A stretch of DNA of 54,682 nt from Clostridia bacterium (GTDB lineage Bacteria > Bacillota > Clostridia > Oscillospirales > CAG-272). Shown here piece by piece: positions 1 through 54,682 of this stretch (the first letter of the stretch is position 1; every line of letters starts with the position of its first letter). The notes below the pieces were generated by a model. That model was not told the origin of the DNA, made no database searches, and worked only from the letters and a program-made list of their open reading frames with translations. Made by a program: the position numbers and the translations under genes. The stretch is from assembly GCA_017398585.1 (NCBI GenBank), contig JAFQFS010000114.1, forward strand, positions 1-54,682, in the 5' to 3' direction.

Positions 1-40
1 GGGGTCCGGGGAGGTGCTTTTTTCAAAAAGCATCTCCCCG
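1..40 (+). repeat. Dispersed gene-end hairpin cassette, copy 1 (cut by window edge)
   Basis: The hairpin has arms at 8-22 and 25-39 (GGGGAGGTGC against GCATCTCCCC, one G-T pair). It is preceded by GGGGTCC, the end of the family's T-rich arm; the rest of that arm lies outside the window. It sits 15 bp beyond the argG stop codon with the hairpin nearest the stop, so it probably works as the argG terminator, although no clean T-tract follows on the minus strand. Confidence 0.75.
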
Positions 41-54
41 GTTATTTGATTCAA

Positions 55-1278
55 TTACTTGTCCCAGTTTGCTTCTGCCTGAGCCTTTACCTTGATCGGG
101 AGACCGAAGAGGTTGATGAAGCCGTTTGCATCCTTCTGGTTGTAGTCTTCGTCCACGCCGAAGGAAGCGGTCTGTTCGTTGTAGAGGGAGTACGGAGAGG
201 TTACGCCTGCGTTGATCATATTGCCCTTGTAGAGCTTGAGGGTAACGTCGCCGGTTACGTGCTTCTGGGTGTCGTCAACGAATGCACCGATGGATTCGCG
301 GAGGGGAGTGAACCACTGACCGTTATAGACGAGTTCGCCGAGCTTCTGTGCAACGATGGTCTTGAAGTGCATGGTTTCCTTGTCGAGGGTGATGGTTTCA
401 AGAACGTCGTGTGCCTTGTAAAGAATGGTGCCGGCGGGAGTTTCGTATACGCCGCGGCTCTTCATACCGACGAGACGGTTTTCAACGATGTCGAGGAGAC
501 CGATGCCGTTCGCGCCGCCGATCTTGTTCAGCGTGTCAACGAGGGTGATGCAGTCCATTTCTTCGCCGTTTACCGCGGTCGGGATACCCTTTTCGAAGTG
601 GATGGTAACGTAGGTGGGAGTATCGGGAGCCTGTTCGGGGGAAACGCTCAGTTCAAGGAAGCCCTTCTTGTTGTACTGCGGTTCGTTTGCGGGGCTTTCG
701 AGGTCGAGCCCTTCGTGGCTGAGATGCCAGAGGTTCTTGTCCTTGGAGTAGTTGGTTTCGCGGTTGATCTTGAGCGGGATGTTGTGTGCTTCCGCGTAGT
801 CGATTTCTTCGTCACGGGACTGGATATCCCAGATTCTCCACGGAGCGATGATGGTCATGTCGGGAGCGAATGCCTTGATGGTCAGTTCGAAACGTACCTG
901 GTCGTTGCCCTTGCCGGTACAGCCGTGGCAGATCGCGTCAGCGCCTTCCGCGAGAGCGATTTCAACGAGACGCTTTGCGATGCAGGGACGTGCATGGGAA
1001 GTGCCGAGGAGGTAGTCTTCGTACTTTGCGTCTGCCTTGAGGCAGGGCCAGATGTATTCTTCGATGTATTCCTTGCGGAGGTCTTCAATGTAGAGTTTGG
1101 AAGCACCGGTCTTCAGTGCCTTTTCTTCGAGACCTTCGAGTTCGTCTGCCTGACCGACGTTGCCGGAAACTGCGATGACTTCGCAGCCTTCGTAGTTTTC
1201 CTTCAGCCACGGAATAATGATGGAAGTATCAAGACCGCCGGAGTAAGCGAGAACGATTTTTTTGATTTCTTTTTTCAT
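55..1278 (-). CDS. argG: Argininosuccinate synthase
   Basis: The 407-residue product is the ATP-dependent cytosolic ligase that joins citrulline and aspartate in arginine biosynthesis. The PP-loop motif SGGLDTS is at residues 13-19, and the family signatures [13 protein letters not shown] and SRDEEIDYA are present. Length matches the family (about 400). The ATG follows the RBS AAGAAGGATAT. It stands alone, without argH next to it, transcribed divergently from the deacetylase genes, with a near-consensus promoter at 1340-1368 and possible ArgR boxes further upstream. Assignment is secure from sequence motifs. Confidence 0.97.
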
Positions 1279-1339
1279 TTCTATATCCTTCTTTAATGTT
1301 AATTTTTGTTTTTTGAGAGGTGTTTTTTATTGTGCACAT

Positions 1340-1368
1340 ATTATACCTCCCGGCTTGTGAAAAAGCAA
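1340..1368 (-). promoter_or_regulatory. argG promoter
   Basis: On the minus strand, TTGCTT (1363-1368) and TATAAT (1340-1345) are separated by 17 bp, about 60 bp upstream of the argG start codon. This is a good sigma-A type match. Confidence 0.7.
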
Positions 1369-1386
1369 TAGGCATCTTGACCAAAT

Positions 1387-1513
1387 CGGAATAAATATGC
1401 AAATAATATTTATAAAAATACACAATCTGACCGAATATATACAGGATTTATGCATGTTTTGCTCGATCTTCCGGACGTCTCCCCGGTATATTATTTGCAT
1501 AAAAGGCATAAAT
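1387..1513. promoter_or_regulatory. Candidate ArgR/AhrC boxes
   Basis: GGAATAAATATGCA (near 1388-1401) fits the ARG-box pattern TGAATAWWWATTCA with few mismatches. The octamer ATGCAAAT at 1397 recurs inverted at 1493-1500, inside a perfect 13-bp inverted repeat with 78 bp between arms. ArgR family hexamers bind paired boxes, so a pair flanking the divergent promoters of an arg gene is plausible. This is inference from pattern only. Confidence 0.4.
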
Positions 1514-1581
1514 TAACGCGTTTATCCGGAGAAATGACGGTTAGAATAAACAACGAATCACGGAAAGAAAGGAGATTCTAT

Positions 1582-2511
1582 ATGAAATTCACAAAGCATA
1601 CAGTTGCATTGCTGTTCGCCGGGCTGCTGCTCGGCGGTTCTGTGCTGACCGAACATGTTTCCGCAGCAGTGCCTGCCGGTCTGTTCGACTTGTTCAAAAA
1701 GGAAGAAACCGCTGAGACGGAACCGCTTCCCGAAGATATCACACCGAAGCGCGGGAAGAACAGTCCGTGCAGGAAGGAGGAAGACTGCACCGCAATGTCC
1801 ACGCATGCATCAAACTGGTACTGCAGGCATACGGAAAACGGAAAACGTCCGCCGATACCCGGCGAGATGACCTTCATTGACAAACACGGCGGCTATTTTC
1901 TTGGCGAAGACGACAAGGTGATCTACCTCACCTTCGATGCCGGTTATGAAAACGGCAACATTGCCCGCATTCTTGATACGCTGAAAGCGGAGGAAGTACC
2001 CGCGGCGTTCTTTGTCCTGGAAAATCTCGTTACCCGCAACACGGATCTGGTACGTCGGATGAACGACGAGGGACATCTGGTCTGCAACCACACGGCGAAG
2101 CACCCCGATATGACAGCGAAGTCCGAGTCGGAATTTGCTGATGAGCTTGCCGCGATGGAGAAGGTCTATAAAGATACGATGGGGACCGAGATCGCGAAGT
2201 ACTACCGTCCGCCGGAAGGAAAGTTCAACGAAGCTAACCTTGAATGGGCAAATTCTCTCGGTTACAAGACGATCTTCTGGAGCTATGCCTATGCCGACTG
2301 GGACAACGACAAACAGATGCCTGCGGACAAAGCCCTGCAGAAAGTGCTTGCAGGTACGCACAACGGCGAAGTGATCCTCCTGCATCCGACCTCTGCCACC
2401 AATGCGGACATCCTTCCCGGACTGATCCGTGAGTGGAAGAACATGGGCTACCGCTTCGGTACCCTCGATGAACTGACGGGAAACCGGGATCTCTCCAAAA
2501 ATCAGACGTAA
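1582..2511 (+). CDS. pdaA: PdaA-type polysaccharide deacetylase (spore cortex)
   Basis: The 309-residue protein starts at the ATG behind AAAGGAG; a longer frame upstream has no RBS. It has a signal peptide (residues 1-28) and a NodB deacetylase domain from about residue 112. Family motifs are TFDAGYENG (D119), HTAKH (H170, H174), RPPEGKF and LLH near 267. As in Bacillus PdaA (TFDNG), the second Asp of the usual TFDDG is missing, here replaced by Ala. PdaA deacetylates N-acetylmuramic acid, leading to muramic delta-lactam in the cortex peptidoglycan. A second deacetylase follows after 12 bp. Confidence 0.88.
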   Translation: MKFTKHTVALLFAGLLLGGSVLTEHVSAAVPAGLFDLFKKEETAETEPLPEDITPKRGKNSPCRKEEDCTAMSTHASNWYCRHTENGKRPPIPGEMTFIDKHGGYFLGEDDKVIYLTFDAGYENGNIARILDTLKAEEVPAAFFVLENLVTRNTDLVRRMNDEGHLVCNHTAKHPDMTAKSESEFADELAAMEKVYKDTMGTEIAKYYRPPEGKFNEANLEWANSLGYKTIFWSYAYADWDNDKQMPADKALQKVLAGTHNGEVILLHPTSATNADILPGLIREWKNMGYRFGTLDELTGNRDLSKNQT

Positions 2512-2523
2512 AGCTGTGGTGAA

Positions 2524-3210
2524 ATGCGTGTGAACAAACTTCTCAGCTCCGCGCTGTATACCGTCTCTGCGCTGCTGTTCCTGATTCCTCAGAGGGTCTG
2601 CGGTGCGGAAGTCGTGTATTCGTGGCACACCAACGACAAAAACATTGCTCTGACGTTTGACGACGGTCCGCATCCGGTGCATACGCCCGAGATCCTTGAT
2701 ATCCTCGAGGAATACGGCATCAAAGCGACCTTTTTCACCATCGGACAGAACGTGGAGTGGTACAACGATATCTTTCAGATGGAATATGCTGCGGGGCATG
2801 AGATCGGGAATCATACGTATTCCCATCTGAATCTGCGGCAGCTTCCGTACAGGGCAGTATGCCGGGAGATCGAGCAGGCGGAGAATCTGGTCTATGAAAC
2901 GGTCGAATACCGGACGCGTCTCCTCCGTCCTCCGGAAGGCGCGTTCGGAAACGATCTCTGCAAAGCGGCGGCAGAGCTGGATTATACAGTCATCTGCTGG
3001 TCGGTGGACACGCTCGACTGGGCACACACGCCGAGTGACCGGATCGTACAGAACGTTCTGGAAAATGTCAAGGGCGGGGACATCATTCTGTTTCACGACT
3101 ACATTTCCGGAGACTCCCCGACGCCGGAGGCGCTGCGTACGATTATTCCGGCGCTGCTCGACGAGGGATACCATTTCGTGACGGTGTCGGAACTGCTGAA
3201 TCTGAAATAA
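2524..3210 (+). CDS. Secreted NodB-family polysaccharide deacetylase
   Basis: The 228-residue protein has an N-terminal hydrophobic signal (residues 5-28) and then a complete NodB domain. Motif 1 TFDDGPH is at 44-50, motif 2 HTYSH at 97-101, RPPEGAF at about 136 and FHDY near the C-terminus, so metal-binding and catalytic residues are intact, unlike its neighbour. It lies 12 bp after pdaA with a weak RBS (GGTG), which suggests cotranscription and coupled translation. It probably acts on peptidoglycan amino sugars outside the membrane; PdaB-like or PgdA-like roles cannot be told apart here. Confidence 0.85.
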   Translation: MRVNKLLSSALYTVSALLFLIPQRVCGAEVVYSWHTNDKNIALTFDDGPHPVHTPEILDILEEYGIKATFFTIGQNVEWYNDIFQMEYAAGHEIGNHTYSHLNLRQLPYRAVCREIEQAENLVYETVEYRTRLLRPPEGAFGNDLCKAAAELDYTVICWSVDTLDWAHTPSDRIVQNVLENVKGGDIILFHDYISGDSPTPEALRTIIPALLDEGYHFVTVSELLNLK

Positions 3211-3252
3211 GAAAAACTGCCGTGATCTCCGGACGGAGAGCGGCAGTTTTTC
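3211..3252. terminator. Bidirectional intrinsic terminator
   Basis: A perfect 12-bp stem (3211-3222 with 3241-3252, GAAAAACTGCCG arm) with an inner TCTCC/GGAGA stem. A-rich and T-rich flanks allow function on both strands. It lies between the convergent deacetylase and DUF624 genes. Confidence 0.88.
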
Positions 3253-3272
3253 TGCAATATTTTTTTCGAAGA

Positions 3273-4370
3273 TCAATCATCTTCTTCCGGAGTGTCCGAG
3301 ATCTCTTCGTAATACGGGTCGATCATGTATTTCTGGATGACCGGATAGGAGGCATAGATGCTCATCGTGACGATCATGGCAGGCAGGATGACAAAGGGAA
3401 CGATCACGGCGAGCGGGAAATATGCAAACATCAGCACATATTCAAGCAGAAGCAGGGCAGCCGTGCCGAGCAGGAACATGAAATTCCGCTTGACGCCGAG
3501 GACAGTGAAGTACAGTGCGTTCTTGAACATCTTGAACAGGGAGAGATCAAAGGTAACAATCATCAGATAGATGTACGGACGCATGAAGAAGTACAGCAGA
3601 GTCAGGCACCAGATCATGAAGAGCATGGTATCCAGAACAAAGTTCACACCGTAATTGAGATTGAAGAAGACAATGTCAAAAAAGAGCAGGGCGATGATGC
3701 AGATGTCAAGAATCCCGTAAACGAATGCCTGACGGAGATTCCGCTTGATGGAATCAAAGAAGTCCTGCATGATGAAGACCGGCTTACCGCGGAACAGGTT
3801 GCGGATGAGGTAGGTAACACCGACATTGACCGGACCGAAAGTGAGGATTACCAGCGCGGAGAGTGCAAACAGGACATAGTCCGCAGTCGTCAGAACCGAG
3901 ATTTCCATCTGACGCTGGAATACTGTCCAGAGTGCCGAAGTCGCAGGAGACTGATTGAACAGCATCGCACCGCGAAGGGGGGCAAAAACAAGGTAATACG
4001 GCGTTGTGGTGGGCAGGGAGAAGTAGCCGCTCATTGCGAGCAGGAAGAAGAAAATCGGGAAATTCCCGAACACGAGCAGGATGTTGGTTGAGAGAATCTG
4101 GTTGAGCTTACGGCCGATAAACTTGAAAAAATTGGGGAGCGTCGGGTTTTCCGAGATTGCAATCTCATCCCGGTCAACGCCCTTGCCGTCGGCATACGCG
4201 CTGTTGAACACATTGAATTTTTTGCGTTCCGCCCGCTTTGCCTGCCGGATTTCCTCCTGTTCGCGTGCTTCGATTTCGTCAAGGGAAAGATTTTCACTTT
4301 CCTTCTGACGGTTCCAGTTGTTCCGACCGTAGTTGGTCGGATGGTTGTTCCGGTTGTTATCGTTTGGCAT
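3273..4370 (-). CDS. YesL-like DUF624 membrane protein
   Basis: The 365-residue protein starts at the ATG preceded by AAAGGTG; the open frame extends further upstream but overlaps the neighbouring gene out of frame. The N-terminal 70 residues are hydrophilic and rich in Asn, Arg and Glu. About five to six membrane segments follow, carrying the DUF624 signature: GPVNVGVTYLIRN, then a DFF..IKRN motif. DUF624 proteins often lie beside carbohydrate transport genes in Firmicutes, but this one is paired with another membrane protein 38 bp upstream. Function unknown. The long N-terminal extension is unusual for the family (about 200 residues). Confidence 0.82.
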   Translation of the reverse strand: MPNDNNRNNHPTNYGRNNWNRQKESENLSLDEIEAREQEEIRQAKRAERKKFNVFNSAYADGKGVDRDEIAISENPTLPNFFKFIGRKLNQILSTNILLVFGNFPIFFFLLAMSGYFSLPTTTPYYLVFAPLRGAMLFNQSPATSALWTVFQRQMEISVLTTADYVLFALSALVILTFGPVNVGVTYLIRNLFRGKPVFIMQDFFDSIKRNLRQAFVYGILDICIIALLFFDIVFFNLNYGVNFVLDTMLFMIWCLTLLYFFMRPYIYLMIVTFDLSLFKMFKNALYFTVLGVKRNFMFLLGTAALLLLEYVLMFAYFPLAVIVPFVILPAMIVTMSIYASYPVIQKYMIDPYYEEISDTPEEDD

Positions 4371-4408
4371 TTGAGTCACCTTTGCTTTGTATTTCCGTCT
4401 GGATGAAG

Positions 4409-4993
4409 CTATATCAGAAGCACCGCCGTGCATCCCAGTATGAACACGCCGCCCGAAAGAATGAGGAACATCCGCAGATACTCCGCAGCAAGTTCCCGCC
4501 GGATGCGGGTCATGCCGTCCGAATGTGCGCGGCAGATACCCAGCGAATAGAGATGCGAGACCGCTGCGAGCAGGATCATCAGTACCGTTGCCGCAAAGTA
4601 CAGAGTCAGTGCGGGAATCCAGTACCGTCCGACGCTTTCCACCATACCGCCGGAGATGAGACCGCCGGTACAGCCGAGCGAGATTCCGCGCCACAGAAGC
4701 ACCGCGCCGGAGACCGCCTGTGAGATCACCGTGTGGGCTGCCGCATAAATGAGGAGCAGAGAGACGGCGGAAGGGAGTGCACACCGCAGGACAGAAAGAA
4801 ATGCTGCAGAAAAACTGCCTTTTTCCACGGGGCACACGGCAAGAAAATATCCGCTGTACGATGCCTGGGAGGTTACGGCAAATGCAATTCCGCAGGAGAG
4901 AACGGACAGAAACAGGAAAAACAGAAACCGTGCCGCCAGTCTTCCTGAGAGGGTATCGCGCAGTTCGAAAATATAGCTTTTTGTATCGTTCAT
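4409..4993 (-). CDS. Multi-pass membrane protein, possibly SpoIIM-like
   Basis: The 194-residue protein starts at an ATG five bases after CGGAGG; an ATG 30 bp upstream has no RBS. About five hydrophobic segments are visible (near residues 20-40, 60-100, 125-150 and 170-190). The segment LLWRGISLGCTGG resembles the SpoIIM/DUF95 pattern of a charged residue and Gly-rich turn, and the length fits (about 210 in Bacillus). SpoIIM is part of the engulfment machinery with SpoIID and SpoIIP. The match is weak. It precedes the DUF624 gene on the same strand and is probably in one operon with it. Confidence 0.45.
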   Translation of the reverse strand: MNDTKSYIFELRDTLSGRLAARFLFFLFLSVLSCGIAFAVTSQASYSGYFLAVCPVEKGSFSAAFLSVLRCALPSAVSLLLIYAAAHTVISQAVSGAVLLWRGISLGCTGGLISGGMVESVGRYWIPALTLYFAATVLMILLAAVSHLYSLGICRAHSDGMTRIRRELAAEYLRMFLILSGGVFILGCTAVLLI

Positions 4994-5171
4994 GTTGCCT
5001 CCGTGCAGGACAGGATAGTTCATCCTATGCGGAAGCAGCCGTTACAATTCCATAAGTATAACGCAGTTTACCATAGCTTCTGTCAGAATACAATACATGA
5101 AATGTAAATTAAATTAAAAAATTGCCGGATATCACCGCAGACGGGAAATACCGCCGGGAAAACAAAAAAAC

Positions 5172-5213
5172 TTCCGGCAGGTTATTGAAAATCTGCCGGA
5201 AATCGCTTATAAT
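5172..5213 (+). promoter_or_regulatory. Acetyltransferase promoter with overlapping palindrome
   Basis: TTGAAA (5185-5190) and TATAAT (5208-5213) are 17 bp apart. A perfect inverted repeat TTCCGGCAG/CTGCCGGAA (5172-5180, 5193-5201) brackets the -35 box, so it could be an operator. Read on the minus strand the same stem is followed by seven T residues and could also be an intrinsic terminator. Confidence 0.65.
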
Positions 5214-5250
5214 GTAAAGTAACTATACCATCAAAGGACAGGGATCGGAT

Positions 5251-5838
5251 ATGACACACGATGATATTACCCGGATTTTCCGGGAACCGCCGGTGCTGGA
5301 GACGCGCCGTCTTGTTCTGCGGAAGATGCAGAAGCGTGACAGCCATGACATGTACGAATACGCCAGCCGCCGCGATGTGACGCAGTACCTCCTGTGGGAT
5401 CCGCACGAAAGCGAGTATTATACCTATCGCTATCTGTCTTATATCCAGTCCCGCTACCGTGCCGGTGACTTCCACGACTGGGCGGTGACCGTTCGGGAGA
5501 CCGACAAAATGATCGGCACCTGCGGCTTTACTCGGTTCAATTTTGACGCGAATTCCGCCGAAATCGGTTATGTGCTGAACCCGTCCTACTGGGGATGCGG
5601 CATCGCACCGGAGGCGGTCATGAGCGTGATGCGCTTCGGCTTCGTGAACCTCCGCCTCAACCGGATCGAGGCACGCTACATGGTTGGCAACGACCGCAGC
5701 CGCCGCGTGATGGAAAAGGTCGGCATGACGTTTGAGGGAATCGCCCGCGAATCCATGCATGTCAAGGGACATTACGTCTCCGTCGGCACCTGCTCGATCC
5801 TGCGGCGGGAATATCAGGAAAAATTCGGCGCGTTCTGA
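5251..5838 (+). CDS. GNAT acetyltransferase, RimJ/RimL-like
   Basis: The 195-residue protein has the layout of GNAT N-acetyltransferases that modify protein N-termini or small amines with acetyl-CoA. It begins with the RimJ/L-type phrase LETRRLVLRKM. It continues with IGTCGFTRF, the acetyl-CoA-binding turn IGYVLNPSYWGCGIAPEA, NRIEARYMVGNDRS and MEKVGMTFEGIARE. The substrate cannot be told from sequence. It has its own promoter and converges with an XRE regulator; the two stop codons are 5 bp apart inside one hairpin. Confidence 0.88.
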   Translation: MTHDDITRIFREPPVLETRRLVLRKMQKRDSHDMYEYASRRDVTQYLLWDPHESEYYTYRYLSYIQSRYRAGDFHDWAVTVRETDKMIGTCGFTRFNFDANSAEIGYVLNPSYWGCGIAPEAVMSVMRFGFVNLRLNRIEARYMVGNDRSRRVMEKVGMTFEGIARESMHVKGHYVSVGTCSILRREYQEKFGAF

Positions 5839-5853
5839 GTAAATCAGAACGCG
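5829..5853. terminator. Shared convergent terminator formed by two gene ends
   Basis: A perfect 10-bp stem CGCGTTCTGA/TCAGAACGCG with a 5-nt loop (5839-5843). Each arm contains the stop codon and last codons of one of the two convergent genes, so both proteins end in Ala-Phe. No strong T-tract follows on the plus strand beyond TCTTCTT. Confidence 0.7.
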
Positions 5854-6461
5854 TCTTCTTCGTCGATCAGCCCCATCGCGATCTGTTCTTTGATCATTTC
5901 ACGGACGAATTTCGGATTTGGAAGCCGATATTCCCATACCTTGTCTTTGCAGACATAGTGTTTGGTCGGTTTGTCATCTTCCACGATTTTTCCGTCCGCC
6001 AGTCGGTAGCTGACCATGTCGATCAGATTTCCGGATCTGATGTATTTTTGAACGGTATAGGGAAAATCGTTTTCGTTGGAAATGAAACAGACGGTGACTT
6101 CCCAGCGGGATTCCGTGGTATCTCCGATATAGTACAGATATTTCTCGAGTTTGCATTCCTTCACGGTACCGTGATCCAGCAAGGACAGATCCTCAAGAGC
6201 AGACAGTTTGAATCCGGCACGGTATTCATTGACGATTTTCAGCGGCTGTAATTCTAGTGTATACCCGAACAGTTCGTCCATGGTAATATGAAACAGCTGC
6301 GCAATCTGCGGAAGCATGGTGATGTCCGGGTAACTTTCGGCCGTCTCCCATTTGCTGACCGCTGCCTTGGTCACGCCGAGAATATTCGCGAGTTCCTCCT
6401 GCGTCAGATCGCGTTCCCTGCGTTTCGCACGGATGATTTCGTGGATTTTCGGTGTATTCAT
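5844..6461 (-). CDS. XRE-family transcriptional regulator
   Basis: The 205-residue protein has an N-terminal Cro/CI helix-turn-helix (residues about 7-60), with the phrases LTQEELANILGVTKAAVSKWE and YPDITMLPQIAQLF. The C-terminal part (about 75-205) is a mostly polar region I cannot assign. It has alternating charged and aromatic residues (EKYLYYIGDTTESRWEV, KHYVCKDKVWEYRLP) and may be a ligand or partner domain. The RBS is AAGGAGG. A 12-bp palindrome just after its -10 box suggests autoregulation. Confidence 0.85.
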   Translation of the reverse strand: MNTPKIHEIIRAKRRERDLTQEELANILGVTKAAVSKWETAESYPDITMLPQIAQLFHITMDELFGYTLELQPLKIVNEYRAGFKLSALEDLSLLDHGTVKECKLEKYLYYIGDTTESRWEVTVCFISNENDFPYTVQKYIRSGNLIDMVSYRLADGKIVEDDKPTKHYVCKDKVWEYRLPNPKFVREMIKEQIAMGLIDEEDAF

Positions 6462-6485
6462 GATACATCCTCCTTGTTTTGGTAC

Positions 6486-6509
6486 GGTTCCGGAACCAAT
6501 CTTATTATA
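6486..6509 (-). promoter_or_regulatory. XRE gene -10 box and candidate operator
   Basis: TATAAT on the minus strand (6504-6509) has no clear -35 partner. Seven bases downstream, near the expected start of transcription, is the perfect palindrome GGTTCCGGAACC (6486-6497). XRE regulators commonly bind such short palindromes at their own promoter. Confidence 0.5.
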
Positions 6510-6607
6510 CCACGTCAGCGCACGGATGTATAGCGAGAGTTGATCGATTCAGTTGAACAACAGTTGACACGTACAGCAAAAAAAGAATCCCGCTCGTTTT
6601 TTCGTCT

Positions 6608-6670
6608 GAAAGTTTTTGAAAAGGGGTTCGGGGGAAAACTTTTTCCAAAAAGTTTTCCCCCGAGAAACTT
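6608..6670 (+). repeat. Dispersed gene-end hairpin cassette, copy 2
   Basis: Full copy: AAGTTTTTGAAAAGGGG arm, then a hairpin with 17-bp potential (6628-6644 with 6647-6663; arm core GGGGGAAAAC). The outer bases AAGTTT (6610-6615) and AAACTT (6665-6670) are also complementary, closing the element. It abuts the stop codon of ychF (6669) and is the likely ychF terminator. Confidence 0.85.
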
Positions 6671-7763
6671 ATACATTAAATCTGAATAAAACCACGTCGC
6701 CGTCCTGCATGACGTATTCCTTGCCTTCGCTGCGTACCAGACCGCGTTCCTTTGCGACGGTCATGGAGCCGCATTCCATCAGGGCGTCGTATGCGACAAC
6801 TTCCGCACGGATGAAGCCGCGTTCGAAGTCGCTGTGGATCTTGCCGGCTGCCTGCGGTGCGCGGGTGCCGTTGACGATCGTCCATGCACGGACTTCCTTC
6901 GGACCGGCAGTCAGGTAGCTGATGTAGCCGAGCAGGGCGTAGCTTGCCTTGATGAGACGGTCGAGACCGCTTTCTTCGATGCCGAGGTCTGCAAGGAAGA
7001 CTTCCTTTTCTTCGGGATCGAGTTCCGCGATTTCCGCTTCGATGCCCGCGCAGACGGTGATGACTTCCGCGCCTTCTTCTTCCGCTGCCGCCTTGATGAC
7101 CTTGTACATTTCGTTGTCTTCGGAAACGCCTGCCGCTTCGTCTTCGCTGACGTTTGCAACGTAGATGATCGGCTTGAGGGTCAGAAGGTTCAGGTCTTCG
7201 AGGATCGCGCGTTCATCGTCGGTCAGGTCGCAGCTTCTTGCGGTCTTGCCTTCGTTCATGACGGCAAGGAGCTTGTTGTAAACGTCGATGGATTCCTGCA
7301 GAGTCTTGTCCCCCTTCAGGAGCTTCTGGGTGCGTTCGATGCGGCGTTCGAGCTGTTCAATGTCGGAGTAGATCAGTTCGAGGTTGATCGTTTCGAGGTC
7401 GCGGGACGGGTCAACGGAGCCGTCAACATGAATGATGTCGCCGTCTTCGAAGCAGCGGAGCACGTGAACAACCGCGTCAACGTCGCGGATGTGGGAGAGG
7501 AACTTGTTGCCGAGACCTTCGCCCTTGGACGCGCCGCGGACGAGCCCTGCGATGTCAACGAATTCAACGGTCGCCGGAGTATAAAGCTCCGGATGGTACA
7601 TTTCCGCCAGCTTGTCCAGACGGTAGTCCGGAACCTGTACGATGCCCACGTTCGGGTCGATGGTGCAGAAGGGGTAGTTCGCGCTCGGTGCGCCCGCACC
7701 GGTCAGCGCGTTGAACAGCGTGCTCTTGCCGACGTTCGGTAAACCAATGATGCCAAGTTTCAT
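6669..7763 (-). CDS. ychF: Redox-regulated ATPase/GTPase YchF
   Basis: The 364-residue protein is an Obg-family P-loop NTPase that binds ribosomes. The G1 loop GLPNVGKS is at residues 7-14, DIAGLV is the G3 motif, and a C-terminal TGS domain ends in [11 protein letters not shown]. The family prefers ATP because its G4 motif is altered; here the equivalent region reads YVANVSED. Length matches the family (363-366). It is monocistronic, with promoter TTGAAT-17-TATAAT upstream and a hairpin cassette at the stop codon. Confidence 0.97.
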
Positions 7764-7810
7764 AATCTATCATTCCTGCCTTGATTTTTTATTTGAAAAA
7801 TTATCATCTC

Positions 7811-7839
7811 ATTATATACTATTTTGTGCGGATATTCAA
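7811..7839 (-). promoter_or_regulatory. ychF promoter
   Basis: Minus-strand TTGAAT (7834-7839) and TATAAT (7811-7816) with a 17-bp spacer, about 48 bp upstream of the ychF start codon. Confidence 0.78.
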
Positions 7840-7986
7840 GAGGAAAGCGCGCGGTTTCCGCAAAATTATTTTATAAATTCTTTTTTTTACAGAAATCATG
7901 ATTAATTTGTATTTCTGTCATCTTGTGTTCACATAATCTTCATAATAATAGGATAAAATAATTGATATTACTAAAAGGAGGGTTCT

Positions 7987-8667
7987 ATGGTATCGGAAGC
8001 AATTTACAGACACGAGTATAAATACCCGATCAATGCTGGTGACTGTGAAATTCTGAAAAGACGCCTTCGGCAGATCATGCAGCTCGACCCGCATACCGGT
8101 CCCACGGGGGAATATGTGATTCGAAGTCTGTACTTTGACAATGCGTACGATAAGGCGCTTTTCGAGAAAATAAACGGCACAAATCCGAGAGCCAAGTTCC
8201 GTATCCGGATCTACAACGGGAGCGATGACATCATAACTCTTGAAAAAAAAGTGAAAGTCGGCGAGCTTACACAGAAGCTTCAGGCAAGACTGACACGCGA
8301 AGAGTGCGATAAGATCACCTCCGGAGACATTGACTGGATGCTGGACGACGGCCGCGGAGTTGTCGCAGAACTGTACGCTCAGATGAAAGGGTATGCACTG
8401 CGCCCCAAGGTGATCGTCGAATACACGAGAACGCCGTTCATCTACAGGGCAGGGAACGTTCGCGTGACGCTGGACTGCAAGATCCGCAGCGGTGTTTTCT
8501 CGACGGACCTGTTCAACCCTGCGTCGATCGTCGAAACGGGAGATATGGACGTTCTTGAAGTCAAGTACGACCGTTTTCTTCCCGACATCATCAAAATGGC
8601 AATTTACCCCGTGGCACACGACCGGGAATCGATGTCCAAATATGAGGTATGCCGCAAATTCGGTTAA
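7987..8667 (+). CDS. VTC-domain protein (polyphosphate polymerase fold)
   Basis: The 226-residue protein matches the VTC domain, a triphosphate-tunnel fold that in yeast Vtc4 makes polyphosphate from ATP. Visible features are RHEYKYPI at the start, YVIRSLYFDN, basic strand KFRIRIYNG, LEKKVKVG and a late EVKYDRFLPD acidic/basic strand. The catalytic role of bacterial members is not established. RBS AAAGGAGGG is strong. The gene is followed by DUF4956, its usual partner in Firmicutes, and a two-component system. No membrane segment is seen, so it is probably cytosolic and may dock on the DUF4956 protein. Confidence 0.88.
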   Translation: MVSEAIYRHEYKYPINAGDCEILKRRLRQIMQLDPHTGPTGEYVIRSLYFDNAYDKALFEKINGTNPRAKFRIRIYNGSDDIITLEKKVKVGELTQKLQARLTREECDKITSGDIDWMLDDGRGVVAELYAQMKGYALRPKVIVEYTRTPFIYRAGNVRVTLDCKIRSGVFSTDLFNPASIVETGDMDVLEVKYDRFLPDIIKMAIYPVAHDRESMSKYEVCRKFG

Positions 8668-8745
8668 TTCCGGAACGTCGTCCGGACAATTTGTACACGG
8701 ATGAAAAAAATTCAATAATTTTTAACAGAAAAGGAATATACAAAA

Positions 8746-9417
8746 ATGTCATTTAATGATATCTTTAAGAATAGCTTCATGGAGAGAGCGGTAGAATTCT
8801 CCATCCTTGACACGCTCATCTCTCTCGTCCTTGCGTATGCGCTCGGTATGTTCATTTACTTCATCTACAAGAAGACCTATCAGGGCGTTATGTTCTCCCA
8901 GTCCTTCGGCGTATCCCTCATCGCTCTTACGATGATCTCCACCTTCATTATCCTCGCTGTAACCTCCAACGTTGTTCTGTCCCTCGGTATGGTCGGTGCG
9001 CTCTCCATCGTAAGATTCCGTACCGCAATCAAGGATCCCCTTGACGTTGTATATCTTTTCTGGGCAGTCGGTGTAGGTATCGTTCTCGGCGCATGCATGT
9101 ACCCGCTTGCTGTTATCGGCTCCGCTATCGTTGGCGTTATCCTCCTCATCTTCGTTCGTGCGAAGACCCCGGACTGCGACTATATCCTCGTTGTTGAATG
9201 CAACAATGACGCAGCAGAACAGAAGGCCGCTTCCATTATCAAGGAAGGCGCAAAGAAATCCGCAATCAAGTCCAAGACTGTTGCAAAGGGCTACCTCGAA
9301 GTTACATACGAAATCAAGCTCTCCGGCGACAGCACCGAATTTGTAAATAAGCTTACCGCAACCGACGGTATTGAAAAGGCTGTTCTCGTAAGCTACAACG
9401 GCGACTACATGGCATAA
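8746..9417 (+). CDS. DUF4956 membrane protein
   Basis: The 223-residue protein has a short N-terminus, about three to four membrane segments (residues about 20-42, 52-75, 100-140) and a soluble C-terminal domain of about 80 residues. The signature GMVGALSIVRFRTAIKDPLD between membrane segments is diagnostic of DUF4956. The C-terminal part (about 145-223) has an ACT/ferredoxin-like pattern. It follows the VTC gene and presumably forms a membrane complex with it. Codon choice is strongly biased to Ile ATC, Val GTT and Ala GCA, which suggests high expression. Confidence 0.86.
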   Translation: MSFNDIFKNSFMERAVEFSILDTLISLVLAYALGMFIYFIYKKTYQGVMFSQSFGVSLIALTMISTFIILAVTSNVVLSLGMVGALSIVRFRTAIKDPLDVVYLFWAVGVGIVLGACMYPLAVIGSAIVGVILLIFVRAKTPDCDYILVVECNNDAAEQKAASIIKEGAKKSAIKSKTVAKGYLEVTYEIKLSGDSTEFVNKLTATDGIEKAVLVSYNGDYMA

Positions 9418-9515
9418 AGCCGGACTACGAGCCATTATTGAGAGAAAGACTGATACTTCGGGAAACCTGCCTCATTACCGACGGAAAGTTTTTATAAAGG
9501 AGAAGAAAAAACATT

Positions 9516-10211
9516 ATGGCAACAAAATTACTTGTTATTGACGACGACGCAAATATCTGCGATTTACTGAAAATTTATTTTGAAAATGAAGGCTACGAAG
9601 TAAAAACTGCCGGTGACGGTATTGAAGGTATCAGCTATTTCAAGATGTACGAACCGGATCTCGTCCTGCTCGACATTATGCTTCCGAAGAACAAGGACGG
9701 CTGGCAGGTCTGCCGTGAGATCCGTGAAATTTCGTCCAAGCCGATCATCATGATCTCGGCGCATAAGGGCGAAACGGTGGACAAGATCCTCGGGCTCGAG
9801 CTCGGAGCGGACGACTTCATGACGAAGCCGTTTGACATGAAGGAGCTTGCGTCCAGAATCAAGGCAGTTCTCCGCCGCTACTCCGCGCACGACATCCAGA
9901 ACGACGACGAGACCATTAAGTTTGAAAACATCGAGATCAGCCGCAGCAAGTACGAACTGAAGCTGAAGGGCAAGACCGTCGACATTCCCCCGAAGGAACT
10001 CGACCTCCTGTACTTCCTCGCTTCGAACTTCAACCGCGTGTTCACGCGTGACCAGCTTCTCGACAAGGTCTGGGGCTTCGATTACCTCGGAGACTCCCGC
10101 ACTGTTGACGTTCACGTAAAGCGTCTGCGCGAAAAGCTCGAAGGTGTTTCCGACAAGTGGACCCTCAAGACCGTCTGGGGTGTCGGCTACAAGTTCGAAC
10201 TCATTCAGTAA
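9516..10211 (+). CDS. OmpR/PhoB-family response regulator
   Basis: The 231-residue protein has a receiver domain (residues 4-118) with acidic pocket D9-D10-D11, phospho-acceptor D53 in LLDIMLP and K104 in TKPF. A winged-helix DNA-binding domain (about 132-230) has the usual phrases PPKELDLLYFLASN, VFTRDQLLDKVWG and RTVDVHVKRLREKLE. It is followed 185 bp later by its likely cognate kinase. Targets are unknown; the VTC/DUF4956 genes upstream are candidates. RBS AAAGGAG. Confidence 0.94.
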   Translation: MATKLLVIDDDANICDLLKIYFENEGYEVKTAGDGIEGISYFKMYEPDLVLLDIMLPKNKDGWQVCREIREISSKPIIMISAHKGETVDKILGLELGADDFMTKPFDMKELASRIKAVLRRYSAHDIQNDDETIKFENIEISRSKYELKLKGKTVDIPPKELDLLYFLASNFNRVFTRDQLLDKVWGFDYLGDSRTVDVHVKRLREKLEGVSDKWTLKTVWGVGYKFELIQ

Positions 10212-10222
10212 TTGAAGAATAT

Positions 10223-10259
10223 GATCGGTTCCGACTTGCTCTGCAAGTCGGAACCGATC
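10223..10259 (+). terminator. Strong hairpin after the response regulator gene
   Basis: A perfect 16-bp stem (10223-10238 with 10244-10259, GATCGGTTCC arm) with loop CTCTG, 12 bp after the stop codon. The 3' flank CTCTTTC is only modestly T-rich, so it may attenuate rather than stop transcription into the kinase gene. Confidence 0.7.
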
Positions 10260-10352
10260 CTCTTTCAAAAAGCTTTAAACGGTGATTTGGATATGGTATC
10301 TGCGGATTTTTTGGGAGAATATATTGTCGGGTTTAAAGTTTTTTGAAAGAGG
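10259..10352. repeat. Long inverted repeat built from cassette arms
   Basis: The 22-nt arms at 10259-10280 and 10331-10352 are complementary except for one G-T pair. Both contain the T-rich arm of the dispersed cassette (AAGCTTTTTGAAAG type), here as an inverted pair around a 50-nt loop with no G4/C4 hairpin. It sits between the response regulator and histidine kinase genes, ending about 45 bp before the kinase start. Confidence 0.7.
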
Positions 10353-10396
10353 AGGAAGTCTCCGATTAATTTCAGATGTTTCTTAGGAAGTTTGGT

Positions 10397-11914
10397 ATGT
10401 TTAAGAGTGTATTTGTTAAATATATTTCCGCCTTCATGCTGATCAATATATTAAGCATTTTCCTGTCAACGTCCGTGATCACGACGCTGGTGAATACGTA
10501 CGACGAGAACAACAAAAGCCGTACGCTGGCGAATATTGCCTATTCCGTGACGACATTCATTATCGACGACTACACGACGAGCGGGGAAATCAGCTTCATT
10601 GATTACCTGAACAAATCCGTCTATCCGATTAAGCCGATGCTCGACTCTCTTGACGGCAACGTGGAAAATCTGGTGATCTTCATCGCGGACGGCGACGGCA
10701 ACGTCAAGCTGATCGGCGGTGCACCGTATTCCGACACCTATGCAGGGGCGGACGGGATCGTCTCACAGGGAGAGGAACTGGCTTATCCGGCTTCTGTAAC
10801 AGCCGAGCTGGAGGGATCGAACGGGATCTCCCGGAACGATACGCTGGAAGGATTCTTTGAGGAGAAGCATTTCACCTATATTCATCCGATCCGGACCAAA
10901 AGCGGAAACGTGGTCGGTTCGGTCATGACCTGTACGATGGTTTCCGACATGGACGAACTGCTCGAAGCGATGATCAAGACCATCATCATGTCAACACTCT
11001 GGCTGATGCTGGCGGCTCTGATCGCCGTCTATTTTATCACCGAACGTCTGGTATCGCCGATCCGTGCAATGAGCCGTGCGTCGCGTGCATTCGCTTCGGG
11101 GCGGTTTGACGTCCGCGTTGAGGTCAACGGCAACGATGAGGTCGCGGAACTGGCGGCGGCGTTCAATAACATGGCGAATTCGCTCCAGCACAGCACGGAA
11201 GTACAGCGGCTGTTTCTCGCGAATGTGTCACATGACCTGCGTACCCCGATGACGATCATCCGCGGGTATATCGAAAATATCCAGAGCGGTGCGATCCCGC
11301 AGGACAAGGTGCCGCACTATCTCGGGGTTATTTCCACGGAAGTGCAGCGCCTGTCGCGTCTGGTCACGAGCCTGCTGGATATTACAAAGATCCAGGCCGG
11401 GGAGCGGAAATTCGACATCAAGCCGTTCGATATCTGCGAAATGGCGCGTGAGATCATCATTTTCTCGGAACAGCGTCTGGAAGCCAAGAAGCTCGATGTA
11501 TCGTTTGATGCCGAACGTGACAACATGTTCGTCAACGCCGACCGCGGCGCGATCCATCAAATCCTGTCGAACATCTGCGACAACGCCATCAAGTTCTCGA
11601 AAGAGGGCGGCAGGTACGAGATTTCCATCAGGGATGTCGGCCAGAAAACGGTTGTCAGCGTGTACAACGAAGGGATTGGCATCGCGGCGGAAGAACTGCC
11701 GTACGTTTTTGACCGGTTCTACAAGAGCGACAAGAGCCGCGGCCTCGACAAGACCGGCGTAGGGCTCGGGCTGTTCATCGCACGTACGATCATTGAAGCT
11801 CACAACGAGACCATCAAAGTCGAGAGCGAATACGGAAAATGGTGTCGGTTCACGTTCACTCTTCAGAAAACGAACCGTCCCGCACCGACAAACAAAGAAA
11901 CGGAGACACAGTAA
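10397..11914 (+). CDS. HAMP-domain sensor histidine kinase
   Basis: The 505-residue membrane kinase starts at the ATG six bases after AGGAAG; an in-frame ATG 21 bp earlier has its nearest GGAGG 20 bp away. It has two membrane segments (about 10-32 and 190-215) flanking an extracellular sensor domain of about 155 residues with no family I recognise. HAMP (LVSPIRAMSRASRAF), the H-box VSHDLRTPMT, the N-box ICDNAIKFSKEGG and the G-box GVGLGLFIART follow, all intact. It pairs with the response regulator upstream. Confidence 0.92.
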   Translation: MFKSVFVKYISAFMLINILSIFLSTSVITTLVNTYDENNKSRTLANIAYSVTTFIIDDYTTSGEISFIDYLNKSVYPIKPMLDSLDGNVENLVIFIADGDGNVKLIGGAPYSDTYAGADGIVSQGEELAYPASVTAELEGSNGISRNDTLEGFFEEKHFTYIHPIRTKSGNVVGSVMTCTMVSDMDELLEAMIKTIIMSTLWLMLAALIAVYFITERLVSPIRAMSRASRAFASGRFDVRVEVNGNDEVAELAAAFNNMANSLQHSTEVQRLFLANVSHDLRTPMTIIRGYIENIQSGAIPQDKVPHYLGVISTEVQRLSRLVTSLLDITKIQAGERKFDIKPFDICEMAREIIIFSEQRLEAKKLDVSFDAERDNMFVNADRGAIHQILSNICDNAIKFSKEGGRYEISIRDVGQKTVVSVYNEGIGIAAEELPYVFDRFYKSDKSRGLDKTGVGLGLFIARTIIEAHNETIKVESEYGKWCRFTFTLQKTNRPAPTNKETETQ

Positions 11915-11915
11915 C

Positions 11916-13040
11916 ATGACATTACGATACACCGCAACCTGCCTGTTCGGTCTGGAAGGACTGCTCGGCGAGGAGATCACCGCCCTCGGCTACAAACATG
12001 TGGATACCATCGACGGACGCATCACCTTCGAAGGGGACGAAAATGCCTGCGCGGTCTGCAGCGTCAATCTGCGCTATGCCGAACGCCTCTATCTCAACCT
12101 CGGCACGTTCGACGCTCTGACATTCACCGACCTGTTTGACGGTACCAAGGCTCTGCCGTGGGAAGATTATATTTCCCGTGACGACGAATTTCCGGTCAGC
12201 GGGCACGCGATCAAGAGCAAGCTCTTTTCGGTGCCGGACTGCCAGCGGATCGTCAAAAAGGCGGTTTCCACCCGCCTCGGCGAGAAGTACGGACTGCAGA
12301 TCCTTCCCGAAACAGGAACACGCTATAAGATTGAGTTCTTCATTTTCAAGGACCGGGCGTCCCTCATGATCGACCTGTCCGGTACACCGCTCCACAAGCG
12401 CGGCTACCGCCCCGAAACGCATGCCGCACCGATCCGCGAAACCCTCGCCGCCGCGCTCGTCAAGCTCGCGAGACCGCGTGAGGACGTCCTTCTGTGGGAC
12501 CCGTTCTGCGGTTCGGGAACCATCGCAATCGAAGCCGCCATGCTGATGAAGAACATCGCGCCCGGCATGAACCGGACGTTTGTTTCGCAGAACTACCCGT
12601 TTTTCCCGGAACAGTCGTGGAAGGACGCGTTTGAAAAGGCACGTGCGGACGTCCGCGATACGAAATTCGAATCCTACGCGACGGACATCGATCCCGCCTG
12701 CGTGGAGCTTGCCTCGTCCTGTGCGAAGCGTGCGGGCGTCTCCGAACACCTCAACATCTTCCAGATGGACGCCCTTGACATCGACACCCTCGGCCGCCGC
12801 GGTACTGTCGTCACAAACCCGCCGTACGGGGAACGTCTCATGACACCGGAAGAGGCCGAATCGTTGTACCGCGCGATGGGCGAAGCGTTTGCCCGTCTCG
12901 AACGCTGGCAGATCTATGTCATCACCCAGCATGAACAGTTCCCGAAACTCTACGGCAGACGTGCGGACAAGATCCGCAAGCTGTACAACGGCATGATCCC
13001 GTGCTACTACTACCAGTTCTTTAAAAACAACACGAAATAA
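11916..13040 (+). CDS. rlmL: THUMP-domain RNA methyltransferase, RlmL N-terminal-like
   Basis: The 374-residue protein starts one base after the kinase stop codon, so the genes are translationally coupled. The N-terminal THUMP region (about 40-155) is followed by a Rossmann methyltransferase with SAM loop DPFCGSGTIAIEA and catalytic NPPYGERL. It fits the single-domain Gram-positive proteins (YpsC-like) matching the 23S rRNA m2G2445 methyltransferase half of Escherichia coli RlmL. Guanine-N2 methylation of rRNA is the likely activity. Link to the two-component system is positional only. Confidence 0.9.
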   Translation: MTLRYTATCLFGLEGLLGEEITALGYKHVDTIDGRITFEGDENACAVCSVNLRYAERLYLNLGTFDALTFTDLFDGTKALPWEDYISRDDEFPVSGHAIKSKLFSVPDCQRIVKKAVSTRLGEKYGLQILPETGTRYKIEFFIFKDRASLMIDLSGTPLHKRGYRPETHAAPIRETLAAALVKLARPREDVLLWDPFCGSGTIAIEAAMLMKNIAPGMNRTFVSQNYPFFPEQSWKDAFEKARADVRDTKFESYATDIDPACVELASSCAKRAGVSEHLNIFQMDALDIDTLGRRGTVVTNPPYGERLMTPEEAESLYRAMGEAFARLERWQIYVITQHEQFPKLYGRRADKIRKLYNGMIPCYYYQFFKNNTK

Positions 13041-13058
13041 CCGCATAAAAAACAGAAC

Positions 13059-13103
13059 CTCCGTCAATACTTTCCGGTAGAACGCTATTGACGGAGATTT
13101 TTT
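13059..13103 (+). terminator. Terminator-like stem overlapping the next gene's ribosome binding site
   Basis: A perfect 11-bp stem CTCCGTCAATA/TATTGACGGAG (13059-13069, 13086-13096) with a 16-nt loop is followed by ATTTTTT and then directly by the ATG of the spoVAF homologue (13104). The GGAG at 13093-13096 in the 3' arm is that gene's only RBS. It could end rlmL transcripts or restrain translation downstream. Confidence 0.75.
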
Positions 13104-14531
13104 ATGGAAATTTATAACGGAACGCTGACCGGACGGTTCGACGAAGACGTCGCGGTTATGGACGCGATCCTGCGGACGGACTCCAGTTTTGACATGCTCC
13201 GCAAGACGATGGAAGTCGCCGGCGCGAGGATCGTCATGTACTACATTGACGGATTTGTCAAGGCGGAGTCGCTGCAGAAGCTGCTGACCTATGTCCTCAG
13301 CGTCAAAAGCATGGGGGACAGTCAGCCGGGAGATGCACGGAAGTTTGCAGATCAGCATATGCCTGCCGCCGAAGTGGACGTGACCGACGCGATCGACGGT
13401 CTTGTTCTCGCGGTCATGAGCGGATGTACAGTCTTCCTGTGCGACAAATTTGACGCAAACGCCCTCATCATCGACCTGCGGACATATCCTGCACGTCAGA
13501 CGGAGGAACCGGAGAACGACAAGGTCATGCGCGGCAGCCGCGACGGATTTGTCGAGACGATGATTTTCAATACCGCGATGATCCGCCGCCGCATCCGGAG
13601 TACCGATCTCACCATCCGCTATCTGAACATCGGCACAAGTACCCGCACCGATATGGCGCTGTGCTACATGGACAGCCGCGCTGATCTTGATTATGTCGAG
13701 GAACTGTGCCGGAAGCTGCAGCAGCTTGATACAGATTCCCTCGTTCTCGGGCATCAGAGCGTGATCGAATCCATGCTGAAAACGCGGTGGTACAATCCGT
13801 TTCCGAAGATCCGCGCGACGGAACGCCCGGATACGGCGGCGGCAACGATCCTTGAGGGCGGCATTATTCTCATCTGCGACAACAGTCCGGAGGCGATGAT
13901 CTTTCCGACGAGCCTGTTCGACTTCCTGCAGGAGACGGATGACTACTATTTTCCGCCCCTCACCGGCACCTACCTCCGCCTGCTCCGCCACCTGATCTTC
14001 TGGATGACCATGATCCTGACGCCGCTGTGGTACCTGCTTCTGATGCACAGCGACATTCTGCCGGAATCGCTGAAATTCCTGATTCCCGCTGATCCGGGCG
14101 CTCTGCCGATCCTGTTTCAGCTGTTCCTCACGGAATTCGCGCTCGATGGTCTGAAGCTTGCTTCGCTCAATACGCCAAGTACTCTGTCAAACTCGTTGTC
14201 CGTGGTCGGCGGTCTTCTTCTCGGCGACTTTGCCGTGACGGTCGGATGGCTGTCACCGGATGTGATCCTGTATATGTCCTTCGTTGCCATCGCCAACTTC
14301 ACGCAGTCGAACTATGAACTCGGCTACGCGTTCAAATACCTGCGCATCCTGCTGCTGATCCTTACGGCGCTGTTCGATGTCTGGGGATTTGCCGCAGGCA
14401 TTGTGATTGCGGTCTTCCTTGCGGCAACGAACCGAACCATCGACGGGCGCAGACGGTACCTGTACCCGCTCATCCCGTGGAACGGCAAAGCCCTTGCAAG
14501 ACTGGTCTTCCGCCTCAAAAAAGTAGGATAA
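13104..14531 (+). CDS. GerA/SpoVAF-family spore germination protein
   Basis: The 475-residue protein has the family layout: a soluble N-terminal half (residues 1-280) and four to five membrane segments after about 285. Family phrases include YYIDGFV, the proline-containing MTMILTPLWYL membrane region, SLSVVGGLLLGDFAV and the C-terminal basic tail. Members are A subunits of germinant receptors or SpoVAF, which helps channel function in germination. No gerB/gerC or spoVA genes are adjacent, so it stands alone here; SpoVAF is the better guess. Its RBS lies inside a hairpin. Confidence 0.88.
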   Translation: MEIYNGTLTGRFDEDVAVMDAILRTDSSFDMLRKTMEVAGARIVMYYIDGFVKAESLQKLLTYVLSVKSMGDSQPGDARKFADQHMPAAEVDVTDAIDGLVLAVMSGCTVFLCDKFDANALIIDLRTYPARQTEEPENDKVMRGSRDGFVETMIFNTAMIRRRIRSTDLTIRYLNIGTSTRTDMALCYMDSRADLDYVEELCRKLQQLDTDSLVLGHQSVIESMLKTRWYNPFPKIRATERPDTAAATILEGGIILICDNSPEAMIFPTSLFDFLQETDDYYFPPLTGTYLRLLRHLIFWMTMILTPLWYLLLMHSDILPESLKFLIPADPGALPILFQLFLTEFALDGLKLASLNTPSTLSNSLSVVGGLLLGDFAVTVGWLSPDVILYMSFVAIANFTQSNYELGYAFKYLRILLLILTALFDVWGFAAGIVIAVFLAATNRTIDGRRRYLYPLIPWNGKALARLVFRLKKVG

Positions 14532-14591
14532 AAATAAAGTCCGCGCGATTCTGCCTGAAAATCCGCACAAACTCTGTCTGCCCCATTTGTC

Positions 14592-14650
14592 CGAAAGTTT
14601 TTGAAAAGGGGTGTGGGGAAAAACTTTTTTCAAAAAGTTTTTCCCCACAT
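14592..14650 (+). repeat. Dispersed gene-end hairpin cassette, copy 3
   Basis: GAAAGTTTTTGAAAAGGGG arm followed by a 16-bp stem (14613-14628 with 14633-14648). It is the only copy followed by a long T-tract on the plus strand (ATTTTTTCTTTT). It sits between the convergent spoVAF homologue and ABC exporter genes, 11 bp beyond the latter's stop codon, and can serve both. Confidence 0.85.
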
Positions 14651-14661
14651 TTTTTCTTTTA

Positions 14662-16623
14662 TTAAGTTTCAATTCCGGCGAACTGGTTCTGGTACAGTCC
14701 GTAGTAGACGCCCTTCTGGGCGAGAAGTTCGTCGTGATTGCCGGCTTCCATGACGGTGCCGTCCTTCATTACGATGATGATGTCGGCGTCACGGATGGTC
14801 GAGAGGCGGTGCGCGATGATGAGGCTGGTGCGGTTCTTCATGAGAGCCACCATTGCCTGCTGGATGTGCATTTCGGTACGGGTGTCGACGGAGGAGGTTG
14901 CTTCGTCGAGGATGAGGATCTTCGGGTCGGCAAGAACAGCGCGTGCGATGGACAGAAGCTGTCTCTGACCCTGGCTCAGGTTGCTGCCGCCTTCCGCGAG
15001 GATCGTTTCATATTCTTCCGGCAGACGTTCGATGAAGTCGTCCGATTCTGCCATAGCTGCTGCACGGCGGATTTCTTCGTCCGTTGCGTCCAGGCGACCG
15101 TAGCGGATGTTGTTGCCGATGGTGTCGTGGAACAGGACGGTGTCCTGAAGAACGATCGCAATTGCACTGCGGAGGGTCTTCTTCGGGATATCGTTGATGT
15201 TTACGCCGTCGATTTTGATCTCGCCGGAGTCCACATCGTAGAATCTTGTCAGCAGATTGACGACGGTCGTCTTGCCGGAACCGGTTGCACCGACGAGGGC
15301 GATCTTCTGCCCCTGCTTTACCTTCAGGTTGAAGTTGTGCAGAACCTGCTTGCCGGGAATGTAGGAGAAGTTGATGTTGTTGAATTCAATATCCCCGCGG
15401 ATATCTTCTACCTTCATGTCGTCTGTGCCTTCGTCCAGTTCGTTCGGCGTGTCGAGAATTGTGAAGACGCGTTCCGCACCGGCGATCGCGGTCAGAATGC
15501 TTGCGTACTGGTTTGCGATCTGGTTGATCGGCATGGAGAGCTGACGGGAATACTGAAGGATCGCCTGAATGTCACCGACGGAGATCGCACCGGTTGCCGT
15601 GAAATACGCGCCGGTTGCCGCAACGATGAGGTAGTTCAGGTTGTTGATGATGTTGTTCGCGGGACCCATGAGACCGCCCCATACATTGGCACGAATGCTG
15701 CACTTTCGGAATTCTTCACTGATCTTTGCGAATTCCTCACAGGCGTCCTTTTCCTTTCCGTATGCGATAACGGTCTTGTAACCGGTGACCATTTCTTCCA
15801 CCTGTGCGTTCATCTGACCGAGAAGCACCTGTTTTTCCACGAAGTATTTCCGCATGAACTTCGACAGATTCATCGAAACGAGGAGGGTCAGCGGGATCGT
15901 GATGAGGGAGATAAACGCCATGCGCCAGTCGTAATAGAGCAGCATGGAGAACGCACCGATCAGGGTCAGCGCGGCGGAGATGAGCGAGGAGATGGAGGAG
16001 GACAACGTCATCGAGATGTTGTCGACGTCGTTCGTCATACGGCTCATGATGTCGCCGTGTGCGTGGGTATCCGTATAACCGATCGGGAGATAGGAAATCT
16101 TTTTGAACAGGTCGGAACGCATCGTGAAGACGGTCGTCTGCGTGATCTTCGCCGACGCAATGCCCTGAAGCATCTGGATTGCAGCACTTGCGAGGTAGAC
16201 GAGCATCATCATCACGAGGACGCGGATGAGCGTGTCAAAGTCAACGGACGCCTTGCCGGCGGTGATGGTGATCGCGTCGATCGCCTGCCCCTGAAGGCTC
16301 GGACCGAGGAGGTTCAGGAACGTCGACAGGATCGTCGTTCCCATGACGGTGAAGACGAGGTACTTGCTCTTGCCGATGTACTTGATCAGCTTGAGGAGTG
16401 TCCCTTTTGCGTCCTTGGGTTTTTCACGGATCATCGGGCCGCCGGGACCGCGTCCCTGATTGGTACCGTTTTTCTTCATGACGGCGCGGAGTTCATCCGC
16501 CGTCATTTCTTTTTTCTCACCCGGTTTTCCGGGACCTCCCGGCATCGGACCTTTTCCGGGCATTCCGGGACCGCCGGACGGCGGAGGCATCTGCTTGTTG
16601 TTCATTTTCGGGTCTCTGTTCAT
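14662..16623 (-). CDS. ABC exporter half-transporter, catalytic-site subunit
   Basis: The 653-residue half-transporter has a Pro/Gly/Met-rich N-terminal extension (about 60 residues) and six membrane segments. Its nucleotide-binding domain has Walker A GATGSGKTT, signature LSQGQRQLL, Walker B ILILDEATSSVD with catalytic Glu, and H-loop AHRLST. This full set matches the BmrD/TM288 side of heterodimeric multidrug exporters. Its ATG overlaps the stop of the partner gene (ATGA type), so the two are coupled. Regulated by the MarR gene at the head of the operon. Confidence 0.93.
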   Translation of the reverse strand: MNRDPKMNNKQMPPPSGGPGMPGKGPMPGGPGKPGEKKEMTADELRAVMKKNGTNQGRGPGGPMIREKPKDAKGTLLKLIKYIGKSKYLVFTVMGTTILSTFLNLLGPSLQGQAIDAITITAGKASVDFDTLIRVLVMMMLVYLASAAIQMLQGIASAKITQTTVFTMRSDLFKKISYLPIGYTDTHAHGDIMSRMTNDVDNISMTLSSSISSLISAALTLIGAFSMLLYYDWRMAFISLITIPLTLLVSMNLSKFMRKYFVEKQVLLGQMNAQVEEMVTGYKTVIAYGKEKDACEEFAKISEEFRKCSIRANVWGGLMGPANNIINNLNYLIVAATGAYFTATGAISVGDIQAILQYSRQLSMPINQIANQYASILTAIAGAERVFTILDTPNELDEGTDDMKVEDIRGDIEFNNINFSYIPGKQVLHNFNLKVKQGQKIALVGATGSGKTTVVNLLTRFYDVDSGEIKIDGVNINDIPKKTLRSAIAIVLQDTVLFHDTIGNNIRYGRLDATDEEIRRAAAMAESDDFIERLPEEYETILAEGGSNLSQGQRQLLSIARAVLADPKILILDEATSSVDTRTEMHIQQAMVALMKNRTSLIIAHRLSTIRDADIIIVMKDGTVMEAGNHDELLAQKGVYYGLYQNQFAGIET

Positions 16624-18368
16624 TCTGCGTCACCTCCGTTGTTTTTCATCTGGGAACTGTAAATATCACGGTATGTTTCGCTGGTTTTCATAAGATTGTC
16701 GTGGTTGTCGAAAGCGGTGATCCTTCCGTTTTCGATGACGGCAATGCGGTCTGCGTGCATGACGCTCGCGATGCGCTGCGCGATCATGATGATGGTCGTG
16801 CCTTCGAATTCGGTGTGAAGTGCGCTGCGGAGCTTGGCTTCGGTACCGAGGTCAAGCGCGGAGGTGCTGTCATCAAAGATCAGGATTTCGGGACGGCGGA
16901 GAACCGCGCGGGAGATTGCGACACGCTGCTTCTGACCGCCGGAGAGGGAAGCACCCTTTTCGGCAACGTAGGAGGTGTAGCCTTCTTCCATGTGGGAGAT
17001 GAATTCGTCTGCCTGAGCAACCTTCGCGGCGGAGATAATCTCCTCCTGCGTTGCATCGTTCTTGCCCCAGCCGATGTTTTCATTGACAGTGCCGGAGAAC
17101 AGCTCGCTCTTCTGGAGAACGAAGCCGATTTTCTGACGGAGTTTTTGGAGATCCCATTTCTTTACGTCAACGCCGTCGACATAGACGGTACCGTCGAGCG
17201 TATCGTAGAAACGCGGGATAAGGTTGACAAGAGAGGATTTGCCGGAACCGGTTGCGCCGATGATCGCCACGGTTTCGCCCTTCTTTACGTCAAAGGAGAT
17301 GCCGTCGAGAACGTTGTTGCCGGCTGCGCCCGGATACTTGAACGATACGTTTTCGAAACGGACGGTGCCGGTTTCCATGGCTTCGGTGGTGGAGCCGGAA
17401 ACGATGGTCGGATCGGCTTCGAGGACTTCACGGACACGGTCGCCGCAGGCCTTGCCTCGTGCGATCTGGTTGAACATCATGGATACCATCATGATGGAAT
17501 GGAGTACCTGTGAGATGTACTGAACGGCTGCCATGACGTCACCGACGTTGATGCGTGCCGCTTCGACCTGCAGACCGCCGACGTAGATGATCGCCAGAAC
17601 GGAGGCGTTCATGATGATCGAGAGAATCGGCCATACGCAGGACATGAGGATCTGTACGGAGAGGTTGGTTTTCTGGTATTCGTCGTTGGCAACGGCGAAG
17701 CGTTCGATTTCGTGGGGTTCACGGGTGTACGCCTTGACGACGCGCGCGCCGGTAACACTTTCCTGTACGACGGAGTTCACGCGGTCGAGCTTTTTCTGCA
17801 CAATGGAGAACTTAGGGAAGGCCTTGAACACCATGAACAGGACAACGGCGAGCTGGAAGGGGAAGGAGATTGCCACAACGTAACCGAAGGAAACATCGAG
17901 CGTGAGACACATTGTCAGACCGCCGATCATAAAGATGGGGGCGCGGACGAACATGCGGAGGATCATCTGAACGAGATCCTGCAGAGCGGTGATGTCGTTC
18001 GTCAGACGGGTGACGAGCGAACCGGTTGTGAATTTATCGGTCTGTTCGAGAGAGAGGGACATGACCTTGTTGAATGCGTCGATACGGACATCGCTGCCGA
18101 AGCCCTGTGACGCGATGCTTGCCGTGTAGCAGCACATGAGTCCCATGAAGCCGCCGACGGCAACGAGACCGAGCATCTGGAAACAGGTGGAGATGATGGT
18201 GCTCATGACAACGGAGAGTTCACCGCTTTCGACAACGGTGTTGACAATCTTTGACATGAGTTTCGGCTGAAGGAGGTCAACAATGACTTCACCTGCCATG
18301 AATAACGGGGAAATAATCACAAAGAACCAGTATTTCTTGAGATATCCCGCAAGTCTGACTTTTTTCAA
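16620..18368 (-). CDS. ABC exporter half-transporter, degenerate-site subunit
   Basis: The 582-residue protein starts at a TTG codon with GGACGGTG upstream. It has six membrane segments and a nucleotide-binding domain with Walker A GATGSGKSS and signature LSGGQKQR. Walker B reads ILIFDDSTSALD, with Asp in place of the catalytic Glu, and the H-loop reads IAQRIAS, with Gln for His. These two changes mark the degenerate site of BmrC/TM287-type subunits. It should pair with the following gene product to form an asymmetric drug or lipid exporter. Confidence 0.93.
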   Translation of the reverse strand: MKKVRLAGYLKKYWFFVIISPLFMAGEVIVDLLQPKLMSKIVNTVVESGELSVVMSTIISTCFQMLGLVAVGGFMGLMCCYTASIASQGFGSDVRIDAFNKVMSLSLEQTDKFTTGSLVTRLTNDITALQDLVQMILRMFVRAPIFMIGGLTMCLTLDVSFGYVVAISFPFQLAVVLFMVFKAFPKFSIVQKKLDRVNSVVQESVTGARVVKAYTREPHEIERFAVANDEYQKTNLSVQILMSCVWPILSIIMNASVLAIIYVGGLQVEAARINVGDVMAAVQYISQVLHSIMMVSMMFNQIARGKACGDRVREVLEADPTIVSGSTTEAMETGTVRFENVSFKYPGAAGNNVLDGISFDVKKGETVAIIGATGSGKSSLVNLIPRFYDTLDGTVYVDGVDVKKWDLQKLRQKIGFVLQKSELFSGTVNENIGWGKNDATQEEIISAAKVAQADEFISHMEEGYTSYVAEKGASLSGGQKQRVAISRAVLRRPEILIFDDSTSALDLGTEAKLRSALHTEFEGTTIIMIAQRIASVMHADRIAVIENGRITAFDNHDNLMKTSETYRDIYSSQMKNNGGDAE

Positions 18369-18386
18369 TATAAGACACCGTCCTTT

Positions 18387-18884
18387 TCAGAATCGTTCCG
18401 ATTCGGTTTCAGCAATGAGATTGTTTTTGATCTTGTTCAGCAGACGCATGAGAGTTTCGCTTTCGGAATCGGTCAGATTCTTCATCGCTTCACTTTCTTC
18501 CTCATGGATCCGCTTGCGGAGTTTATTGTCCAGAGCGCGCCCTTTTTCGGTCAGGAACACACGGGTCGCCCGGAGGTCGTATTCGTCCGGTCGGCGTGAG
18601 ACATAGCCGTCCTTTTCGAGCTTCTGCAGAGCCACACTGATGGTCGGAGCTTTGAGATGCGTTGCATGGACGAGGTCAAGCTGCGTCCGACCGTCTTTTT
18701 TTGCCAGCTCGATCAGTAGCAGGCGTCCGGATTTCTGACCGATAGGGTGTTCTTCTCCGCTGCTGCGGATTTTATCGCCCATCAGCCGGTTGATTTCATT
18801 GATGAGCATCATGGGAGTCTTACGGAATTCCACAAATTCCTCATCGTTTTCCGGGGCTTTGCCGTTGACGTTGAGATTTTTCAT
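18387..18884 (-). CDS. MarR-family transcriptional regulator
   Basis: The 165-residue regulator starts at the ATG 11 bases after AAAGGA. Upstream in-frame codons run through the promoter and are not coding. The winged helix is clear: GRLLLIELAKKDGRTQLDL, then THLKAPTISVALQKLEKDGYVSRR and DLRATRVFLTEKG as the wing. It is the first gene of the exporter operon (18 bp gap) and probably represses it until a ligand, likely an exporter substrate, binds. Confidence 0.92.
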   Translation of the reverse strand: MKNLNVNGKAPENDEEFVEFRKTPMMLINEINRLMGDKIRSSGEEHPIGQKSGRLLLIELAKKDGRTQLDLVHATHLKAPTISVALQKLEKDGYVSRRPDEYDLRATRVFLTEKGRALDNKLRKRIHEEESEAMKNLTDSESETLMRLLNKIKNNLIAETESERF

Positions 18885-18917
18885 CCAGATTGCAGTCCTT
18901 TCTTTTTTGATATTTTT

Positions 18918-18948
18918 ACTATATTTTGTGATATAATTTATTACAAAA
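18918..18948 (-). promoter_or_regulatory. MarR-exporter operon promoter and candidate operator
   Basis: Minus-strand TTGTAA (18941-18946) and TATAGT (18918-18923) have a 17-bp spacer. The inverted repeat TTTTGT-N13-ACAAAA (18924-18929, 18943-18948) covers the spacer and -35 box, as expected for an autorepressing MarR protein. Confidence 0.65.
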
Positions 18949-19073
18949 CTAATTATAACATCCGGACGGATAAAAAGCAATGATTTTTTAGTCGATAAAG
19001 TATATTGGTGAAATGTACATATTGGTGTAAAAATAAACGCCGTTATATATATAAATTGCGCGAACTGCAAAGA

Positions 19074-19108
19074 AAAGAGCATACGATGTGGAACATCGTA
19101 TGCTCTTT
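19074..19108 (-). terminator. Terminator of the SpoIID-like operon
   Basis: A perfect 16-bp stem (19074-19089 with 19093-19108, arm AAAGAGCATACGATGT) with a 3-nt loop, 13 bp after the SpoIID-like stop codon. A T-rich TCTTTG flank follows on the minus strand. Confidence 0.85.
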
Positions 19109-19121
19109 CTGGACATTTGTT

Positions 19122-21164
19122 TTACTGATAATTCTCGTAATCGACAATATCGACATCGGTAAAGTAGGAATACAGGATATCCTCATAGGAATAGCCGAGA
19201 TCCGCGAGGTCACGGGCACCGTACTGGCTGATGCCGACGCCGTGTCCCCATCCCTTGCCGACGAAGATGAAATTGTCCTCGTCGTCTGCGTAGGCGACCT
19301 TATAGACCAGATCACCGTCGGATTTATCCTCGACGATCTGCGTGTTGTGACGCTCTTCCCGCTTTTCTTCTTCGGCGTACTGCAGGTATTCATCGCCCAG
19401 GAAGGCGTGAGCGTTCTGGCTGGACATAACGAAGAAGTCGATTTTGTCGTACAGAACATTTTCGTCGCCGGTCACAATGCTTGTCCAGATCGACGTGTAG
19501 TGCCGGTCAATGGCGTCTGCGGTGATGACATAACAACCATCCACATCCGTGTAGCCGGATTCCTTGCCGGAGGAGGCACCGCCGATGTATTCGGGTTCTT
19601 CTTCCGGAATTTCTTCCGAGACATAGTTGTCCTCGATGACGACATTTTCACTGTATTCCACACTGCCGCGTCCGACGACGAAGTTGGAACTTTTGACATA
19701 GGGGGTCAATGCAATGCGGACATTGTCTGTGTAATTGATGGTGACGCTTTCACCGTGGATGTCGGTGATCCGGAGCGATTTGATGTAGGTGGAATTTTCT
19801 GCAAGCTCGAGGATTTCGACGTCTTCAATCTCATCTTCAAGGGTGGTGTATCCTTTCTGATTCAGATGATCGCAGAGCGCGGACGGGGAGATTTCATACG
19901 TCCAAAAGCCATTGCTGTGGGTCATGTAGCGTTCCCAGGGGGTTTCGACAGCTTTCAGGTAAGGCATTTTATCCTGTCCCCCCCATGCGTCTTCTGCGCT
20001 GACCGTAACACCGCCGACACTGGAGGAGTAATAGGCATTGACGATTTCGCTGCCGTACACGAGGATTTCTCCCTCAGTACCGAGAACAGCATCCAGAATG
20101 CGCTGATTGACTTTGCCAGCGCCTTTGTAGACCTGACAGTCCGTGGTGTTGCAGAGGTCAAAACCGTAGCGGTCAAAATGCTTGTTCCGGTGGGAGAGAG
20201 TGTATGAACGGATGGTGATTGCGAACGCTTTCAGCGTTTCAAGCGGCCACGAATTGGATGTTTCATAAGGAAGGACACCTGCAATATAAGCTTCCAGAGG
20301 AAGGATATTCACAAGCTGTACGCCTTCCACATCGCCGTTGTCGTAACGCTTGAAGCAGAACACACCGTCGTAAATGTTTCCTGCCGGAGTGGACATGTAT
20401 GTATTGCCGTTGGTATCTTCATGCCCGGTCAGACCGAGTTCCAGTTCCGCATCGCAGTCAAATTCAAACAGGATGTATTCGTTGTCGGGATCGACAACGG
20501 AAACTGCCGTACTGCTCGGTTCAACAACCTCAACATCCATGCGGCGGAAGATGTCTTCCACATCTTCGAGAACGTCTTCCGCGTCGTTTTCGTCCGCAAA
20601 TGCACCAACGCGCAGTGCGTAGGAATCATGGATGTAAGAAGGGATCAGGTACAGACCGAGATCGTCGACGTCATCTTCCGTGTCGTCGATCAGTTCTTCG
20701 AGTTCTTCGCGGTCATAACCGCTGCAGTCCACCTGAATGTGATACCCGCCGATATCGGTGTCATCTTCATCGTCTGCGAGAACAAAGGTGCCGGAAGAGG
20801 AGGCAAGATTGTCGTCGACTGTGCAGGAAATGTATTGGGTGGGGAGATCCCAGAGTGCTTCGAAGGAACGGTCATCGCTCAGTTCCTGTGTCCCGACCGT
20901 GAACCCTTCGTCCGACCAGAGACCGAAGGCCTTGGTCAGGCTGGAACCGTAGTTGAGACCGACGCTAACCAGAACATCCTCGCTGTTTTTGAGCGAGGAT
21001 GTGTCAATAGCTTCTGCTGTCGTGGTTTCCGCCGCGCTGACGGAAGAAGTGAGAACGTAGATGGTGTAGTAAGCCATACCGACGACCATGAGAATTGCCA
21101 TGATGAGCGCAATAATACGGACCATGAGCTTTTTGCGTTCTTCACGGGTGCGCGGCTTTTTCAT
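19122..21164 (-). CDS. Large SpoIID/LytB-domain protein
   Basis: The 680-residue protein begins at the ATG after AAGGA, two codons inside the spacing to the upstream stop. A basic N-terminus and one membrane segment (about 15-35) anchor it outside the cell membrane. A highly acidic region of about 250 residues follows, including a SPOR-like stretch (YALRVGAFADENDAEDV). The SpoIID/LytB domain then carries LPYETSNSW with the conserved Glu, LKAFAITIRSY, CQVYKG, YYSSSVGG and the C-terminal GWGHGVGISQYGA. SpoIID is a peptidoglycan lytic transglycosylase that works in engulfment; at twice its usual length, this is probably a vegetative or specialised relative. Confidence 0.9.
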   Translation of the reverse strand: MKKPRTREERKKLMVRIIALIMAILMVVGMAYYTIYVLTSSVSAAETTTAEAIDTSSLKNSEDVLVSVGLNYGSSLTKAFGLWSDEGFTVGTQELSDDRSFEALWDLPTQYISCTVDDNLASSSGTFVLADDEDDTDIGGYHIQVDCSGYDREELEELIDDTEDDVDDLGLYLIPSYIHDSYALRVGAFADENDAEDVLEDVEDIFRRMDVEVVEPSSTAVSVVDPDNEYILFEFDCDAELELGLTGHEDTNGNTYMSTPAGNIYDGVFCFKRYDNGDVEGVQLVNILPLEAYIAGVLPYETSNSWPLETLKAFAITIRSYTLSHRNKHFDRYGFDLCNTTDCQVYKGAGKVNQRILDAVLGTEGEILVYGSEIVNAYYSSSVGGVTVSAEDAWGGQDKMPYLKAVETPWERYMTHSNGFWTYEISPSALCDHLNQKGYTTLEDEIEDVEILELAENSTYIKSLRITDIHGESVTINYTDNVRIALTPYVKSSNFVVGRGSVEYSENVVIEDNYVSEEIPEEEPEYIGGASSGKESGYTDVDGCYVITADAIDRHYTSIWTSIVTGDENVLYDKIDFFVMSSQNAHAFLGDEYLQYAEEEKREERHNTQIVEDKSDGDLVYKVAYADDEDNFIFVGKGWGHGVGISQYGARDLADLGYSYEDILYSYFTDVDIVDYENYQ

Positions 21165-21165
21165 A

Positions 21166-21693
21166 TTATCCTTCGACAATGGTGTATTCCCCCCTTACCA
21201 TAACGAAGACCGATTCGGAGTCTGCCATAATGCCGCGGCCATCTCCGCGCGGGATCAGACACATATGGTTCTTCGTGAGATATTGATAGTTGTAGATTTC
21301 AGTGCCGGATGTGTAATCGGCAATCCCCTGTGAGGCGTCGGGCGCAATGCAGTAGGCACTGCCGGCACGGAGCATGATGTCGCAGGCACCGGCGGCATAA
21401 AGGGAGTCTCCCCAGGAGAGTTCGATGACTTCATATGTAGAGGAAGCGGCCGGAGCCGGTTCTTCGTAAGAAGGCTGATACTGAGAAAGGTCGAGATTGT
21501 CCATTCTGCGGGCGATTTCGGATTCGATGGTGTCGTTCAGTTCCTCAAGAAGTTCGGTTTTGAAGATCTTGGTGAGGTAGGAGAGGGATACGAGCGGGTC
21601 TTCCGAGCTGTCGTAGGCCGCAGCCGCAGTCACGCCGAATGCTGCCATCGCCGCGAGGACAAGAGCGGTGATTTTGGTAAATTTGAGTTTCAA
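21166..21693 (-). CDS. Secreted protein of unknown function, partner of SpoIID-like protein
   Basis: The 175-residue protein starts at TTG, preceded by AGGCGG and placed so that a classical signal peptide results (KLKF, hydrophobic core, cleavage after AAAA near residue 26). A Ser/Pro-rich linker (about 75-88) leads to a C-terminal domain of about 85 residues with SWGDSLYAAGACDIMLRAGS and CLIPRGDGRG, a beta-rich pattern I do not recognise. It is first in a two-gene operon, one base ahead of the SpoIID-like gene, so it probably acts with it at the cell wall. Confidence 0.75.
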   Translation of the reverse strand: MKLKFTKITALVLAAMAAFGVTAAAAYDSSEDPLVSLSYLTKIFKTELLEELNDTIESEIARRMDNLDLSQYQPSYEEPAPAASSTYEVIELSWGDSLYAAGACDIMLRAGSAYCIAPDASQGIADYTSGTEIYNYQYLTKNHMCLIPRGDGRGIMADSESVFVMVRGEYTIVEG

Positions 21694-21731
21694 GAATTGA
21701 TTCCGCCTTTCGGAAAGGTTGGATATGGTTC

Positions 21732-21760
21732 ATTATACATCATTTCCGCATGAAATGCAA
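21732..21760 (-). promoter_or_regulatory. Promoter of the SpoIID-like operon
   Basis: Minus-strand TTGCAT (21755-21760) and TATAAT (21732-21737) are 17 bp apart, about 39 bp upstream of the TTG start codon. The sigma-A type match argues against strict sporulation-sigma control. Confidence 0.72.
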
Positions 21761-21796
21761 GGGGAATCCGGTGAGTTCAGGGAAATCAATTTTTGC

Positions 21797-21858
21797 GGGG
21801 GAAAAACTTTTTGAAAAAAGTTTTTCCCCCACACCCCCATTTCAAAAACTTTCAAACA
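21797..21858 (-). repeat. Dispersed gene-end hairpin cassette, copy 4 (reversed)
   Basis: A 16-bp stem (21797-21812 with 21815-21830, GGGGGAAAAAC arm) is followed by CCCCATTTCAAAAACTTTC, the complement of the T-rich arm. It is the only copy in this orientation and does not follow the end of any plus-strand gene. Confidence 0.85.
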
Positions 21859-21928
21859 AAATAAATATGTGAGGTACAGTGCATATCTATAATAAATACA
21901 TGCACGGTTTGTTGCTTTTTGTCTGCTT

Positions 21929-21985
21929 AAAGGTTTTTCGGAGGGGTTCGGGGAACCCTTTTTCCTTAAAAAAGGGTTCCCCGGG
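21929..21985 (+). repeat. Dispersed gene-end hairpin cassette, copy 5
   Basis: AAAGGTTTTTCGGAGGGG arm, then a 15-bp stem (21949-21963 with 21969-21983, CGGGGAACCC arm) with loop CCTTA. It is about 70 bp past the topoisomerase stop codon and the hairpin faces that gene. Paired changes in the stem (AACCC/GGGTT) keep the pairing, which suggests the structure is selected. Confidence 0.82.
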
Positions 21986-22053
21986 AAAATTTGATTTCTC
22001 CGGATGAAAGCCGGAAAAATGCGGATTCATGCGGAAACTACTTCTGAAAAGCG

Positions 22054-24255
22054 TCAGATAAGTGTGTTGATCGTGATGCCGGTTGCGGGGATCTTGTGTT
22101 TCCGGCACTTTGCCGCTTTTTCCATATCGATGTCCGTACCCGACTGAACCGACGTGATGATCATGCCGTCCTTCATCGTGAAGAGGATGGAGCCGGCAGA
22201 GGTACGGGTTGTTTTCTGTGGGATGAGAGAGGAATTGATGAGGATCGCCTTGCCCATATTGTTCTCGATCAGGATGTCCATTGGTTCATGCTCGTACAGC
22301 ACTGCCGCGATCGGGGAGGCATCCGAGAAAGCGCCGGTGAGCCGGCGGCGGTTGGTCTTCGTCTCGTAAGCGGATGCGGGGATTTTTACCCCCTTGCCGT
22401 TTTCGAAAAGGAAGATGAAATTGTCATCCGGATCGTATTCTGTGATTGCTTTCATCATGACCGGACGCTCGTTTTCTTCAAATCCGAGTTTTGCCGCGAT
22501 GAAGTCGCCGAGGGCGGACGCCTTGACGGGATCAATATCGGCTGCCTTGCACTTGTACGCCTGGGCACGGTCAGTGAAGAAAATCAGTTCGGCACGGTTT
22601 TCCGTTTCCTCCGAGGCGATGATCTCGTCGCCGTCCTTCATTTTCTGCTCGTCCGCGCGCATCAGAGACTGACGGGTGATCTTTTTGAAGTATCCTTCCT
22701 TCGTAAGAACAACGAAGATCGGGTAATTTTCGACTTCTTCTTCCCCGGAATCTTCCTCAAGGTCATCCGTTGTGATAAGCTGTGTTTTGCGCGGTTTTCC
22801 GTACTTTTTCTTGATGGCTGCAAGCTGTTTTGCGATGACTGCTTTTACCTTGATGTCGTCCGCGATAATGTCCTCGAGTTCGGCGATCTCCTTCTGCAGA
22901 TCTTCGATCTCGCGGATGCGCTCGAGAATGTATTCGCGGTTCAGATGGCGCAGTTTGATTTCAGCGATGTATTCCGCTTGAATTGCATCGATCTCAAAGC
23001 CTTCCATGAGACGCGGCACAACGTCGGATTCCTTTTCGGTTTCACGGACGATCTTCACCGCTTTGTCGATGTCGATCAGAATTTTTCCGAGACCGCGCAG
23101 CAGGTGGAGCTTGTCCTTCTTTTTCTCAAGTTCGTGCGTCAGTTCACGGCGTACACAGCCGAGACGGAATTTGATCCACTCGATCAGAATGTCGCGAACG
23201 CCGAGCTGGAACGGGCGTCCCTCGATCAGTACCGTGAAGTTGCAGGAGAAGCTGTCCTCGAGCGTGGTCATGCGGTACAGCTTGTTCATCAGCGCATCCG
23301 CATCTGTGCCGCGCTTGATGTCGAGCGTCAGCTTGAAGCCGGACAGGTCGATCTCGTCGCGGACGTCGGAAATTTCCTTGAACTTTCCTTCTTTAATGAG
23401 AGTGACGATCTTCTTGATGATCAGATCGCTCGATGTTGAATACGGGATCTGTGTGATCTCGATGAGTCCTTTGCTCTTGTCGTAATTATAGCGTGCCCGC
23501 ATCTTGAAGCTGCCCGAACCGGTTTCGTAAATCTGCTTCATCTGAGCACGGTCGTAGATCAGATTCGCGCCGCCGGGAAAATCGGGAGCCTTGATGAGTT
23601 CGAGCAGTTTGTCGGTGGTCGTGTTTGGATTTTTTAGAAGAGCGATTGTTCCGTCGCAGATCTCCGCGAGGTTGAACGAACAGATCTGCGAGGACAGTCC
23701 AACCGCGATACCCATGTTCGGGCAGACGAGGATGTTCGGGAACGACGTCGGCAGAAGGGAGGGTTCAAGCATGGTGTTGTCGTAGTTCGGTACCATGTCG
23801 ACCGCATCCTTGTCGATGCCGCCGAACAGCTCCGCACAGATGGGTTCAAGCTTGACTTCGGTGTAACGGGCAGCAGCAGCCTCGTCGCTGCTGTAATGCT
23901 TGCCGAAGCTTCCCTTGGAGTCGATGAACGGGTGGAGCAGAGCTTCATGGTCACGCGTCAGACGAACCATGGTATCATAGATCGCCGCGTCGCCGTGCGG
24001 GTTGAGACGCATGGTCTGACCGACGACGTTCGCACTTTTGGTACGTCCGCCGTTCATCAGCCCCATCTTGTACATCGTGTACAGCAGTTTCCGGTGCGAC
24101 GGCTTGAAACCGTCGATTTCCGGGATGGCGCGCGACACGATCACGCTCATCGCGTACGGCATGTAGTTGGTTTCAATGGTATCGGTAATAATCTGGTCTT
24201 TGATATCCGCAATTTTCGTAACTTCAGGTTTCGTTTCTGTCTTTTTTCTAGGCAT
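22054..24255 (-). CDS. parC: Type IIA DNA topoisomerase subunit A (topoisomerase IV-like)
   Basis: The 733-residue protein is the DNA-cleaving subunit of a gyrase/topoisomerase IV enzyme. The winged-helix catalytic core carries KPSHRKLLYTMYKMG, the region GDAAIYDTMVRLT and active-site Tyr131 in AAARYTEVKLEP. A coiled-coil follows (about 365-470), then a beta-pinwheel C-terminal domain without a recognisable GyrA box, so relaxation or decatenation is more likely than supercoiling. The length is shorter than GyrA (about 830). No gyrB/parE gene is adjacent; upstream is a mannosidase gene. It may be a third, non-canonical topoisomerase of Clostridia. Confidence 0.88.
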   Translation of the reverse strand: MPRKKTETKPEVTKIADIKDQIITDTIETNYMPYAMSVIVSRAIPEIDGFKPSHRKLLYTMYKMGLMNGGRTKSANVVGQTMRLNPHGDAAIYDTMVRLTRDHEALLHPFIDSKGSFGKHYSSDEAAAARYTEVKLEPICAELFGGIDKDAVDMVPNYDNTMLEPSLLPTSFPNILVCPNMGIAVGLSSQICSFNLAEICDGTIALLKNPNTTTDKLLELIKAPDFPGGANLIYDRAQMKQIYETGSGSFKMRARYNYDKSKGLIEITQIPYSTSSDLIIKKIVTLIKEGKFKEISDVRDEIDLSGFKLTLDIKRGTDADALMNKLYRMTTLEDSFSCNFTVLIEGRPFQLGVRDILIEWIKFRLGCVRRELTHELEKKKDKLHLLRGLGKILIDIDKAVKIVRETEKESDVVPRLMEGFEIDAIQAEYIAEIKLRHLNREYILERIREIEDLQKEIAELEDIIADDIKVKAVIAKQLAAIKKKYGKPRKTQLITTDDLEEDSGEEEVENYPIFVVLTKEGYFKKITRQSLMRADEQKMKDGDEIIASEETENRAELIFFTDRAQAYKCKAADIDPVKASALGDFIAAKLGFEENERPVMMKAITEYDPDDNFIFLFENGKGVKIPASAYETKTNRRRLTGAFSDASPIAAVLYEHEPMDILIENNMGKAILINSSLIPQKTTRTSAGSILFTMKDGMIITSVQSGTDIDMEKAAKCRKHKIPATGITINTLI

Positions 24256-24350
24256 TGGTACCTCTGTAATTCAATAATCAGGTGAAGTCCTGTGCAGAAA
24301 ACGTCATCGTATATCCAAACGCTCTGCACTCACTGTGTTCTCTTTATCTG

Positions 24351-24413
24351 TTTCAAGTTTTTTGGATGGGGTTTGGGGAAACCTTTTTCGAAAAAAAGGT
24401 TTCCCCAAAAAAC
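24351..24413 (+). repeat. Dispersed gene-end hairpin cassette, copy 6
   Basis: TTTCAAGTTTTTTGGATGGGG arm, then a 17-bp stem (24372-24388 with 24393-24409, TTTGGGGAAACC arm) with loop CGAA. It ends about 10 bp from the GH125 stop codon and separates it from the topoisomerase gene. Confidence 0.83.
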
Positions 24414-24419
24414 TCCATT

Positions 24420-25697
24420 TTATCTGTTTACAACGTGGATGACAAATTCGGCGAAGATGGAATTCGCCCATGCGAACCATACTCTTGTGAACTTGTCGGG
24501 ATTATCGACGTGGAAGCCTTCGTGCATGAGACCGGTGCCCGCCGTGGTGGTTTCGAACAGGTCGAGGATGGCATTGATTTCATCTTCGCTGGTGGAGGTC
24601 AGACCCTGCATTGCAAGGGAAACATGCCAGATGTAGTTCTTCGGGGTGTGCGGGCTGCCGATTCCCTTTGCCGCAGTACCTTCGTAGTAATAGGGGTTGT
24701 TCTTCGAAAGGATGAATCGGCGGGTGTTCTGATAGATCTCGTCATCTTCGCCGCAGTAGCCGAGGTAAGGCAGGGAGAGCAGGCTCGGAACGTTTGCGTC
24801 GTCCATGAAGTTCTGGTTGCCGAGACCGTCCGCTTCGTAGGCATAGATGGTGCCGAATTCGGGATGGTCGAACGTACCGTACTTCTTGATGCCGGCGTCG
24901 ATTTCGTCACGCAGCTTGAACGCACGGTTCTTCATTGCGGTATCGTGCCATACCTTTTCCGCGATTTCCGCCATGTAGCCGAGGATCACAACGGCGAACA
25001 TTTCGGACGGGATCAGATAGTGGTATTCACACGCGTCGTCGCTGGGACGGAAGCCGCTCCAGGTCATGCCGGTGTAGGCAACGGGGGTACCCATGCCGTC
25101 GCACTTGAGCGTGTCGCTCGGCGGGCAGTTCGTACGGGTAAAGCGGTACGGGGACTTTTCCGCGTGATACTGTTCGGTTTCGAAGGTGTCGAGGATCTTC
25201 AGGCATGCCTGCTTGAAGGTGTCGTCGAGGTGTTCGGTCGAGCCGGACGCCTTCATGAAGTGGTACGCGAGATTGACGGGATAGCAGAGGGAGTCGACTT
25301 CGTACTTGCGTTCCCATGCCATCGGGTTATCGAATTCGGTGGTGTCGGCGTAGTGACCGCCTTCCTTCTTGGTCTGGTTGAATGCGTTTGCATAGGGGTC
25401 GTCGAGGATGCAGTAAGCCTGACGCTTCACGAGGCTTGCAACGAGGGAACGGATCGCGCTGTCACCTGCGGTGAGGTTGAGGTAGTGGCGGACCTGCGCA
25501 GAGGAGTCGCGGAGCCACATCGCGGGGATATCGCCGGTGATGACGAACGCGCCGTTGTCGTCGAGCTTGACAGTGGTTTCGATGGTGTTGAGGTAGGTTG
25601 CCTTGAACATATCAGCGATGACGGGTCTGCCCATAGCGGTCAGACGCTTCTGAACGTCGGCAACGTATGCTCTCATAGTGTTGGTAACAAGTTCCAT
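24420..25697 (-). CDS. GH125 exo-alpha-1,6-mannosidase
   Basis: The 425-residue protein matches glycoside hydrolase family 125 (formerly DUF1237), an inverting, metal-independent exo-alpha-1,6-mannosidase with an (alpha/alpha)6 barrel. Key phrases are GDIPAMWLRDSSAQVRHY at about 55-71, NCPPSDT, MTWSGFRPSDDACEYHYLIPSEMF, FAYEADGLGNQNFMDDANVPSLL-type acidic loop and MHEGFHVDNP near the C-terminus. There is no signal peptide, so it is cytosolic. It lies 18 bp after the sua5 gene in what looks like one operon with prfA, an unexpected setting for a glycosidase. Confidence 0.93.
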   Translation of the reverse strand: MELVTNTMRAYVADVQKRLTAMGRPVIADMFKATYLNTIETTVKLDDNGAFVITGDIPAMWLRDSSAQVRHYLNLTAGDSAIRSLVASLVKRQAYCILDDPYANAFNQTKKEGGHYADTTEFDNPMAWERKYEVDSLCYPVNLAYHFMKASGSTEHLDDTFKQACLKILDTFETEQYHAEKSPYRFTRTNCPPSDTLKCDGMGTPVAYTGMTWSGFRPSDDACEYHYLIPSEMFAVVILGYMAEIAEKVWHDTAMKNRAFKLRDEIDAGIKKYGTFDHPEFGTIYAYEADGLGNQNFMDDANVPSLLSLPYLGYCGEDDEIYQNTRRFILSKNNPYYYEGTAAKGIGSPHTPKNYIWHVSLAMQGLTSTSEDEINAILDLFETTTAGTGLMHEGFHVDNPDKFTRVWFAWANSIFAEFVIHVVNR

Positions 25698-25715
25698 AAT
25701 TTTTCTCCGATATGT

Positions 25716-26780
25716 TTAATTATAATTGTTTCCGAGTTTGATGATCCGGCATCCGGCAGCGCGGACGATACGGTTGTAATAGGCGAGGTATTCGCCGCTT
25801 GCGGGAGGAAGGAGGGCATACACTTTTTCCAGCTCCATTTCGTCGGCACGGCGGAGCAGGGAGAACAGCCGGCGGGATGCTTCTTTTGCATCGTTCCGCG
25901 GACCGGTCAGCAGCATAACGCCGCCGGTGAAGTAGCCGGTGTTTTCGTTGGATACAAAAATACCGTACCGGCGGATGGATGCGGAATCGCGTCGTACAAA
26001 ATTGACAAATACATCTTCCGGCGCGTCGATCAGCACGACTTCCGCTTTCGGTGCATAATGCTTGTACTTCATCCCTGGGGATTCCGGCTTGATGTCGTTT
26101 GCGAGGGAAGGTTCGATGACCGCACGGGAGATCGTTACCTTTGCGCAGACCTGTGACAGCATGTCCGCCGTGACAGCGCCCGGACGGAGGATCGTGCAGC
26201 CGCTGCCGTCTTCGTCCAGCTTGATAACGGTCGATTCCAGACCGATCTCGCAGTCGCCGCCGTCGAGGATCATGTCAATGCGTCCATCCATGTCTTCCAG
26301 AACGTGGACGGCGTTGGTGGGAGAGGGGATACCCGAACGGTTCGCGCTCGGTGCCGCGATCGGATGACCTGAAACTTCGATCAAGGCATGCGCCACCGGA
26401 TTCGAGGGGCAGCGAATGCCGACGGTGTTCATTCCCGCCGTGACGGTGGAAGGAATAATATCCTTCTTCGGAAGAATGATCGTCAGAGGACCCGGCATGA
26501 ACCGCTTTGCGAGAGCGTAGTACAGTTCGTTTGTGTACGCGATGGTTTCCGCGTCTTCGGGCTTTGCGATGTGGACGATCAGCGGGTTGTCCGCCGGACG
26601 TCCTTTGGCGGCGTAAATTTTTTCTGCCGATTCCGCAAGAAGCGCGCTTCCTGCAAGTCCATAGACGGTCTCGGTCGGAACGGCGACGAGTCCGCCGCGC
26701 TTGATGACTTCGGCCGCACGGGCGAGAATCGCTTCGTCATCCGCCGCGTGACCGGTGATTTTCAGAAATTCAGTTTTCAT
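25716..26780 (-). CDS. sua5: L-threonylcarbamoyladenylate synthase, Sua5 type
   Basis: The 354-residue protein makes the threonylcarbamoyl-AMP used for t6A37 in ANN-decoding tRNAs. The YrdC domain (about 12-205) has KRGGLVAVPTETVYGLA and SANRSGIPSPTN. A linker with SPGMKYKHYAPKAEV leads to the C-terminal Sua5 domain (about 235-350), so this is the long two-domain form. Its start overlaps the prfA stop by one base (TAATG), a common Firmicute arrangement of two translation genes. Confidence 0.95.
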   Translation of the reverse strand: MKTEFLKITGHAADDEAILARAAEVIKRGGLVAVPTETVYGLAGSALLAESAEKIYAAKGRPADNPLIVHIAKPEDAETIAYTNELYYALAKRFMPGPLTIILPKKDIIPSTVTAGMNTVGIRCPSNPVAHALIEVSGHPIAAPSANRSGIPSPTNAVHVLEDMDGRIDMILDGGDCEIGLESTVIKLDEDGSGCTILRPGAVTADMLSQVCAKVTISRAVIEPSLANDIKPESPGMKYKHYAPKAEVVLIDAPEDVFVNFVRRDSASIRRYGIFVSNENTGYFTGGVMLLTGPRNDAKEASRRLFSLLRRADEMELEKVYALLPPASGEYLAYYNRIVRAAGCRIIKLGNNYN

Positions 26781-27856
26781 TATAAAATTGTCTCCCCGCT
26801 TTTCAGCTTTTCGGCGGTTTCCGCCGTTGCAAGTGCGTCGATCATGTCGTCAAGGCTGCCGTTGAGGTAGCTTTCCAGCGAATGGATCGTGTGACCGATC
26901 CGGTGGTCGGTCACACGGCTCTGCGGATAATTGTACGTACGGATCTTTTCGCTCCGATCACCTGTGCCGACCTGAGACTTGCGTTCGCTTGCAATTTTGT
27001 CGTGCTGCTCACGGGTTTTCATGTCGTATAACTTCGCACGGAGCAGCTTCATTGCCTTGTCGCGGTTCTTCATCTGGCTGCGCTCGTCCTGACATTCGAT
27101 CACGATGCCCGTTGGCTTGTGCAGCATACGGATCGCGGATTCCGTCTTGTTGACGTGCTGTCCGCCTGCGCCGCTCGATTTGATCGTTTCGATTTCCAGG
27201 TCACTCTGGTTGATTTCGATTTCAATGTCCTCCGCTTCCGGCAGAACGGCGACCGTCGCCGTGGAGGTATGGATGCGTCCGGAGGATTCCGTGTCCGGCA
27301 CGCGCTGGACGCGGTGGACGCCGCTTTCGTATTTGAAGCGGGAGTACGCACCGCTCCCTGTGACCATGAACGTGATTTCGCGGAATCCGCCCAGTTCCGT
27401 TTCGTTGATACTGACCGTTTCGGTCTTGTACCGCTTGATGTCCGCATACATCGAATACATGCGGTACAAAACGCCTGCAAATAATGCCGCTTCTTCGCCG
27501 CCCGCACCCGCACGGATTTCGATTACGACATTCTTGTCGTCCATCGGATCCTTCGGGAGGAGCAGAATCTTCAGTTCCTCATAGATCCGTTCGCTGTCTT
27601 CCTTGGCGCGTTTTAATTCCTCATTCGCCATTTCCCGCATATCGGGATCGCTTTCCATTTCTAGAAGTTCAAGCGCTTCCTCAGCATCGGACTGAGCTTT
27701 CTTATATTCGCGGAATTTCTCAATGATGGGCGCGAGAACCGATCGTTCCTTCATCAGAGCGGTGTAACGTTCCATGTCGGAGAGGGTCTCGGACTTGGCA
27801 AGCTCCTCCTCGATTGAGTCGAACCGGATCTCGGCTTCTTTCAGTCTTTCAAGCAT
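26780..27856 (-). CDS. prfA: Peptide chain release factor 1
   Basis: The 358-residue protein has the GGQ motif in SSGAGGQHVNKTESA (about 225-239) and the stop-codon-reading PxT motif as PDT in RVPDTESSGRIHTS, so it should read UAA and UAG. The coiled N-terminal domain and conserved RAGAGGEEAALFA are also present. Length matches RF1 (about 357). prmC is not adjacent; the gene follows a KDPG aldolase gene after 36 bp and overlaps sua5. Confidence 0.97.
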   Translation of the reverse strand: MLERLKEAEIRFDSIEEELAKSETLSDMERYTALMKERSVLAPIIEKFREYKKAQSDAEEALELLEMESDPDMREMANEELKRAKEDSERIYEELKILLLPKDPMDDKNVVIEIRAGAGGEEAALFAGVLYRMYSMYADIKRYKTETVSINETELGGFREITFMVTGSGAYSRFKYESGVHRVQRVPDTESSGRIHTSTATVAVLPEAEDIEIEINQSDLEIETIKSSGAGGQHVNKTESAIRMLHKPTGIVIECQDERSQMKNRDKAMKLLRAKLYDMKTREQHDKIASERKSQVGTGDRSEKIRTYNYPQSRVTDHRIGHTIHSLESYLNGSLDDMIDALATAETAEKLKSGETIL

Positions 27857-27892
27857 AGTTATCTCTCAGTATATATTTAAATGGTGTTGTTT

Positions 27893-28528
27893 TCAAATTA
27901 AAGTCAGACGGACATTCTTTGCCATTTGTGCGTTTGCTGTGATTTCATCAAACCGTCCGTCCGTGATCTGTTCATCCGATGCGATAAAGCTCGCGCCACA
28001 GCAGACCACATAGGGCAGAGCCAGATACTCCGCCGCGTTCTTCATGGAAATTCCTCCGGTCGGCATGAACCGCATTCCTGCATAAGGCGCGGATACCGCC
28101 TTCAGAAATTTCACGCCTCCCGCTGCTTCTGCAGGGAAGAACTTTACAAAATCAAGCCCCAGCGACATTGCAAGCTCGATCTCCGAGGGAGTCATGCACC
28201 CCGGAATCACCGGTACATCCTTCGCCTGTGCCGCTTCTACAATCGCCGGATTCAGCCCGGGCGCAACGATAAACTGCGCACCAGCAGCAAGAGCCGCGTC
28301 AAGGGACTCCTTCGTCAGCACCGTTCCGGCACCGACGAGCATATCGGGACATGCTTCCCGCATGTTGTAAATCGATTCCGCTGCCGCTGCCGTACGGAAG
28401 GTCACTTCCGCAACGGGCATTCCGCCGTTACACAGCGCACGTGCCAGTTCCGCCGCACGTCCGGCATCGGAAATCCTGATGACCGGAACAATCCCGGTCT
28501 CATGCAGAATATTTTTTATTTCTGTCAT
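27893..28528 (-). CDS. eda: KDPG/KHG aldolase
   Basis: The 211-residue class I aldolase starts at the ATG behind GAGGGGG; the longer open frame has no RBS. It cleaves 2-keto-3-deoxy-6-phosphogluconate (or 4-hydroxy-2-oxoglutarate) to pyruvate plus an aldehyde. Motifs: GIVPVIR, VAEVTFRT with Glu, GAGTVLT, PGCMTPSE, Schiff-base Lys in FVKFFPAE and PTGGIS. It is upstream of prfA on the same strand; its kinase partner is not in the window. Confidence 0.93.
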   Translation of the reverse strand: MTEIKNILHETGIVPVIRISDAGRAAELARALCNGGMPVAEVTFRTAAAAESIYNMREACPDMLVGAGTVLTKESLDAALAAGAQFIVAPGLNPAIVEAAQAKDVPVIPGCMTPSEIELAMSLGLDFVKFFPAEAAGGVKFLKAVSAPYAGMRFMPTGGISMKNAAEYLALPYVVCCGASFIASDEQITDGRFDEITANAQMAKNVRLTLI

Positions 28529-28625
28529 ATCAAAAACCCCCTCACAAAAAACGATAATTCCGGCATGACAACATCCACACCGGAAAACAATAAATTCAAA
28601 TAAAACCAAATCCCTTTCCCAGATG

Positions 28626-28688
28626 GAAGCTTTTTGAAAGGGGTTCGGGGAAAACTTTTTCTCGAAAAAGTTTTCCCCGAGAAACCTT
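28626..28688 (+). repeat. Dispersed gene-end hairpin cassette, copy 7
   Basis: GAAGCTTTTTGAAAGGGG arm, then a 16-bp stem (28645-28660 with 28665-28680, TCGGGGAAAAC arm) with loop CTCG. It ends 3 bp from the M18 peptidase stop codon. Confidence 0.86.
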
Positions 28689-28690
28689 AA

Positions 28691-30103
28691 TTACTTACAG
28701 AAAGCAGCAAATGCGAGGTGTGCTTCGTAGAGGTCGGACTTGGAGATGCATTCGAAGGGAGCGTGCATGGAGAGAACCGGAACGCCGATGTCGACGGTGT
28801 CGATGTTCTGGTTGGAGATGTACTTCGCAACCGTGCCGCCGCCGCCCTGGTCAACCTTACCGAGTTCTGCGGTCTGCCAGATAACGCCTGCATCGTCGAA
28901 GATCTTGCGTACGAACGCAACGTATTCCGCGGAGGTGTCATTGGTGCCGCCCTTACCGCCGGAACCGGTGTACTTGGAGAGACCTACGCCGCAGTGGAGG
29001 AGAGAGGAGTTGCGTCTTTCGAATACTTCCGCGTAGTTCGGATCGTAGCATGCCGTAACGTCTGCGGAGAGGCACTTGGAATTCATGCGAACCACGTTGG
29101 CATTGCCGCCGAGATTGGAAGCGAGCTCGGAGATGAGGTCAACGAGCAGGCAGCACTGCATACCGGAAACACCGTCGGAGCCGGTTTCTTCCTTGTCGGC
29201 GAGAACTGCGATATTGGTGTGAACGGAATCCTTGGTTTCAACGAGAGCGGTGAGCGCCGGGTAGGAGCATACGCGGTCGTCGTGACCGTATGCGCCGATG
29301 AGCCAGCGGTCAAGGCCGACGTCAACGGAATTCTGTGCGGGAACGATGGAGAGTTCCGCGCTCATGAAGTCGGATTCGGTGATGCCGTACTTTTCGTAGA
29401 GCATGATCATGACATTCAGCTTGGTCTTTTCGTCTGCGGGGGTAACCTTGCCGTCTTCTTCGATGTAGGGAGAAGTAGCCATCACGATGTTCAGACCTTC
29501 GCCGGTGAATGCGGAGCCGAGAGGACGGCCGTTCTGGTCCTTGGCGAGGTGCGGAAGAAGGTCGGTGATGCAGAATACGGGATCGCCCGCTTCGTCGCCG
29601 ATGCGTACGTTGACGGTCGTACCGTCTGCCTTGGTTACTACACCATGGAGTGCGAGCGGGATGGTCGCCCACTGATACTTGCGGATGCCGCCGTAGTAAT
29701 GGGTCTTGAAATAGCCGAAACCGTCGTTTTCGTACAGCGGATGCTGCTTGAGGTCGATGCGGGGAGCGTCGATGTGAGCCGCGCAGATGCGTACGCCGTT
29801 TTCGATCGGTTCGGAACCGACGTGGATGACGAACAGGTTCTTGCCGCGGTTGTTCAGGTAAACGTTGTCGCCTGCAGTGAGCGCTTCGCCGAGCTTGTAT
29901 TCGCGGAAGCCTGCCTTTTCGAGCATCGCGATGGAAGCGGTGACCGCTTCACGTTCGGTCTTGGATTCGTCGAGCCATGCTGCATAATCTGCCGCGTATG
30001 CCTTCGCCTTTGCGAGGTCTTCCGCAGACTTCAGTTCAAATGCGCTCTTCTTCTTGTAGAACAGTTCTTCCTTGAGAAGCTGACCCTTGGTCTTGTCACT
30101 CAT
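28691..30103 (-). CDS. M18-family metalloaminopeptidase
   Basis: The 470-residue cytosolic zinc peptidase starts at the ATG 11 bases after AAAGGA; an ATG 18 bp upstream overlaps that RBS. It belongs to the aspartyl aminopeptidase/aminopeptidase I (M18) family: AAHIDAPRIDLK holds the first metal His/Asp, ADKEETGSDGVSG the catalytic Glu pair, and SADVTACYDPNY and VPVLSMHAPFECIS the last metal His. M18 enzymes form dodecamers and trim acidic or neutral N-terminal residues. Downstream of coaE and the transglycosylase gene on the same strand, with a 55-bp gap. Confidence 0.93.
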   Translation of the reverse strand: MSDKTKGQLLKEELFYKKKSAFELKSAEDLAKAKAYAADYAAWLDESKTEREAVTASIAMLEKAGFREYKLGEALTAGDNVYLNNRGKNLFVIHVGSEPIENGVRICAAHIDAPRIDLKQHPLYENDGFGYFKTHYYGGIRKYQWATIPLALHGVVTKADGTTVNVRIGDEAGDPVFCITDLLPHLAKDQNGRPLGSAFTGEGLNIVMATSPYIEEDGKVTPADEKTKLNVMIMLYEKYGITESDFMSAELSIVPAQNSVDVGLDRWLIGAYGHDDRVCSYPALTALVETKDSVHTNIAVLADKEETGSDGVSGMQCCLLVDLISELASNLGGNANVVRMNSKCLSADVTACYDPNYAEVFERRNSSLLHCGVGLSKYTGSGGKGGTNDTSAEYVAFVRKIFDDAGVIWQTAELGKVDQGGGGTVAKYISNQNIDTVDIGVPVLSMHAPFECISKSDLYEAHLAFAAFCK

Positions 30104-30158
30104 GATGATAGTTCCTTTCATGTATGTGAAATTTTATTTTTCTGTGTCAGTTTTCCCG

Positions 30159-30740
30159 TCACGGGGTATCATAATACAGGTCGTGATACATTCCGCCGGC
30201 TTCTTCCATTGCTTCCACGGTTCTGCGGACATCATCGTCCGGAATTTCCGTGAGGTTGCCCTTGTCGTCCGTGTATTCGCCGCTTTCCAGCCACAGACTT
30301 ACCAGATCTTCGTCATCCGCTGCATGTACTGCAAGAACCGTGTGCCAGCGGCCGTAATTCGTGTAGAGATACGACAGCCAGTACGTTCCGTAGCGGACAT
30401 TGGTCTCGGGATCGTACAGCATGCCCGGCTCCAGATTTTCCTTTGTAATCCGTGTCAGACGTGCAAACGTTTCGGTGGAAAGCTGCATCAGACCGATCCG
30501 ACCGTCCTCCGATACGCGGTTGCTTTCGAACTCGCTGCCCGTAAGGATCACCCCGTAAATAAGGTATTCCGGTACGCCGTACGCCTCCGCATAGGTTTCC
30601 ACCAATTCGCTGTAGTCCCGCGGATGTCTGCGCAGATCAATGTTGTGCCAGACGGTAGAGTATATGTAGCCGATCAATACCGAAAGAAGCAGGATCGCAA
30701 CGATCACAAAGCTACGTTCGGCTGCGTTTCTGAGTTTCAT
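30159..30740 (-). CDS. Lytic transglycosylase-fold protein lacking the catalytic Glu
   Basis: The 193-residue protein has one N-terminal membrane anchor (about 10-30) and an SLT-type goose-lysozyme domain (about 50-150). The domain keeps RIGLMQLSTETF (81-92) and YGTYWLSYLYTNYG. Aligning GLMQ with SLT70 puts the catalytic Glu at position 68, where this protein has Gly (ILTGSEFES). It may be a non-catalytic wall-binding relative, or Glu70/Glu72 may substitute. It sits 12 bp after coaE, a familiar neighbour of such genes in Clostridia. Its RBS lies in a short hairpin beside the ATG. Confidence 0.8.
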   Translation of the reverse strand: MKLRNAAERSFVIVAILLLSVLIGYIYSTVWHNIDLRRHPRDYSELVETYAEAYGVPEYLIYGVILTGSEFESNRVSEDGRIGLMQLSTETFARLTRITKENLEPGMLYDPETNVRYGTYWLSYLYTNYGRWHTVLAVHAADDEDLVSLWLESGEYTDDKGNLTEIPDDDVRRTVEAMEEAGGMYHDLYYDTP

Positions 30741-30752
30741 CGGGACCTCCCG
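30738..30752 (-). promoter_or_regulatory. Ribosome binding site inside a small hairpin
   Basis: On the minus strand CGGG-AGGT-CCCG (30741-30752) directly abuts the ATG of the transglycosylase-fold gene. The GGAGG needed for initiation is shared between stem and loop, so initiation may depend on ribosomes finishing coaE just upstream. Confidence 0.4.
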
Positions 30753-31403
30753 TTATTCGTACCGTTCGCTGCGGATTGCCCGCAGACTTTCCGTGCAGCG
30801 TTTTACGCGTTCGTACAGAACCGGACGTTCGTCATCGTTCGAGATCACAAAATCCGCGCGTCCTTCGAGTTCCTCACGGGTTTTCTGACTGGCGAGACGC
30901 CGTTTTGCATCCGCCTCGGACAGTCCGTCGCGCTTCATGATGCGGGAGACGATCACGTCTTCCGGTGCGGTCACGCAGACCACACAATCGCACATTTTGT
31001 CAAATCCGCTTTCGTACAGGACGGGTGCGTCGATCAGTACGATGGGGAATCCGTCACGGTAAAACTGTTCCGCCGCGGACTGCGTGTCTGCAAGGATGTG
31101 ACGGTGCGTGATCCGGTTGAGGTCGGTCAGCGCGTCCGTGTCCCCGCCGAATACAAGATTCCTCATCACGGGACGGTTCAGCGAGAGGTCATCCGCGAGG
31201 ATCTGTTCCCCGAAGCGTCCGACCAGTTCGGTCATGCAGGTGGAGAGCATGGTTTTGTCCGGTACGGAGGAGGTCATCCCGCGATAAACGGCGTCCGTGT
31301 CAACGGACGGAATGCCGTATTCCGCGAACATTTTTGCAATATATCCCTTGCCCGACCCGCTTCGTCCGCAGAGTCCGACAAGCATCACGCCGCTTTTTTT
31401 CAT
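30753..31403 (-). CDS. coaE: Dephospho-CoA kinase
   Basis: The 216-residue kinase phosphorylates the 3' ribose hydroxyl of dephospho-CoA in the last step of coenzyme A synthesis. The P-loop is GLCGRSGSGKG (10-20); D-T-D-A at about 35-38, VLIDAPVLYESGFD and SRIMKRDGLSEADAKRRLASQ follow the family. It is slightly longer than usual (about 200). The ATG follows GAAGGTAG. A promoter lies 48-76 bp upstream, making it first in a three-gene operon. Confidence 0.94.
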   Translation of the reverse strand: MKKSGVMLVGLCGRSGSGKGYIAKMFAEYGIPSVDTDAVYRGMTSSVPDKTMLSTCMTELVGRFGEQILADDLSLNRPVMRNLVFGGDTDALTDLNRITHRHILADTQSAAEQFYRDGFPIVLIDAPVLYESGFDKMCDCVVCVTAPEDVIVSRIMKRDGLSEADAKRRLASQKTREELEGRADFVISNDDERPVLYERVKRCTESLRAIRSERYE

Positions 31404-31450
31404 TTATAGCTACCTTCAATTTCTGTATTAAAAACTTCAGAATTCATATT

Positions 31451-31479
31451 ATTTTACCACAGATATTTCCTCATTGCAA
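31451..31479 (-). promoter_or_regulatory. coaE operon promoter
   Basis: Minus-strand TTGCAA (31474-31479) and TAAAAT (31451-31456) with a 17-bp spacer, 48 bp upstream of coaE. Confidence 0.65.
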
Positions 31480-31635
31480 GATAAAAACGGAATATTCAAT
31501 CATTGTTCACAAGCGGACGTGCTCGGATCAGCACTTATGTCCGTGTTCCGTTTCTTGTGATTTTTCACCTGTATTATATCGTATCTGCTCCCTCTTTTTC
31601 CACCGTACTGCCGAATCTGCCGGAATTCGAGAAAA

Positions 31636-31688
31636 CTTGTTGACAAAACAACAAGACTGTGTTATAATACAGTTGTTTTTACAACAAA
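31636..31688 (+). promoter_or_regulatory. marR-acyl-CoA ligase promoter with two operators
   Basis: A consensus promoter: TTGACA (31640-31645), 17-bp spacer, TATAAT (31663-31668). A perfect repeat CTTGTTG-N6-CAACAAG (31636-31655) covers the -35 box. A second one, TTGTT-N5-AACAA (31673-31687), lies just after the expected start site. Both share the half-site TTGTT and are probable binding sites for the MarR protein encoded immediately downstream. Confidence 0.78.
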
Positions 31689-31700
31689 CGGGAGGAGTAT

Positions 31701-32192
31701 ATGGAAGAACGATTTAAAACCTTTACCGTGCTGATCGCAGGGGTCAGCCGCAGTATCCGTCGGATCAAAACCGAAGAAATGGCGGAGTTTCATCTGAAAA
31801 GCCCTCATGTCTCCTGTCTGTACTATCTCTATAAAGCGGATTCTCTCACCGCGAGGGAACTGTGCGACATCTGCGAAGAAGACAAGGCGAATATTTCCCG
31901 CTCGATCCGGTATCTGGAGGAAAACGGTTTTGTTATCTGCCATTCCAAAGCACAGAAGCGCTACCTCACACCGCTCTGCCTCACGGAAAAGGGCCGTGAG
32001 ATCGGACAGCGGATCGCGGAAAAAATCGACCGCATCCTCGATACGGCAAGCGAGGGACTGAGTGAAAGTGACCGCGAAATTTTTTACCGCAGTCTCAACC
32101 TTATTTACGGAAATCTTCAGAAAATCTGCGGGCAGTACGAACTGCCGGAGACTGCAGACGAACCGAAAGGAAACACTACCACCGATGAATAA
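31701..32192 (+). CDS. MarR-family transcriptional regulator
   Basis: The 163-residue protein has a MarR winged helix: HVSCLYYLYKADSLTARELCD, then DKANISRSIRYLEENGFV as the recognition helix and AQKRYLTPLCLTEKG as the wing. RBS GGGAGGAG. It overlaps the start of the acyl-CoA ligase gene by 8 bases and has two matching operators at its promoter, so it probably autoregulates and controls the ligase, perhaps sensing an acyl compound. That ligand idea is inference from the neighbour. Confidence 0.92.
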   Translation: MEERFKTFTVLIAGVSRSIRRIKTEEMAEFHLKSPHVSCLYYLYKADSLTARELCDICEEDKANISRSIRYLEENGFVICHSKAQKRYLTPLCLTEKGREIGQRIAEKIDRILDTASEGLSESDREIFYRSLNLIYGNLQKICGQYELPETADEPKGNTTTDE

Positions 32193-33879
32193 AGACGCAC
32201 TTCACGAAAAAATCGAATTTACCAATGTCCGCGGTCTGATCGAATGGGCGGCGGACACTTACGGCGAAAAATTCGCATATTCCTTCAAAAAAGACCCGCT
32301 GCACGGCGAGGTAATCCACATCACATTCACTCAGCTCCGTGACGACGTACGTGCACTGGCGAGCAAGCTTCTCGCGATGGGCTGCGCGGGCCGTCACTGT
32401 GTTGTGACCGGCAAGCCGTCCTATGAATGGATCCTCACTTACTTCGCCGTTCTTTCGATCGGCGGTGTGCTTGTTCCGCTCGACCGTGACTGGCTTGCGG
32501 AGGATCTGGCGGATACTGCAGCAAAGGCGGATGCCGCGTATCTGTTCTGCGACGAAGATCTTCATAACAAAGCGGACGTGATTGCGGTGCAGACTTCACT
32601 TGCCGTTCCGCCGGTGTATCTCCTTGCGGAAGAGAGCGAATACAACCTTGCTTCTCTCATCGAAGAAGGACGTACCCTGTTTGAACAGTCGCCGGACGAC
32701 TACTTCAACGCTCCCGTCGACCCGATGAAGATGTCCCTTCTGGTGTTCACCTCCGGTACAACCGGCAAGGGGAAAGGCGTCATGCTGTCGCAGAACGCGA
32801 TCCTTTCGAATATGTCGGATGCGCTTCCGTACATTGATTTTACGGACAAGACTGTCGGCGTTCTTCCGCTGCACCACACCTACGGCTCGACCGTCATGCT
32901 GATCGCACACACGATGATCGGCTGTGAAAACTACATTTCTGCCGGACTCCGTTACGTGCAGAAAGAACTGCGTGAGCAGAAACCGGGACATCTCATTCTC
33001 GTTCCGCTGTATCTCGAGACATTCTACCGCCGGATCATGGCGAATATCAAAGAAAAAGGCAAAGAAGATCTCGTGAACCGTATGATCAAGGTATCCAACG
33101 GTCTTCGCAAGGTCGGTGCTGACCATCGTGCGAAGTTCTTCCGTGAGATCCGTGCGGCATTCGGCGGCGAACTCCGGACGGTCATCACGGGCGGCGCCCC
33201 TATCAATCCGCAGATTCTCGCGTTCTTTGATGCGATCGGCATCAGCACCCTCAACGGTTACGGCATCACGGAATGTGCACCGCTGATCTCCGTCAACCAC
33301 AGCCGGAACATCGTTCCCGGCAGCGTCGGAACTGTTCTCGATATGGATACCGTACGTATCGACGAGCCGAACGAAGACGGAGAAGGCGAAATCCTTGTCA
33401 AGGGTCCGAACGTCATGCTCGGATACTACAAGGACGAACAGGCGACCGCGGACGCGTTTGACCGCGGCTACTTCAAGACAGGCGACTACGGAACACTCGA
33501 CAAGAACAATGTCCTGACCATCACCGGACGGAAAAAAAACCTGATCATTCTCTCCAACGGCAAGAATGTTTACCCTGAAGAGATCGAAAACGAACTCGCG
33601 GCAACGCCCGGCATTCTCGACATCGTCGTTTACGAAGGGCAGAGCAAACGCGGCGTATCGCACAATGCCATCGTCGCGGAAGTCTATCCCGACAAGGACT
33701 ATTTGGAAAAGAACGGCATTACCGACATTGAAGCATACCTCAAACCGTACGTTGACATGTTCAACCGGAAGACGGTTCCGTACAAGAAGATCGCGATCCT
33801 CAAGATCCGCCGGACGGAATTCCCGAAAAACACCCTCCGCAAGATCATGCGCTTCCAGATCGATATGACGATCGACTGA
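32185..33879 (+). CDS. AMP-forming acyl-CoA synthetase
   Basis: The 564-residue ANL-superfamily enzyme activates a carboxylic acid as acyl-AMP and transfers it to CoA or an acyl carrier. The start at MNKDALHEK overlaps marR, with GAAAGGAAA about 14 bases upstream. ATP motif VFTSGTTGKGKG, A5 NGYGITECAP, A7/A8 GYFKTGDYG and TGRKKNLIILSNGKNVYPEEIE are intact; the late Lys is in FPKNTLRKI. It most resembles the medium/long-chain fatty acid-CoA ligase group. It has no signal and should be cytosolic. Confidence 0.92.
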   Translation: MNKDALHEKIEFTNVRGLIEWAADTYGEKFAYSFKKDPLHGEVIHITFTQLRDDVRALASKLLAMGCAGRHCVVTGKPSYEWILTYFAVLSIGGVLVPLDRDWLAEDLADTAAKADAAYLFCDEDLHNKADVIAVQTSLAVPPVYLLAEESEYNLASLIEEGRTLFEQSPDDYFNAPVDPMKMSLLVFTSGTTGKGKGVMLSQNAILSNMSDALPYIDFTDKTVGVLPLHHTYGSTVMLIAHTMIGCENYISAGLRYVQKELREQKPGHLILVPLYLETFYRRIMANIKEKGKEDLVNRMIKVSNGLRKVGADHRAKFFREIRAAFGGELRTVITGGAPINPQILAFFDAIGISTLNGYGITECAPLISVNHSRNIVPGSVGTVLDMDTVRIDEPNEDGEGEILVKGPNVMLGYYKDEQATADAFDRGYFKTGDYGTLDKNNVLTITGRKKNLIILSNGKNVYPEEIENELAATPGILDIVVYEGQSKRGVSHNAIVAEVYPDKDYLEKNGITDIEAYLKPYVDMFNRKTVPYKKIAILKIRRTEFPKNTLRKIMRFQIDMTID

Positions 33880-33902
33880 ACATGATAGGATAAGAAAAGA
33901 GC

Positions 33903-33933
33903 AGCCCCTGTCACCATTCCGGTAACAGGGGCT
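33903..33933. terminator. Bidirectional terminator
   Basis: The stem 33903-33915 with 33921-33933 (arm AGCCCCTGT, one mismatch) lies between the convergent acyl-CoA ligase and nucleoside hydrolase genes. Confidence 0.8.
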
Positions 33934-33949
33934 TTGGCGTATACGGCTA

Positions 33950-34909
33950 TTATTTCTGCGCCAGGACAAGATCGTCGATGATCTGACGTACGGTTTCGTA
34001 ATCCTCGCGCGGCAGGAGGTACGAATGTTTTCCGCTTTCCTCCGCATGCCACCATGTCACGCCTTCGTCGTCCACGGTGACACGGCCGTACGGGTGAAGG
34101 TTCCAGTAACCGGCGTCCGGACGTACTGCGTACAGAAGGGCGGTATGGTCCCAGCTTTCACGTCCGTGCAGACGTCCGCACGGATGCAGTTCGTACGCCC
34201 GGCGGACGGGATCGTCCTGCGGTGCCTTATTCACGTAATCCCGCATGGTGACGCACCATAGCCCGATCTCGAAACTCGAGAAGATCAGTTCCCCCGGCCA
34301 TTCGCTGCACAGAATCTGCGACGCGGGAATGTCCGATCGGATGTTCCATTCCGCACGGCCGGCAGGATCGCCGGTCATCACGGGCATCGGCCACGAACCG
34401 AAGAACCGTCCGCCCATCACAACCGTGCGCAGGACTTTCTGTTCGATCAGCTCTTTTCCCGTCAGCGGGGAAATGTCGTCGGCTGGACTCTGCACGAGTC
34501 TGGCAAGTGATGACATCGAGCCGGTCGCGGTGAGCGTGATGCTGTGGTCCTCTGCTTCCGCGAGCGTCTGACGGAGCAGGACGAGCGTGTCGGGCGCGGC
34601 GTTTTCGGTGCCGTACGTTTCTGCCGGATAACGGCTCGGGAATTCATTGCAGAGCGGACCGGCATAGACGCCCGGTTCGGCGGAGTCTGAACCGTAGTTG
34701 ATCCCCACAGGGACAACACGTTCGTAATAACGGTTGATCGCGTCGATACAGCCTGCAACGTACGGGGAAGCGTAACATGCGGTTACGGCGAGAAGTTCGG
34801 CTTCGCCGAGGTCGCAAAGGCGATGGAGCATGGCAAGCGCACCTGCATCGTCACAGTCACCGCCGATGTCGGTGTCGAAAATAATCTTGATTTTATCGGC
34901 TGCACTCAT
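33950..34909 (-). CDS. Inosine-uridine preferring nucleoside hydrolase family protein
   Basis: The 319-residue enzyme has the family's calcium-binding N-terminus as FDTDIGGDCDDAGALAML, a longer spacing than the usual DTDPGIDDA, plus LTATGSMSSLARL, VVMGGRFF and GDPAGRAEWNIRSD, and the late Asp region ESWDHTALLYAV. It should hydrolyse an N-ribosidic bond. Variation at the first motif suggests an unusual substrate. It is the first of a minus-strand run of catabolic enzymes and follows a glycosidase gene after 29 bp. RBS GGAGG. Confidence 0.87.
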   Translation of the reverse strand: MSAADKIKIIFDTDIGGDCDDAGALAMLHRLCDLGEAELLAVTACYASPYVAGCIDAINRYYERVVPVGINYGSDSAEPGVYAGPLCNEFPSRYPAETYGTENAAPDTLVLLRQTLAEAEDHSITLTATGSMSSLARLVQSPADDISPLTGKELIEQKVLRTVVMGGRFFGSWPMPVMTGDPAGRAEWNIRSDIPASQILCSEWPGELIFSSFEIGLWCVTMRDYVNKAPQDDPVRRAYELHPCGRLHGRESWDHTALLYAVRPDAGYWNLHPYGRVTVDDEGVTWWHAEESGKHSYLLPREDYETVRQIIDDLVLAQK

Positions 34910-34938
34910 GGTTATACCTCCGTTTTATGAAGATGGGG

Positions 34939-36477
34939 TCAGTCCCAGTTGTATTTATAAACATTTCCTTCGTACAGGAATTCCTCCGGTGTTTTCCGGT
35001 CAAGCCAGTCGAGCGGTTCCGCTTCGGTTTGCGTCATGGCGGAACGGCGGAAAATTTCGGTCAGTTTGTCGATGTCTCCGGCATGCAGAATGTCCGGTGC
35101 GGCGGAGACGAACAGTGCGGAGTTGCAGCGTGAGATCAGATCGGCGAACAGAATGTTCTTGTCCGTCGGGACCTGGGAGGTGAAGCACGCGCAGTCCGCG
35201 TCGGTTTCGAAGAAGGTGTTGTTCTGACAGAGACGGTAGACGAGGCAGTTGATGCCGTTTGCTTTTGTGGTCGACCAGTTCCGTCCGCTGGTGTCGCATC
35301 CGCTGCGCTGGATCTCATGGATTCCCGCCGCGAGGTGGTTGTACGTATTGCATCCGATGACGACGGCGCCGTTCGCGGCTTCTTCGATCAGCGAATACAG
35401 ATCCATGAGAACCTGTGCATTCGTTTTCGTGCGATCGTGCAGATGCCAGCCGTCTACGGTCAGCGAAGGAGAGAGGAAGCGGTTGCCCATGAAGTCGGGA
35501 CAGGTGAAGTCGTGCTTGATGAGACCGTAGCCGCCGTCGGACAGCCCGCGTACGAGGGAGAAAATGTAGTCCTTTGCTCCGTCGGTCGTCGGGTCAAGAA
35601 TTTTTCCGGGTTTTCCGGCAACGTACTGCTGATTCTGGGAGTAGCAGCTTTCCGGAATCTGCGGACACAGCTCGTCGAGCACGTACAGTGCGCGGATCCA
35701 GATGCCTGGCGTACAGCCTTTCGCGGCAATGTCTTCCGCGACGGTCTTCATGTTGCCGAAATTGTCGTTCGGGATGAACGGACCGCCGTTGTAGACGTTC
35801 GGAATGCGGGTACGGCTCCAGCCGTCGTCGATGACCATATAAGGGTTCGGGGAACCGGCCGGAACACCGGAGCCGAGAAGGGCGCAGAGTTCCGTGTCCT
35901 TCATGACCGATGTACGGGTGATGTCGCCGTAGGTGTAGTACCATGTGTTGAATCCGTACACCGGATGACCTGCGAGCTTCGGTTTGTCACACATGAGCCG
36001 GCAGAACCGTTTGGCCGCCGCGTAAACGCTTTCACCACCGGTGCTTTGCATCGAAACAACAGTCGCACAGAGGAGCGGTTCGGCAAGTTCCACGCCTTCA
36101 CCGCCGCTGCGGACATCGCAGATGAGGGTGATGCGGTCATCTTCGATCAGCCACGAACAGAAAGATGAGCATCCGGTTTTCACGCCGAAGCAGTCGGTCG
36201 TTTCCCCGTCCGTGAGACAGAAATACCACGCGGCACGCTTCACTTCACTGCGGTCCTTCCAGCCGAGGTCGCCGAGCGCGACACCCCAGCAGTCGGCGAG
36301 AAGTTTTGTGCAGCGGGTGGAGTCAAAGTCCCAGGTCAGACGGATCTCCTTTACGGGAACACTGCACGGCAGGATGGAGACGGAAAGACCGTTTTCGGTG
36401 GGGACCGGTACGACGGGGACGTTTTCCGGTGACGTGATTTTCGGCATATGATTGGTAACGAACATGTTGTTTTTCAT
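34939..36477 (-). CDS. Clan GH-D-like glycosidase (GH36/raffinose-synthase related)
   Basis: The 512-residue protein resembles GH36/Sip1-type alpha-galactosidases. A beta-rich N-terminal half leads to a TIM barrel with FNTWYYTYGDI, YMVIDDGWS, GIWIRALYVL and the probable nucleophile Asp in LIKHDFTCPDF. The acid/base Asp is less clear, perhaps in SGCDTSGRNW. There is no signal peptide, so it is intracellular and should act on small imported glycosides. Cys content (about 19) is high. Part of an apparent operon with the PHP gene and a second GH-D-like gene upstream. Confidence 0.75.
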   Translation of the reverse strand: MKNNMFVTNHMPKITSPENVPVVPVPTENGLSVSILPCSVPVKEIRLTWDFDSTRCTKLLADCWGVALGDLGWKDRSEVKRAAWYFCLTDGETTDCFGVKTGCSSFCSWLIEDDRITLICDVRSGGEGVELAEPLLCATVVSMQSTGGESVYAAAKRFCRLMCDKPKLAGHPVYGFNTWYYTYGDITRTSVMKDTELCALLGSGVPAGSPNPYMVIDDGWSRTRIPNVYNGGPFIPNDNFGNMKTVAEDIAAKGCTPGIWIRALYVLDELCPQIPESCYSQNQQYVAGKPGKILDPTTDGAKDYIFSLVRGLSDGGYGLIKHDFTCPDFMGNRFLSPSLTVDGWHLHDRTKTNAQVLMDLYSLIEEAANGAVVIGCNTYNHLAAGIHEIQRSGCDTSGRNWSTTKANGINCLVYRLCQNNTFFETDADCACFTSQVPTDKNILFADLISRCNSALFVSAAPDILHAGDIDKLTEIFRRSAMTQTEAEPLDWLDRKTPEEFLYEGNVYKYNWD

Positions 36478-36504
36478 AGGGAAATGCCTTTCCGGAATAC
36501 CTGA

Positions 36505-37221
36505 TTACAGTACGGGACGGCGGATGTAGGTCACGCGGCGGCTCTGCATCTCGCCCGGCTCCTGAATCTGGATATCGAGGGAATCCGTTGTGAGCAGATA
36601 GTCACGCAGTTCCTTCGTATTTCCGATGGAATCGGGGAGGTATGCGCCGCAGTGAGGACGGTGCGTGTCAGCGTGGAAGTCCCCGCCGGAGGTCAGGATC
36701 CGTCCCGCACTCTGTGCGATTTTCGTCAGTTTGTCCACATGGGTTGCATCGTACAGCGGATGGCTGTTTGCCTCCACGCCATCGAGGTATGCGAGATCCT
36801 GCAGGAGATCTCTGCCGTTCCGGAACGGATGAGCCTGTACAAGCATACCTCCGTGGGATTTGACGAGCGCATACAGTTCCGACAGGGGCATGGCGTAAAC
36901 TTCCGGATATGCCAGCGTGAACGCGGGATCCACGCCGTATACGAGGATGTGTGCGCCGGAATGCTGTTCCATCGTGACTTCCATCCCGTAAAATACCTTG
37001 AATCCGGCGGCATCGCCGCATTCCTTGGTGTAGTAATATTCCGCTGTGTAGCGTTCCGCGAAGCCGAGGGCGTCGCCGTTTTTAACGTAGGAGCGCTGAT
37101 AGTGGTTGCTCAGGACGATCCCGTCGATGCCGGCACCCTGTGCGGCTTTGATGATCTCCGGTGCGGGAACTCTGCAGCAGGTGCTGATCCCTGAAGTATG
37201 TGCGTGCAGGTCGATTAACAT
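36505..37221 (-). CDS. PHP-domain metal-dependent phosphoesterase
   Basis: The 238-residue protein has the PHP fold: DLHAHTSG at 3-10, LSNHYQR at about 37, YGMEVTME, QAHPFRNG (His ligand), EANSHP and SGGDFHADTHRPHC at about 185. These supply the histidines and acids of a trinuclear metal site. PHP proteins hydrolyse phosphoesters such as histidinol phosphate, but the substrate is unknown here. It lies between two clan GH-D-like glycosidase genes, 27-52 bp from each, so it may process a phosphorylated sugar from them. Confidence 0.85.
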   Translation of the reverse strand: MLIDLHAHTSGISTCCRVPAPEIIKAAQGAGIDGIVLSNHYQRSYVKNGDALGFAERYTAEYYYTKECGDAAGFKVFYGMEVTMEQHSGAHILVYGVDPAFTLAYPEVYAMPLSELYALVKSHGGMLVQAHPFRNGRDLLQDLAYLDGVEANSHPLYDATHVDKLTKIAQSAGRILTSGGDFHADTHRPHCGAYLPDSIGNTKELRDYLLTTDSLDIQIQEPGEMQSRRVTYIRRPVL

Positions 37222-37272
37222 GATGATCCCTTCTTTGTTTATGTGATTTAATGAGATTTTTATTTCCGGATG

Positions 37273-39324
37273 TCAGCGGATCGTGTACCAGATGAAATCG
37301 TTCGCAGGGATGGTGACCGTCAGCGATACGGTGTAGTCTCTGGCAAGATCGTACGCGGCGGGTTCGCCGTCGTGAAGGGCGAAGAATGCTTTGTCCGTCA
37401 GACCGGTGTAGTACAGCGGCACACGGATCGTGCGGGTGATCGGTTCGTCCAGCGGATTGAAGAGAACGAGCATGCCTTTTTCCTCCAGAGCCGGATTGAC
37501 ATGGACATACCCGTCGAAATCGCGTCCGTCCGCGCGGCGGATCTTTACGGCAGGGCTTTCCAGAATTGCGCGGTGCTTCTTGTAGACCGCGACGCTGTCC
37601 CGCACCATTTCCTTTGTTTCTTCCGTATCGTACAGACGGTGACCGCGGTACGCCGCCTGTACACCGGCAAGAAGATTATTGTTCAGCATCATCCGGTAGT
37701 GATCGAGGTGTTCGCAGAGCGGCTCGATCGTTGCCGCCGCACCGCCGCCGTGATACTGCGTCAGCGGGACGAACATCCACCCCATCGACGGCAGCTTGTC
37801 GTATGTTCCGTCGTGGATATTCTGACGTGCGAGGATGACCTGCTGTTCGCGCGGAAGAGACCAGTTGACTTCCTTGTAGCCCATACCGCATTTGCTGTTG
37901 CCGGAGAGGTAGTACCGGTCGGGGACGTTCAGATATACACCGTTTTCCTTGCACCAGCCGTACAGTTCCGAGATCGCCGTGAGCTGTGTGTACTGCGAAT
38001 CTTCGTAACATTCATGACCGGGGTGCTTTTCCGAGCGGCAGGTGTCGCCGGGATAGGAGCCGTCGTGTTCGAGTACGTCAAATCCGGTTTCGCGGAGGAA
38101 CGTACGGATGTTTGCGAGGTAATTCTGTCCCCATTCGCTGCCGAGACAGGGCGAATTTCCGAAAATGACCGAGTCGGCAATAACGTCGTTTTCCTTGTTG
38201 ATGGAGCGGGAGGCGAGAAGGGAATATCCGCCGATCTCGATGCCGCGGGAATGGGCGTAATCGGCGATCTTTTTGAACTTCGCGATGTTTTCCGGAGACG
38301 CATTCTCCATGTTCAGTCCGCTGCCGAACGAGAGAATCAGCATTTCGAACCCGACTTCGACACACTGGTCGATGCAGGCTTTCAGTTTGTCGTAATCGGT
38401 GGAGATGATGTGGACGAAAATCGGGTTTTCCGTTGTCCACGGCGCGAGCGTCTGATAGAACCGTGCGGCCTGGAGCATACGGCGTGTCCGGTCATTCTCG
38501 TCAAACAGCATCAGGTGCGCGGTGTAGGACGTGAATTCTTCGCCGTCTTTCAGTTTCTTGTAAGGACCGAGCGGCGGCTTTGATACGAGCAGGATCGGAT
38601 ACTGACAGCGGAAATCGACCTGCGAGGTGTATTCGGGATCCAGCGTATAGGAGAACGTCGGTGTCAGAGTGTTTTCAATGCTCGAGACATAGAAAATATT
38701 CCGCGACTGTTCGGCGATCCGGCGCACTTCGTTGTTGGCGGAATCGTGTTCGGTGATGGCGAGGATCTCCGCTTCAAATTCATTCAGGCGGATGTCATGT
38801 CCGCTGCGGTTGACAATGGTGAACGATTTCCCGAAGGCGGGCAGATCATCGTAGCATTCGTGACGGACTGTCACTTCGATCCCTGCGAGTTCCGGCTTAT
38901 CCGAAGCAAACGTCACTTCCAGACAGATGCCCTTCGGCGGCCATACATCTGCGGCTGCATGACGGCGGCGCTTCCATGTGATATTGCGGGTGATCGGAAC
39001 GACGCGGTGGCTGCGGTAATTGAAGCCATCGGCGGGAGTGAATTTTTTGTACCACGAAGGCTTCATGAAGCCGTGTTCAAACTGGCCGGATACCCCGCCG
39101 ACCGGGTATTTTGTCCCATCCACCGTGATGGTGACTTCCGGCTTGACTGAGCGCAGGAACTGTTCGCCGGAGTACAGATTCTTCAGTCCGACGCAGGCGA
39201 AATCCGGTGTCAGCAGAAAGCGCCGTTCGGCGATGCCGTTGGTGAGAACGATCTCGCCGTTTTTCTCGTAGATACATGCGGGATACGACGCGGGAGAGGT
39301 CAGATAATCGTTGATGTAGAACAT
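37273..39324 (-). CDS. Clan GH-D-like alpha-glycosidase of uncertain family
   Basis: The 683-residue intracellular protein has an N-terminal beta-sandwich (about 1-290), a TIM barrel and a C-terminal beta-domain typical of alpha-galactosidase-like enzymes. The probable nucleophile is the Asp of VLEHDGSYPGD. Nearby HPGHECYEDSQ, DRYYLSGNSKCGMGYKEVNW and PLTQYHGGGAAATIEP are further likely active-site segments. I cannot place it in a numbered GH family. The RBS sits in the loop of a hairpin that includes the start codon. First gene of the GH-D/PHP/GH-D unit. Confidence 0.7.
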   Translation of the reverse strand: MFYINDYLTSPASYPACIYEKNGEIVLTNGIAERRFLLTPDFACVGLKNLYSGEQFLRSVKPEVTITVDGTKYPVGGVSGQFEHGFMKPSWYKKFTPADGFNYRSHRVVPITRNITWKRRRHAAADVWPPKGICLEVTFASDKPELAGIEVTVRHECYDDLPAFGKSFTIVNRSGHDIRLNEFEAEILAITEHDSANNEVRRIAEQSRNIFYVSSIENTLTPTFSYTLDPEYTSQVDFRCQYPILLVSKPPLGPYKKLKDGEEFTSYTAHLMLFDENDRTRRMLQAARFYQTLAPWTTENPIFVHIISTDYDKLKACIDQCVEVGFEMLILSFGSGLNMENASPENIAKFKKIADYAHSRGIEIGGYSLLASRSINKENDVIADSVIFGNSPCLGSEWGQNYLANIRTFLRETGFDVLEHDGSYPGDTCRSEKHPGHECYEDSQYTQLTAISELYGWCKENGVYLNVPDRYYLSGNSKCGMGYKEVNWSLPREQQVILARQNIHDGTYDKLPSMGWMFVPLTQYHGGGAAATIEPLCEHLDHYRMMLNNNLLAGVQAAYRGHRLYDTEETKEMVRDSVAVYKKHRAILESPAVKIRRADGRDFDGYVHVNPALEEKGMLVLFNPLDEPITRTIRVPLYYTGLTDKAFFALHDGEPAAYDLARDYTVSLTVTIPANDFIWYTIR

Positions 39325-39340
39325 ACAGAACCTCCTGTAT
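39322..39340 (-). promoter_or_regulatory. Start-codon hairpin with RBS in the loop
   Basis: On the minus strand ATACAG-GAGGTT-CTGTAT: a 6-bp stem (39323-39328 with 39335-39340) presents GGAGG partly in the loop and pairs two bases of the ATG. A further inverted repeat GATACACT/AGTGTATC (39357-39364, 39387-39394) lies upstream and could be an operator. Confidence 0.5.
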
Positions 39341-39412
39341 ATAATTCAATGCTAATGATACACTTTGAAATTTACTGGAAATATGCAGTGTATCTTGTCA
39401 TTATAACAGATT

Positions 39413-39495
39413 GAAGCTTTTTGAAAAGGGTTCGGACGAGTCTGCTTCGCAGTCTCAGAAACTTTTTCTCGAAAAAGTTTTTCCCGAGAAACTTT
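39413..39495 (+). repeat. Dispersed gene-end hairpin cassette, copy 8 (with insertion)
   Basis: GAAGCTTTTTGAAAAGGG arm, TTCGG, then about 22 extra bases with a small CTGC/GCAG hairpin interrupt the left arm, followed by the AAACTTTTT/AAAAAGTTT stem (39459-39467 with 39472-39480) and CCCGAGAAACTT. TTCGG can still pair with CCCGA across the insertion. It ends about 7 bp from the URO-D gene's stop codon. Confidence 0.8.
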
Positions 39496-39501
39496 ATTTC
39501 C

Positions 39502-40617
39502 TCAGAACGCCATGCGTGCCCAGCCTTCTTCGGTGACGGGCGGAAGACCGAGGAGTTCACGGCCGGTTCTGACGTAATAGCGGTAATTTTCGATCGGGAC
39601 ACCGTTCGGGATGCGGTGATCGAGGGCGAAAACGGTTCCGCCCCCGCGCAGGATGCCGGACGTTTTATATTCCAGTTCGGCACGGATCGCTGCGAAATCC
39701 TGACGCAGGACGTGCTTGTCGATGCCGCCCTTGATGCAGAATTTCGTCCCGTATTTTTCGCGGAGTTTCACGATATCCATGCCGGCGGCGGGTTCGCAGG
39801 GATAGAAACAGTTGACGCCGCAGTCGATGAACGCGTCGAGCACACCTTCCATGTTGCCGTCGCTGTCCTGTGAGAACAGCTTCGCACCGAAGGACTTTGC
39901 GCAGTCCCAGACTTTGCGGTAATACGGCTTCAGGAATTCCGTAACCTGTTTCGGTCCGGCAAGCGGTCCGGACTTGCCTGCCATGTCCTCATGGATCGTC
40001 AGAATATCGATCGGGACGATCTCTCCGACCCGTTCGATCACTTTGACCGCCGTGTCCGCCATTGTCGCGAGCATGTCTTCGATCATTTCCGGCTCCTCAT
40101 AATAGGCGATGCACAGTTCCGCCTCGCCGAGAAGCTGACGCGGTTCATCAAATCCGCCCGGAACACCAATGAGGGTGAGATACCCCTTGTCCCATAATTT
40201 CTTCTGTTCACGGAGGCGTTCCCGGTTGACACGCTCTTCCGAGAAGACGTACCAGTGTTTAATCTTGAGCCAGTCGTCCATCGTCTGCACCGGATGACTC
40301 AGCGGGAGCGGAATGGTCGCGCTCTGCTTGAAAAGTTTTGTTTTCCGTCCCATCGCGTCGACGGAAACGGTGATGTCAGGCGTTTCTTCAAGAACGCGCG
40401 GTGTGATGCCGGTGACCGCACCGGTGTGTCCGGCAAGGTGCGTGAGAAGGGCATAGTCCCATCCGAACGCGGTCATGCCGATTTCTTTTTCCGACGCACC
40501 CTGTGCGCGCCATTCGGCTTCCAGCGCATGAAGAGGGCCGAACAGTTCGCAGAACATTTCGCGGCCGGTGAACTCAAAGGTGCAGTGTGCAAGATATTGT
40601 TCTCGGTTCCAGATCAT
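39502..40617 (-). CDS. Uroporphyrinogen decarboxylase-superfamily protein
   Basis: The 371-residue TIM-barrel protein starts at the ATG behind AAAGGAC. The C-terminal pattern GVNCFYPCEPAAGMDIVKLREKYG, IKGGIDKHVL, GGGTVFALDHRIPNGVPIENYRYYV is that of the large non-haem branch of URO-D related proteins, which includes corrinoid methyltransferases such as MtaA and CmuA. No corrinoid protein or haem gene is nearby. The HED and Cys residues could bind zinc. It may act in demethylation of a glycan or aromatic ether; that is inference. It has its own promoter, divergent from the next gene. Confidence 0.85.
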   Translation of the reverse strand: MIWNREQYLAHCTFEFTGREMFCELFGPLHALEAEWRAQGASEKEIGMTAFGWDYALLTHLAGHTGAVTGITPRVLEETPDITVSVDAMGRKTKLFKQSATIPLPLSHPVQTMDDWLKIKHWYVFSEERVNRERLREQKKLWDKGYLTLIGVPGGFDEPRQLLGEAELCIAYYEEPEMIEDMLATMADTAVKVIERVGEIVPIDILTIHEDMAGKSGPLAGPKQVTEFLKPYYRKVWDCAKSFGAKLFSQDSDGNMEGVLDAFIDCGVNCFYPCEPAAGMDIVKLREKYGTKFCIKGGIDKHVLRQDFAAIRAELEYKTSGILRGGGTVFALDHRIPNGVPIENYRYYVRTGRELLGLPPVTEEGWARMAF

Positions 40618-40660
40618 AGAGAAGTCCTTTCTGTGAATTTCCAACATAATTATATGTATA

Positions 40661-40689
40661 TTTATATCACATCTTTTTTCGGGATGCAA
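40661..40689 (-). promoter_or_regulatory. Promoter of the URO-D-like gene
   Basis: Minus-strand TTGCAT (40684-40689) and TATAAA (40661-40666) with a 17-bp spacer. Confidence 0.62.
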
Positions 40690-40736
40690 TACGTTTTCCG
40701 ACATTTCTGCGGATTCGGTTTTTGCTTCCCTCTCCC

Positions 40737-40765
40737 TTGACAACGGCGTCGTTTTTTTCTATAAT
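40737..40765 (+). promoter_or_regulatory. Consensus promoter of the phosphatase-superfamily gene
   Basis: TTGACA (40737-40742) and TATAAT (40760-40765), both perfect, with a 17-bp spacer, 45 bp upstream of the start codon. Confidence 0.85.
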
Positions 40766-40810
40766 ACTCTTACCAATATCACACCGGATCCTGTCCAAAG
40801 GAGGAATCCC

Positions 40811-41608
40811 ATGTCCGATCACTACAATCTCTACAGCCTGAAGCATTTCGCGGGGATCATTGCGGAATGCATGGATCTTCCGCTTCCGGAGACGTTCGCA
40901 CCATCGGTGGGATGGATCTCCGCAATCCTGAAGCAGCGCCTGAATGGTACAGCCGACCGTGTTGTTCTCTACCACGCAGATGCCGTCGGTCACCATATCT
41001 GGCAGAAATATACCAATCTTTTCGCACCGGTTTATCAGCATACCAGCCTGTCGGTGCCGTTTCTCAGCACGGTGGAGTCCGTCACGCCTGTGGCTCATGC
41101 GACCATGTATACCGGACTCGATCCGGAGGGGCACGGGATACTGACCTATACCCGTCCTCAGCTCACCTGTGACACGCTGTTCGATGTCCTGATCCGCGCG
41201 GGAAAGAAGGCCGCGATCGTTGCACAGGCAGACTCCACCTTCCTGCATATCTTCAAGGGACGTGCCCTCGACTACTTTGAAGCTCCGAACGCCGTAGGCG
41301 TACAGGAAATCGCACTTGAGCTGATCACAAAGGACGAATACGATGTTATCAGCATCCATACCTTTGACTACGACAATGCCGCGCATGCGTTCGGACCGGA
41401 ATCCAAGCAGGCGCTCAACGCCGTCTCGCTGGAGGCGGAGGGGTTCCATCGTCTTGCGGAAGCACTGGAACTGTACCGCGGACAGCATAAGATCCTGCTG
41501 ACGTATTCCCCGGATCACGGACAGCATCCGGTTCTGGGCGGAACCGGTGCACACGGCAGCAAGATGATCGAGGACATGAACATCGTACACTTTTTCGGCA
41601 CGATCTGA
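40811..41608 (+). CDS. Alkaline phosphatase-superfamily hydrolase
   Basis: The 265-residue protein resembles type I phosphodiesterase/phosphoglyceromutase-like members of the superfamily. TPVAHATMYTGLDPEGHGIL resembles the conserved nucleophile-containing segment, HTFDYDNAAHAFGP gives a metal Asp/His set and YSPDHGQHP gives the Asp-His pair. It is short for the family (usually 400 or more) and has no signal peptide. Substrate unknown; a small phosphoester is likely. Strong RBS AAAGGAGG and consensus promoter suggest solid expression as a single gene. Confidence 0.78.
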   Translation: MSDHYNLYSLKHFAGIIAECMDLPLPETFAPSVGWISAILKQRLNGTADRVVLYHADAVGHHIWQKYTNLFAPVYQHTSLSVPFLSTVESVTPVAHATMYTGLDPEGHGILTYTRPQLTCDTLFDVLIRAGKKAAIVAQADSTFLHIFKGRALDYFEAPNAVGVQEIALELITKDEYDVISIHTFDYDNAAHAFGPESKQALNAVSLEAEGFHRLAEALELYRGQHKILLTYSPDHGQHPVLGGTGAHGSKMIEDMNIVHFFGTI

Positions 41609-41613
41609 ACGGG

Positions 41614-41652
41614 ATCTCCCTTCCGAATGCAAATTCGGAAGGGAGATTTTTA
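41614..41652 (+). terminator. Intrinsic terminator
   Basis: A perfect 14-bp stem (41614-41627 with 41634-41647, arm ATCTCCCTTCCGAA) followed by TTTTTAATT ends the phosphatase-superfamily gene. Confidence 0.92.
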
Positions 41653-41750
41653 ATTAATATATAATATTTTTTCATATTTTTCTGCTATAATTAAAGACAG
41701 TTATAAAATTATCTTTGAAATCCCATCTGTCGGAATACCAAGGAAACCCT

Positions 41751-42905
41751 ATGAAAATATTAATCACAACCGACCTTTATACGACAGCAACCAACGGTGT
41801 TGTGACCTCTGTCCGGAATCTCCGGGAAGAACTGAAGCTCAGAGGACATGATGTGCGCATCCTTACGCTGTCCGACCATATGGACAGCCGTCAGGAGGAA
41901 GGGGTGTACTACATCGGTTCGGTCTCGCTGGAGCATGTATATCCCAACGTGCGGATGCCGATGAATTACCGGCATTACCTGATCGAAGAACTGATCGGGT
42001 GGAAACCGGACGTGATCCACAGTCAGTGCGAATTTTTCAGTTTTCAGTTCGCCTTACGCATTGCCAAGCATACCGACGCACCGATCATCCACACCTACCA
42101 TACCCTGTATGAACAGTATGTCCCGTACGTGCTTCCGGGAAAACGGCTCGGAGAACATCTCGTCCGCGTTCTTTCGCGGAAGCGGTTGGAGACCGTTAGC
42201 CGTGTGATTGTTCCGTCCTATAAGGTGGAAAACGCTCTTCACGGCTACGGCATGTACAACACCATCTGTGTTGTACCGAGCGGAATCTCGCTCGAACAGC
42301 ACCGGAAGCGGATCACACCGGAACAGCGGCTGGAAAAACGCCGGTCGCTCGGGATTGTGGACGACCGGATCGTCCTTCTGAATCTGGGACGGCTCGGGAC
42401 GGAGAAAAACGTGGAAGAGCTGATGCGGTATTTTTCTGCAGCCGCACAGCGGAGAGAGGACCTGATGTTTCTCCTCGTCGGGGACGGTCCGTCCCGTTTA
42501 TCACTTGAAAAAATGGCGGAAACGCTCGGTGTCGCCGACCGTGTGATCTTCACCGGTATGGTGAAGCCGGAGGAGGTACATGAATATTATCAGCTCGGCG
42601 ACGTGTTCGTCAGTGCGTCTACGAGCGAAACACAGGGACTTACCTATGTGGAAGCCGCCGCAAACGGTTTGCCGCTGCTCTGCAAGCGGGATCTCTGCCT
42701 GAAGGATGTACTTATTCCCGGGGAAAACGGTTATGAATTCACGGACGAAGCCGAGTTTCTGGATGGGCTGGAACGTCTTGCGGATGATCCGGAAGCACGT
42801 TTCTCTGCCGGACGGCGCAGCGAAGAGATCGCGGGTGCGTTCGACAAAAGCTCCTTCGCGGAAACGATGGAGGCGATTTATCAGTCCGTTCTCGCGGACC
42901 AGTGA
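41751..42905 (+). CDS. GT4 glycosyltransferase, glycolipid-synthase-like
   Basis: The 384-residue GT-B enzyme starts at the ATG after AAGGAAACCCT; 12 upstream codons lack an RBS. The N-terminal acceptor domain opens with ITTDLYTTATNGVVTSV and includes HTYHTLYEQYVPYV. The donor domain has GRLGTEKNVEELM, LVGDGPSR and the EX7E motif in SETQGLTYVEAAANG. This resembles diacylglycerol alpha-glucosyltransferases of Firmicutes (nucleotide-sugar donor, membrane lipid acceptor), acting at the inner membrane face. Confidence 0.88.
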   Translation: MKILITTDLYTTATNGVVTSVRNLREELKLRGHDVRILTLSDHMDSRQEEGVYYIGSVSLEHVYPNVRMPMNYRHYLIEELIGWKPDVIHSQCEFFSFQFALRIAKHTDAPIIHTYHTLYEQYVPYVLPGKRLGEHLVRVLSRKRLETVSRVIVPSYKVENALHGYGMYNTICVVPSGISLEQHRKRITPEQRLEKRRSLGIVDDRIVLLNLGRLGTEKNVEELMRYFSAAAQRREDLMFLLVGDGPSRLSLEKMAETLGVADRVIFTGMVKPEEVHEYYQLGDVFVSASTSETQGLTYVEAAANGLPLLCKRDLCLKDVLIPGENGYEFTDEAEFLDGLERLADDPEARFSAGRRSEEIAGAFDKSSFAETMEAIYQSVLADQ

Positions 42906-42922
42906 AACGGAAAAACGAAACA

Positions 42923-42948
42923 AAAAGGGACTCTTCAGAGTCCCTTTT
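42923..42948. terminator. Bidirectional terminator
   Basis: An 11-bp stem AAAAGGGACTC/GAGTCCCTTTT (42923-42933, 42938-42948) lies between the convergent GT4 and PHP-like genes. Confidence 0.9.
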
Positions 42949-42957
42949 CTGCGTTTG

Positions 42958-44007
42958 TTATCGTCTGTCCGCATTCCAGATGGGATTGCCGACGGCAATG
43001 CGGTACCCGAGGGTGAGATCCCACACTTCTGCGCGGTAGAACGCACAGTTGGCGGTGTCAAGGGCGAGATAAGTCGTTTCGCAGCACGGAATTTCTTTGC
43101 TGAGGACGAGTCCGCTGTCGTCGAGAATGTCAAGACGGTACGTGTGATCCGGATTTGCCGCGCTGACGTGGAAATCCCCTGCCGATACGATCAGCCGTTC
43201 GCCTGCGAAGGAACACAGACCGCCCGTCTTCGTGTCACCGATGCACATGCGGATGCCGACGGAACCGCAGGTGAAGTCACCGATCCGCAGATGCGCGAGG
43301 AAGTCTGCATTGGTCAGACCTTCCGCGTAGATCGTGGTGAGTGCCTTGTCGTCCGGATGGGCATGCTTGTCGCCGCCGGCACATGCCCAGACACGTTTGC
43401 CTGCGGCAAGCAGAGCGACCCACAGCGGGTAGTTTGCTTCGGTGAGCTTGCTGTTCATTTCGTTGTAGAAGACCTCGATGCCGGTCTCATCGCGGAACCA
43501 GTAGTCAAGCGGGTCATCGGATACCATGACCTGCTTCGGATGGGGATGAACAAAAAATCCGCCATGCGCCTTTACCGCGTCGATCAGCTCGCCGAAGCGT
43601 TCGGTCGTGAAGGAAGGATAGACAAAATGTCCCTCAGGACCGCCGGTGAACTGGTATTCCGGGAATTCCGCGAGCAGCGCTTCGAGCGGTTCCGGACCGG
43701 TGAACAGCATGTTGTAGTGCATGTACTTGCCTTCGGCATGGCTGTCGTCGATTTTCGTGCCCGGTTCGCTTCCGCCGATGAACAGCCCGTCCTTCCATTC
43801 CGGAAGATACATGTGACGCACCTGACGGTGGTCTAGGATGGCGGCAAAGTCCATGTGCAGGGCTGCCATTTCCTCCGTCCATTCGGCAAGGGTGCATTTG
43901 CCGTCGGAGGTGCCGCCGCTGGCGGAGTGATCGTGCAGTTCGCCGTGATACGCACGGCAGCTGCGGTACAGAGTTTCCAGACGTGTGATTTCCTGTTCCG
44001 TAATCAT
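42958..44007 (-). CDS. PHP-like metal-dependent hydrolase
   Basis: The 349-residue protein has a PHP-type beginning, YHGELHDHSASGGTSDGKCTL (residues about 20-40), with later metal-ligand candidates AILDHRQV, GSEPGTK, HPHPKQV and CAGGDKHAHPDD. A C-terminal beta-rich domain of about 90 residues (SFAGERLIVSAGDFHVSA onward) is extra. This architecture occurs in proteins of glycan and organophosphate loci, with no defined substrate. It has its own promoter and no close neighbours on its strand, so it is monocistronic. Confidence 0.75.
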   Translation of the reverse strand: MITEQEITRLETLYRSCRAYHGELHDHSASGGTSDGKCTLAEWTEEMAALHMDFAAILDHRQVRHMYLPEWKDGLFIGGSEPGTKIDDSHAEGKYMHYNMLFTGPEPLEALLAEFPEYQFTGGPEGHFVYPSFTTERFGELIDAVKAHGGFFVHPHPKQVMVSDDPLDYWFRDETGIEVFYNEMNSKLTEANYPLWVALLAAGKRVWACAGGDKHAHPDDKALTTIYAEGLTNADFLAHLRIGDFTCGSVGIRMCIGDTKTGGLCSFAGERLIVSAGDFHVSAANPDHTYRLDILDDSGLVLSKEIPCCETTYLALDTANCAFYRAEVWDLTLGYRIAVGNPIWNADRR

Positions 44008-44051
44008 GATATAGCTCCTTTCGGAAGATTGTCTGTTTGGATGGTACTTTA

Positions 44052-44080
44052 ACTATATCATCTTCGCGGAGGACTGTCAA
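44052..44080 (-). promoter_or_regulatory. Promoter of the PHP-like gene
   Basis: Minus-strand TTGACA (44075-44080) and TATAGT (44052-44057) with a 17-bp spacer, 45 bp upstream of the start codon. Confidence 0.78.
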
Positions 44081-44101
44081 GAACATCCGGAAATTTGCCG
44101 A

Positions 44102-44134
44102 AGAAAAATCCCCTGCGGTTTTTCCGCAGGGGAT
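44102..44134 (-). terminator. Terminator of the sodium symporter gene
   Basis: An 11-bp stem ATCCCCTGCGG/CCGCAGGGGAT (44108-44118, 44124-44134) with loop TTTTT and a T-tract on the minus strand, 7 bp after the stop codon. Confidence 0.92.
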
Positions 44135-44141
44135 GATATTG

Positions 44142-45470
44142 TCAGAATGCGATCTGCATGAACAGAGCGACGCAGCAGAGGATGAGTGCGCAGGGGACGT
44201 AGAGATACCGTCCGGCGTAATACCAGAGATTTCCGTGCGGCTTTGCGGTGCCCTTGTTGATCTCGTCGAGAAGGTCGTCCTTTTTCATGACCCAGAACCA
44301 GGAGACTGCACCGAGCGTTGCGCCGACGGGGATGATGTAGATCGACACGATGTCCATCCACGGTCCCCACTTTGCGATCGGTTCCATGTTCAGACCGATG
44401 CCGAGACAGAGCACGCAGAGAATCACAAGGACAACCACGCGGCTCAGCTTCGGGAAGCGGGTCTGAAGGGATTCGCCTACGGCTTCAAACATGTTCTGAA
44501 GGGAGCTGACGCCCGCGAAGACCATCGCGGTGTACAGAATAATCGCGAACACCTGACCGAACGGGATGTCCTGCAGGATGCGCGGCAGAGTGACAAACAG
44601 GAGAGCCGGACCGGCACCGATGTCAAGACCGTATGCGAAGCATGCGGGAATGATAACGAGAGCGGCGACCATTGCGGCGATGGTGTCAAAAACAGCGGTA
44701 CGTGCCGCAACACGTACGACGTCTTCGCTGTCATCGAGGTAGGCACCGTAGACGATCATGCCGCTGCCGGTGACGGAGAGGGAGAAGAACGCCTGTCCCA
44801 TTGCCCATACCCATACCATCGGATCCGCCAGTGCGGACCAGTCGGGCGTGAACATGAACTTATAGCCCTCAGCCGCACCCGGAAGGAATGCCACGCGGAC
44901 CGCGAGGACAACGAAAATGCAGAAGAAAATCGGCATCATGATCTTGTTGGAGGTTTCGATGCTCTTCGCGCCGAGCAGGAGCGTGAGCAGGGTTCCGACG
45001 ACCACGATGATATGGAAGGGGATCACGGAATAGGAGGTCGAAGAGAATCCTTCGAACCATACGCCGGTGTCGACCGTCATCAGTTCACCGGTGATCGATC
45101 CCCAGAATGCCTTCAGAACATATGAGATGATGACCGCGTAACCGAGCGCGATGCACAGGGACCCGGCAAGAGGGAGCCAGCCGAGAAGACCGCCGACTTT
45201 GCCGCAGTTCTTATTGCGGGTCGCCCATGCTGCGCGGTAGGAACCGAGCGTACCGGTGCGTGAACGGCGTCCGATGGCATATTCTGCCGACAGACCGACG
45301 ATGCTGAACAGCGCGATAAAGATCAGATAGGCGACGAGGAACGCACCGCCGCCGTTGGAGCCCATCTTTGCGGGAAAGCCCCAGACGTTCGCCATACCGA
45401 CCGCAGAACCGACCGCGGAGAGAATAAATCCCCAGCGGTTGGAGAATTTTACTTGACTTTTTTGACTCAT
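44142..45470 (-). CDS. Sodium-dependent amino acid/neurotransmitter symporter (NSS family)
   Basis: The 442-residue protein starts at the ATG behind AGGAGG. It has the LeuT fold with about eleven to twelve membrane segments. The first opens with RWGFILSAVGSAVGMANVWGFPAKMGSNGGGAF, the sodium and substrate site; SLSVTGSGMIVYGAYLDDSEDV covers segment 6. Bacterial members import amino acids such as Leu, Trp or Tyr with sodium. It is the only importer in the 20-kb catabolic region and has its own promoter and terminator, so a direct link to the glycosidases is doubtful. Confidence 0.93.
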   Translation of the reverse strand: MSQKSQVKFSNRWGFILSAVGSAVGMANVWGFPAKMGSNGGGAFLVAYLIFIALFSIVGLSAEYAIGRRSRTGTLGSYRAAWATRNKNCGKVGGLLGWLPLAGSLCIALGYAVIISYVLKAFWGSITGELMTVDTGVWFEGFSSTSYSVIPFHIIVVVGTLLTLLLGAKSIETSNKIMMPIFFCIFVVLAVRVAFLPGAAEGYKFMFTPDWSALADPMVWVWAMGQAFFSLSVTGSGMIVYGAYLDDSEDVVRVAARTAVFDTIAAMVAALVIIPACFAYGLDIGAGPALLFVTLPRILQDIPFGQVFAIILYTAMVFAGVSSLQNMFEAVGESLQTRFPKLSRVVVLVILCVLCLGIGLNMEPIAKWGPWMDIVSIYIIPVGATLGAVSWFWVMKKDDLLDEINKGTAKPHGNLWYYAGRYLYVPCALILCCVALFMQIAF

Positions 45471-45510
45471 TGAGTCCTCCTGAGTGATTGAAAATGAATA
45501 AATTTCGTTA

Positions 45511-45539
45511 AGTATATCATATTCAGCAGGGAAAGTCAA
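45511..45539 (-). promoter_or_regulatory. Promoter of the sodium symporter gene
   Basis: Minus-strand TTGACT (45534-45539) and TATACT (45511-45516) with a 17-bp spacer, 41 bp upstream of the start codon. Confidence 0.78.
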
Positions 45540-45565
45540 TGTGTGAAACTGCGGATCTCATACGG

Positions 45566-46600
45566 TCACCGGAGAGATCCTTTGTCCATTTCCACATTCT
45601 CCGACGTTCTGTCTTCCGCTCCGTACCACGCTTCGTAAATAGCCTCGGAAAAGACATTCCGGGCGTCGCCGAAGCCGCAGTTGGAGAGCAGGATGATATC
45701 AAAATCGTCCTCGGGAAGATGGATGTGGAGCGTGCGGAAGCCGATGTGACCGCCGTTGTGGGTGATCCGCTTTCGTCCGTGCCAGAGGGAGAGCGTGCAG
45801 CCCATTCCCATGCCGTTCAGCGGAGACGGTGTGAGCACTTCCTTCCAAGTTTCCGGCTTCAGCAGCTTCCGGTGCTGAACAGCATCGTGCAGGCAGTAGA
45901 CGTCCGCAGTTGTACCGACGATGTCGCCGGCGCCGAAGAGCCAGCTGCGGCATGGAGCGACGGGACGCAGAACGGTGCCGTCCCAGTCGTAGCCCTGTAC
46001 GTTTCCGGGAAGATCAAGCCCTTTGTGATCCACAAAAGCGGTCGTCATGCCGAGCGGACCGAACACTTCCTTTTTCATGTACTCCGTATACGGTATGCCG
46101 GAGACATTTTCGATGATGAGCGCACAGAGGACAAAATTGACGTTGGCGTACTGTGCGGACGTACCCGGTGCGAAGAGCATAGGAACATTGCGCAGGAGGG
46201 AGAGCTGTTCCCGCGGGTCAAAAAATGCAAACGGCGGGGCTTTTCCGGTGAATGCCCAGCTCAGATCAAAATCCGGCAGGCCGCTGATGTGGTGCAGGAG
46301 GTGACGGATCGTCACGCGTTCGTCCGCCCAGCATGCTTCGGGAACGTATACCCCGGGGTGAGCGTCGAGATCCACCAGCCCGCGGTCACGGAGCAGAAGA
46401 AGCCCGATGGCGCAGAACGGTTTCGAGATGGAGTAGAGCGTGAAGAGGGAATCGGAGGTCAGCGGGATGCCGCGTTCCAGATCGGCGTATCCGACGGAGG
46501 CTTCATAAACGACCGTTCCGCGGGACGTCACGCGGATGTTTCCGTAAAACGGCAGTTCGCGGTTATATTCTTCCGTGAATTGTTCAAGGAATTCTTTCAT
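45566..46600 (-). CDS. Class C beta-lactamase-fold serine hydrolase
   Basis: The 344-residue protein starts at the ATG behind AAAGGAG. The catalytic motifs of the penicillin-binding/beta-lactamase superfamily are SISK (Ser57-Lys60), YAN (Tyr151) and HNGG near residue 270. There is no signal peptide, so it is not a periplasmic beta-lactamase; cytosolic members are esterases or D-peptide hydrolases. In this region a sugar-acyl esterase is possible but unproven. It has its own promoter and shares the strand with the symporter gene downstream. Confidence 0.88.
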   Translation of the reverse strand: MKEFLEQFTEEYNRELPFYGNIRVTSRGTVVYEASVGYADLERGIPLTSDSLFTLYSISKPFCAIGLLLLRDRGLVDLDAHPGVYVPEACWADERVTIRHLLHHISGLPDFDLSWAFTGKAPPFAFFDPREQLSLLRNVPMLFAPGTSAQYANVNFVLCALIIENVSGIPYTEYMKKEVFGPLGMTTAFVDHKGLDLPGNVQGYDWDGTVLRPVAPCRSWLFGAGDIVGTTADVYCLHDAVQHRKLLKPETWKEVLTPSPLNGMGMGCTLSLWHGRKRITHNGGHIGFRTLHIHLPEDDFDIILLSNCGFGDARNVFSEAIYEAWYGAEDRTSENVEMDKGSLR

Positions 46601-46638
46601 GGCCGGAGCTCCTTTTTGAAGGTGAGTTGTATGAATCA

Positions 46639-46667
46639 AGTATAACACAGGTCACAGGTTTCCGCAA
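46639..46667 (-). promoter_or_regulatory. Promoter of the serine hydrolase gene
   Basis: Minus-strand TTGCGG (46662-46667) and TATACT (46639-46644) with a 17-bp spacer. It diverges from the glycosidase promoter 39 bp away. Confidence 0.6.
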
Positions 46668-46705
46668 TGCCCGGCGGAAAATATCTTCCGTGCGGCGGAC
46701 GGCAA

Positions 46706-46734
46706 TTGACAGCTGATGCGGAACACGGTATAAT
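46706..46734 (+). promoter_or_regulatory. Consensus promoter of the clan GH-A glycosidase gene
   Basis: TTGACA (46706-46711) and TATAAT (46729-46734), both perfect, with a 17-bp spacer, 47 bp upstream of the start codon. Confidence 0.85.
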
Positions 46735-46781
46735 AGGTATAAATAAAAACAAATCCATCATACCGAAAGGAGCGTACCAAT

Positions 46782-48512
46782 ATGCAGTGGAAAAACGGTT
46801 ATTTTTACAACGATGACGGTTCCCGCTATCTTCCGCTCGGGCAGTTTGCCTGCTATTTCCGGACGGAATACGTCGGGGAAGAGCTGGTCGCAGATTCCCA
46901 GCACGGCAACGACCTGATCGAATTCCAGCACGCCACACGAAGCGTCTGGCAGCGCCTGTTCCGGTTTTTCGCGGAGGAGGACGGCTGTACGATGATCCGT
47001 ATGTTCCCGCGCGGGGACAGCGGCGGTTCTGCATGGGAAGGACTTGACATCGGCGGACGGGTGAACACACCTCTGCTGCGGAAGATCAAGGCGTATCTTG
47101 CAGAGGCGCGTCCGTACGGGATCAAACTTCAGCTCTGCCTGTTCACCGAACCGGAATGCAGCTTCTACTGTCAGCGCGACACCCGTACCTACTGGGGCAG
47201 ACATCTGTGGAAACCGGACGAAATCAAGAATGCTGCACCGAGTCAGCGGCGGTTCCTTGAGAATCCGGACGATCTCGTTTCCTACGACGACTTTTTCTCC
47301 GATCCGGACGTGCGGGACTGCTGTCACCGTTTCCTCGACGAGCTGATCCCGCAGCTCAGGGGATTCGAAGATCTTTTTTCCATCGAGATTTTCAACGAAT
47401 CCGGCTGGGCAAGCCCGCATGCCGACCCGATGAACACGTTCCGCTGGGAGGACACGCCCGCTTACCTCGACTGGCACCGCGATATGGCGGATCACATCCG
47501 ACGTCTGGCACCGGAGCTTCCGCTCTGCATCAGCAACCCCGGCGTGAGCATTCTCGGGCATGACACGATCCACTGGTGCCGAGAGATCGGACCGGACTTT
47601 TTCTCCCTCCACAACTATCCGGATATCTGCGGTTCCCGTCCCGGCATCGACTATGCGGCGATCAGTGACGTGGCGCTGCAGTACACGTCGGCGGAACGTC
47701 CGACCATGATGGGCGAATGGCAGGCGATCCCTGTCCGCCGCCCGCACAGCAGAGAAGACGAGCGTATCCTCACCCTGCTCAGCCGGGACACGGCGTGGCT
47801 GACCCTGCTGTCCGGCGCACCGGGGTGTGTCGCATGGCTCGCGAGAGGGTACGGACAGTATCACGCGGTGCGCGAGGTGTTTGCGCAGCTCGACGGATAT
47901 CCACTGAAAACGGCAGCACCTCTGGTGATCAACCTCATGGATGCGCAGCGGTGGTTCGAGGAACAATGGAGAACGGGTGCAGAGGAGTGCGTGTATCCCT
48001 CTCATCGCTGGTGTCCCGACCGTACGGCGACCGACGGAGGTCACCGGTTCTGCATCAAATCGGAGAGTGCATACTATAAGAAGCTGCTTGACATTGAACA
48101 ATGGAGTCTCGCAACGGGGATCCCGTTCCGGTTTGCGCTCGGCGAAGGAGTGCCGCTGACGGACGTTACCAAAGCCGATTTTACGGCACATGCGTCTGTT
48201 CTGGAGTCTGTTGCGGGATATCAGCAGAAGGTGATGTACACTGACGGCGGACGCGTGAAGCTGGTGTTCCTGCGGAACTTTGTTCCGAAGCCCTACATGG
48301 TTGATACGGCGGACGGCGGGAAGGAGGAAAGCTTCTCCCTGCGTACACAGAGGCCCGTTCCGGTTGTGCTGAACTTCCGCGAAGCGGATCCGTCGGATCG
48401 TGTACGGCTGTACGATCTTGAAACCCGTCGGTGGACGGAGGTCGACCCGTCCTTACCGCTCGGACTCGGTGTCACGGATCACGACTATGTTCTTCTGCTC
48501 GAAAAACGATAA
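46782..48512 (+). CDS. Clan GH-A glycoside hydrolase (GH5-like)
   Basis: The 576-residue protein begins with the usual WKNGYFYNDDGSRYLPLG and has a TIM barrel to about residue 400, then a beta-domain. The acid/base Glu206 is in IEIFNESGWA and the nucleophile Glu312 in TMMGEWQ, so it should be a retaining beta-glycosidase, but I cannot name the family or substrate. There is no signal peptide, so it acts inside the cell. It is alone on the plus strand with a consensus promoter, a strong RBS (AAAGGAG) and a terminator, unlike the other glycosidase genes around it. Confidence 0.8.
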   Translation: MQWKNGYFYNDDGSRYLPLGQFACYFRTEYVGEELVADSQHGNDLIEFQHATRSVWQRLFRFFAEEDGCTMIRMFPRGDSGGSAWEGLDIGGRVNTPLLRKIKAYLAEARPYGIKLQLCLFTEPECSFYCQRDTRTYWGRHLWKPDEIKNAAPSQRRFLENPDDLVSYDDFFSDPDVRDCCHRFLDELIPQLRGFEDLFSIEIFNESGWASPHADPMNTFRWEDTPAYLDWHRDMADHIRRLAPELPLCISNPGVSILGHDTIHWCREIGPDFFSLHNYPDICGSRPGIDYAAISDVALQYTSAERPTMMGEWQAIPVRRPHSREDERILTLLSRDTAWLTLLSGAPGCVAWLARGYGQYHAVREVFAQLDGYPLKTAAPLVINLMDAQRWFEEQWRTGAEECVYPSHRWCPDRTATDGGHRFCIKSESAYYKKLLDIEQWSLATGIPFRFALGEGVPLTDVTKADFTAHASVLESVAGYQQKVMYTDGGRVKLVFLRNFVPKPYMVDTADGGKEESFSLRTQRPVPVVLNFREADPSDRVRLYDLETRRWTEVDPSLPLGLGVTDHDYVLLLEKR

Positions 48513-48517
48513 ACGAA

Positions 48518-48547
48518 AAGACCATGCGGAGTACTCCGTATGGTCTT
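48518..48547. terminator. Bidirectional terminator
   Basis: A 13-bp stem with one G-T pair (48518-48530 with 48535-48547, arm AAGACCATGCGGA) and loop GTAC lies between the convergent glycosidase and glycerophosphodiesterase genes. Confidence 0.87.
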
Positions 48548-48562
48548 CTTTATGCTGTGGAT

Positions 48563-49282
48563 TTACATGAATTTCCTGCGGTAGTCTGCCGCCAGATCCA
48601 TCCGGTTGGTCAGCAGGGTGTCGATACCCATTGCGAAATACTTCCGGTAATTTATATGATCGTCGGCGTAGAACAGGTTGCAGGAGATGCCCGCACGGTG
48701 CAGTTTTCCGATCAGTTCTTCGTCGAACATATCGAGCCAGAACTGCACGCGGCTGCAGCCGTAGGTGACCGCCATATCGTAGATGGGGATCTTGTCACCG
48801 GGGAGCTGGATGGCGGTGCGTTCGATTTCCGGCGCTTTCCGCTGCATCCATTCCAGTTCCGCAGGAGACGCAGCAAAGTAGACGCTGTGTTCCGCATCGT
48901 ATTTCCGGACGATTTTCAGCAGTTCCACGATGAGATACCCGTCTTCGCCATGTTCCTTCAGATGAATGTTGAACATCATCCGGTTGGCGAACTGCGCGAA
49001 AACTTCCTCCACGGTGCAGAACGGAACCGTCCAGCCGTACTTTACGCCGATGTTCAGTTCCTTCAGCTCCGCCAGGGTGAAATCGGAAAGGTTTCCCGAG
49101 CCGTCGGAGATGCGTTCCAGCGTGCCGTCATGGGAGACGATCAGTCCGCCGTCGCGGGTCAGGCGTACGTCAAATTCGATTTCGTCGGCGCCGAACGCCA
49201 GGGCCGCGCCGAACGCGGGCAGGGTATTTTCCGGCATCAGCGCGGACAGTCCGCGGTGAGCGCAGAATTTTTTGTCGGACAT
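48563..49282 (-). CDS. Glycerophosphodiester phosphodiesterase
   Basis: The 239-residue GDPD protein has CAHRGLSALMPENT (His9, Arg10, Glu18), the metal pair EIEFDV, and catalytic His in VSHDGTLERISDGSG. It should cleave glycerophosphodiesters to glycerol 3-phosphate and an alcohol in the cytosol, as there is no signal peptide. RBS AAAGGAGG. A small membrane-anchored protein gene lies 36 bp upstream on the same strand, then GH43. Confidence 0.92.
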   Translation of the reverse strand: MSDKKFCAHRGLSALMPENTLPAFGAALAFGADEIEFDVRLTRDGGLIVSHDGTLERISDGSGNLSDFTLAELKELNIGVKYGWTVPFCTVEEVFAQFANRMMFNIHLKEHGEDGYLIVELLKIVRKYDAEHSVYFAASPAELEWMQRKAPEIERTAIQLPGDKIPIYDMAVTYGCSRVQFWLDMFDEELIGKLHRAGISCNLFYADDHINYRKYFAMGIDTLLTNRMDLAADYRRKFM

Positions 49283-49318
49283 GGGAGTTCCTCCTTTGGA
49301 TTGTATGAGAACGGAGTG

Positions 49319-49714
49319 TTATCCGGAGATTCCGTCGATGCTCCAGATCAGGTATTCGTCCCGGCTTGTTTTGATGTAAACTTCACGGATCCCGCTGTCC
49401 GTCGGAACTGTGATATCGAACCGTCCGGTCTCAAACATTCCGAACAGACCGCTGAACCGGAATCCAACGTACAGGATCCCGTTTGTTTCTTCCGCGTGAT
49501 ATCCGAGAAAACCGTCGGGAACGAGGGAAGGATCGCATCCGGTGATCCGGACACCGTCCGCAGTCACTTCCACGGATTCAATGTCTGCGCTTTCGCAGGC
49601 GTGGAATCCGAACATCTTCCAGCCGTACCGGCCGGTGAAAAAGACGATCAGAAGAACTGCCGCGAGAACGATCGGAACGAGAAGAATTTTCAGAAAAAGC
49701 GTACGTTTTCTCAT
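49319..49714 (-). CDS. Small membrane-anchored protein of unknown function
   Basis: The 131-residue protein has a basic N-terminus, one membrane segment (about 8-30) and a beta-rich extracytoplasmic domain of about 95 residues (ESVEVTADGVRITGCDPSLVP, GILYVGFRFSG, RFDITVPTD, REVYIKTSRDEYLIWSI). I do not recognise the family. RBS GAGGAG is good. It lies between GH43 (24 bp) and GDPD (36 bp) genes on the same strand, so it is probably cotranscribed with them. Confidence 0.7.
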   Translation of the reverse strand: MRKRTLFLKILLVPIVLAAVLLIVFFTGRYGWKMFGFHACESADIESVEVTADGVRITGCDPSLVPDGFLGYHAEETNGILYVGFRFSGLFGMFETGRFDITVPTDSGIREVYIKTSRDEYLIWSIDGISG

Positions 49715-49738
49715 AAAACGCTCCTCAGATGGGGGATT

Positions 49739-50650
49739 TTACTTGCTTTCGTATTCCCATTCCGCGGTCATGACAACGGGAAGAATCTCGCCGTTTTCGT
49801 CCAGATCCATGCGGTCGATGCAGAGGAAGCGTGCGTTGCCGTTCTTGATGCCCGGCTTGTGACGGTGGTAAACCATCAGGTACTGGTCATCTTCGGGAAG
49901 GTAGAGGAAGCCGTTGTGACCGGGACCGTTTGCGATGGTGGAGTCGCCGGTGGAGAGGATGGTATGGCAGTCGGTGAACGGACCCCACGGCTTATCCGAA
50001 ATGGCGGTGTTTACGCGATAGGTGCCGTTAGTCCAGCCGCCGGACGACCACATGAAGTAGTATCTGCCGCCGCGCTTCATCATGCAGGGACCTTCCACGT
50101 AATCGGGCGGTGTGATTTCCTTGAAGATTTCGCCGTCCTCAAAGGGAACGAATCCGGTCATGTCGTCGTTCATCTTCACAATGTTGCAGTGTCCCCAGCC
50201 TCCGTAGTAGAGGTACATTGTGCCGTCGTCGTCCTTGAACAGGTGCGCGTCGATCGGCTGTGCGCCGTTGTGGAATTCACCAACGAGGGGACGGTCGAGC
50301 AGCGCCTTGAACGGACCTCTCGGGCTGTCGGAAACCGCGATTTCGAGACCGCCGGTCTCGCTCTTGTGCGGAATGTCGTTCGATGCGAAAATGTAGTAAT
50401 ACTTGCCGTCCTTTTCTTCAATGGTCGGTGCCCAGATTGCACACTTTGCCCACGGGAAACCGTCCATGTCGATGATGTTTTCGATCTTTTCCCAGTTGGT
50501 CAGGTCTTCGGAGACGAAGCAGGTGTGGTTGTGCTGATCGTCGAAGGGAAGGGAGTGTGTGACATAGATGTAGTATTTGCCTTCGTAGAAGCGCGCTTCG
50601 GGATCGGCATACCAGTTTTCGTCGAGGGGATTGCGTACGGAGAATTTCAT
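49739..50650 (-). CDS. GH43-family glycosidase
   Basis: The 303-residue five-bladed beta-propeller enzyme has the GH43 triad: base Asp16 in WYADPEA, pKa-modulating Asp134 in QPIDAHLF and acid Glu186 in YVEGPCMMKR. The family inverts alpha-L-arabinofuranosides, beta-xylosides or galactans; subfamily unclear. It has no signal peptide. Single-domain length suggests action on short oligosaccharides. Its promoter's -35 box overlaps the stop codon of the upstream gene. Confidence 0.93.
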   Translation of the reverse strand: MKFSVRNPLDENWYADPEARFYEGKYYIYVTHSLPFDDQHNHTCFVSEDLTNWEKIENIIDMDGFPWAKCAIWAPTIEEKDGKYYYIFASNDIPHKSETGGLEIAVSDSPRGPFKALLDRPLVGEFHNGAQPIDAHLFKDDDGTMYLYYGGWGHCNIVKMNDDMTGFVPFEDGEIFKEITPPDYVEGPCMMKRGGRYYFMWSSGGWTNGTYRVNTAISDKPWGPFTDCHTILSTGDSTIANGPGHNGFLYLPEDDQYLMVYHRHKPGIKNGNARFLCIDRMDLDENGEILPVVMTAEWEYESK

Positions 50651-50697
50651 AGAAGTTCCTTTCCGGCAGACTGCCGTTCATTTATTTTTCTGATTGT

Positions 50698-50727
50698 ATT
50701 TTACCATAACCGTATGGAAATTGTCAA
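50698..50727 (-). promoter_or_regulatory. GH43 promoter overlapping the upstream stop codon
   Basis: Minus-strand TTGACA (50722-50727) and TAAAAT (50698-50703) with an 18-bp spacer. The TGA inside TTGACA is the stop codon of the sialidase-fold gene (50724-50726). A CGGCAG/CTGCCG repeat lies in the leader just before the RBS. Confidence 0.65.
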
Positions 50728-51806
50728 CGGGAGGGTCCGCCGACAAACGAAAGAAAGATGGTGTTGTCGCTGCCGTATTGTTCACACCCTTTCGGCTGCA
50801 TCCATTCCGCCGCCATAACGGCTGCTTTGCCGTCCGGACAGGACGTCACGCCGAAGTTGCCGAGCCGTGCACCCCGCTGTCCGACCAGAACGGCTTCCGT
50901 ATCGCGCCGGAGCCGCATGTGCTCCACTTTCGCCGCAAACAGCGGTGCACGGTGACGGAATACATGGTCGTTGTCCGCACCGCGCCTTGTGTAGACCAGA
51001 TACAGTTCGTCCCCGACCGTCATCCAGTGCTGCTGGGTGTTGTAATTGTCCAGCAGACTGCCGTCGTCCCAGCACCAGTGATGCAGATCGGTGTAGTGAA
51101 GTCCGTCCGTACTTTTCGCGACACAGCCGCATTCGTCGTTGCGCAGGGTCATGTAGTATACCCCCCTGTGACAGACCAGCGACGGTTCATACAGACCGCG
51201 TCCGATTGTCATAGTCAGGGAATTGCCCATCTCAATCAGTCCGAGGTTTTCGCCGTCAAAAGAACAGCGGAGAACCGCCGAATACATGAACGGTTCGTCC
51301 CCCGAGCGGTAGTATACCGGGATCAGGAGATCGCCGTTTTCCAGCTCCACGCTCTGTCCGCTGCCGTTTCCGCAGCGTTCGAATCCTTCCGGCATCTGCA
51401 GGAACATCATTTTACGGAAGGCATTCGTATGTTCATCGTATACGCTGTAAAAGGTCTGTCTGCGCAGACCGGTGGGACTCATCGCACCTGCTTCATATTC
51501 CGCGGTATGTCCAAGCAGAAGGATCGTTCCCGTTTTTCGGTGATACATAGGAGTCGCGTCGCATCCGACGGTGAGCATTTCGCCGTTTTCGATTGGAGCA
51601 AGTCCCTCCTGCGGAATAAAATCACTCCAGGTTTTTCCTCCGTCCGTGCTGGTGCTCATCAGAAGTCCGGAGAACAGGTCACTTCCGTTTACGTCAAGAT
51701 ACTGTGCGGTTGCGAGCATTCTGTCCGGCGCAGAGCAGCACCGCGCATGGACAAGACAGCGTTTGCCGTCGTATCCGCTTCGGATGGGGAAGGTTATGCA
51801 GTTCAT
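50724..51806 (-). CDS. Sialidase-fold (BNR/Asp-box) protein
   Basis: The 360-residue protein has the six-bladed propeller pattern of exo-sialidase-like proteins: an Asp box STDGGKTW (53-60) and a second degenerate one near KSTDGLHY, plus YEPSLVCHRG and a late tyrosine region. The canonical Arg triad of true sialidases cannot be confirmed. There is no signal peptide, unlike secreted sialidases, so it may act on small glycosides or have another role. It lies 29 bp after the APH-type kinase gene on the same strand. RBS AAAGGAGGAG. Confidence 0.75.
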   Translation of the reverse strand: MNCITFPIRSGYDGKRCLVHARCCSAPDRMLATAQYLDVNGSDLFSGLLMSTSTDGGKTWSDFIPQEGLAPIENGEMLTVGCDATPMYHRKTGTILLLGHTAEYEAGAMSPTGLRRQTFYSVYDEHTNAFRKMMFLQMPEGFERCGNGSGQSVELENGDLLIPVYYRSGDEPFMYSAVLRCSFDGENLGLIEMGNSLTMTIGRGLYEPSLVCHRGVYYMTLRNDECGCVAKSTDGLHYTDLHHWCWDDGSLLDNYNTQQHWMTVGDELYLVYTRRGADNDHVFRHRAPLFAAKVEHMRLRRDTEAVLVGQRGARLGNFGVTSCPDGKAAVMAAEWMQPKGCEQYGSDNTIFLSFVGGPSR

Positions 51807-51835
51807 ATATGTCTCCTCCTTTGTTCCTTTGCGGT

Positions 51836-52837
51836 TCAGCCGATTTCCGTACCGATGCCGTAATCTTTGCAGAGTGTACGGATCTGTGTGAGCGCTTTGT
51901 TTTTCGTATAAACCGTGCTGTCGGGAACATGGTACTGGTTGTGCCAGACGTACGAGTCAAACAGCGACCACATCATGGTGTAGATCAGCCGGCGGATCCT
52001 GCTGTGAGCGTCCATCGGAAGAGGAGAGCCGTAGCCGTCCCAGAACGACGGAGATTCCTTCGTCCACGGGATGGAGGAGAAGTCGATCTCGGTGTCGCCC
52101 CACATCGCACGATCGGCGTCAATGATCGCTGCAAATTCCGGATGCTCATCTTTCGTGACGAGGATATTTCCGAACCAGAGGTCGCAGTGCGCGAGACGCG
52201 GCGTTGCGATTTCGTCAAGAATATCTGCGGCATCGGTGAGGGCTGCACGGGCGGCGTCCCGTTCGGCGGGGGAGTAGATGCCGGTGGGCGCGGCGACCGC
52301 GTCCCAGCGTTCGAATTCGGTCATCATGCAGTCGCTCCACCGGTCAAATCCGCCGCCGCGCTTCACTTCCGCGATCCGTCCGAATTTTGTTCCTTCGATC
52401 GCGTGGAATCTGCGGGTTGCCTCTCCGATCTCACGACAGATGCGGGCATAATCGTCGGGGGAGAGCGATTGTTCGCACTGGCTCATCGGACAGCTCGGAA
52501 TGTTGCGAACGATCATGAAATCGCGGTCGAGGATGGTTTTTGTGGTATCGCAGACGAGAACATCGGACACGGGAATTCCTTTGGCGGAACACAGGGAATA
52601 AACCTCGTTTTCCGAGATCATCAGTTCGTGTTCAAAGGTCATCAGCAGGTGACGGTTGACCGGGCCGGCGCGGAGGACGACCGTACCGCAGTCCGCCGTG
52701 CGGATACGGTAGGTGGTATTGAACAGCCCGCCGGTGAGCGGTTCGTACGATGTGAACATGGTGTGCAGGGAACGTTCGATGACAACATGCAGTTCCTGTT
52801 CCGTAAGATCACGGTAGACGGAGGAAGAATTCATCAT
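51836..52837 (-). CDS. APH-family small-molecule kinase
   Basis: The 333-residue protein kinase-like phosphotransferase has a Gly-rich N-lobe (LTGGLFNTTYRI), the catalytic loop AHCDLWFGNILV (Asp219, Asn224) and the metal Asp in IIDADRAMWGD (240-242). Related enzymes phosphorylate aminoglycosides, choline, homoserine, fructosamine or N-acetylhexosamines. With its sialidase-fold and glycosidase neighbours, a sugar kinase role fits better than drug resistance, but that is inference. Two adjacent ATG codons follow AAAGGA; either may be used. Confidence 0.87.
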   Translation of the reverse strand: MMNSSSVYRDLTEQELHVVIERSLHTMFTSYEPLTGGLFNTTYRIRTADCGTVVLRAGPVNRHLLMTFEHELMISENEVYSLCSAKGIPVSDVLVCDTTKTILDRDFMIVRNIPSCPMSQCEQSLSPDDYARICREIGEATRRFHAIEGTKFGRIAEVKRGGGFDRWSDCMMTEFERWDAVAAPTGIYSPAERDAARAALTDAADILDEIATPRLAHCDLWFGNILVTKDEHPEFAAIIDADRAMWGDTEIDFSSIPWTKESPSFWDGYGSPLPMDAHSRIRRLIYTMMWSLFDSYVWHNQYHVPDSTVYTKNKALTQIRTLCKDYGIGTEIG

Positions 52838-52881
52838 AGCGATTATCCTTTATCAATGAAAATGTCGGATGGGATTTTCGT

Positions 52882-54414
52882 TCAGTTTCCGCGGTAATAC
52901 CGCGCGAGCATGGCATAGCAGTGGGCGTTTGCGGACTGCAGAAGGATCTGACGCGGGTTATCCTCACTGTTTGCATCGTTGTTGTTGAAGCGTGTCCAGC
53001 CCTTGATCCACGAGGGGCAGACCAGTCCGTCGTCCGCACGGTGATTGTTCCACGCATAATCGAGCGAGGAACGCATATGATCGATATACTCTGCCGCATC
53101 CGGGACATGTCCGGCGAGATCAGCAAAACCTTCCAGAAGGAACGATGTGAACCAGCTGTGCGACGGATAGGAATATTCTCCCGCTTTGACGGAAGTGTCT
53201 GCGAATTTCTTGTCTGCCGCCGCCGCAGCTTTTTTATTTCGTTCCGTGAGGACGGCGGCTCGGTCCGTGTCTCCGGCGGAACGCGCAATTTCATACAGTT
53301 CCGCTCCGGCGGTCATATACGTTCCTGTGTTGTAGGCGTACTGGCTGCCGTCGGTTTTCTGGATCCGCTTCGAAGGATCGTGGGACGCGAATCCTTCCCT
53401 CAGAAAAACTTTGTCCTGGATACATCCGGATGCGGGATCCCGCAGAACGTTATACACGAACTCATAGATCGCCTGTGCTTTTGTGAGGTAATCTTCCCGC
53501 AGGTCTGCGAATTTCTCATTGTTTTCCGTGGCACGGCAGATTTTTGCGAGCATCATCGCGGTCGGGACGGTGGAACAGGCGTTGAGCGATGCGTGATTGC
53601 TGTCACTGTAGTCGCCGCCCGCGAACTCGAATTTCGACGACCATTTCCAGTAGATGCCGTTAAGCCCTTCCGTCGGCTCGTATCCTTCGCCGACGATCCA
53701 GTTCAGGATATTGATCGCCTCGTTCAGATACCGTTCGTCACCGAGATTGACGTAAGCGTAATACATCTCCTTCGCTACCCAGACGTTGTCGTCAAAGTAG
53801 ACCGCGTCTGCCATCGCTACGATACGGTCGACCGCGGTGTCGTTCCGTGAGGACGAGTAGATCGCGTAGCAGTTGCCCGTTCCGTCCGTTTCGCCGAAAG
53901 CCGCAAGAACATGGTTTTCGTTGTTCCACGTCTGCGGCCCGGACAGACGCACATCGCGCATCCGGTAGTGGCGCAGACCTTCGATCAGCTCGGTCAAATA
54001 TTCCGCAAAATAGGCATAATCCTCGTGGGATTCGTCCATTGCGAGCAGGATCCCATTGACCATTGCCACCTGTTCCGTAAACGGCCACAGATGCGGCTTG
54101 CCGCCGTCCGGGGTAAGTGAGGAAAGGCAGGTTTCGGAATCCCAGTACATTTCGCGGATCCGTTTGCCGTACTGAACCGCGCGTGCGAGATTTTCTGCCG
54201 CAAGCGCCGGATCGGCTGCGGATACTTCGGTGGCGGGAAGTTCATCGGTGGCAGGAGTTTCTTCCGCGGCGGATTCCTCCGTTTCGGGAAGGACAGTTTC
54301 CTGTGCCGCGGGAACGGCAGGCGGAGCTTCGGTCTCCGGCAGAGTTTCCGCAGAGCAGGAGGAGAAAAGCAGGACAGACAGGAGCAGGGCGATTCCGCGC
54401 ATCGTAGATTTCAT
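52882..54414 (-). CDS. GH76 alpha-1,6-mannanase, lipoprotein
   Basis: The 510-residue protein starts at the ATG after GAGGG and has a lipoprotein signal ending at Cys20 (LLFSSC). A Glu/Pro/Ala/Thr-rich linker of about 50 residues follows, then an (alpha/alpha)6 catalytic domain. The GH76 Asp pair is Asp208-Asp209 in AVYFDDNVWVAKEMYYAY. GH76 endo-enzymes cut the alpha-1,6-mannan backbone of yeast mannan or bacterial mannosyl glycans at the cell surface. It is the only clearly exported glycosidase in the window and complements the cytosolic GH125 exo-mannosidase at 24.4 kb. Confidence 0.88.
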   Translation of the reverse strand: MKSTMRGIALLLSVLLFSSCSAETLPETEAPPAVPAAQETVLPETEESAAEETPATDELPATEVSAADPALAAENLARAVQYGKRIREMYWDSETCLSSLTPDGGKPHLWPFTEQVAMVNGILLAMDESHEDYAYFAEYLTELIEGLRHYRMRDVRLSGPQTWNNENHVLAAFGETDGTGNCYAIYSSSRNDTAVDRIVAMADAVYFDDNVWVAKEMYYAYVNLGDERYLNEAINILNWIVGEGYEPTEGLNGIYWKWSSKFEFAGGDYSDSNHASLNACSTVPTAMMLAKICRATENNEKFADLREDYLTKAQAIYEFVYNVLRDPASGCIQDKVFLREGFASHDPSKRIQKTDGSQYAYNTGTYMTAGAELYEIARSAGDTDRAAVLTERNKKAAAAADKKFADTSVKAGEYSYPSHSWFTSFLLEGFADLAGHVPDAAEYIDHMRSSLDYAWNNHRADDGLVCPSWIKGWTRFNNNDANSEDNPRQILLQSANAHCYAMLARYYRGN

Positions 54415-54449
54415 GAAAAGACCCTCGGTTATCAAATATTTCTGCTATC

Positions 54450-54478
54450 ATTATAACAAAGTGTGGGGACAACGTCAA
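54450..54478 (-). promoter_or_regulatory. GH76 promoter
   Basis: Minus-strand TTGACG (54473-54478) and TATAAT (54450-54455) with a 17-bp spacer, 36 bp upstream of the start codon. Confidence 0.8.
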
Positions 54479-54543
54479 GTTTTTCCGCAGAACGCAACAA
54501 AAAAGACCCGGCTGCCCGCGTCTGAAAATACCGGAAAAAAGAG

Positions 54544-54591
54544 AGTGACCCTTGATCGTATCTTTCTTCACAAACACGATCAAGGGTCACT
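54544..54591 (-). terminator. Intrinsic terminator of an upstream minus-strand gene
   Basis: A perfect 16-bp stem (54544-54559 with 54576-54591, arm AGTGACCCTTGATCGT) with a 16-nt loop, followed on the minus strand by CTCTCTTTTTT. It isolates the GH76 unit from transcription entering from the right edge. Confidence 0.88.
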
Positions 54592-54682
54592 TAAAATTCT
54601 TGGTATCTAACATCTTTTGTAATCCTCTCTTTCTGCAGACTATCCGCTGTCGATGTTATACAGGGGATGCTGTTCGGTTCAC
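54591..54682 (-). CDS. C-terminal end of a protein continuing beyond the window
   Basis: An open minus-strand frame runs from the right edge to a TAA at 54591-54593, giving 29 residues (beginning EPNSIPCITS, ending VRYQEF). The stop codon touches the terminator stem, which supports a real gene end. The fragment is too short to identify. Confidence 0.4.
   Translation of the reverse strand, partial: EPNSIPCITSTADSLQKERITKDVRYQEF

Follow-up and report, generated by a model that had tools for sequence, protein, structure and literature searches.

The hairpins at gene ends in the analysed DNA belong to a real family of dispersed cassettes. The new observation is that a short arm beside each hairpin mirrors the stem, each G of the stem's 3' strand being represented by C. 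The cassettes are numerous, form inverted pairs and lie at the ends of coding sequences; arm and stem covary under this mirror rule, with the arm one base short (the n-1 length), and sister species differ in which sites carry a cassette and have replaced cassettes in place. The matched change of arm and hairpin hints at a selected three-stranded DNA structure. From the sequence evidence, we give slightly better than even credence to the reading that these are lineage-specific dispersed palindromic repeats, triplex-coded cassettes that form inverted pairs and may be kept as a boundary or 3'-end element.

The cassette family and its complete unit

The window comprises 54,682 nucleotides, the contig JAFQFS010000114.1 from base 1 (label C111), from a Clostridia bacterium (GCA_017398585.1). 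Its genome (G000) was compared with that of a sister species (G004), both only 70-74% complete. All eight copies of the original prediction were present in the window (Table 1). The gene calls also agreed that six of them lie close past minus-strand stop codons, 6-15 bp from stop to stem base, and that a seventh lies about 70 bp behind the topoisomerase stop. On the gene strand, seven of the eight copies folded better than shuffled sequences (z from -2.9 to -6.2), while copy 8 was no better than its shuffles (z -0.7). Rfam gave 0 matches at the gathering score in the window, and between 6500 and 29000 only below-threshold matches, mostly to microRNA families.

Table 1. Positions of the cassettes and of the paired unit in the window.
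Feature	Position	Strand	Neighbouring gene	Stop to stem base (bp)	Sequence features
Copy 1	1..47	-	argininosuccinate synthase (55-1278), stop side	14	stem 6-41 and first Cs of the arm; arm cut by contig end
Copy 2	6608..6669	-	YchF-type GTPase (6669-7763), stop side	6	hairpin, linker GAA, arm CCCCTTTTCAAAAACTTTC
Copy 3	14593..14654	-	ABC transporter (called 14662-16605), stop side	14	inner motif GACAGAGTTTGTGC after the arm
Copy 4	21790..21853	+	faces the start of gene 21166-21693 at 103 bp		half of the complete unit
Copy 5	21928..21990	-	topoisomerase IV/gyrase A-type (22054-24255), 70 bp past it		stop-side half; stem variant GGGGAACCC
Copy 6	24353..24414	-	GH125 (24420-25697), stop side	12	stem GGGGAAACC, arm CCCCATCC
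Copy 7	28625..28686	-	M18 aminopeptidase (called 28691-30103), stop side	11	loop CGAG, arm end GCTT
Copy 8	39412..39493	-	URO-D family (called 39502-40617), stop side	15	extra small hairpin (GAGACTGCGAAGCAGACTC) at the stem foot, ahead of the arm
Complete unit	21790..21990	.			copies 4 and 5, arms inward, 74 bp between

A model built from four copies returned at least 150 matches, every one listed having E < 1e-15, and the exact 17-base arm occurred 66 times in the genome compared with 0 for a reversed control. We counted 219 copies in an 855-kb sample and 327 in 1.224 Mb of G000, from which about 800-850 copies per genome were extrapolated. G004 contributed 156 cassettes, giving 483 altogether.

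The complete unit is two cassettes facing each other with their arms inward, about 190-280 bp long. Such pairs included 126 of the 327 cassettes in G000, against 38 ± 11 at random, and 36 of 156 in G004; pairs with the hairpins inward were found in neither genome. The spacing was clustered, at about 74 and 112 bp between the two cassettes. In G000 the mean score was 50.2 bits for paired and 49.5 for solitary cassettes; the G004 figures were 51.5 and 47.7. The unit formed by copies 4 and 5 folds as a hairpin, a central stem and a second hairpin; inspection by eye of the 3' end of the orthologous gene in 16 genus-mates showed no such unit past it.

The rule linking arm and stem

Each half of the unit can be viewed as a putative triplex cassette: a hairpin, mostly of 13-15 bp, is followed by a linker of 3 nt and an arm that would supply the third strand. 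The arm-first strand reads 5'-TTTTTGAAAAGGGG-TTC-GGGGAAAACTTTTT-loop-AAAAAGTTTTCCCC. On this strand the arm would in general place G over G-C pairs in either orientation, T over T-A, and A or sometimes T over A-T, and would fall one base short of the purine tract opposite it.

We parsed 351 of the 483 cassettes as a hairpin, a linker of 2-4 nt (the lengths admitted) and an arm; the remainder include the cassettes that carry an additional linker hairpin. The linker was 3 bases long in 328 of these 351 copies. The arm was long enough for scoring in 349, the core was parsed in 338 and tract lengths in 314. The mirror rule accounted on average for 12.49 of 13 triads in the 349 cassettes, against 10.90 ± 0.05 with permuted arms, and 218 cassettes were perfect, against a permuted mean of 58 (maximum 78). 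A strict form of the rule held in 272 of 338 copies compared with 49 after permutation (maximum 69), counts that whole-cassette exchange between loci would inflate, and just 49 of 100 distinct stem/arm core pairs followed it. Mutual information peaked on the mirror diagonal or one position off it. The stem tract exceeded the arm tract by exactly 1 in 291 of 314 copies, over tracts of 5 to 10, and the lengths of the G-run and C-run matched in 298 of 314 (198, 99 and 1). Same-base runs hide the position of the skipped base within the tract, and it need not lie at the purine-pyrimidine junction.

Pure mirror duplication lacking the G-to-C change fitted worse (11.12), as did a simple complement of the stem. 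Watson-Crick pairing of the arm with the hairpin apex leaves the GG/CC link and the n-1 lengths unexplained, judging from inspection of the listed sequences. A scan made independently of the family model found 175 hairpin-plus-arm sites in G000, against 2 with shuffled flanks and 0 with shifted flanks; the corresponding numbers in G004 were 124, 0 and 0.

The arm tracked the stem over some twenty stem types, and at least one fitting arm was found for 23 of the 26 commonest. Some types mostly or wholly failed the strict rule: CCCCTCCACG (0 of 4), CCCCCTTAG (0 of 3), CCCCTTTTAG (0 of 2) and CCCCTCCCTG (1 of 7). Among stem types differing by a single base, 80 pairs were compared: the typical arm had changed at the matching place in 48, was unchanged in 20 and had changed only elsewhere in 12. 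In a comparison bearing on which strand would form the triplex, at mismatched stem positions, the arm followed the 5' stem strand in 17 cases and the 3' strand in 14, with 15 ties. The loop and the far end of the arm also covaried; a triplex confined to the stem does not need this link, and common descent of subfamilies can explain it.

These patterns bear on a purely selfish origin, in which REPIN- or MITE-like repeats carry arm and stem as transposase-binding parts, linked variation reflects founder subfamilies, and the placement results from purging elsewhere. We consider this unlikely. The inverted pairs with clustered spacing agree with it, but the arm-stem rule was maintained inside each of the three main arm/loop subfamilies, and neither protein binding nor founder effects predict the n-1 length over the whole range of tracts.

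Placement against genes and between species

In G000, 195 of the 327 cassettes stood at stops, 86 at starts and 46 elsewhere, and 90 of 156 stood at stops in G004. The stem began 6-17 nt past the stop in 152 of 204 G000 cases. The enrichment at stop codons implied by the original prediction was found: in gaps of at least 150 bp, 107 of 127 stop-side hairpins adjoined the stop codon, against 14 expected. That this tight proximity persists in such gaps also speaks against repeats that are selfish only. The hairpin had been said always to face a stop, which is true of seven of the eight window copies but not of the family. Because 86 of the 327 G000 cassettes face a start codon, the polarity is that of a hairpin set against coding sequence with its arm outward. 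A role confined to 3' ends does not account for the copies at starts.

The cassettes resemble Rho-independent terminators in having a hairpin just past the stop codon. They differ in standing ahead of starts as well, and in that stop-side copies have no T-tract on the strand of their gene. This lack had been noted for most of the original copies, and it was upheld by a count confined to the hairpin-first strand, where the 8 nt after the stem contained 0-2 T in all 351 parsed copies. A terminator peculiar to the species, with a conserved consensus and possibly acting in both directions, is quite improbable in our estimation. It draws support from the 6-17 nt between stop and stem in most G000 cases and from the terminator-like match of copies 1 and 3, which lies on the + strand, antisense to the gene in each case. 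T-tailed terminators occurred at 31 of 258 gene ends with a stop-side cassette and at 170 of 617 others (gaps of at least 60 bp). They are thus about half as common at cassette-bearing ends, which fits some role in 3'-end formation. A terminator reading must nevertheless contend with the 31 ends that have both elements, the missing U-tract on the hairpin-first strand and the copies facing starts, and it leaves the mirror arm unexplained.

The stop placement in both genomes would also suit an RNA triple helix protecting mRNA 3' ends, in which the CCCCUUU part of the gene-strand arm would pair in the major groove with GGGGAAAA of the stem (C+.G-C, U.A-U). On the hairpin-first strand, the stem-proximal part of the arm corresponds to the canonical pyrimidine motif; the triads of its distal part, A over T-A and C over C-G, are not known to be canonical there, which counts against this reading. 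Start-side copies, moreover, followed the rule about as often as stop-side ones (62 of 80 and 171 of 206). We regard such an RNA structure as very doubtful. The original interpretation was right about a dispersed MITE-like unit, its proximity to stops and the missing gene-strand T-tract, but foresaw neither the start-codon copies, nor the paired unit, nor the third-strand code of the arm.

Orthologous ends shared between the sister species numbered 39. Of these, 22 were parsed; the stems differed at 15, and at 14 of those the arm was complete. At these 14 ends, 26 of 28 arms fitted the stem of their own cassette, and 4 of 28 fitted that of the other species; at the 7 ends with an identical stem core, the arms differed at 4. 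These figures rest on core strings, and replace an earlier parse (30 of 39) that resolved the stems poorly, in which the own stem fitted better in 28 cases and the other in 10, with 14 ties. At the stop of copy 2, the G004 cassette includes an additional hairpin in its linker, and in the G004 ortholog of copy 7 both stem and arm are altered in step.

At 152 conserved gene pairs, the cassette was present in G000 only at 18, in G004 only at 3, in both at 28 and in neither at 103. The same sites showed full-pair, half and empty states across species, and the number of model matches per genus-mate ran from 0 to at least 150. All of these favour selfish repeats. On the other side, in genomes 70-74% complete, no Y1 (PF01797) match was found in G000 or G004, and DDE_3 (PF13358) had 0 matches in G000 and two in G004; RAYT and IS630 transposases thus found no support as drivers. 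The cassette ends had a TA-like flank consensus, suggestive of the TA duplication of IS630/Tc1-type MITEs, and no clean empty site with a duplication was found.

In further genomes, we scored the top matches of a model that itself includes the arm (13 of 15 loci in G008, 13 of 14 in G017 and 7 of 9 in RGIG7288); on these, the thirteen diverged G017 copies reached a code score of 11.3, against 8.5 ± 0.55 with arms swapped, and for the seven RGIG7288 copies at least one of 40 swaps scored as well as the true arms. The model-free scan of 40-103 kb samples of G008, G017, G016, G007 and G023 gave 0-1 sites at a score of at least 9, and the family model gave 3 matches in these five samples. Over whole genomes, the family model matched 98 times in G008 and 68 times in G017, mostly weakly. 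A wider pattern scan of viral contigs returned 25 stretches, 22 of them distinct; only 3 passed the strict hairpin test, and the code signal was not significant (P = 0.33).

Known relatives and a possible role

The closest known systems are intrastrand-triplex motifs and REPINs. The sections of Holder et al. (2015) used here describe TM_ECO, the earlier PIT motifs, of enterobacteria as intergenic elements in which a short-loop hairpin is joined, through a 3-nt second loop, to a third block that matches the G-rich strand, with copy number varying sharply among close relatives and sometimes with inverted pairs (PMC4666352). The cassettes share these features. In contrast, TM_ECO, to judge from its pattern, has 9-nt G/C-rich blocks and no strand switch, and, in those sections, no trend to a specific gene distance (PMC4666352), whereas the cassette arm precedes the G-rich strand on its 5' side, spans about 13 pairs with a switch of strand and a length one base short, and covaries with the stem; the cassettes also adjoin stop and start codons. 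At the level of sequence, the cassettes have the three blocks of a triplex motif (two hairpin strands and a third block, with short loops). Compared by eye with the TM_ECO consensus CCCTCNCCC-N3-6-GGGNGAGGG-N3-GGGNGAGGG, they differ in order, composition and length. According to the same sections, a TM_ECO triplex was obtained in vitro, but double-stranded TM_ECO showed no triplex signals, DMS footprinting in vivo revealed no blocked guanines, and an earlier study cited there found neither promoter nor terminator activity; the data did not support a stable triplex in vivo, nor did they show a role in gene expression (PMC4666352).

REPINs, as described in the sections of Bertels and Rainey (2011) used here, are likewise inverted doublets with singlets beside them and compensatory changes (PMC3116915). 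The 126 and 36 paired cassettes of G000 and G004 form such doublets of palindromes at typical spacings, about 74 and 112 bp compared with 71 and 110 bp in REPINs, although the two were measured differently (PMC3116915). REPINs are linked to RAYT transposases, unlike the cassettes on the Y1 search above, and their doublets are scattered randomly over extragenic space and better conserved than singlets (PMC3116915), whereas paired and solitary cassettes have close mean scores. REP palindromes are reported to bear a GTAG or CGTC tag at the foot. The small MITEs RUP and BOX are described as short palindromic elements near genes. Correia/NEMIS elements are also of this kind. The cassettes differ from these MITEs in their putatively triplex-coded arms, and neither a target-site duplication nor a partner transposase was identified for them.

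Under the reading we favour, that of triplex-coded repeats kept at gene boundaries, the arm code and the n-1 length match what an arm would need to fold into the major groove while switching purine strands. The arm may form an intrastrand triple helix in single-stranded or supercoiled DNA, and this would be the reason that the arm-stem rule is kept. Copies at stop codons may be retained as a boundary or 3'-end element able to replace an ordinary terminator. A bolder proposal, to which we assign a low probability, is that a natural alternate-strand DNA triplex, preserved through three-way covariation across the hundreds of copies in a genome, serves as a gene-boundary device. On the template strand behind stops it would halt or end transcription independently of a U-tract, and the paired unit would seal the intergenic region against read-through from both sides.

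The findings bear on whether living cells select for intrastrand triplexes. The covariation of arm and stem spans more than one species and orthologous loci, including the strand-switch substitution and the one-base shortening, and is the kind of evidence on which RNA helices came to be established. Selection for a triplex becomes directly testable with short oligonucleotides, and the combination of a hairpin, a 3-nt linker and a coded arm provides a search rule for other genomes.

Abundance and distribution of the cassettes

All eight cassette copies reported in the original prediction were present in the window, with copy 1 truncated by the contig end and copy 8 bearing an additional small hairpin at the foot of its stem. 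The assembly of this genome (G000; 3.18 Mb in 178 contigs, 74% complete, with the window as contig C111) contained 66 occurrences of the exact 17-base arm and none of its reversed control. A covariance model built on copies 2, 3, 6 and 7 found at least 150 matches in G000. A profile derived from the best model matches was then used for counting in samples, and found 219 cassettes per 855 kb sampled and 327 in 1.224 Mb of G000, and 156 in 0.753 Mb of the sister species, G004. These figures extrapolate to about 800-850 cassettes per genome, part of the sampled contigs having been picked from hit lists. Model matches occurred in 18 of the 30 genomes searched, G000 among them, with at least 150 each in G000 and G004, 98 in G008, 68 in G017, and 0 to 15 in the remaining genomes. 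Clostridia bacterium RGIG7288 from water buffalo caecum (source genome of stretch L002) also gave at least 150.

An Rfam search of the window returned no match at Rfam thresholds, and no description of the family was found in the open-licence literature. Similar-looking repeats are present in other anaerobes. Of what that literature describes, intrastrand triplex motifs (PMC4666352) and REPINs (PMC3116915) come nearest. At least 9 of 29 sampled G000 contig starts, including that of the window, fell inside a cassette, so the assembly seems to break at the repeat. A SpoIID/LytB-domain protein was also detected in G000, which suggests a host of Firmicutes type.

A code linking each arm to its stem

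Read 5' to 3' along the hairpin-first strand, each arm repeats the 3' strand of the stem taken upward from its base, with T, C and A kept and G replaced by C. The stem tract exceeded the arm tract by exactly 1 in 291/314 copies, the skipped base being ambiguous within one-base runs, and the linker was 3 nt in 328/351 copies (the parser admitted 2-4 nt). With one skip allowed, 349 copies agreed with this code at 12.49 of 13 positions, compared with 10.90 ± 0.05 for permuted arms. A pure mirror rule without the G-to-C change reached only 11.12 and a complement rule 1.63 of 13 positions, and both were rejected. The 120 distinct stem/arm combinations scored 11.9 versus 10.16 ± 0.11 under permutation. 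The strict rule was followed by 272 of 338 copies, against 49 (maximum 69) with permuted arms. Counted over distinct core pairs, it held in only 49 of 100, most of the exceptions being rare ones; the stems CCCCTCCACG (0/4), CCCCCTTAG (0/3), CCCCTTTTAG (0/2) and CCCCTCCCTG (1/7) failed. Across 80 pairs of stem types that differ by a single base, the typical arm was altered at the matching place in 48, unaltered in 20, and altered elsewhere only in 12.

Loop and distal arm were also tightly linked among parsed copies of G000 and G004 (CGAG with GCTT in 26/26; GAGG or AAGG with CCTT in 72/72). Several orthologous gene ends had extra small hairpins in one species only.

Cassette features and related sequences (L-numbers denote individual stretches)
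Feature	Location	Sequence or remark
Stem and commonest arm		CCCCTTTTTG, arm CCCCTTTTC
Stem and commonest arm		CCCCTTTTG, arm CCCCTTTC
Stem and commonest arm		CCCCTTTGG, arm CCCCTTCC
Stem and commonest arm		CCCCTTCTTTG, arm CCCCATCTTC
Main stem and arm separated by one or two additional small hairpins	window 39412-39493; L038:11150; L060:6852	e.g. GACTTGTTCCGCAAGTCG
Copies 4 and 5, one inverted unit	window 21790-21990	hairpin-central stem-hairpin fold (z -7)
Starts at most 20 nt behind a hairpin	L047:8792; L044:2641; L048:7146; L066:16230; others	nearly all without Shine-Dalgarno-like sequence
Other palindromic repeat family of G004	L157; L138; L135	ends e.g. AACGTGAGTTCGATGG, inner GTAGGGAGCGGCGCC
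Look-alike arm-plus-hairpin sequences on phage-type contigs	L260; L272; L279; L282; others	stems mostly imperfect; arm code only partly followed

To control for shared descent, permutation was confined to each arm/loop subfamily, and the code still held (12.42 vs 10.93, 12.85 vs 12.01 and 12.59 vs 11.21). A scan made without the family model recovered hairpins carrying a coded arm at 175 sites in G000 (shuffled flanks 2, shifted flanks 0), at 124 in G004 (0 with either control), and at 0-1 sites in each of small samples of five other genomes. Further afield, at loci that were the best matches of a model itself containing the arm, diverged copies with longer stems in G017 scored 11.31 versus 8.54 ± 0.55 when swapped (13 copies, one misparsed), the signal in G008 was less strong (10.62 vs 9.57 ± 0.41; 13 copies), and the seven RGIG7288 copies scored no higher than the best swap (11.29 and 11.29).

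The sister species is the closest genus-mate (identity 90% for topoisomerase and 97% for YchF). Among 235 orthologous genes, a cassette lay at 82 gene ends in G000, 45 in G004 and 39 in both. In many cases the flanking non-coding DNA was plainly homologous and the stem, loop and arm were different. In 14 orthologous pairs whose stems differed and whose arms were complete, 26/28 arms fitted their own stem and 4/28 the other's; in seven parsed pairs with an identical stem core, the arms differed in four. Two accounts would fit this pattern: compensatory change of all three parts in place, or transfer of entire coded cassettes from one locus to another. The 152 conserved neighbouring gene pairs had a cassette in neither species in 103 cases, in both in 28, in G000 only in 18 and in G004 only in 3, and identical sites occurred as a full pair, a half or empty. 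No unit was seen by eye on the 3' side of the topoisomerase gene in the 16 genus-mates for which that end was viewed. The other palindromic repeat of G004 occupied gene gaps where G000 has cassettes. Y1 transposase domains had no match in G000 or G004; DDE_3 domains had none in the 74% complete G000 assembly and two in G004.

Placement against genes and paired units

Genes were called with our own gene caller, the larger set comprising 1007 genes. In G000, 195 of 327 cassettes pointed toward a stop, 86 toward a start and 46 toward neither; the G004 figures were 90, 27 and 39 of 156. When only gaps of 150 bp or longer are counted, 107/127 stop-side hairpins of G000 began within 20 bp of the stop (14 by chance, maximum 28), as did 41/59 in G004 (5.5 by chance). 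Start-side proximity was weaker (22/67 vs 7.1, maximum 17, in G000; 11/47 vs 3.7, maximum 10, in G004). The enrichment at stop codons, which the original prediction proposed to test, thus held. With 86 G000 cassettes facing starts, its fixed polarity amounts to the hairpin lying against coding sequence with the arm outward.

A hairpin lay no more than 40 nt from 74 G000 starts; the distance was 9-17 nt at 31 of them and 27-39 nt at 34. Shine-Dalgarno-like motifs accompanied 4/37 (G000) and 0/13 (G004) starts that had a cassette no farther than 20 bp away, 36/49 and 12/14 with one at 21-60 bp, and 642/904 and 388/563 without one. Some genes starting within 20 nt of a hairpin look like essential ones from their first residues (FabD, TsaD).

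The view that the cassettes are not ordinary terminators was borne out by all 351 parsed copies, which had no T-tract on the hairpin-first strand (at most two T in the 8 nt after the stem); copies 1 and 3 showed a terminator-like pattern on the opposite strand. Where the gap measured 60 bp or more, T-tailed terminators were about half as common with a stop-side cassette (31/258) as without (170/617), both in convergent (14/86 vs 60/172) and in co-directional gaps (17/172 vs 110/445). This fits, and does not prove, a partial replacement of terminators by cassettes.

An arms-inward partner lay within 200 bp of 126/327 cassettes in G000 and 36/156 in G004, against 38 ± 11 and 15 ± 5 under random intergenic placement. 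Hairpins-inward pairs were absent from both genomes, and one same-orientation pair occurred, in G000. Spacing clustered near 74 and 112 bp. The 43 long G000 gaps shared a conserved dyad, roughly GACAAAGt.aGTGCAGATTtG ... AAATCTGCACttACTtTGTC, with a best 30-nt end match of 18.5 versus 14.3 when shuffled, the short gaps having no control. In G000, GTGC(A/G) stood 8-50 nt beyond the arm in 104/126 paired and 70/193 solitary cassettes, and at 112/1897 random intergenic spots. One long unit folded as hairpin, long central stem and hairpin (z -11).

A putative triplex and its meaning

Taken together, we hold with very high confidence that the repeat family and its stem-arm rule are real, and that the cassettes are abundant, lie at gene ends and have arms coded by their own stems. 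Judged from sequence, a mirror repeat adjoining a hairpin is the design of a putative intrastrand triplex. On the arm-first strand, the arm would place G above G-C pairs whichever way these are oriented, A or T above A-T pairs, and T above T-A pairs. Such triads are standard for a third strand that lies antiparallel to one purine tract and then crosses over to the opposite strand's purines. For a synthetic DNA-peptide system, one report proposes a third strand switching purine strands (PMC3660596). At mismatched stem positions the arm agreed with the 5' stem strand in 17 cases and with the 3' strand in 14, with 15 ties. A stem triplex does not account for the coupling of the loop to the distal arm.

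Ordinary mutation or template switching can homogenise inverted repeats and cannot homogenise mirror repeats, which leaves selection on structure as the simplest account of how the arm code may be maintained. As a whole, the triplex-based reading appears marginally better than an even chance, and a role of the cassettes as gene-boundary or 3'-end elements would be less probable than that.
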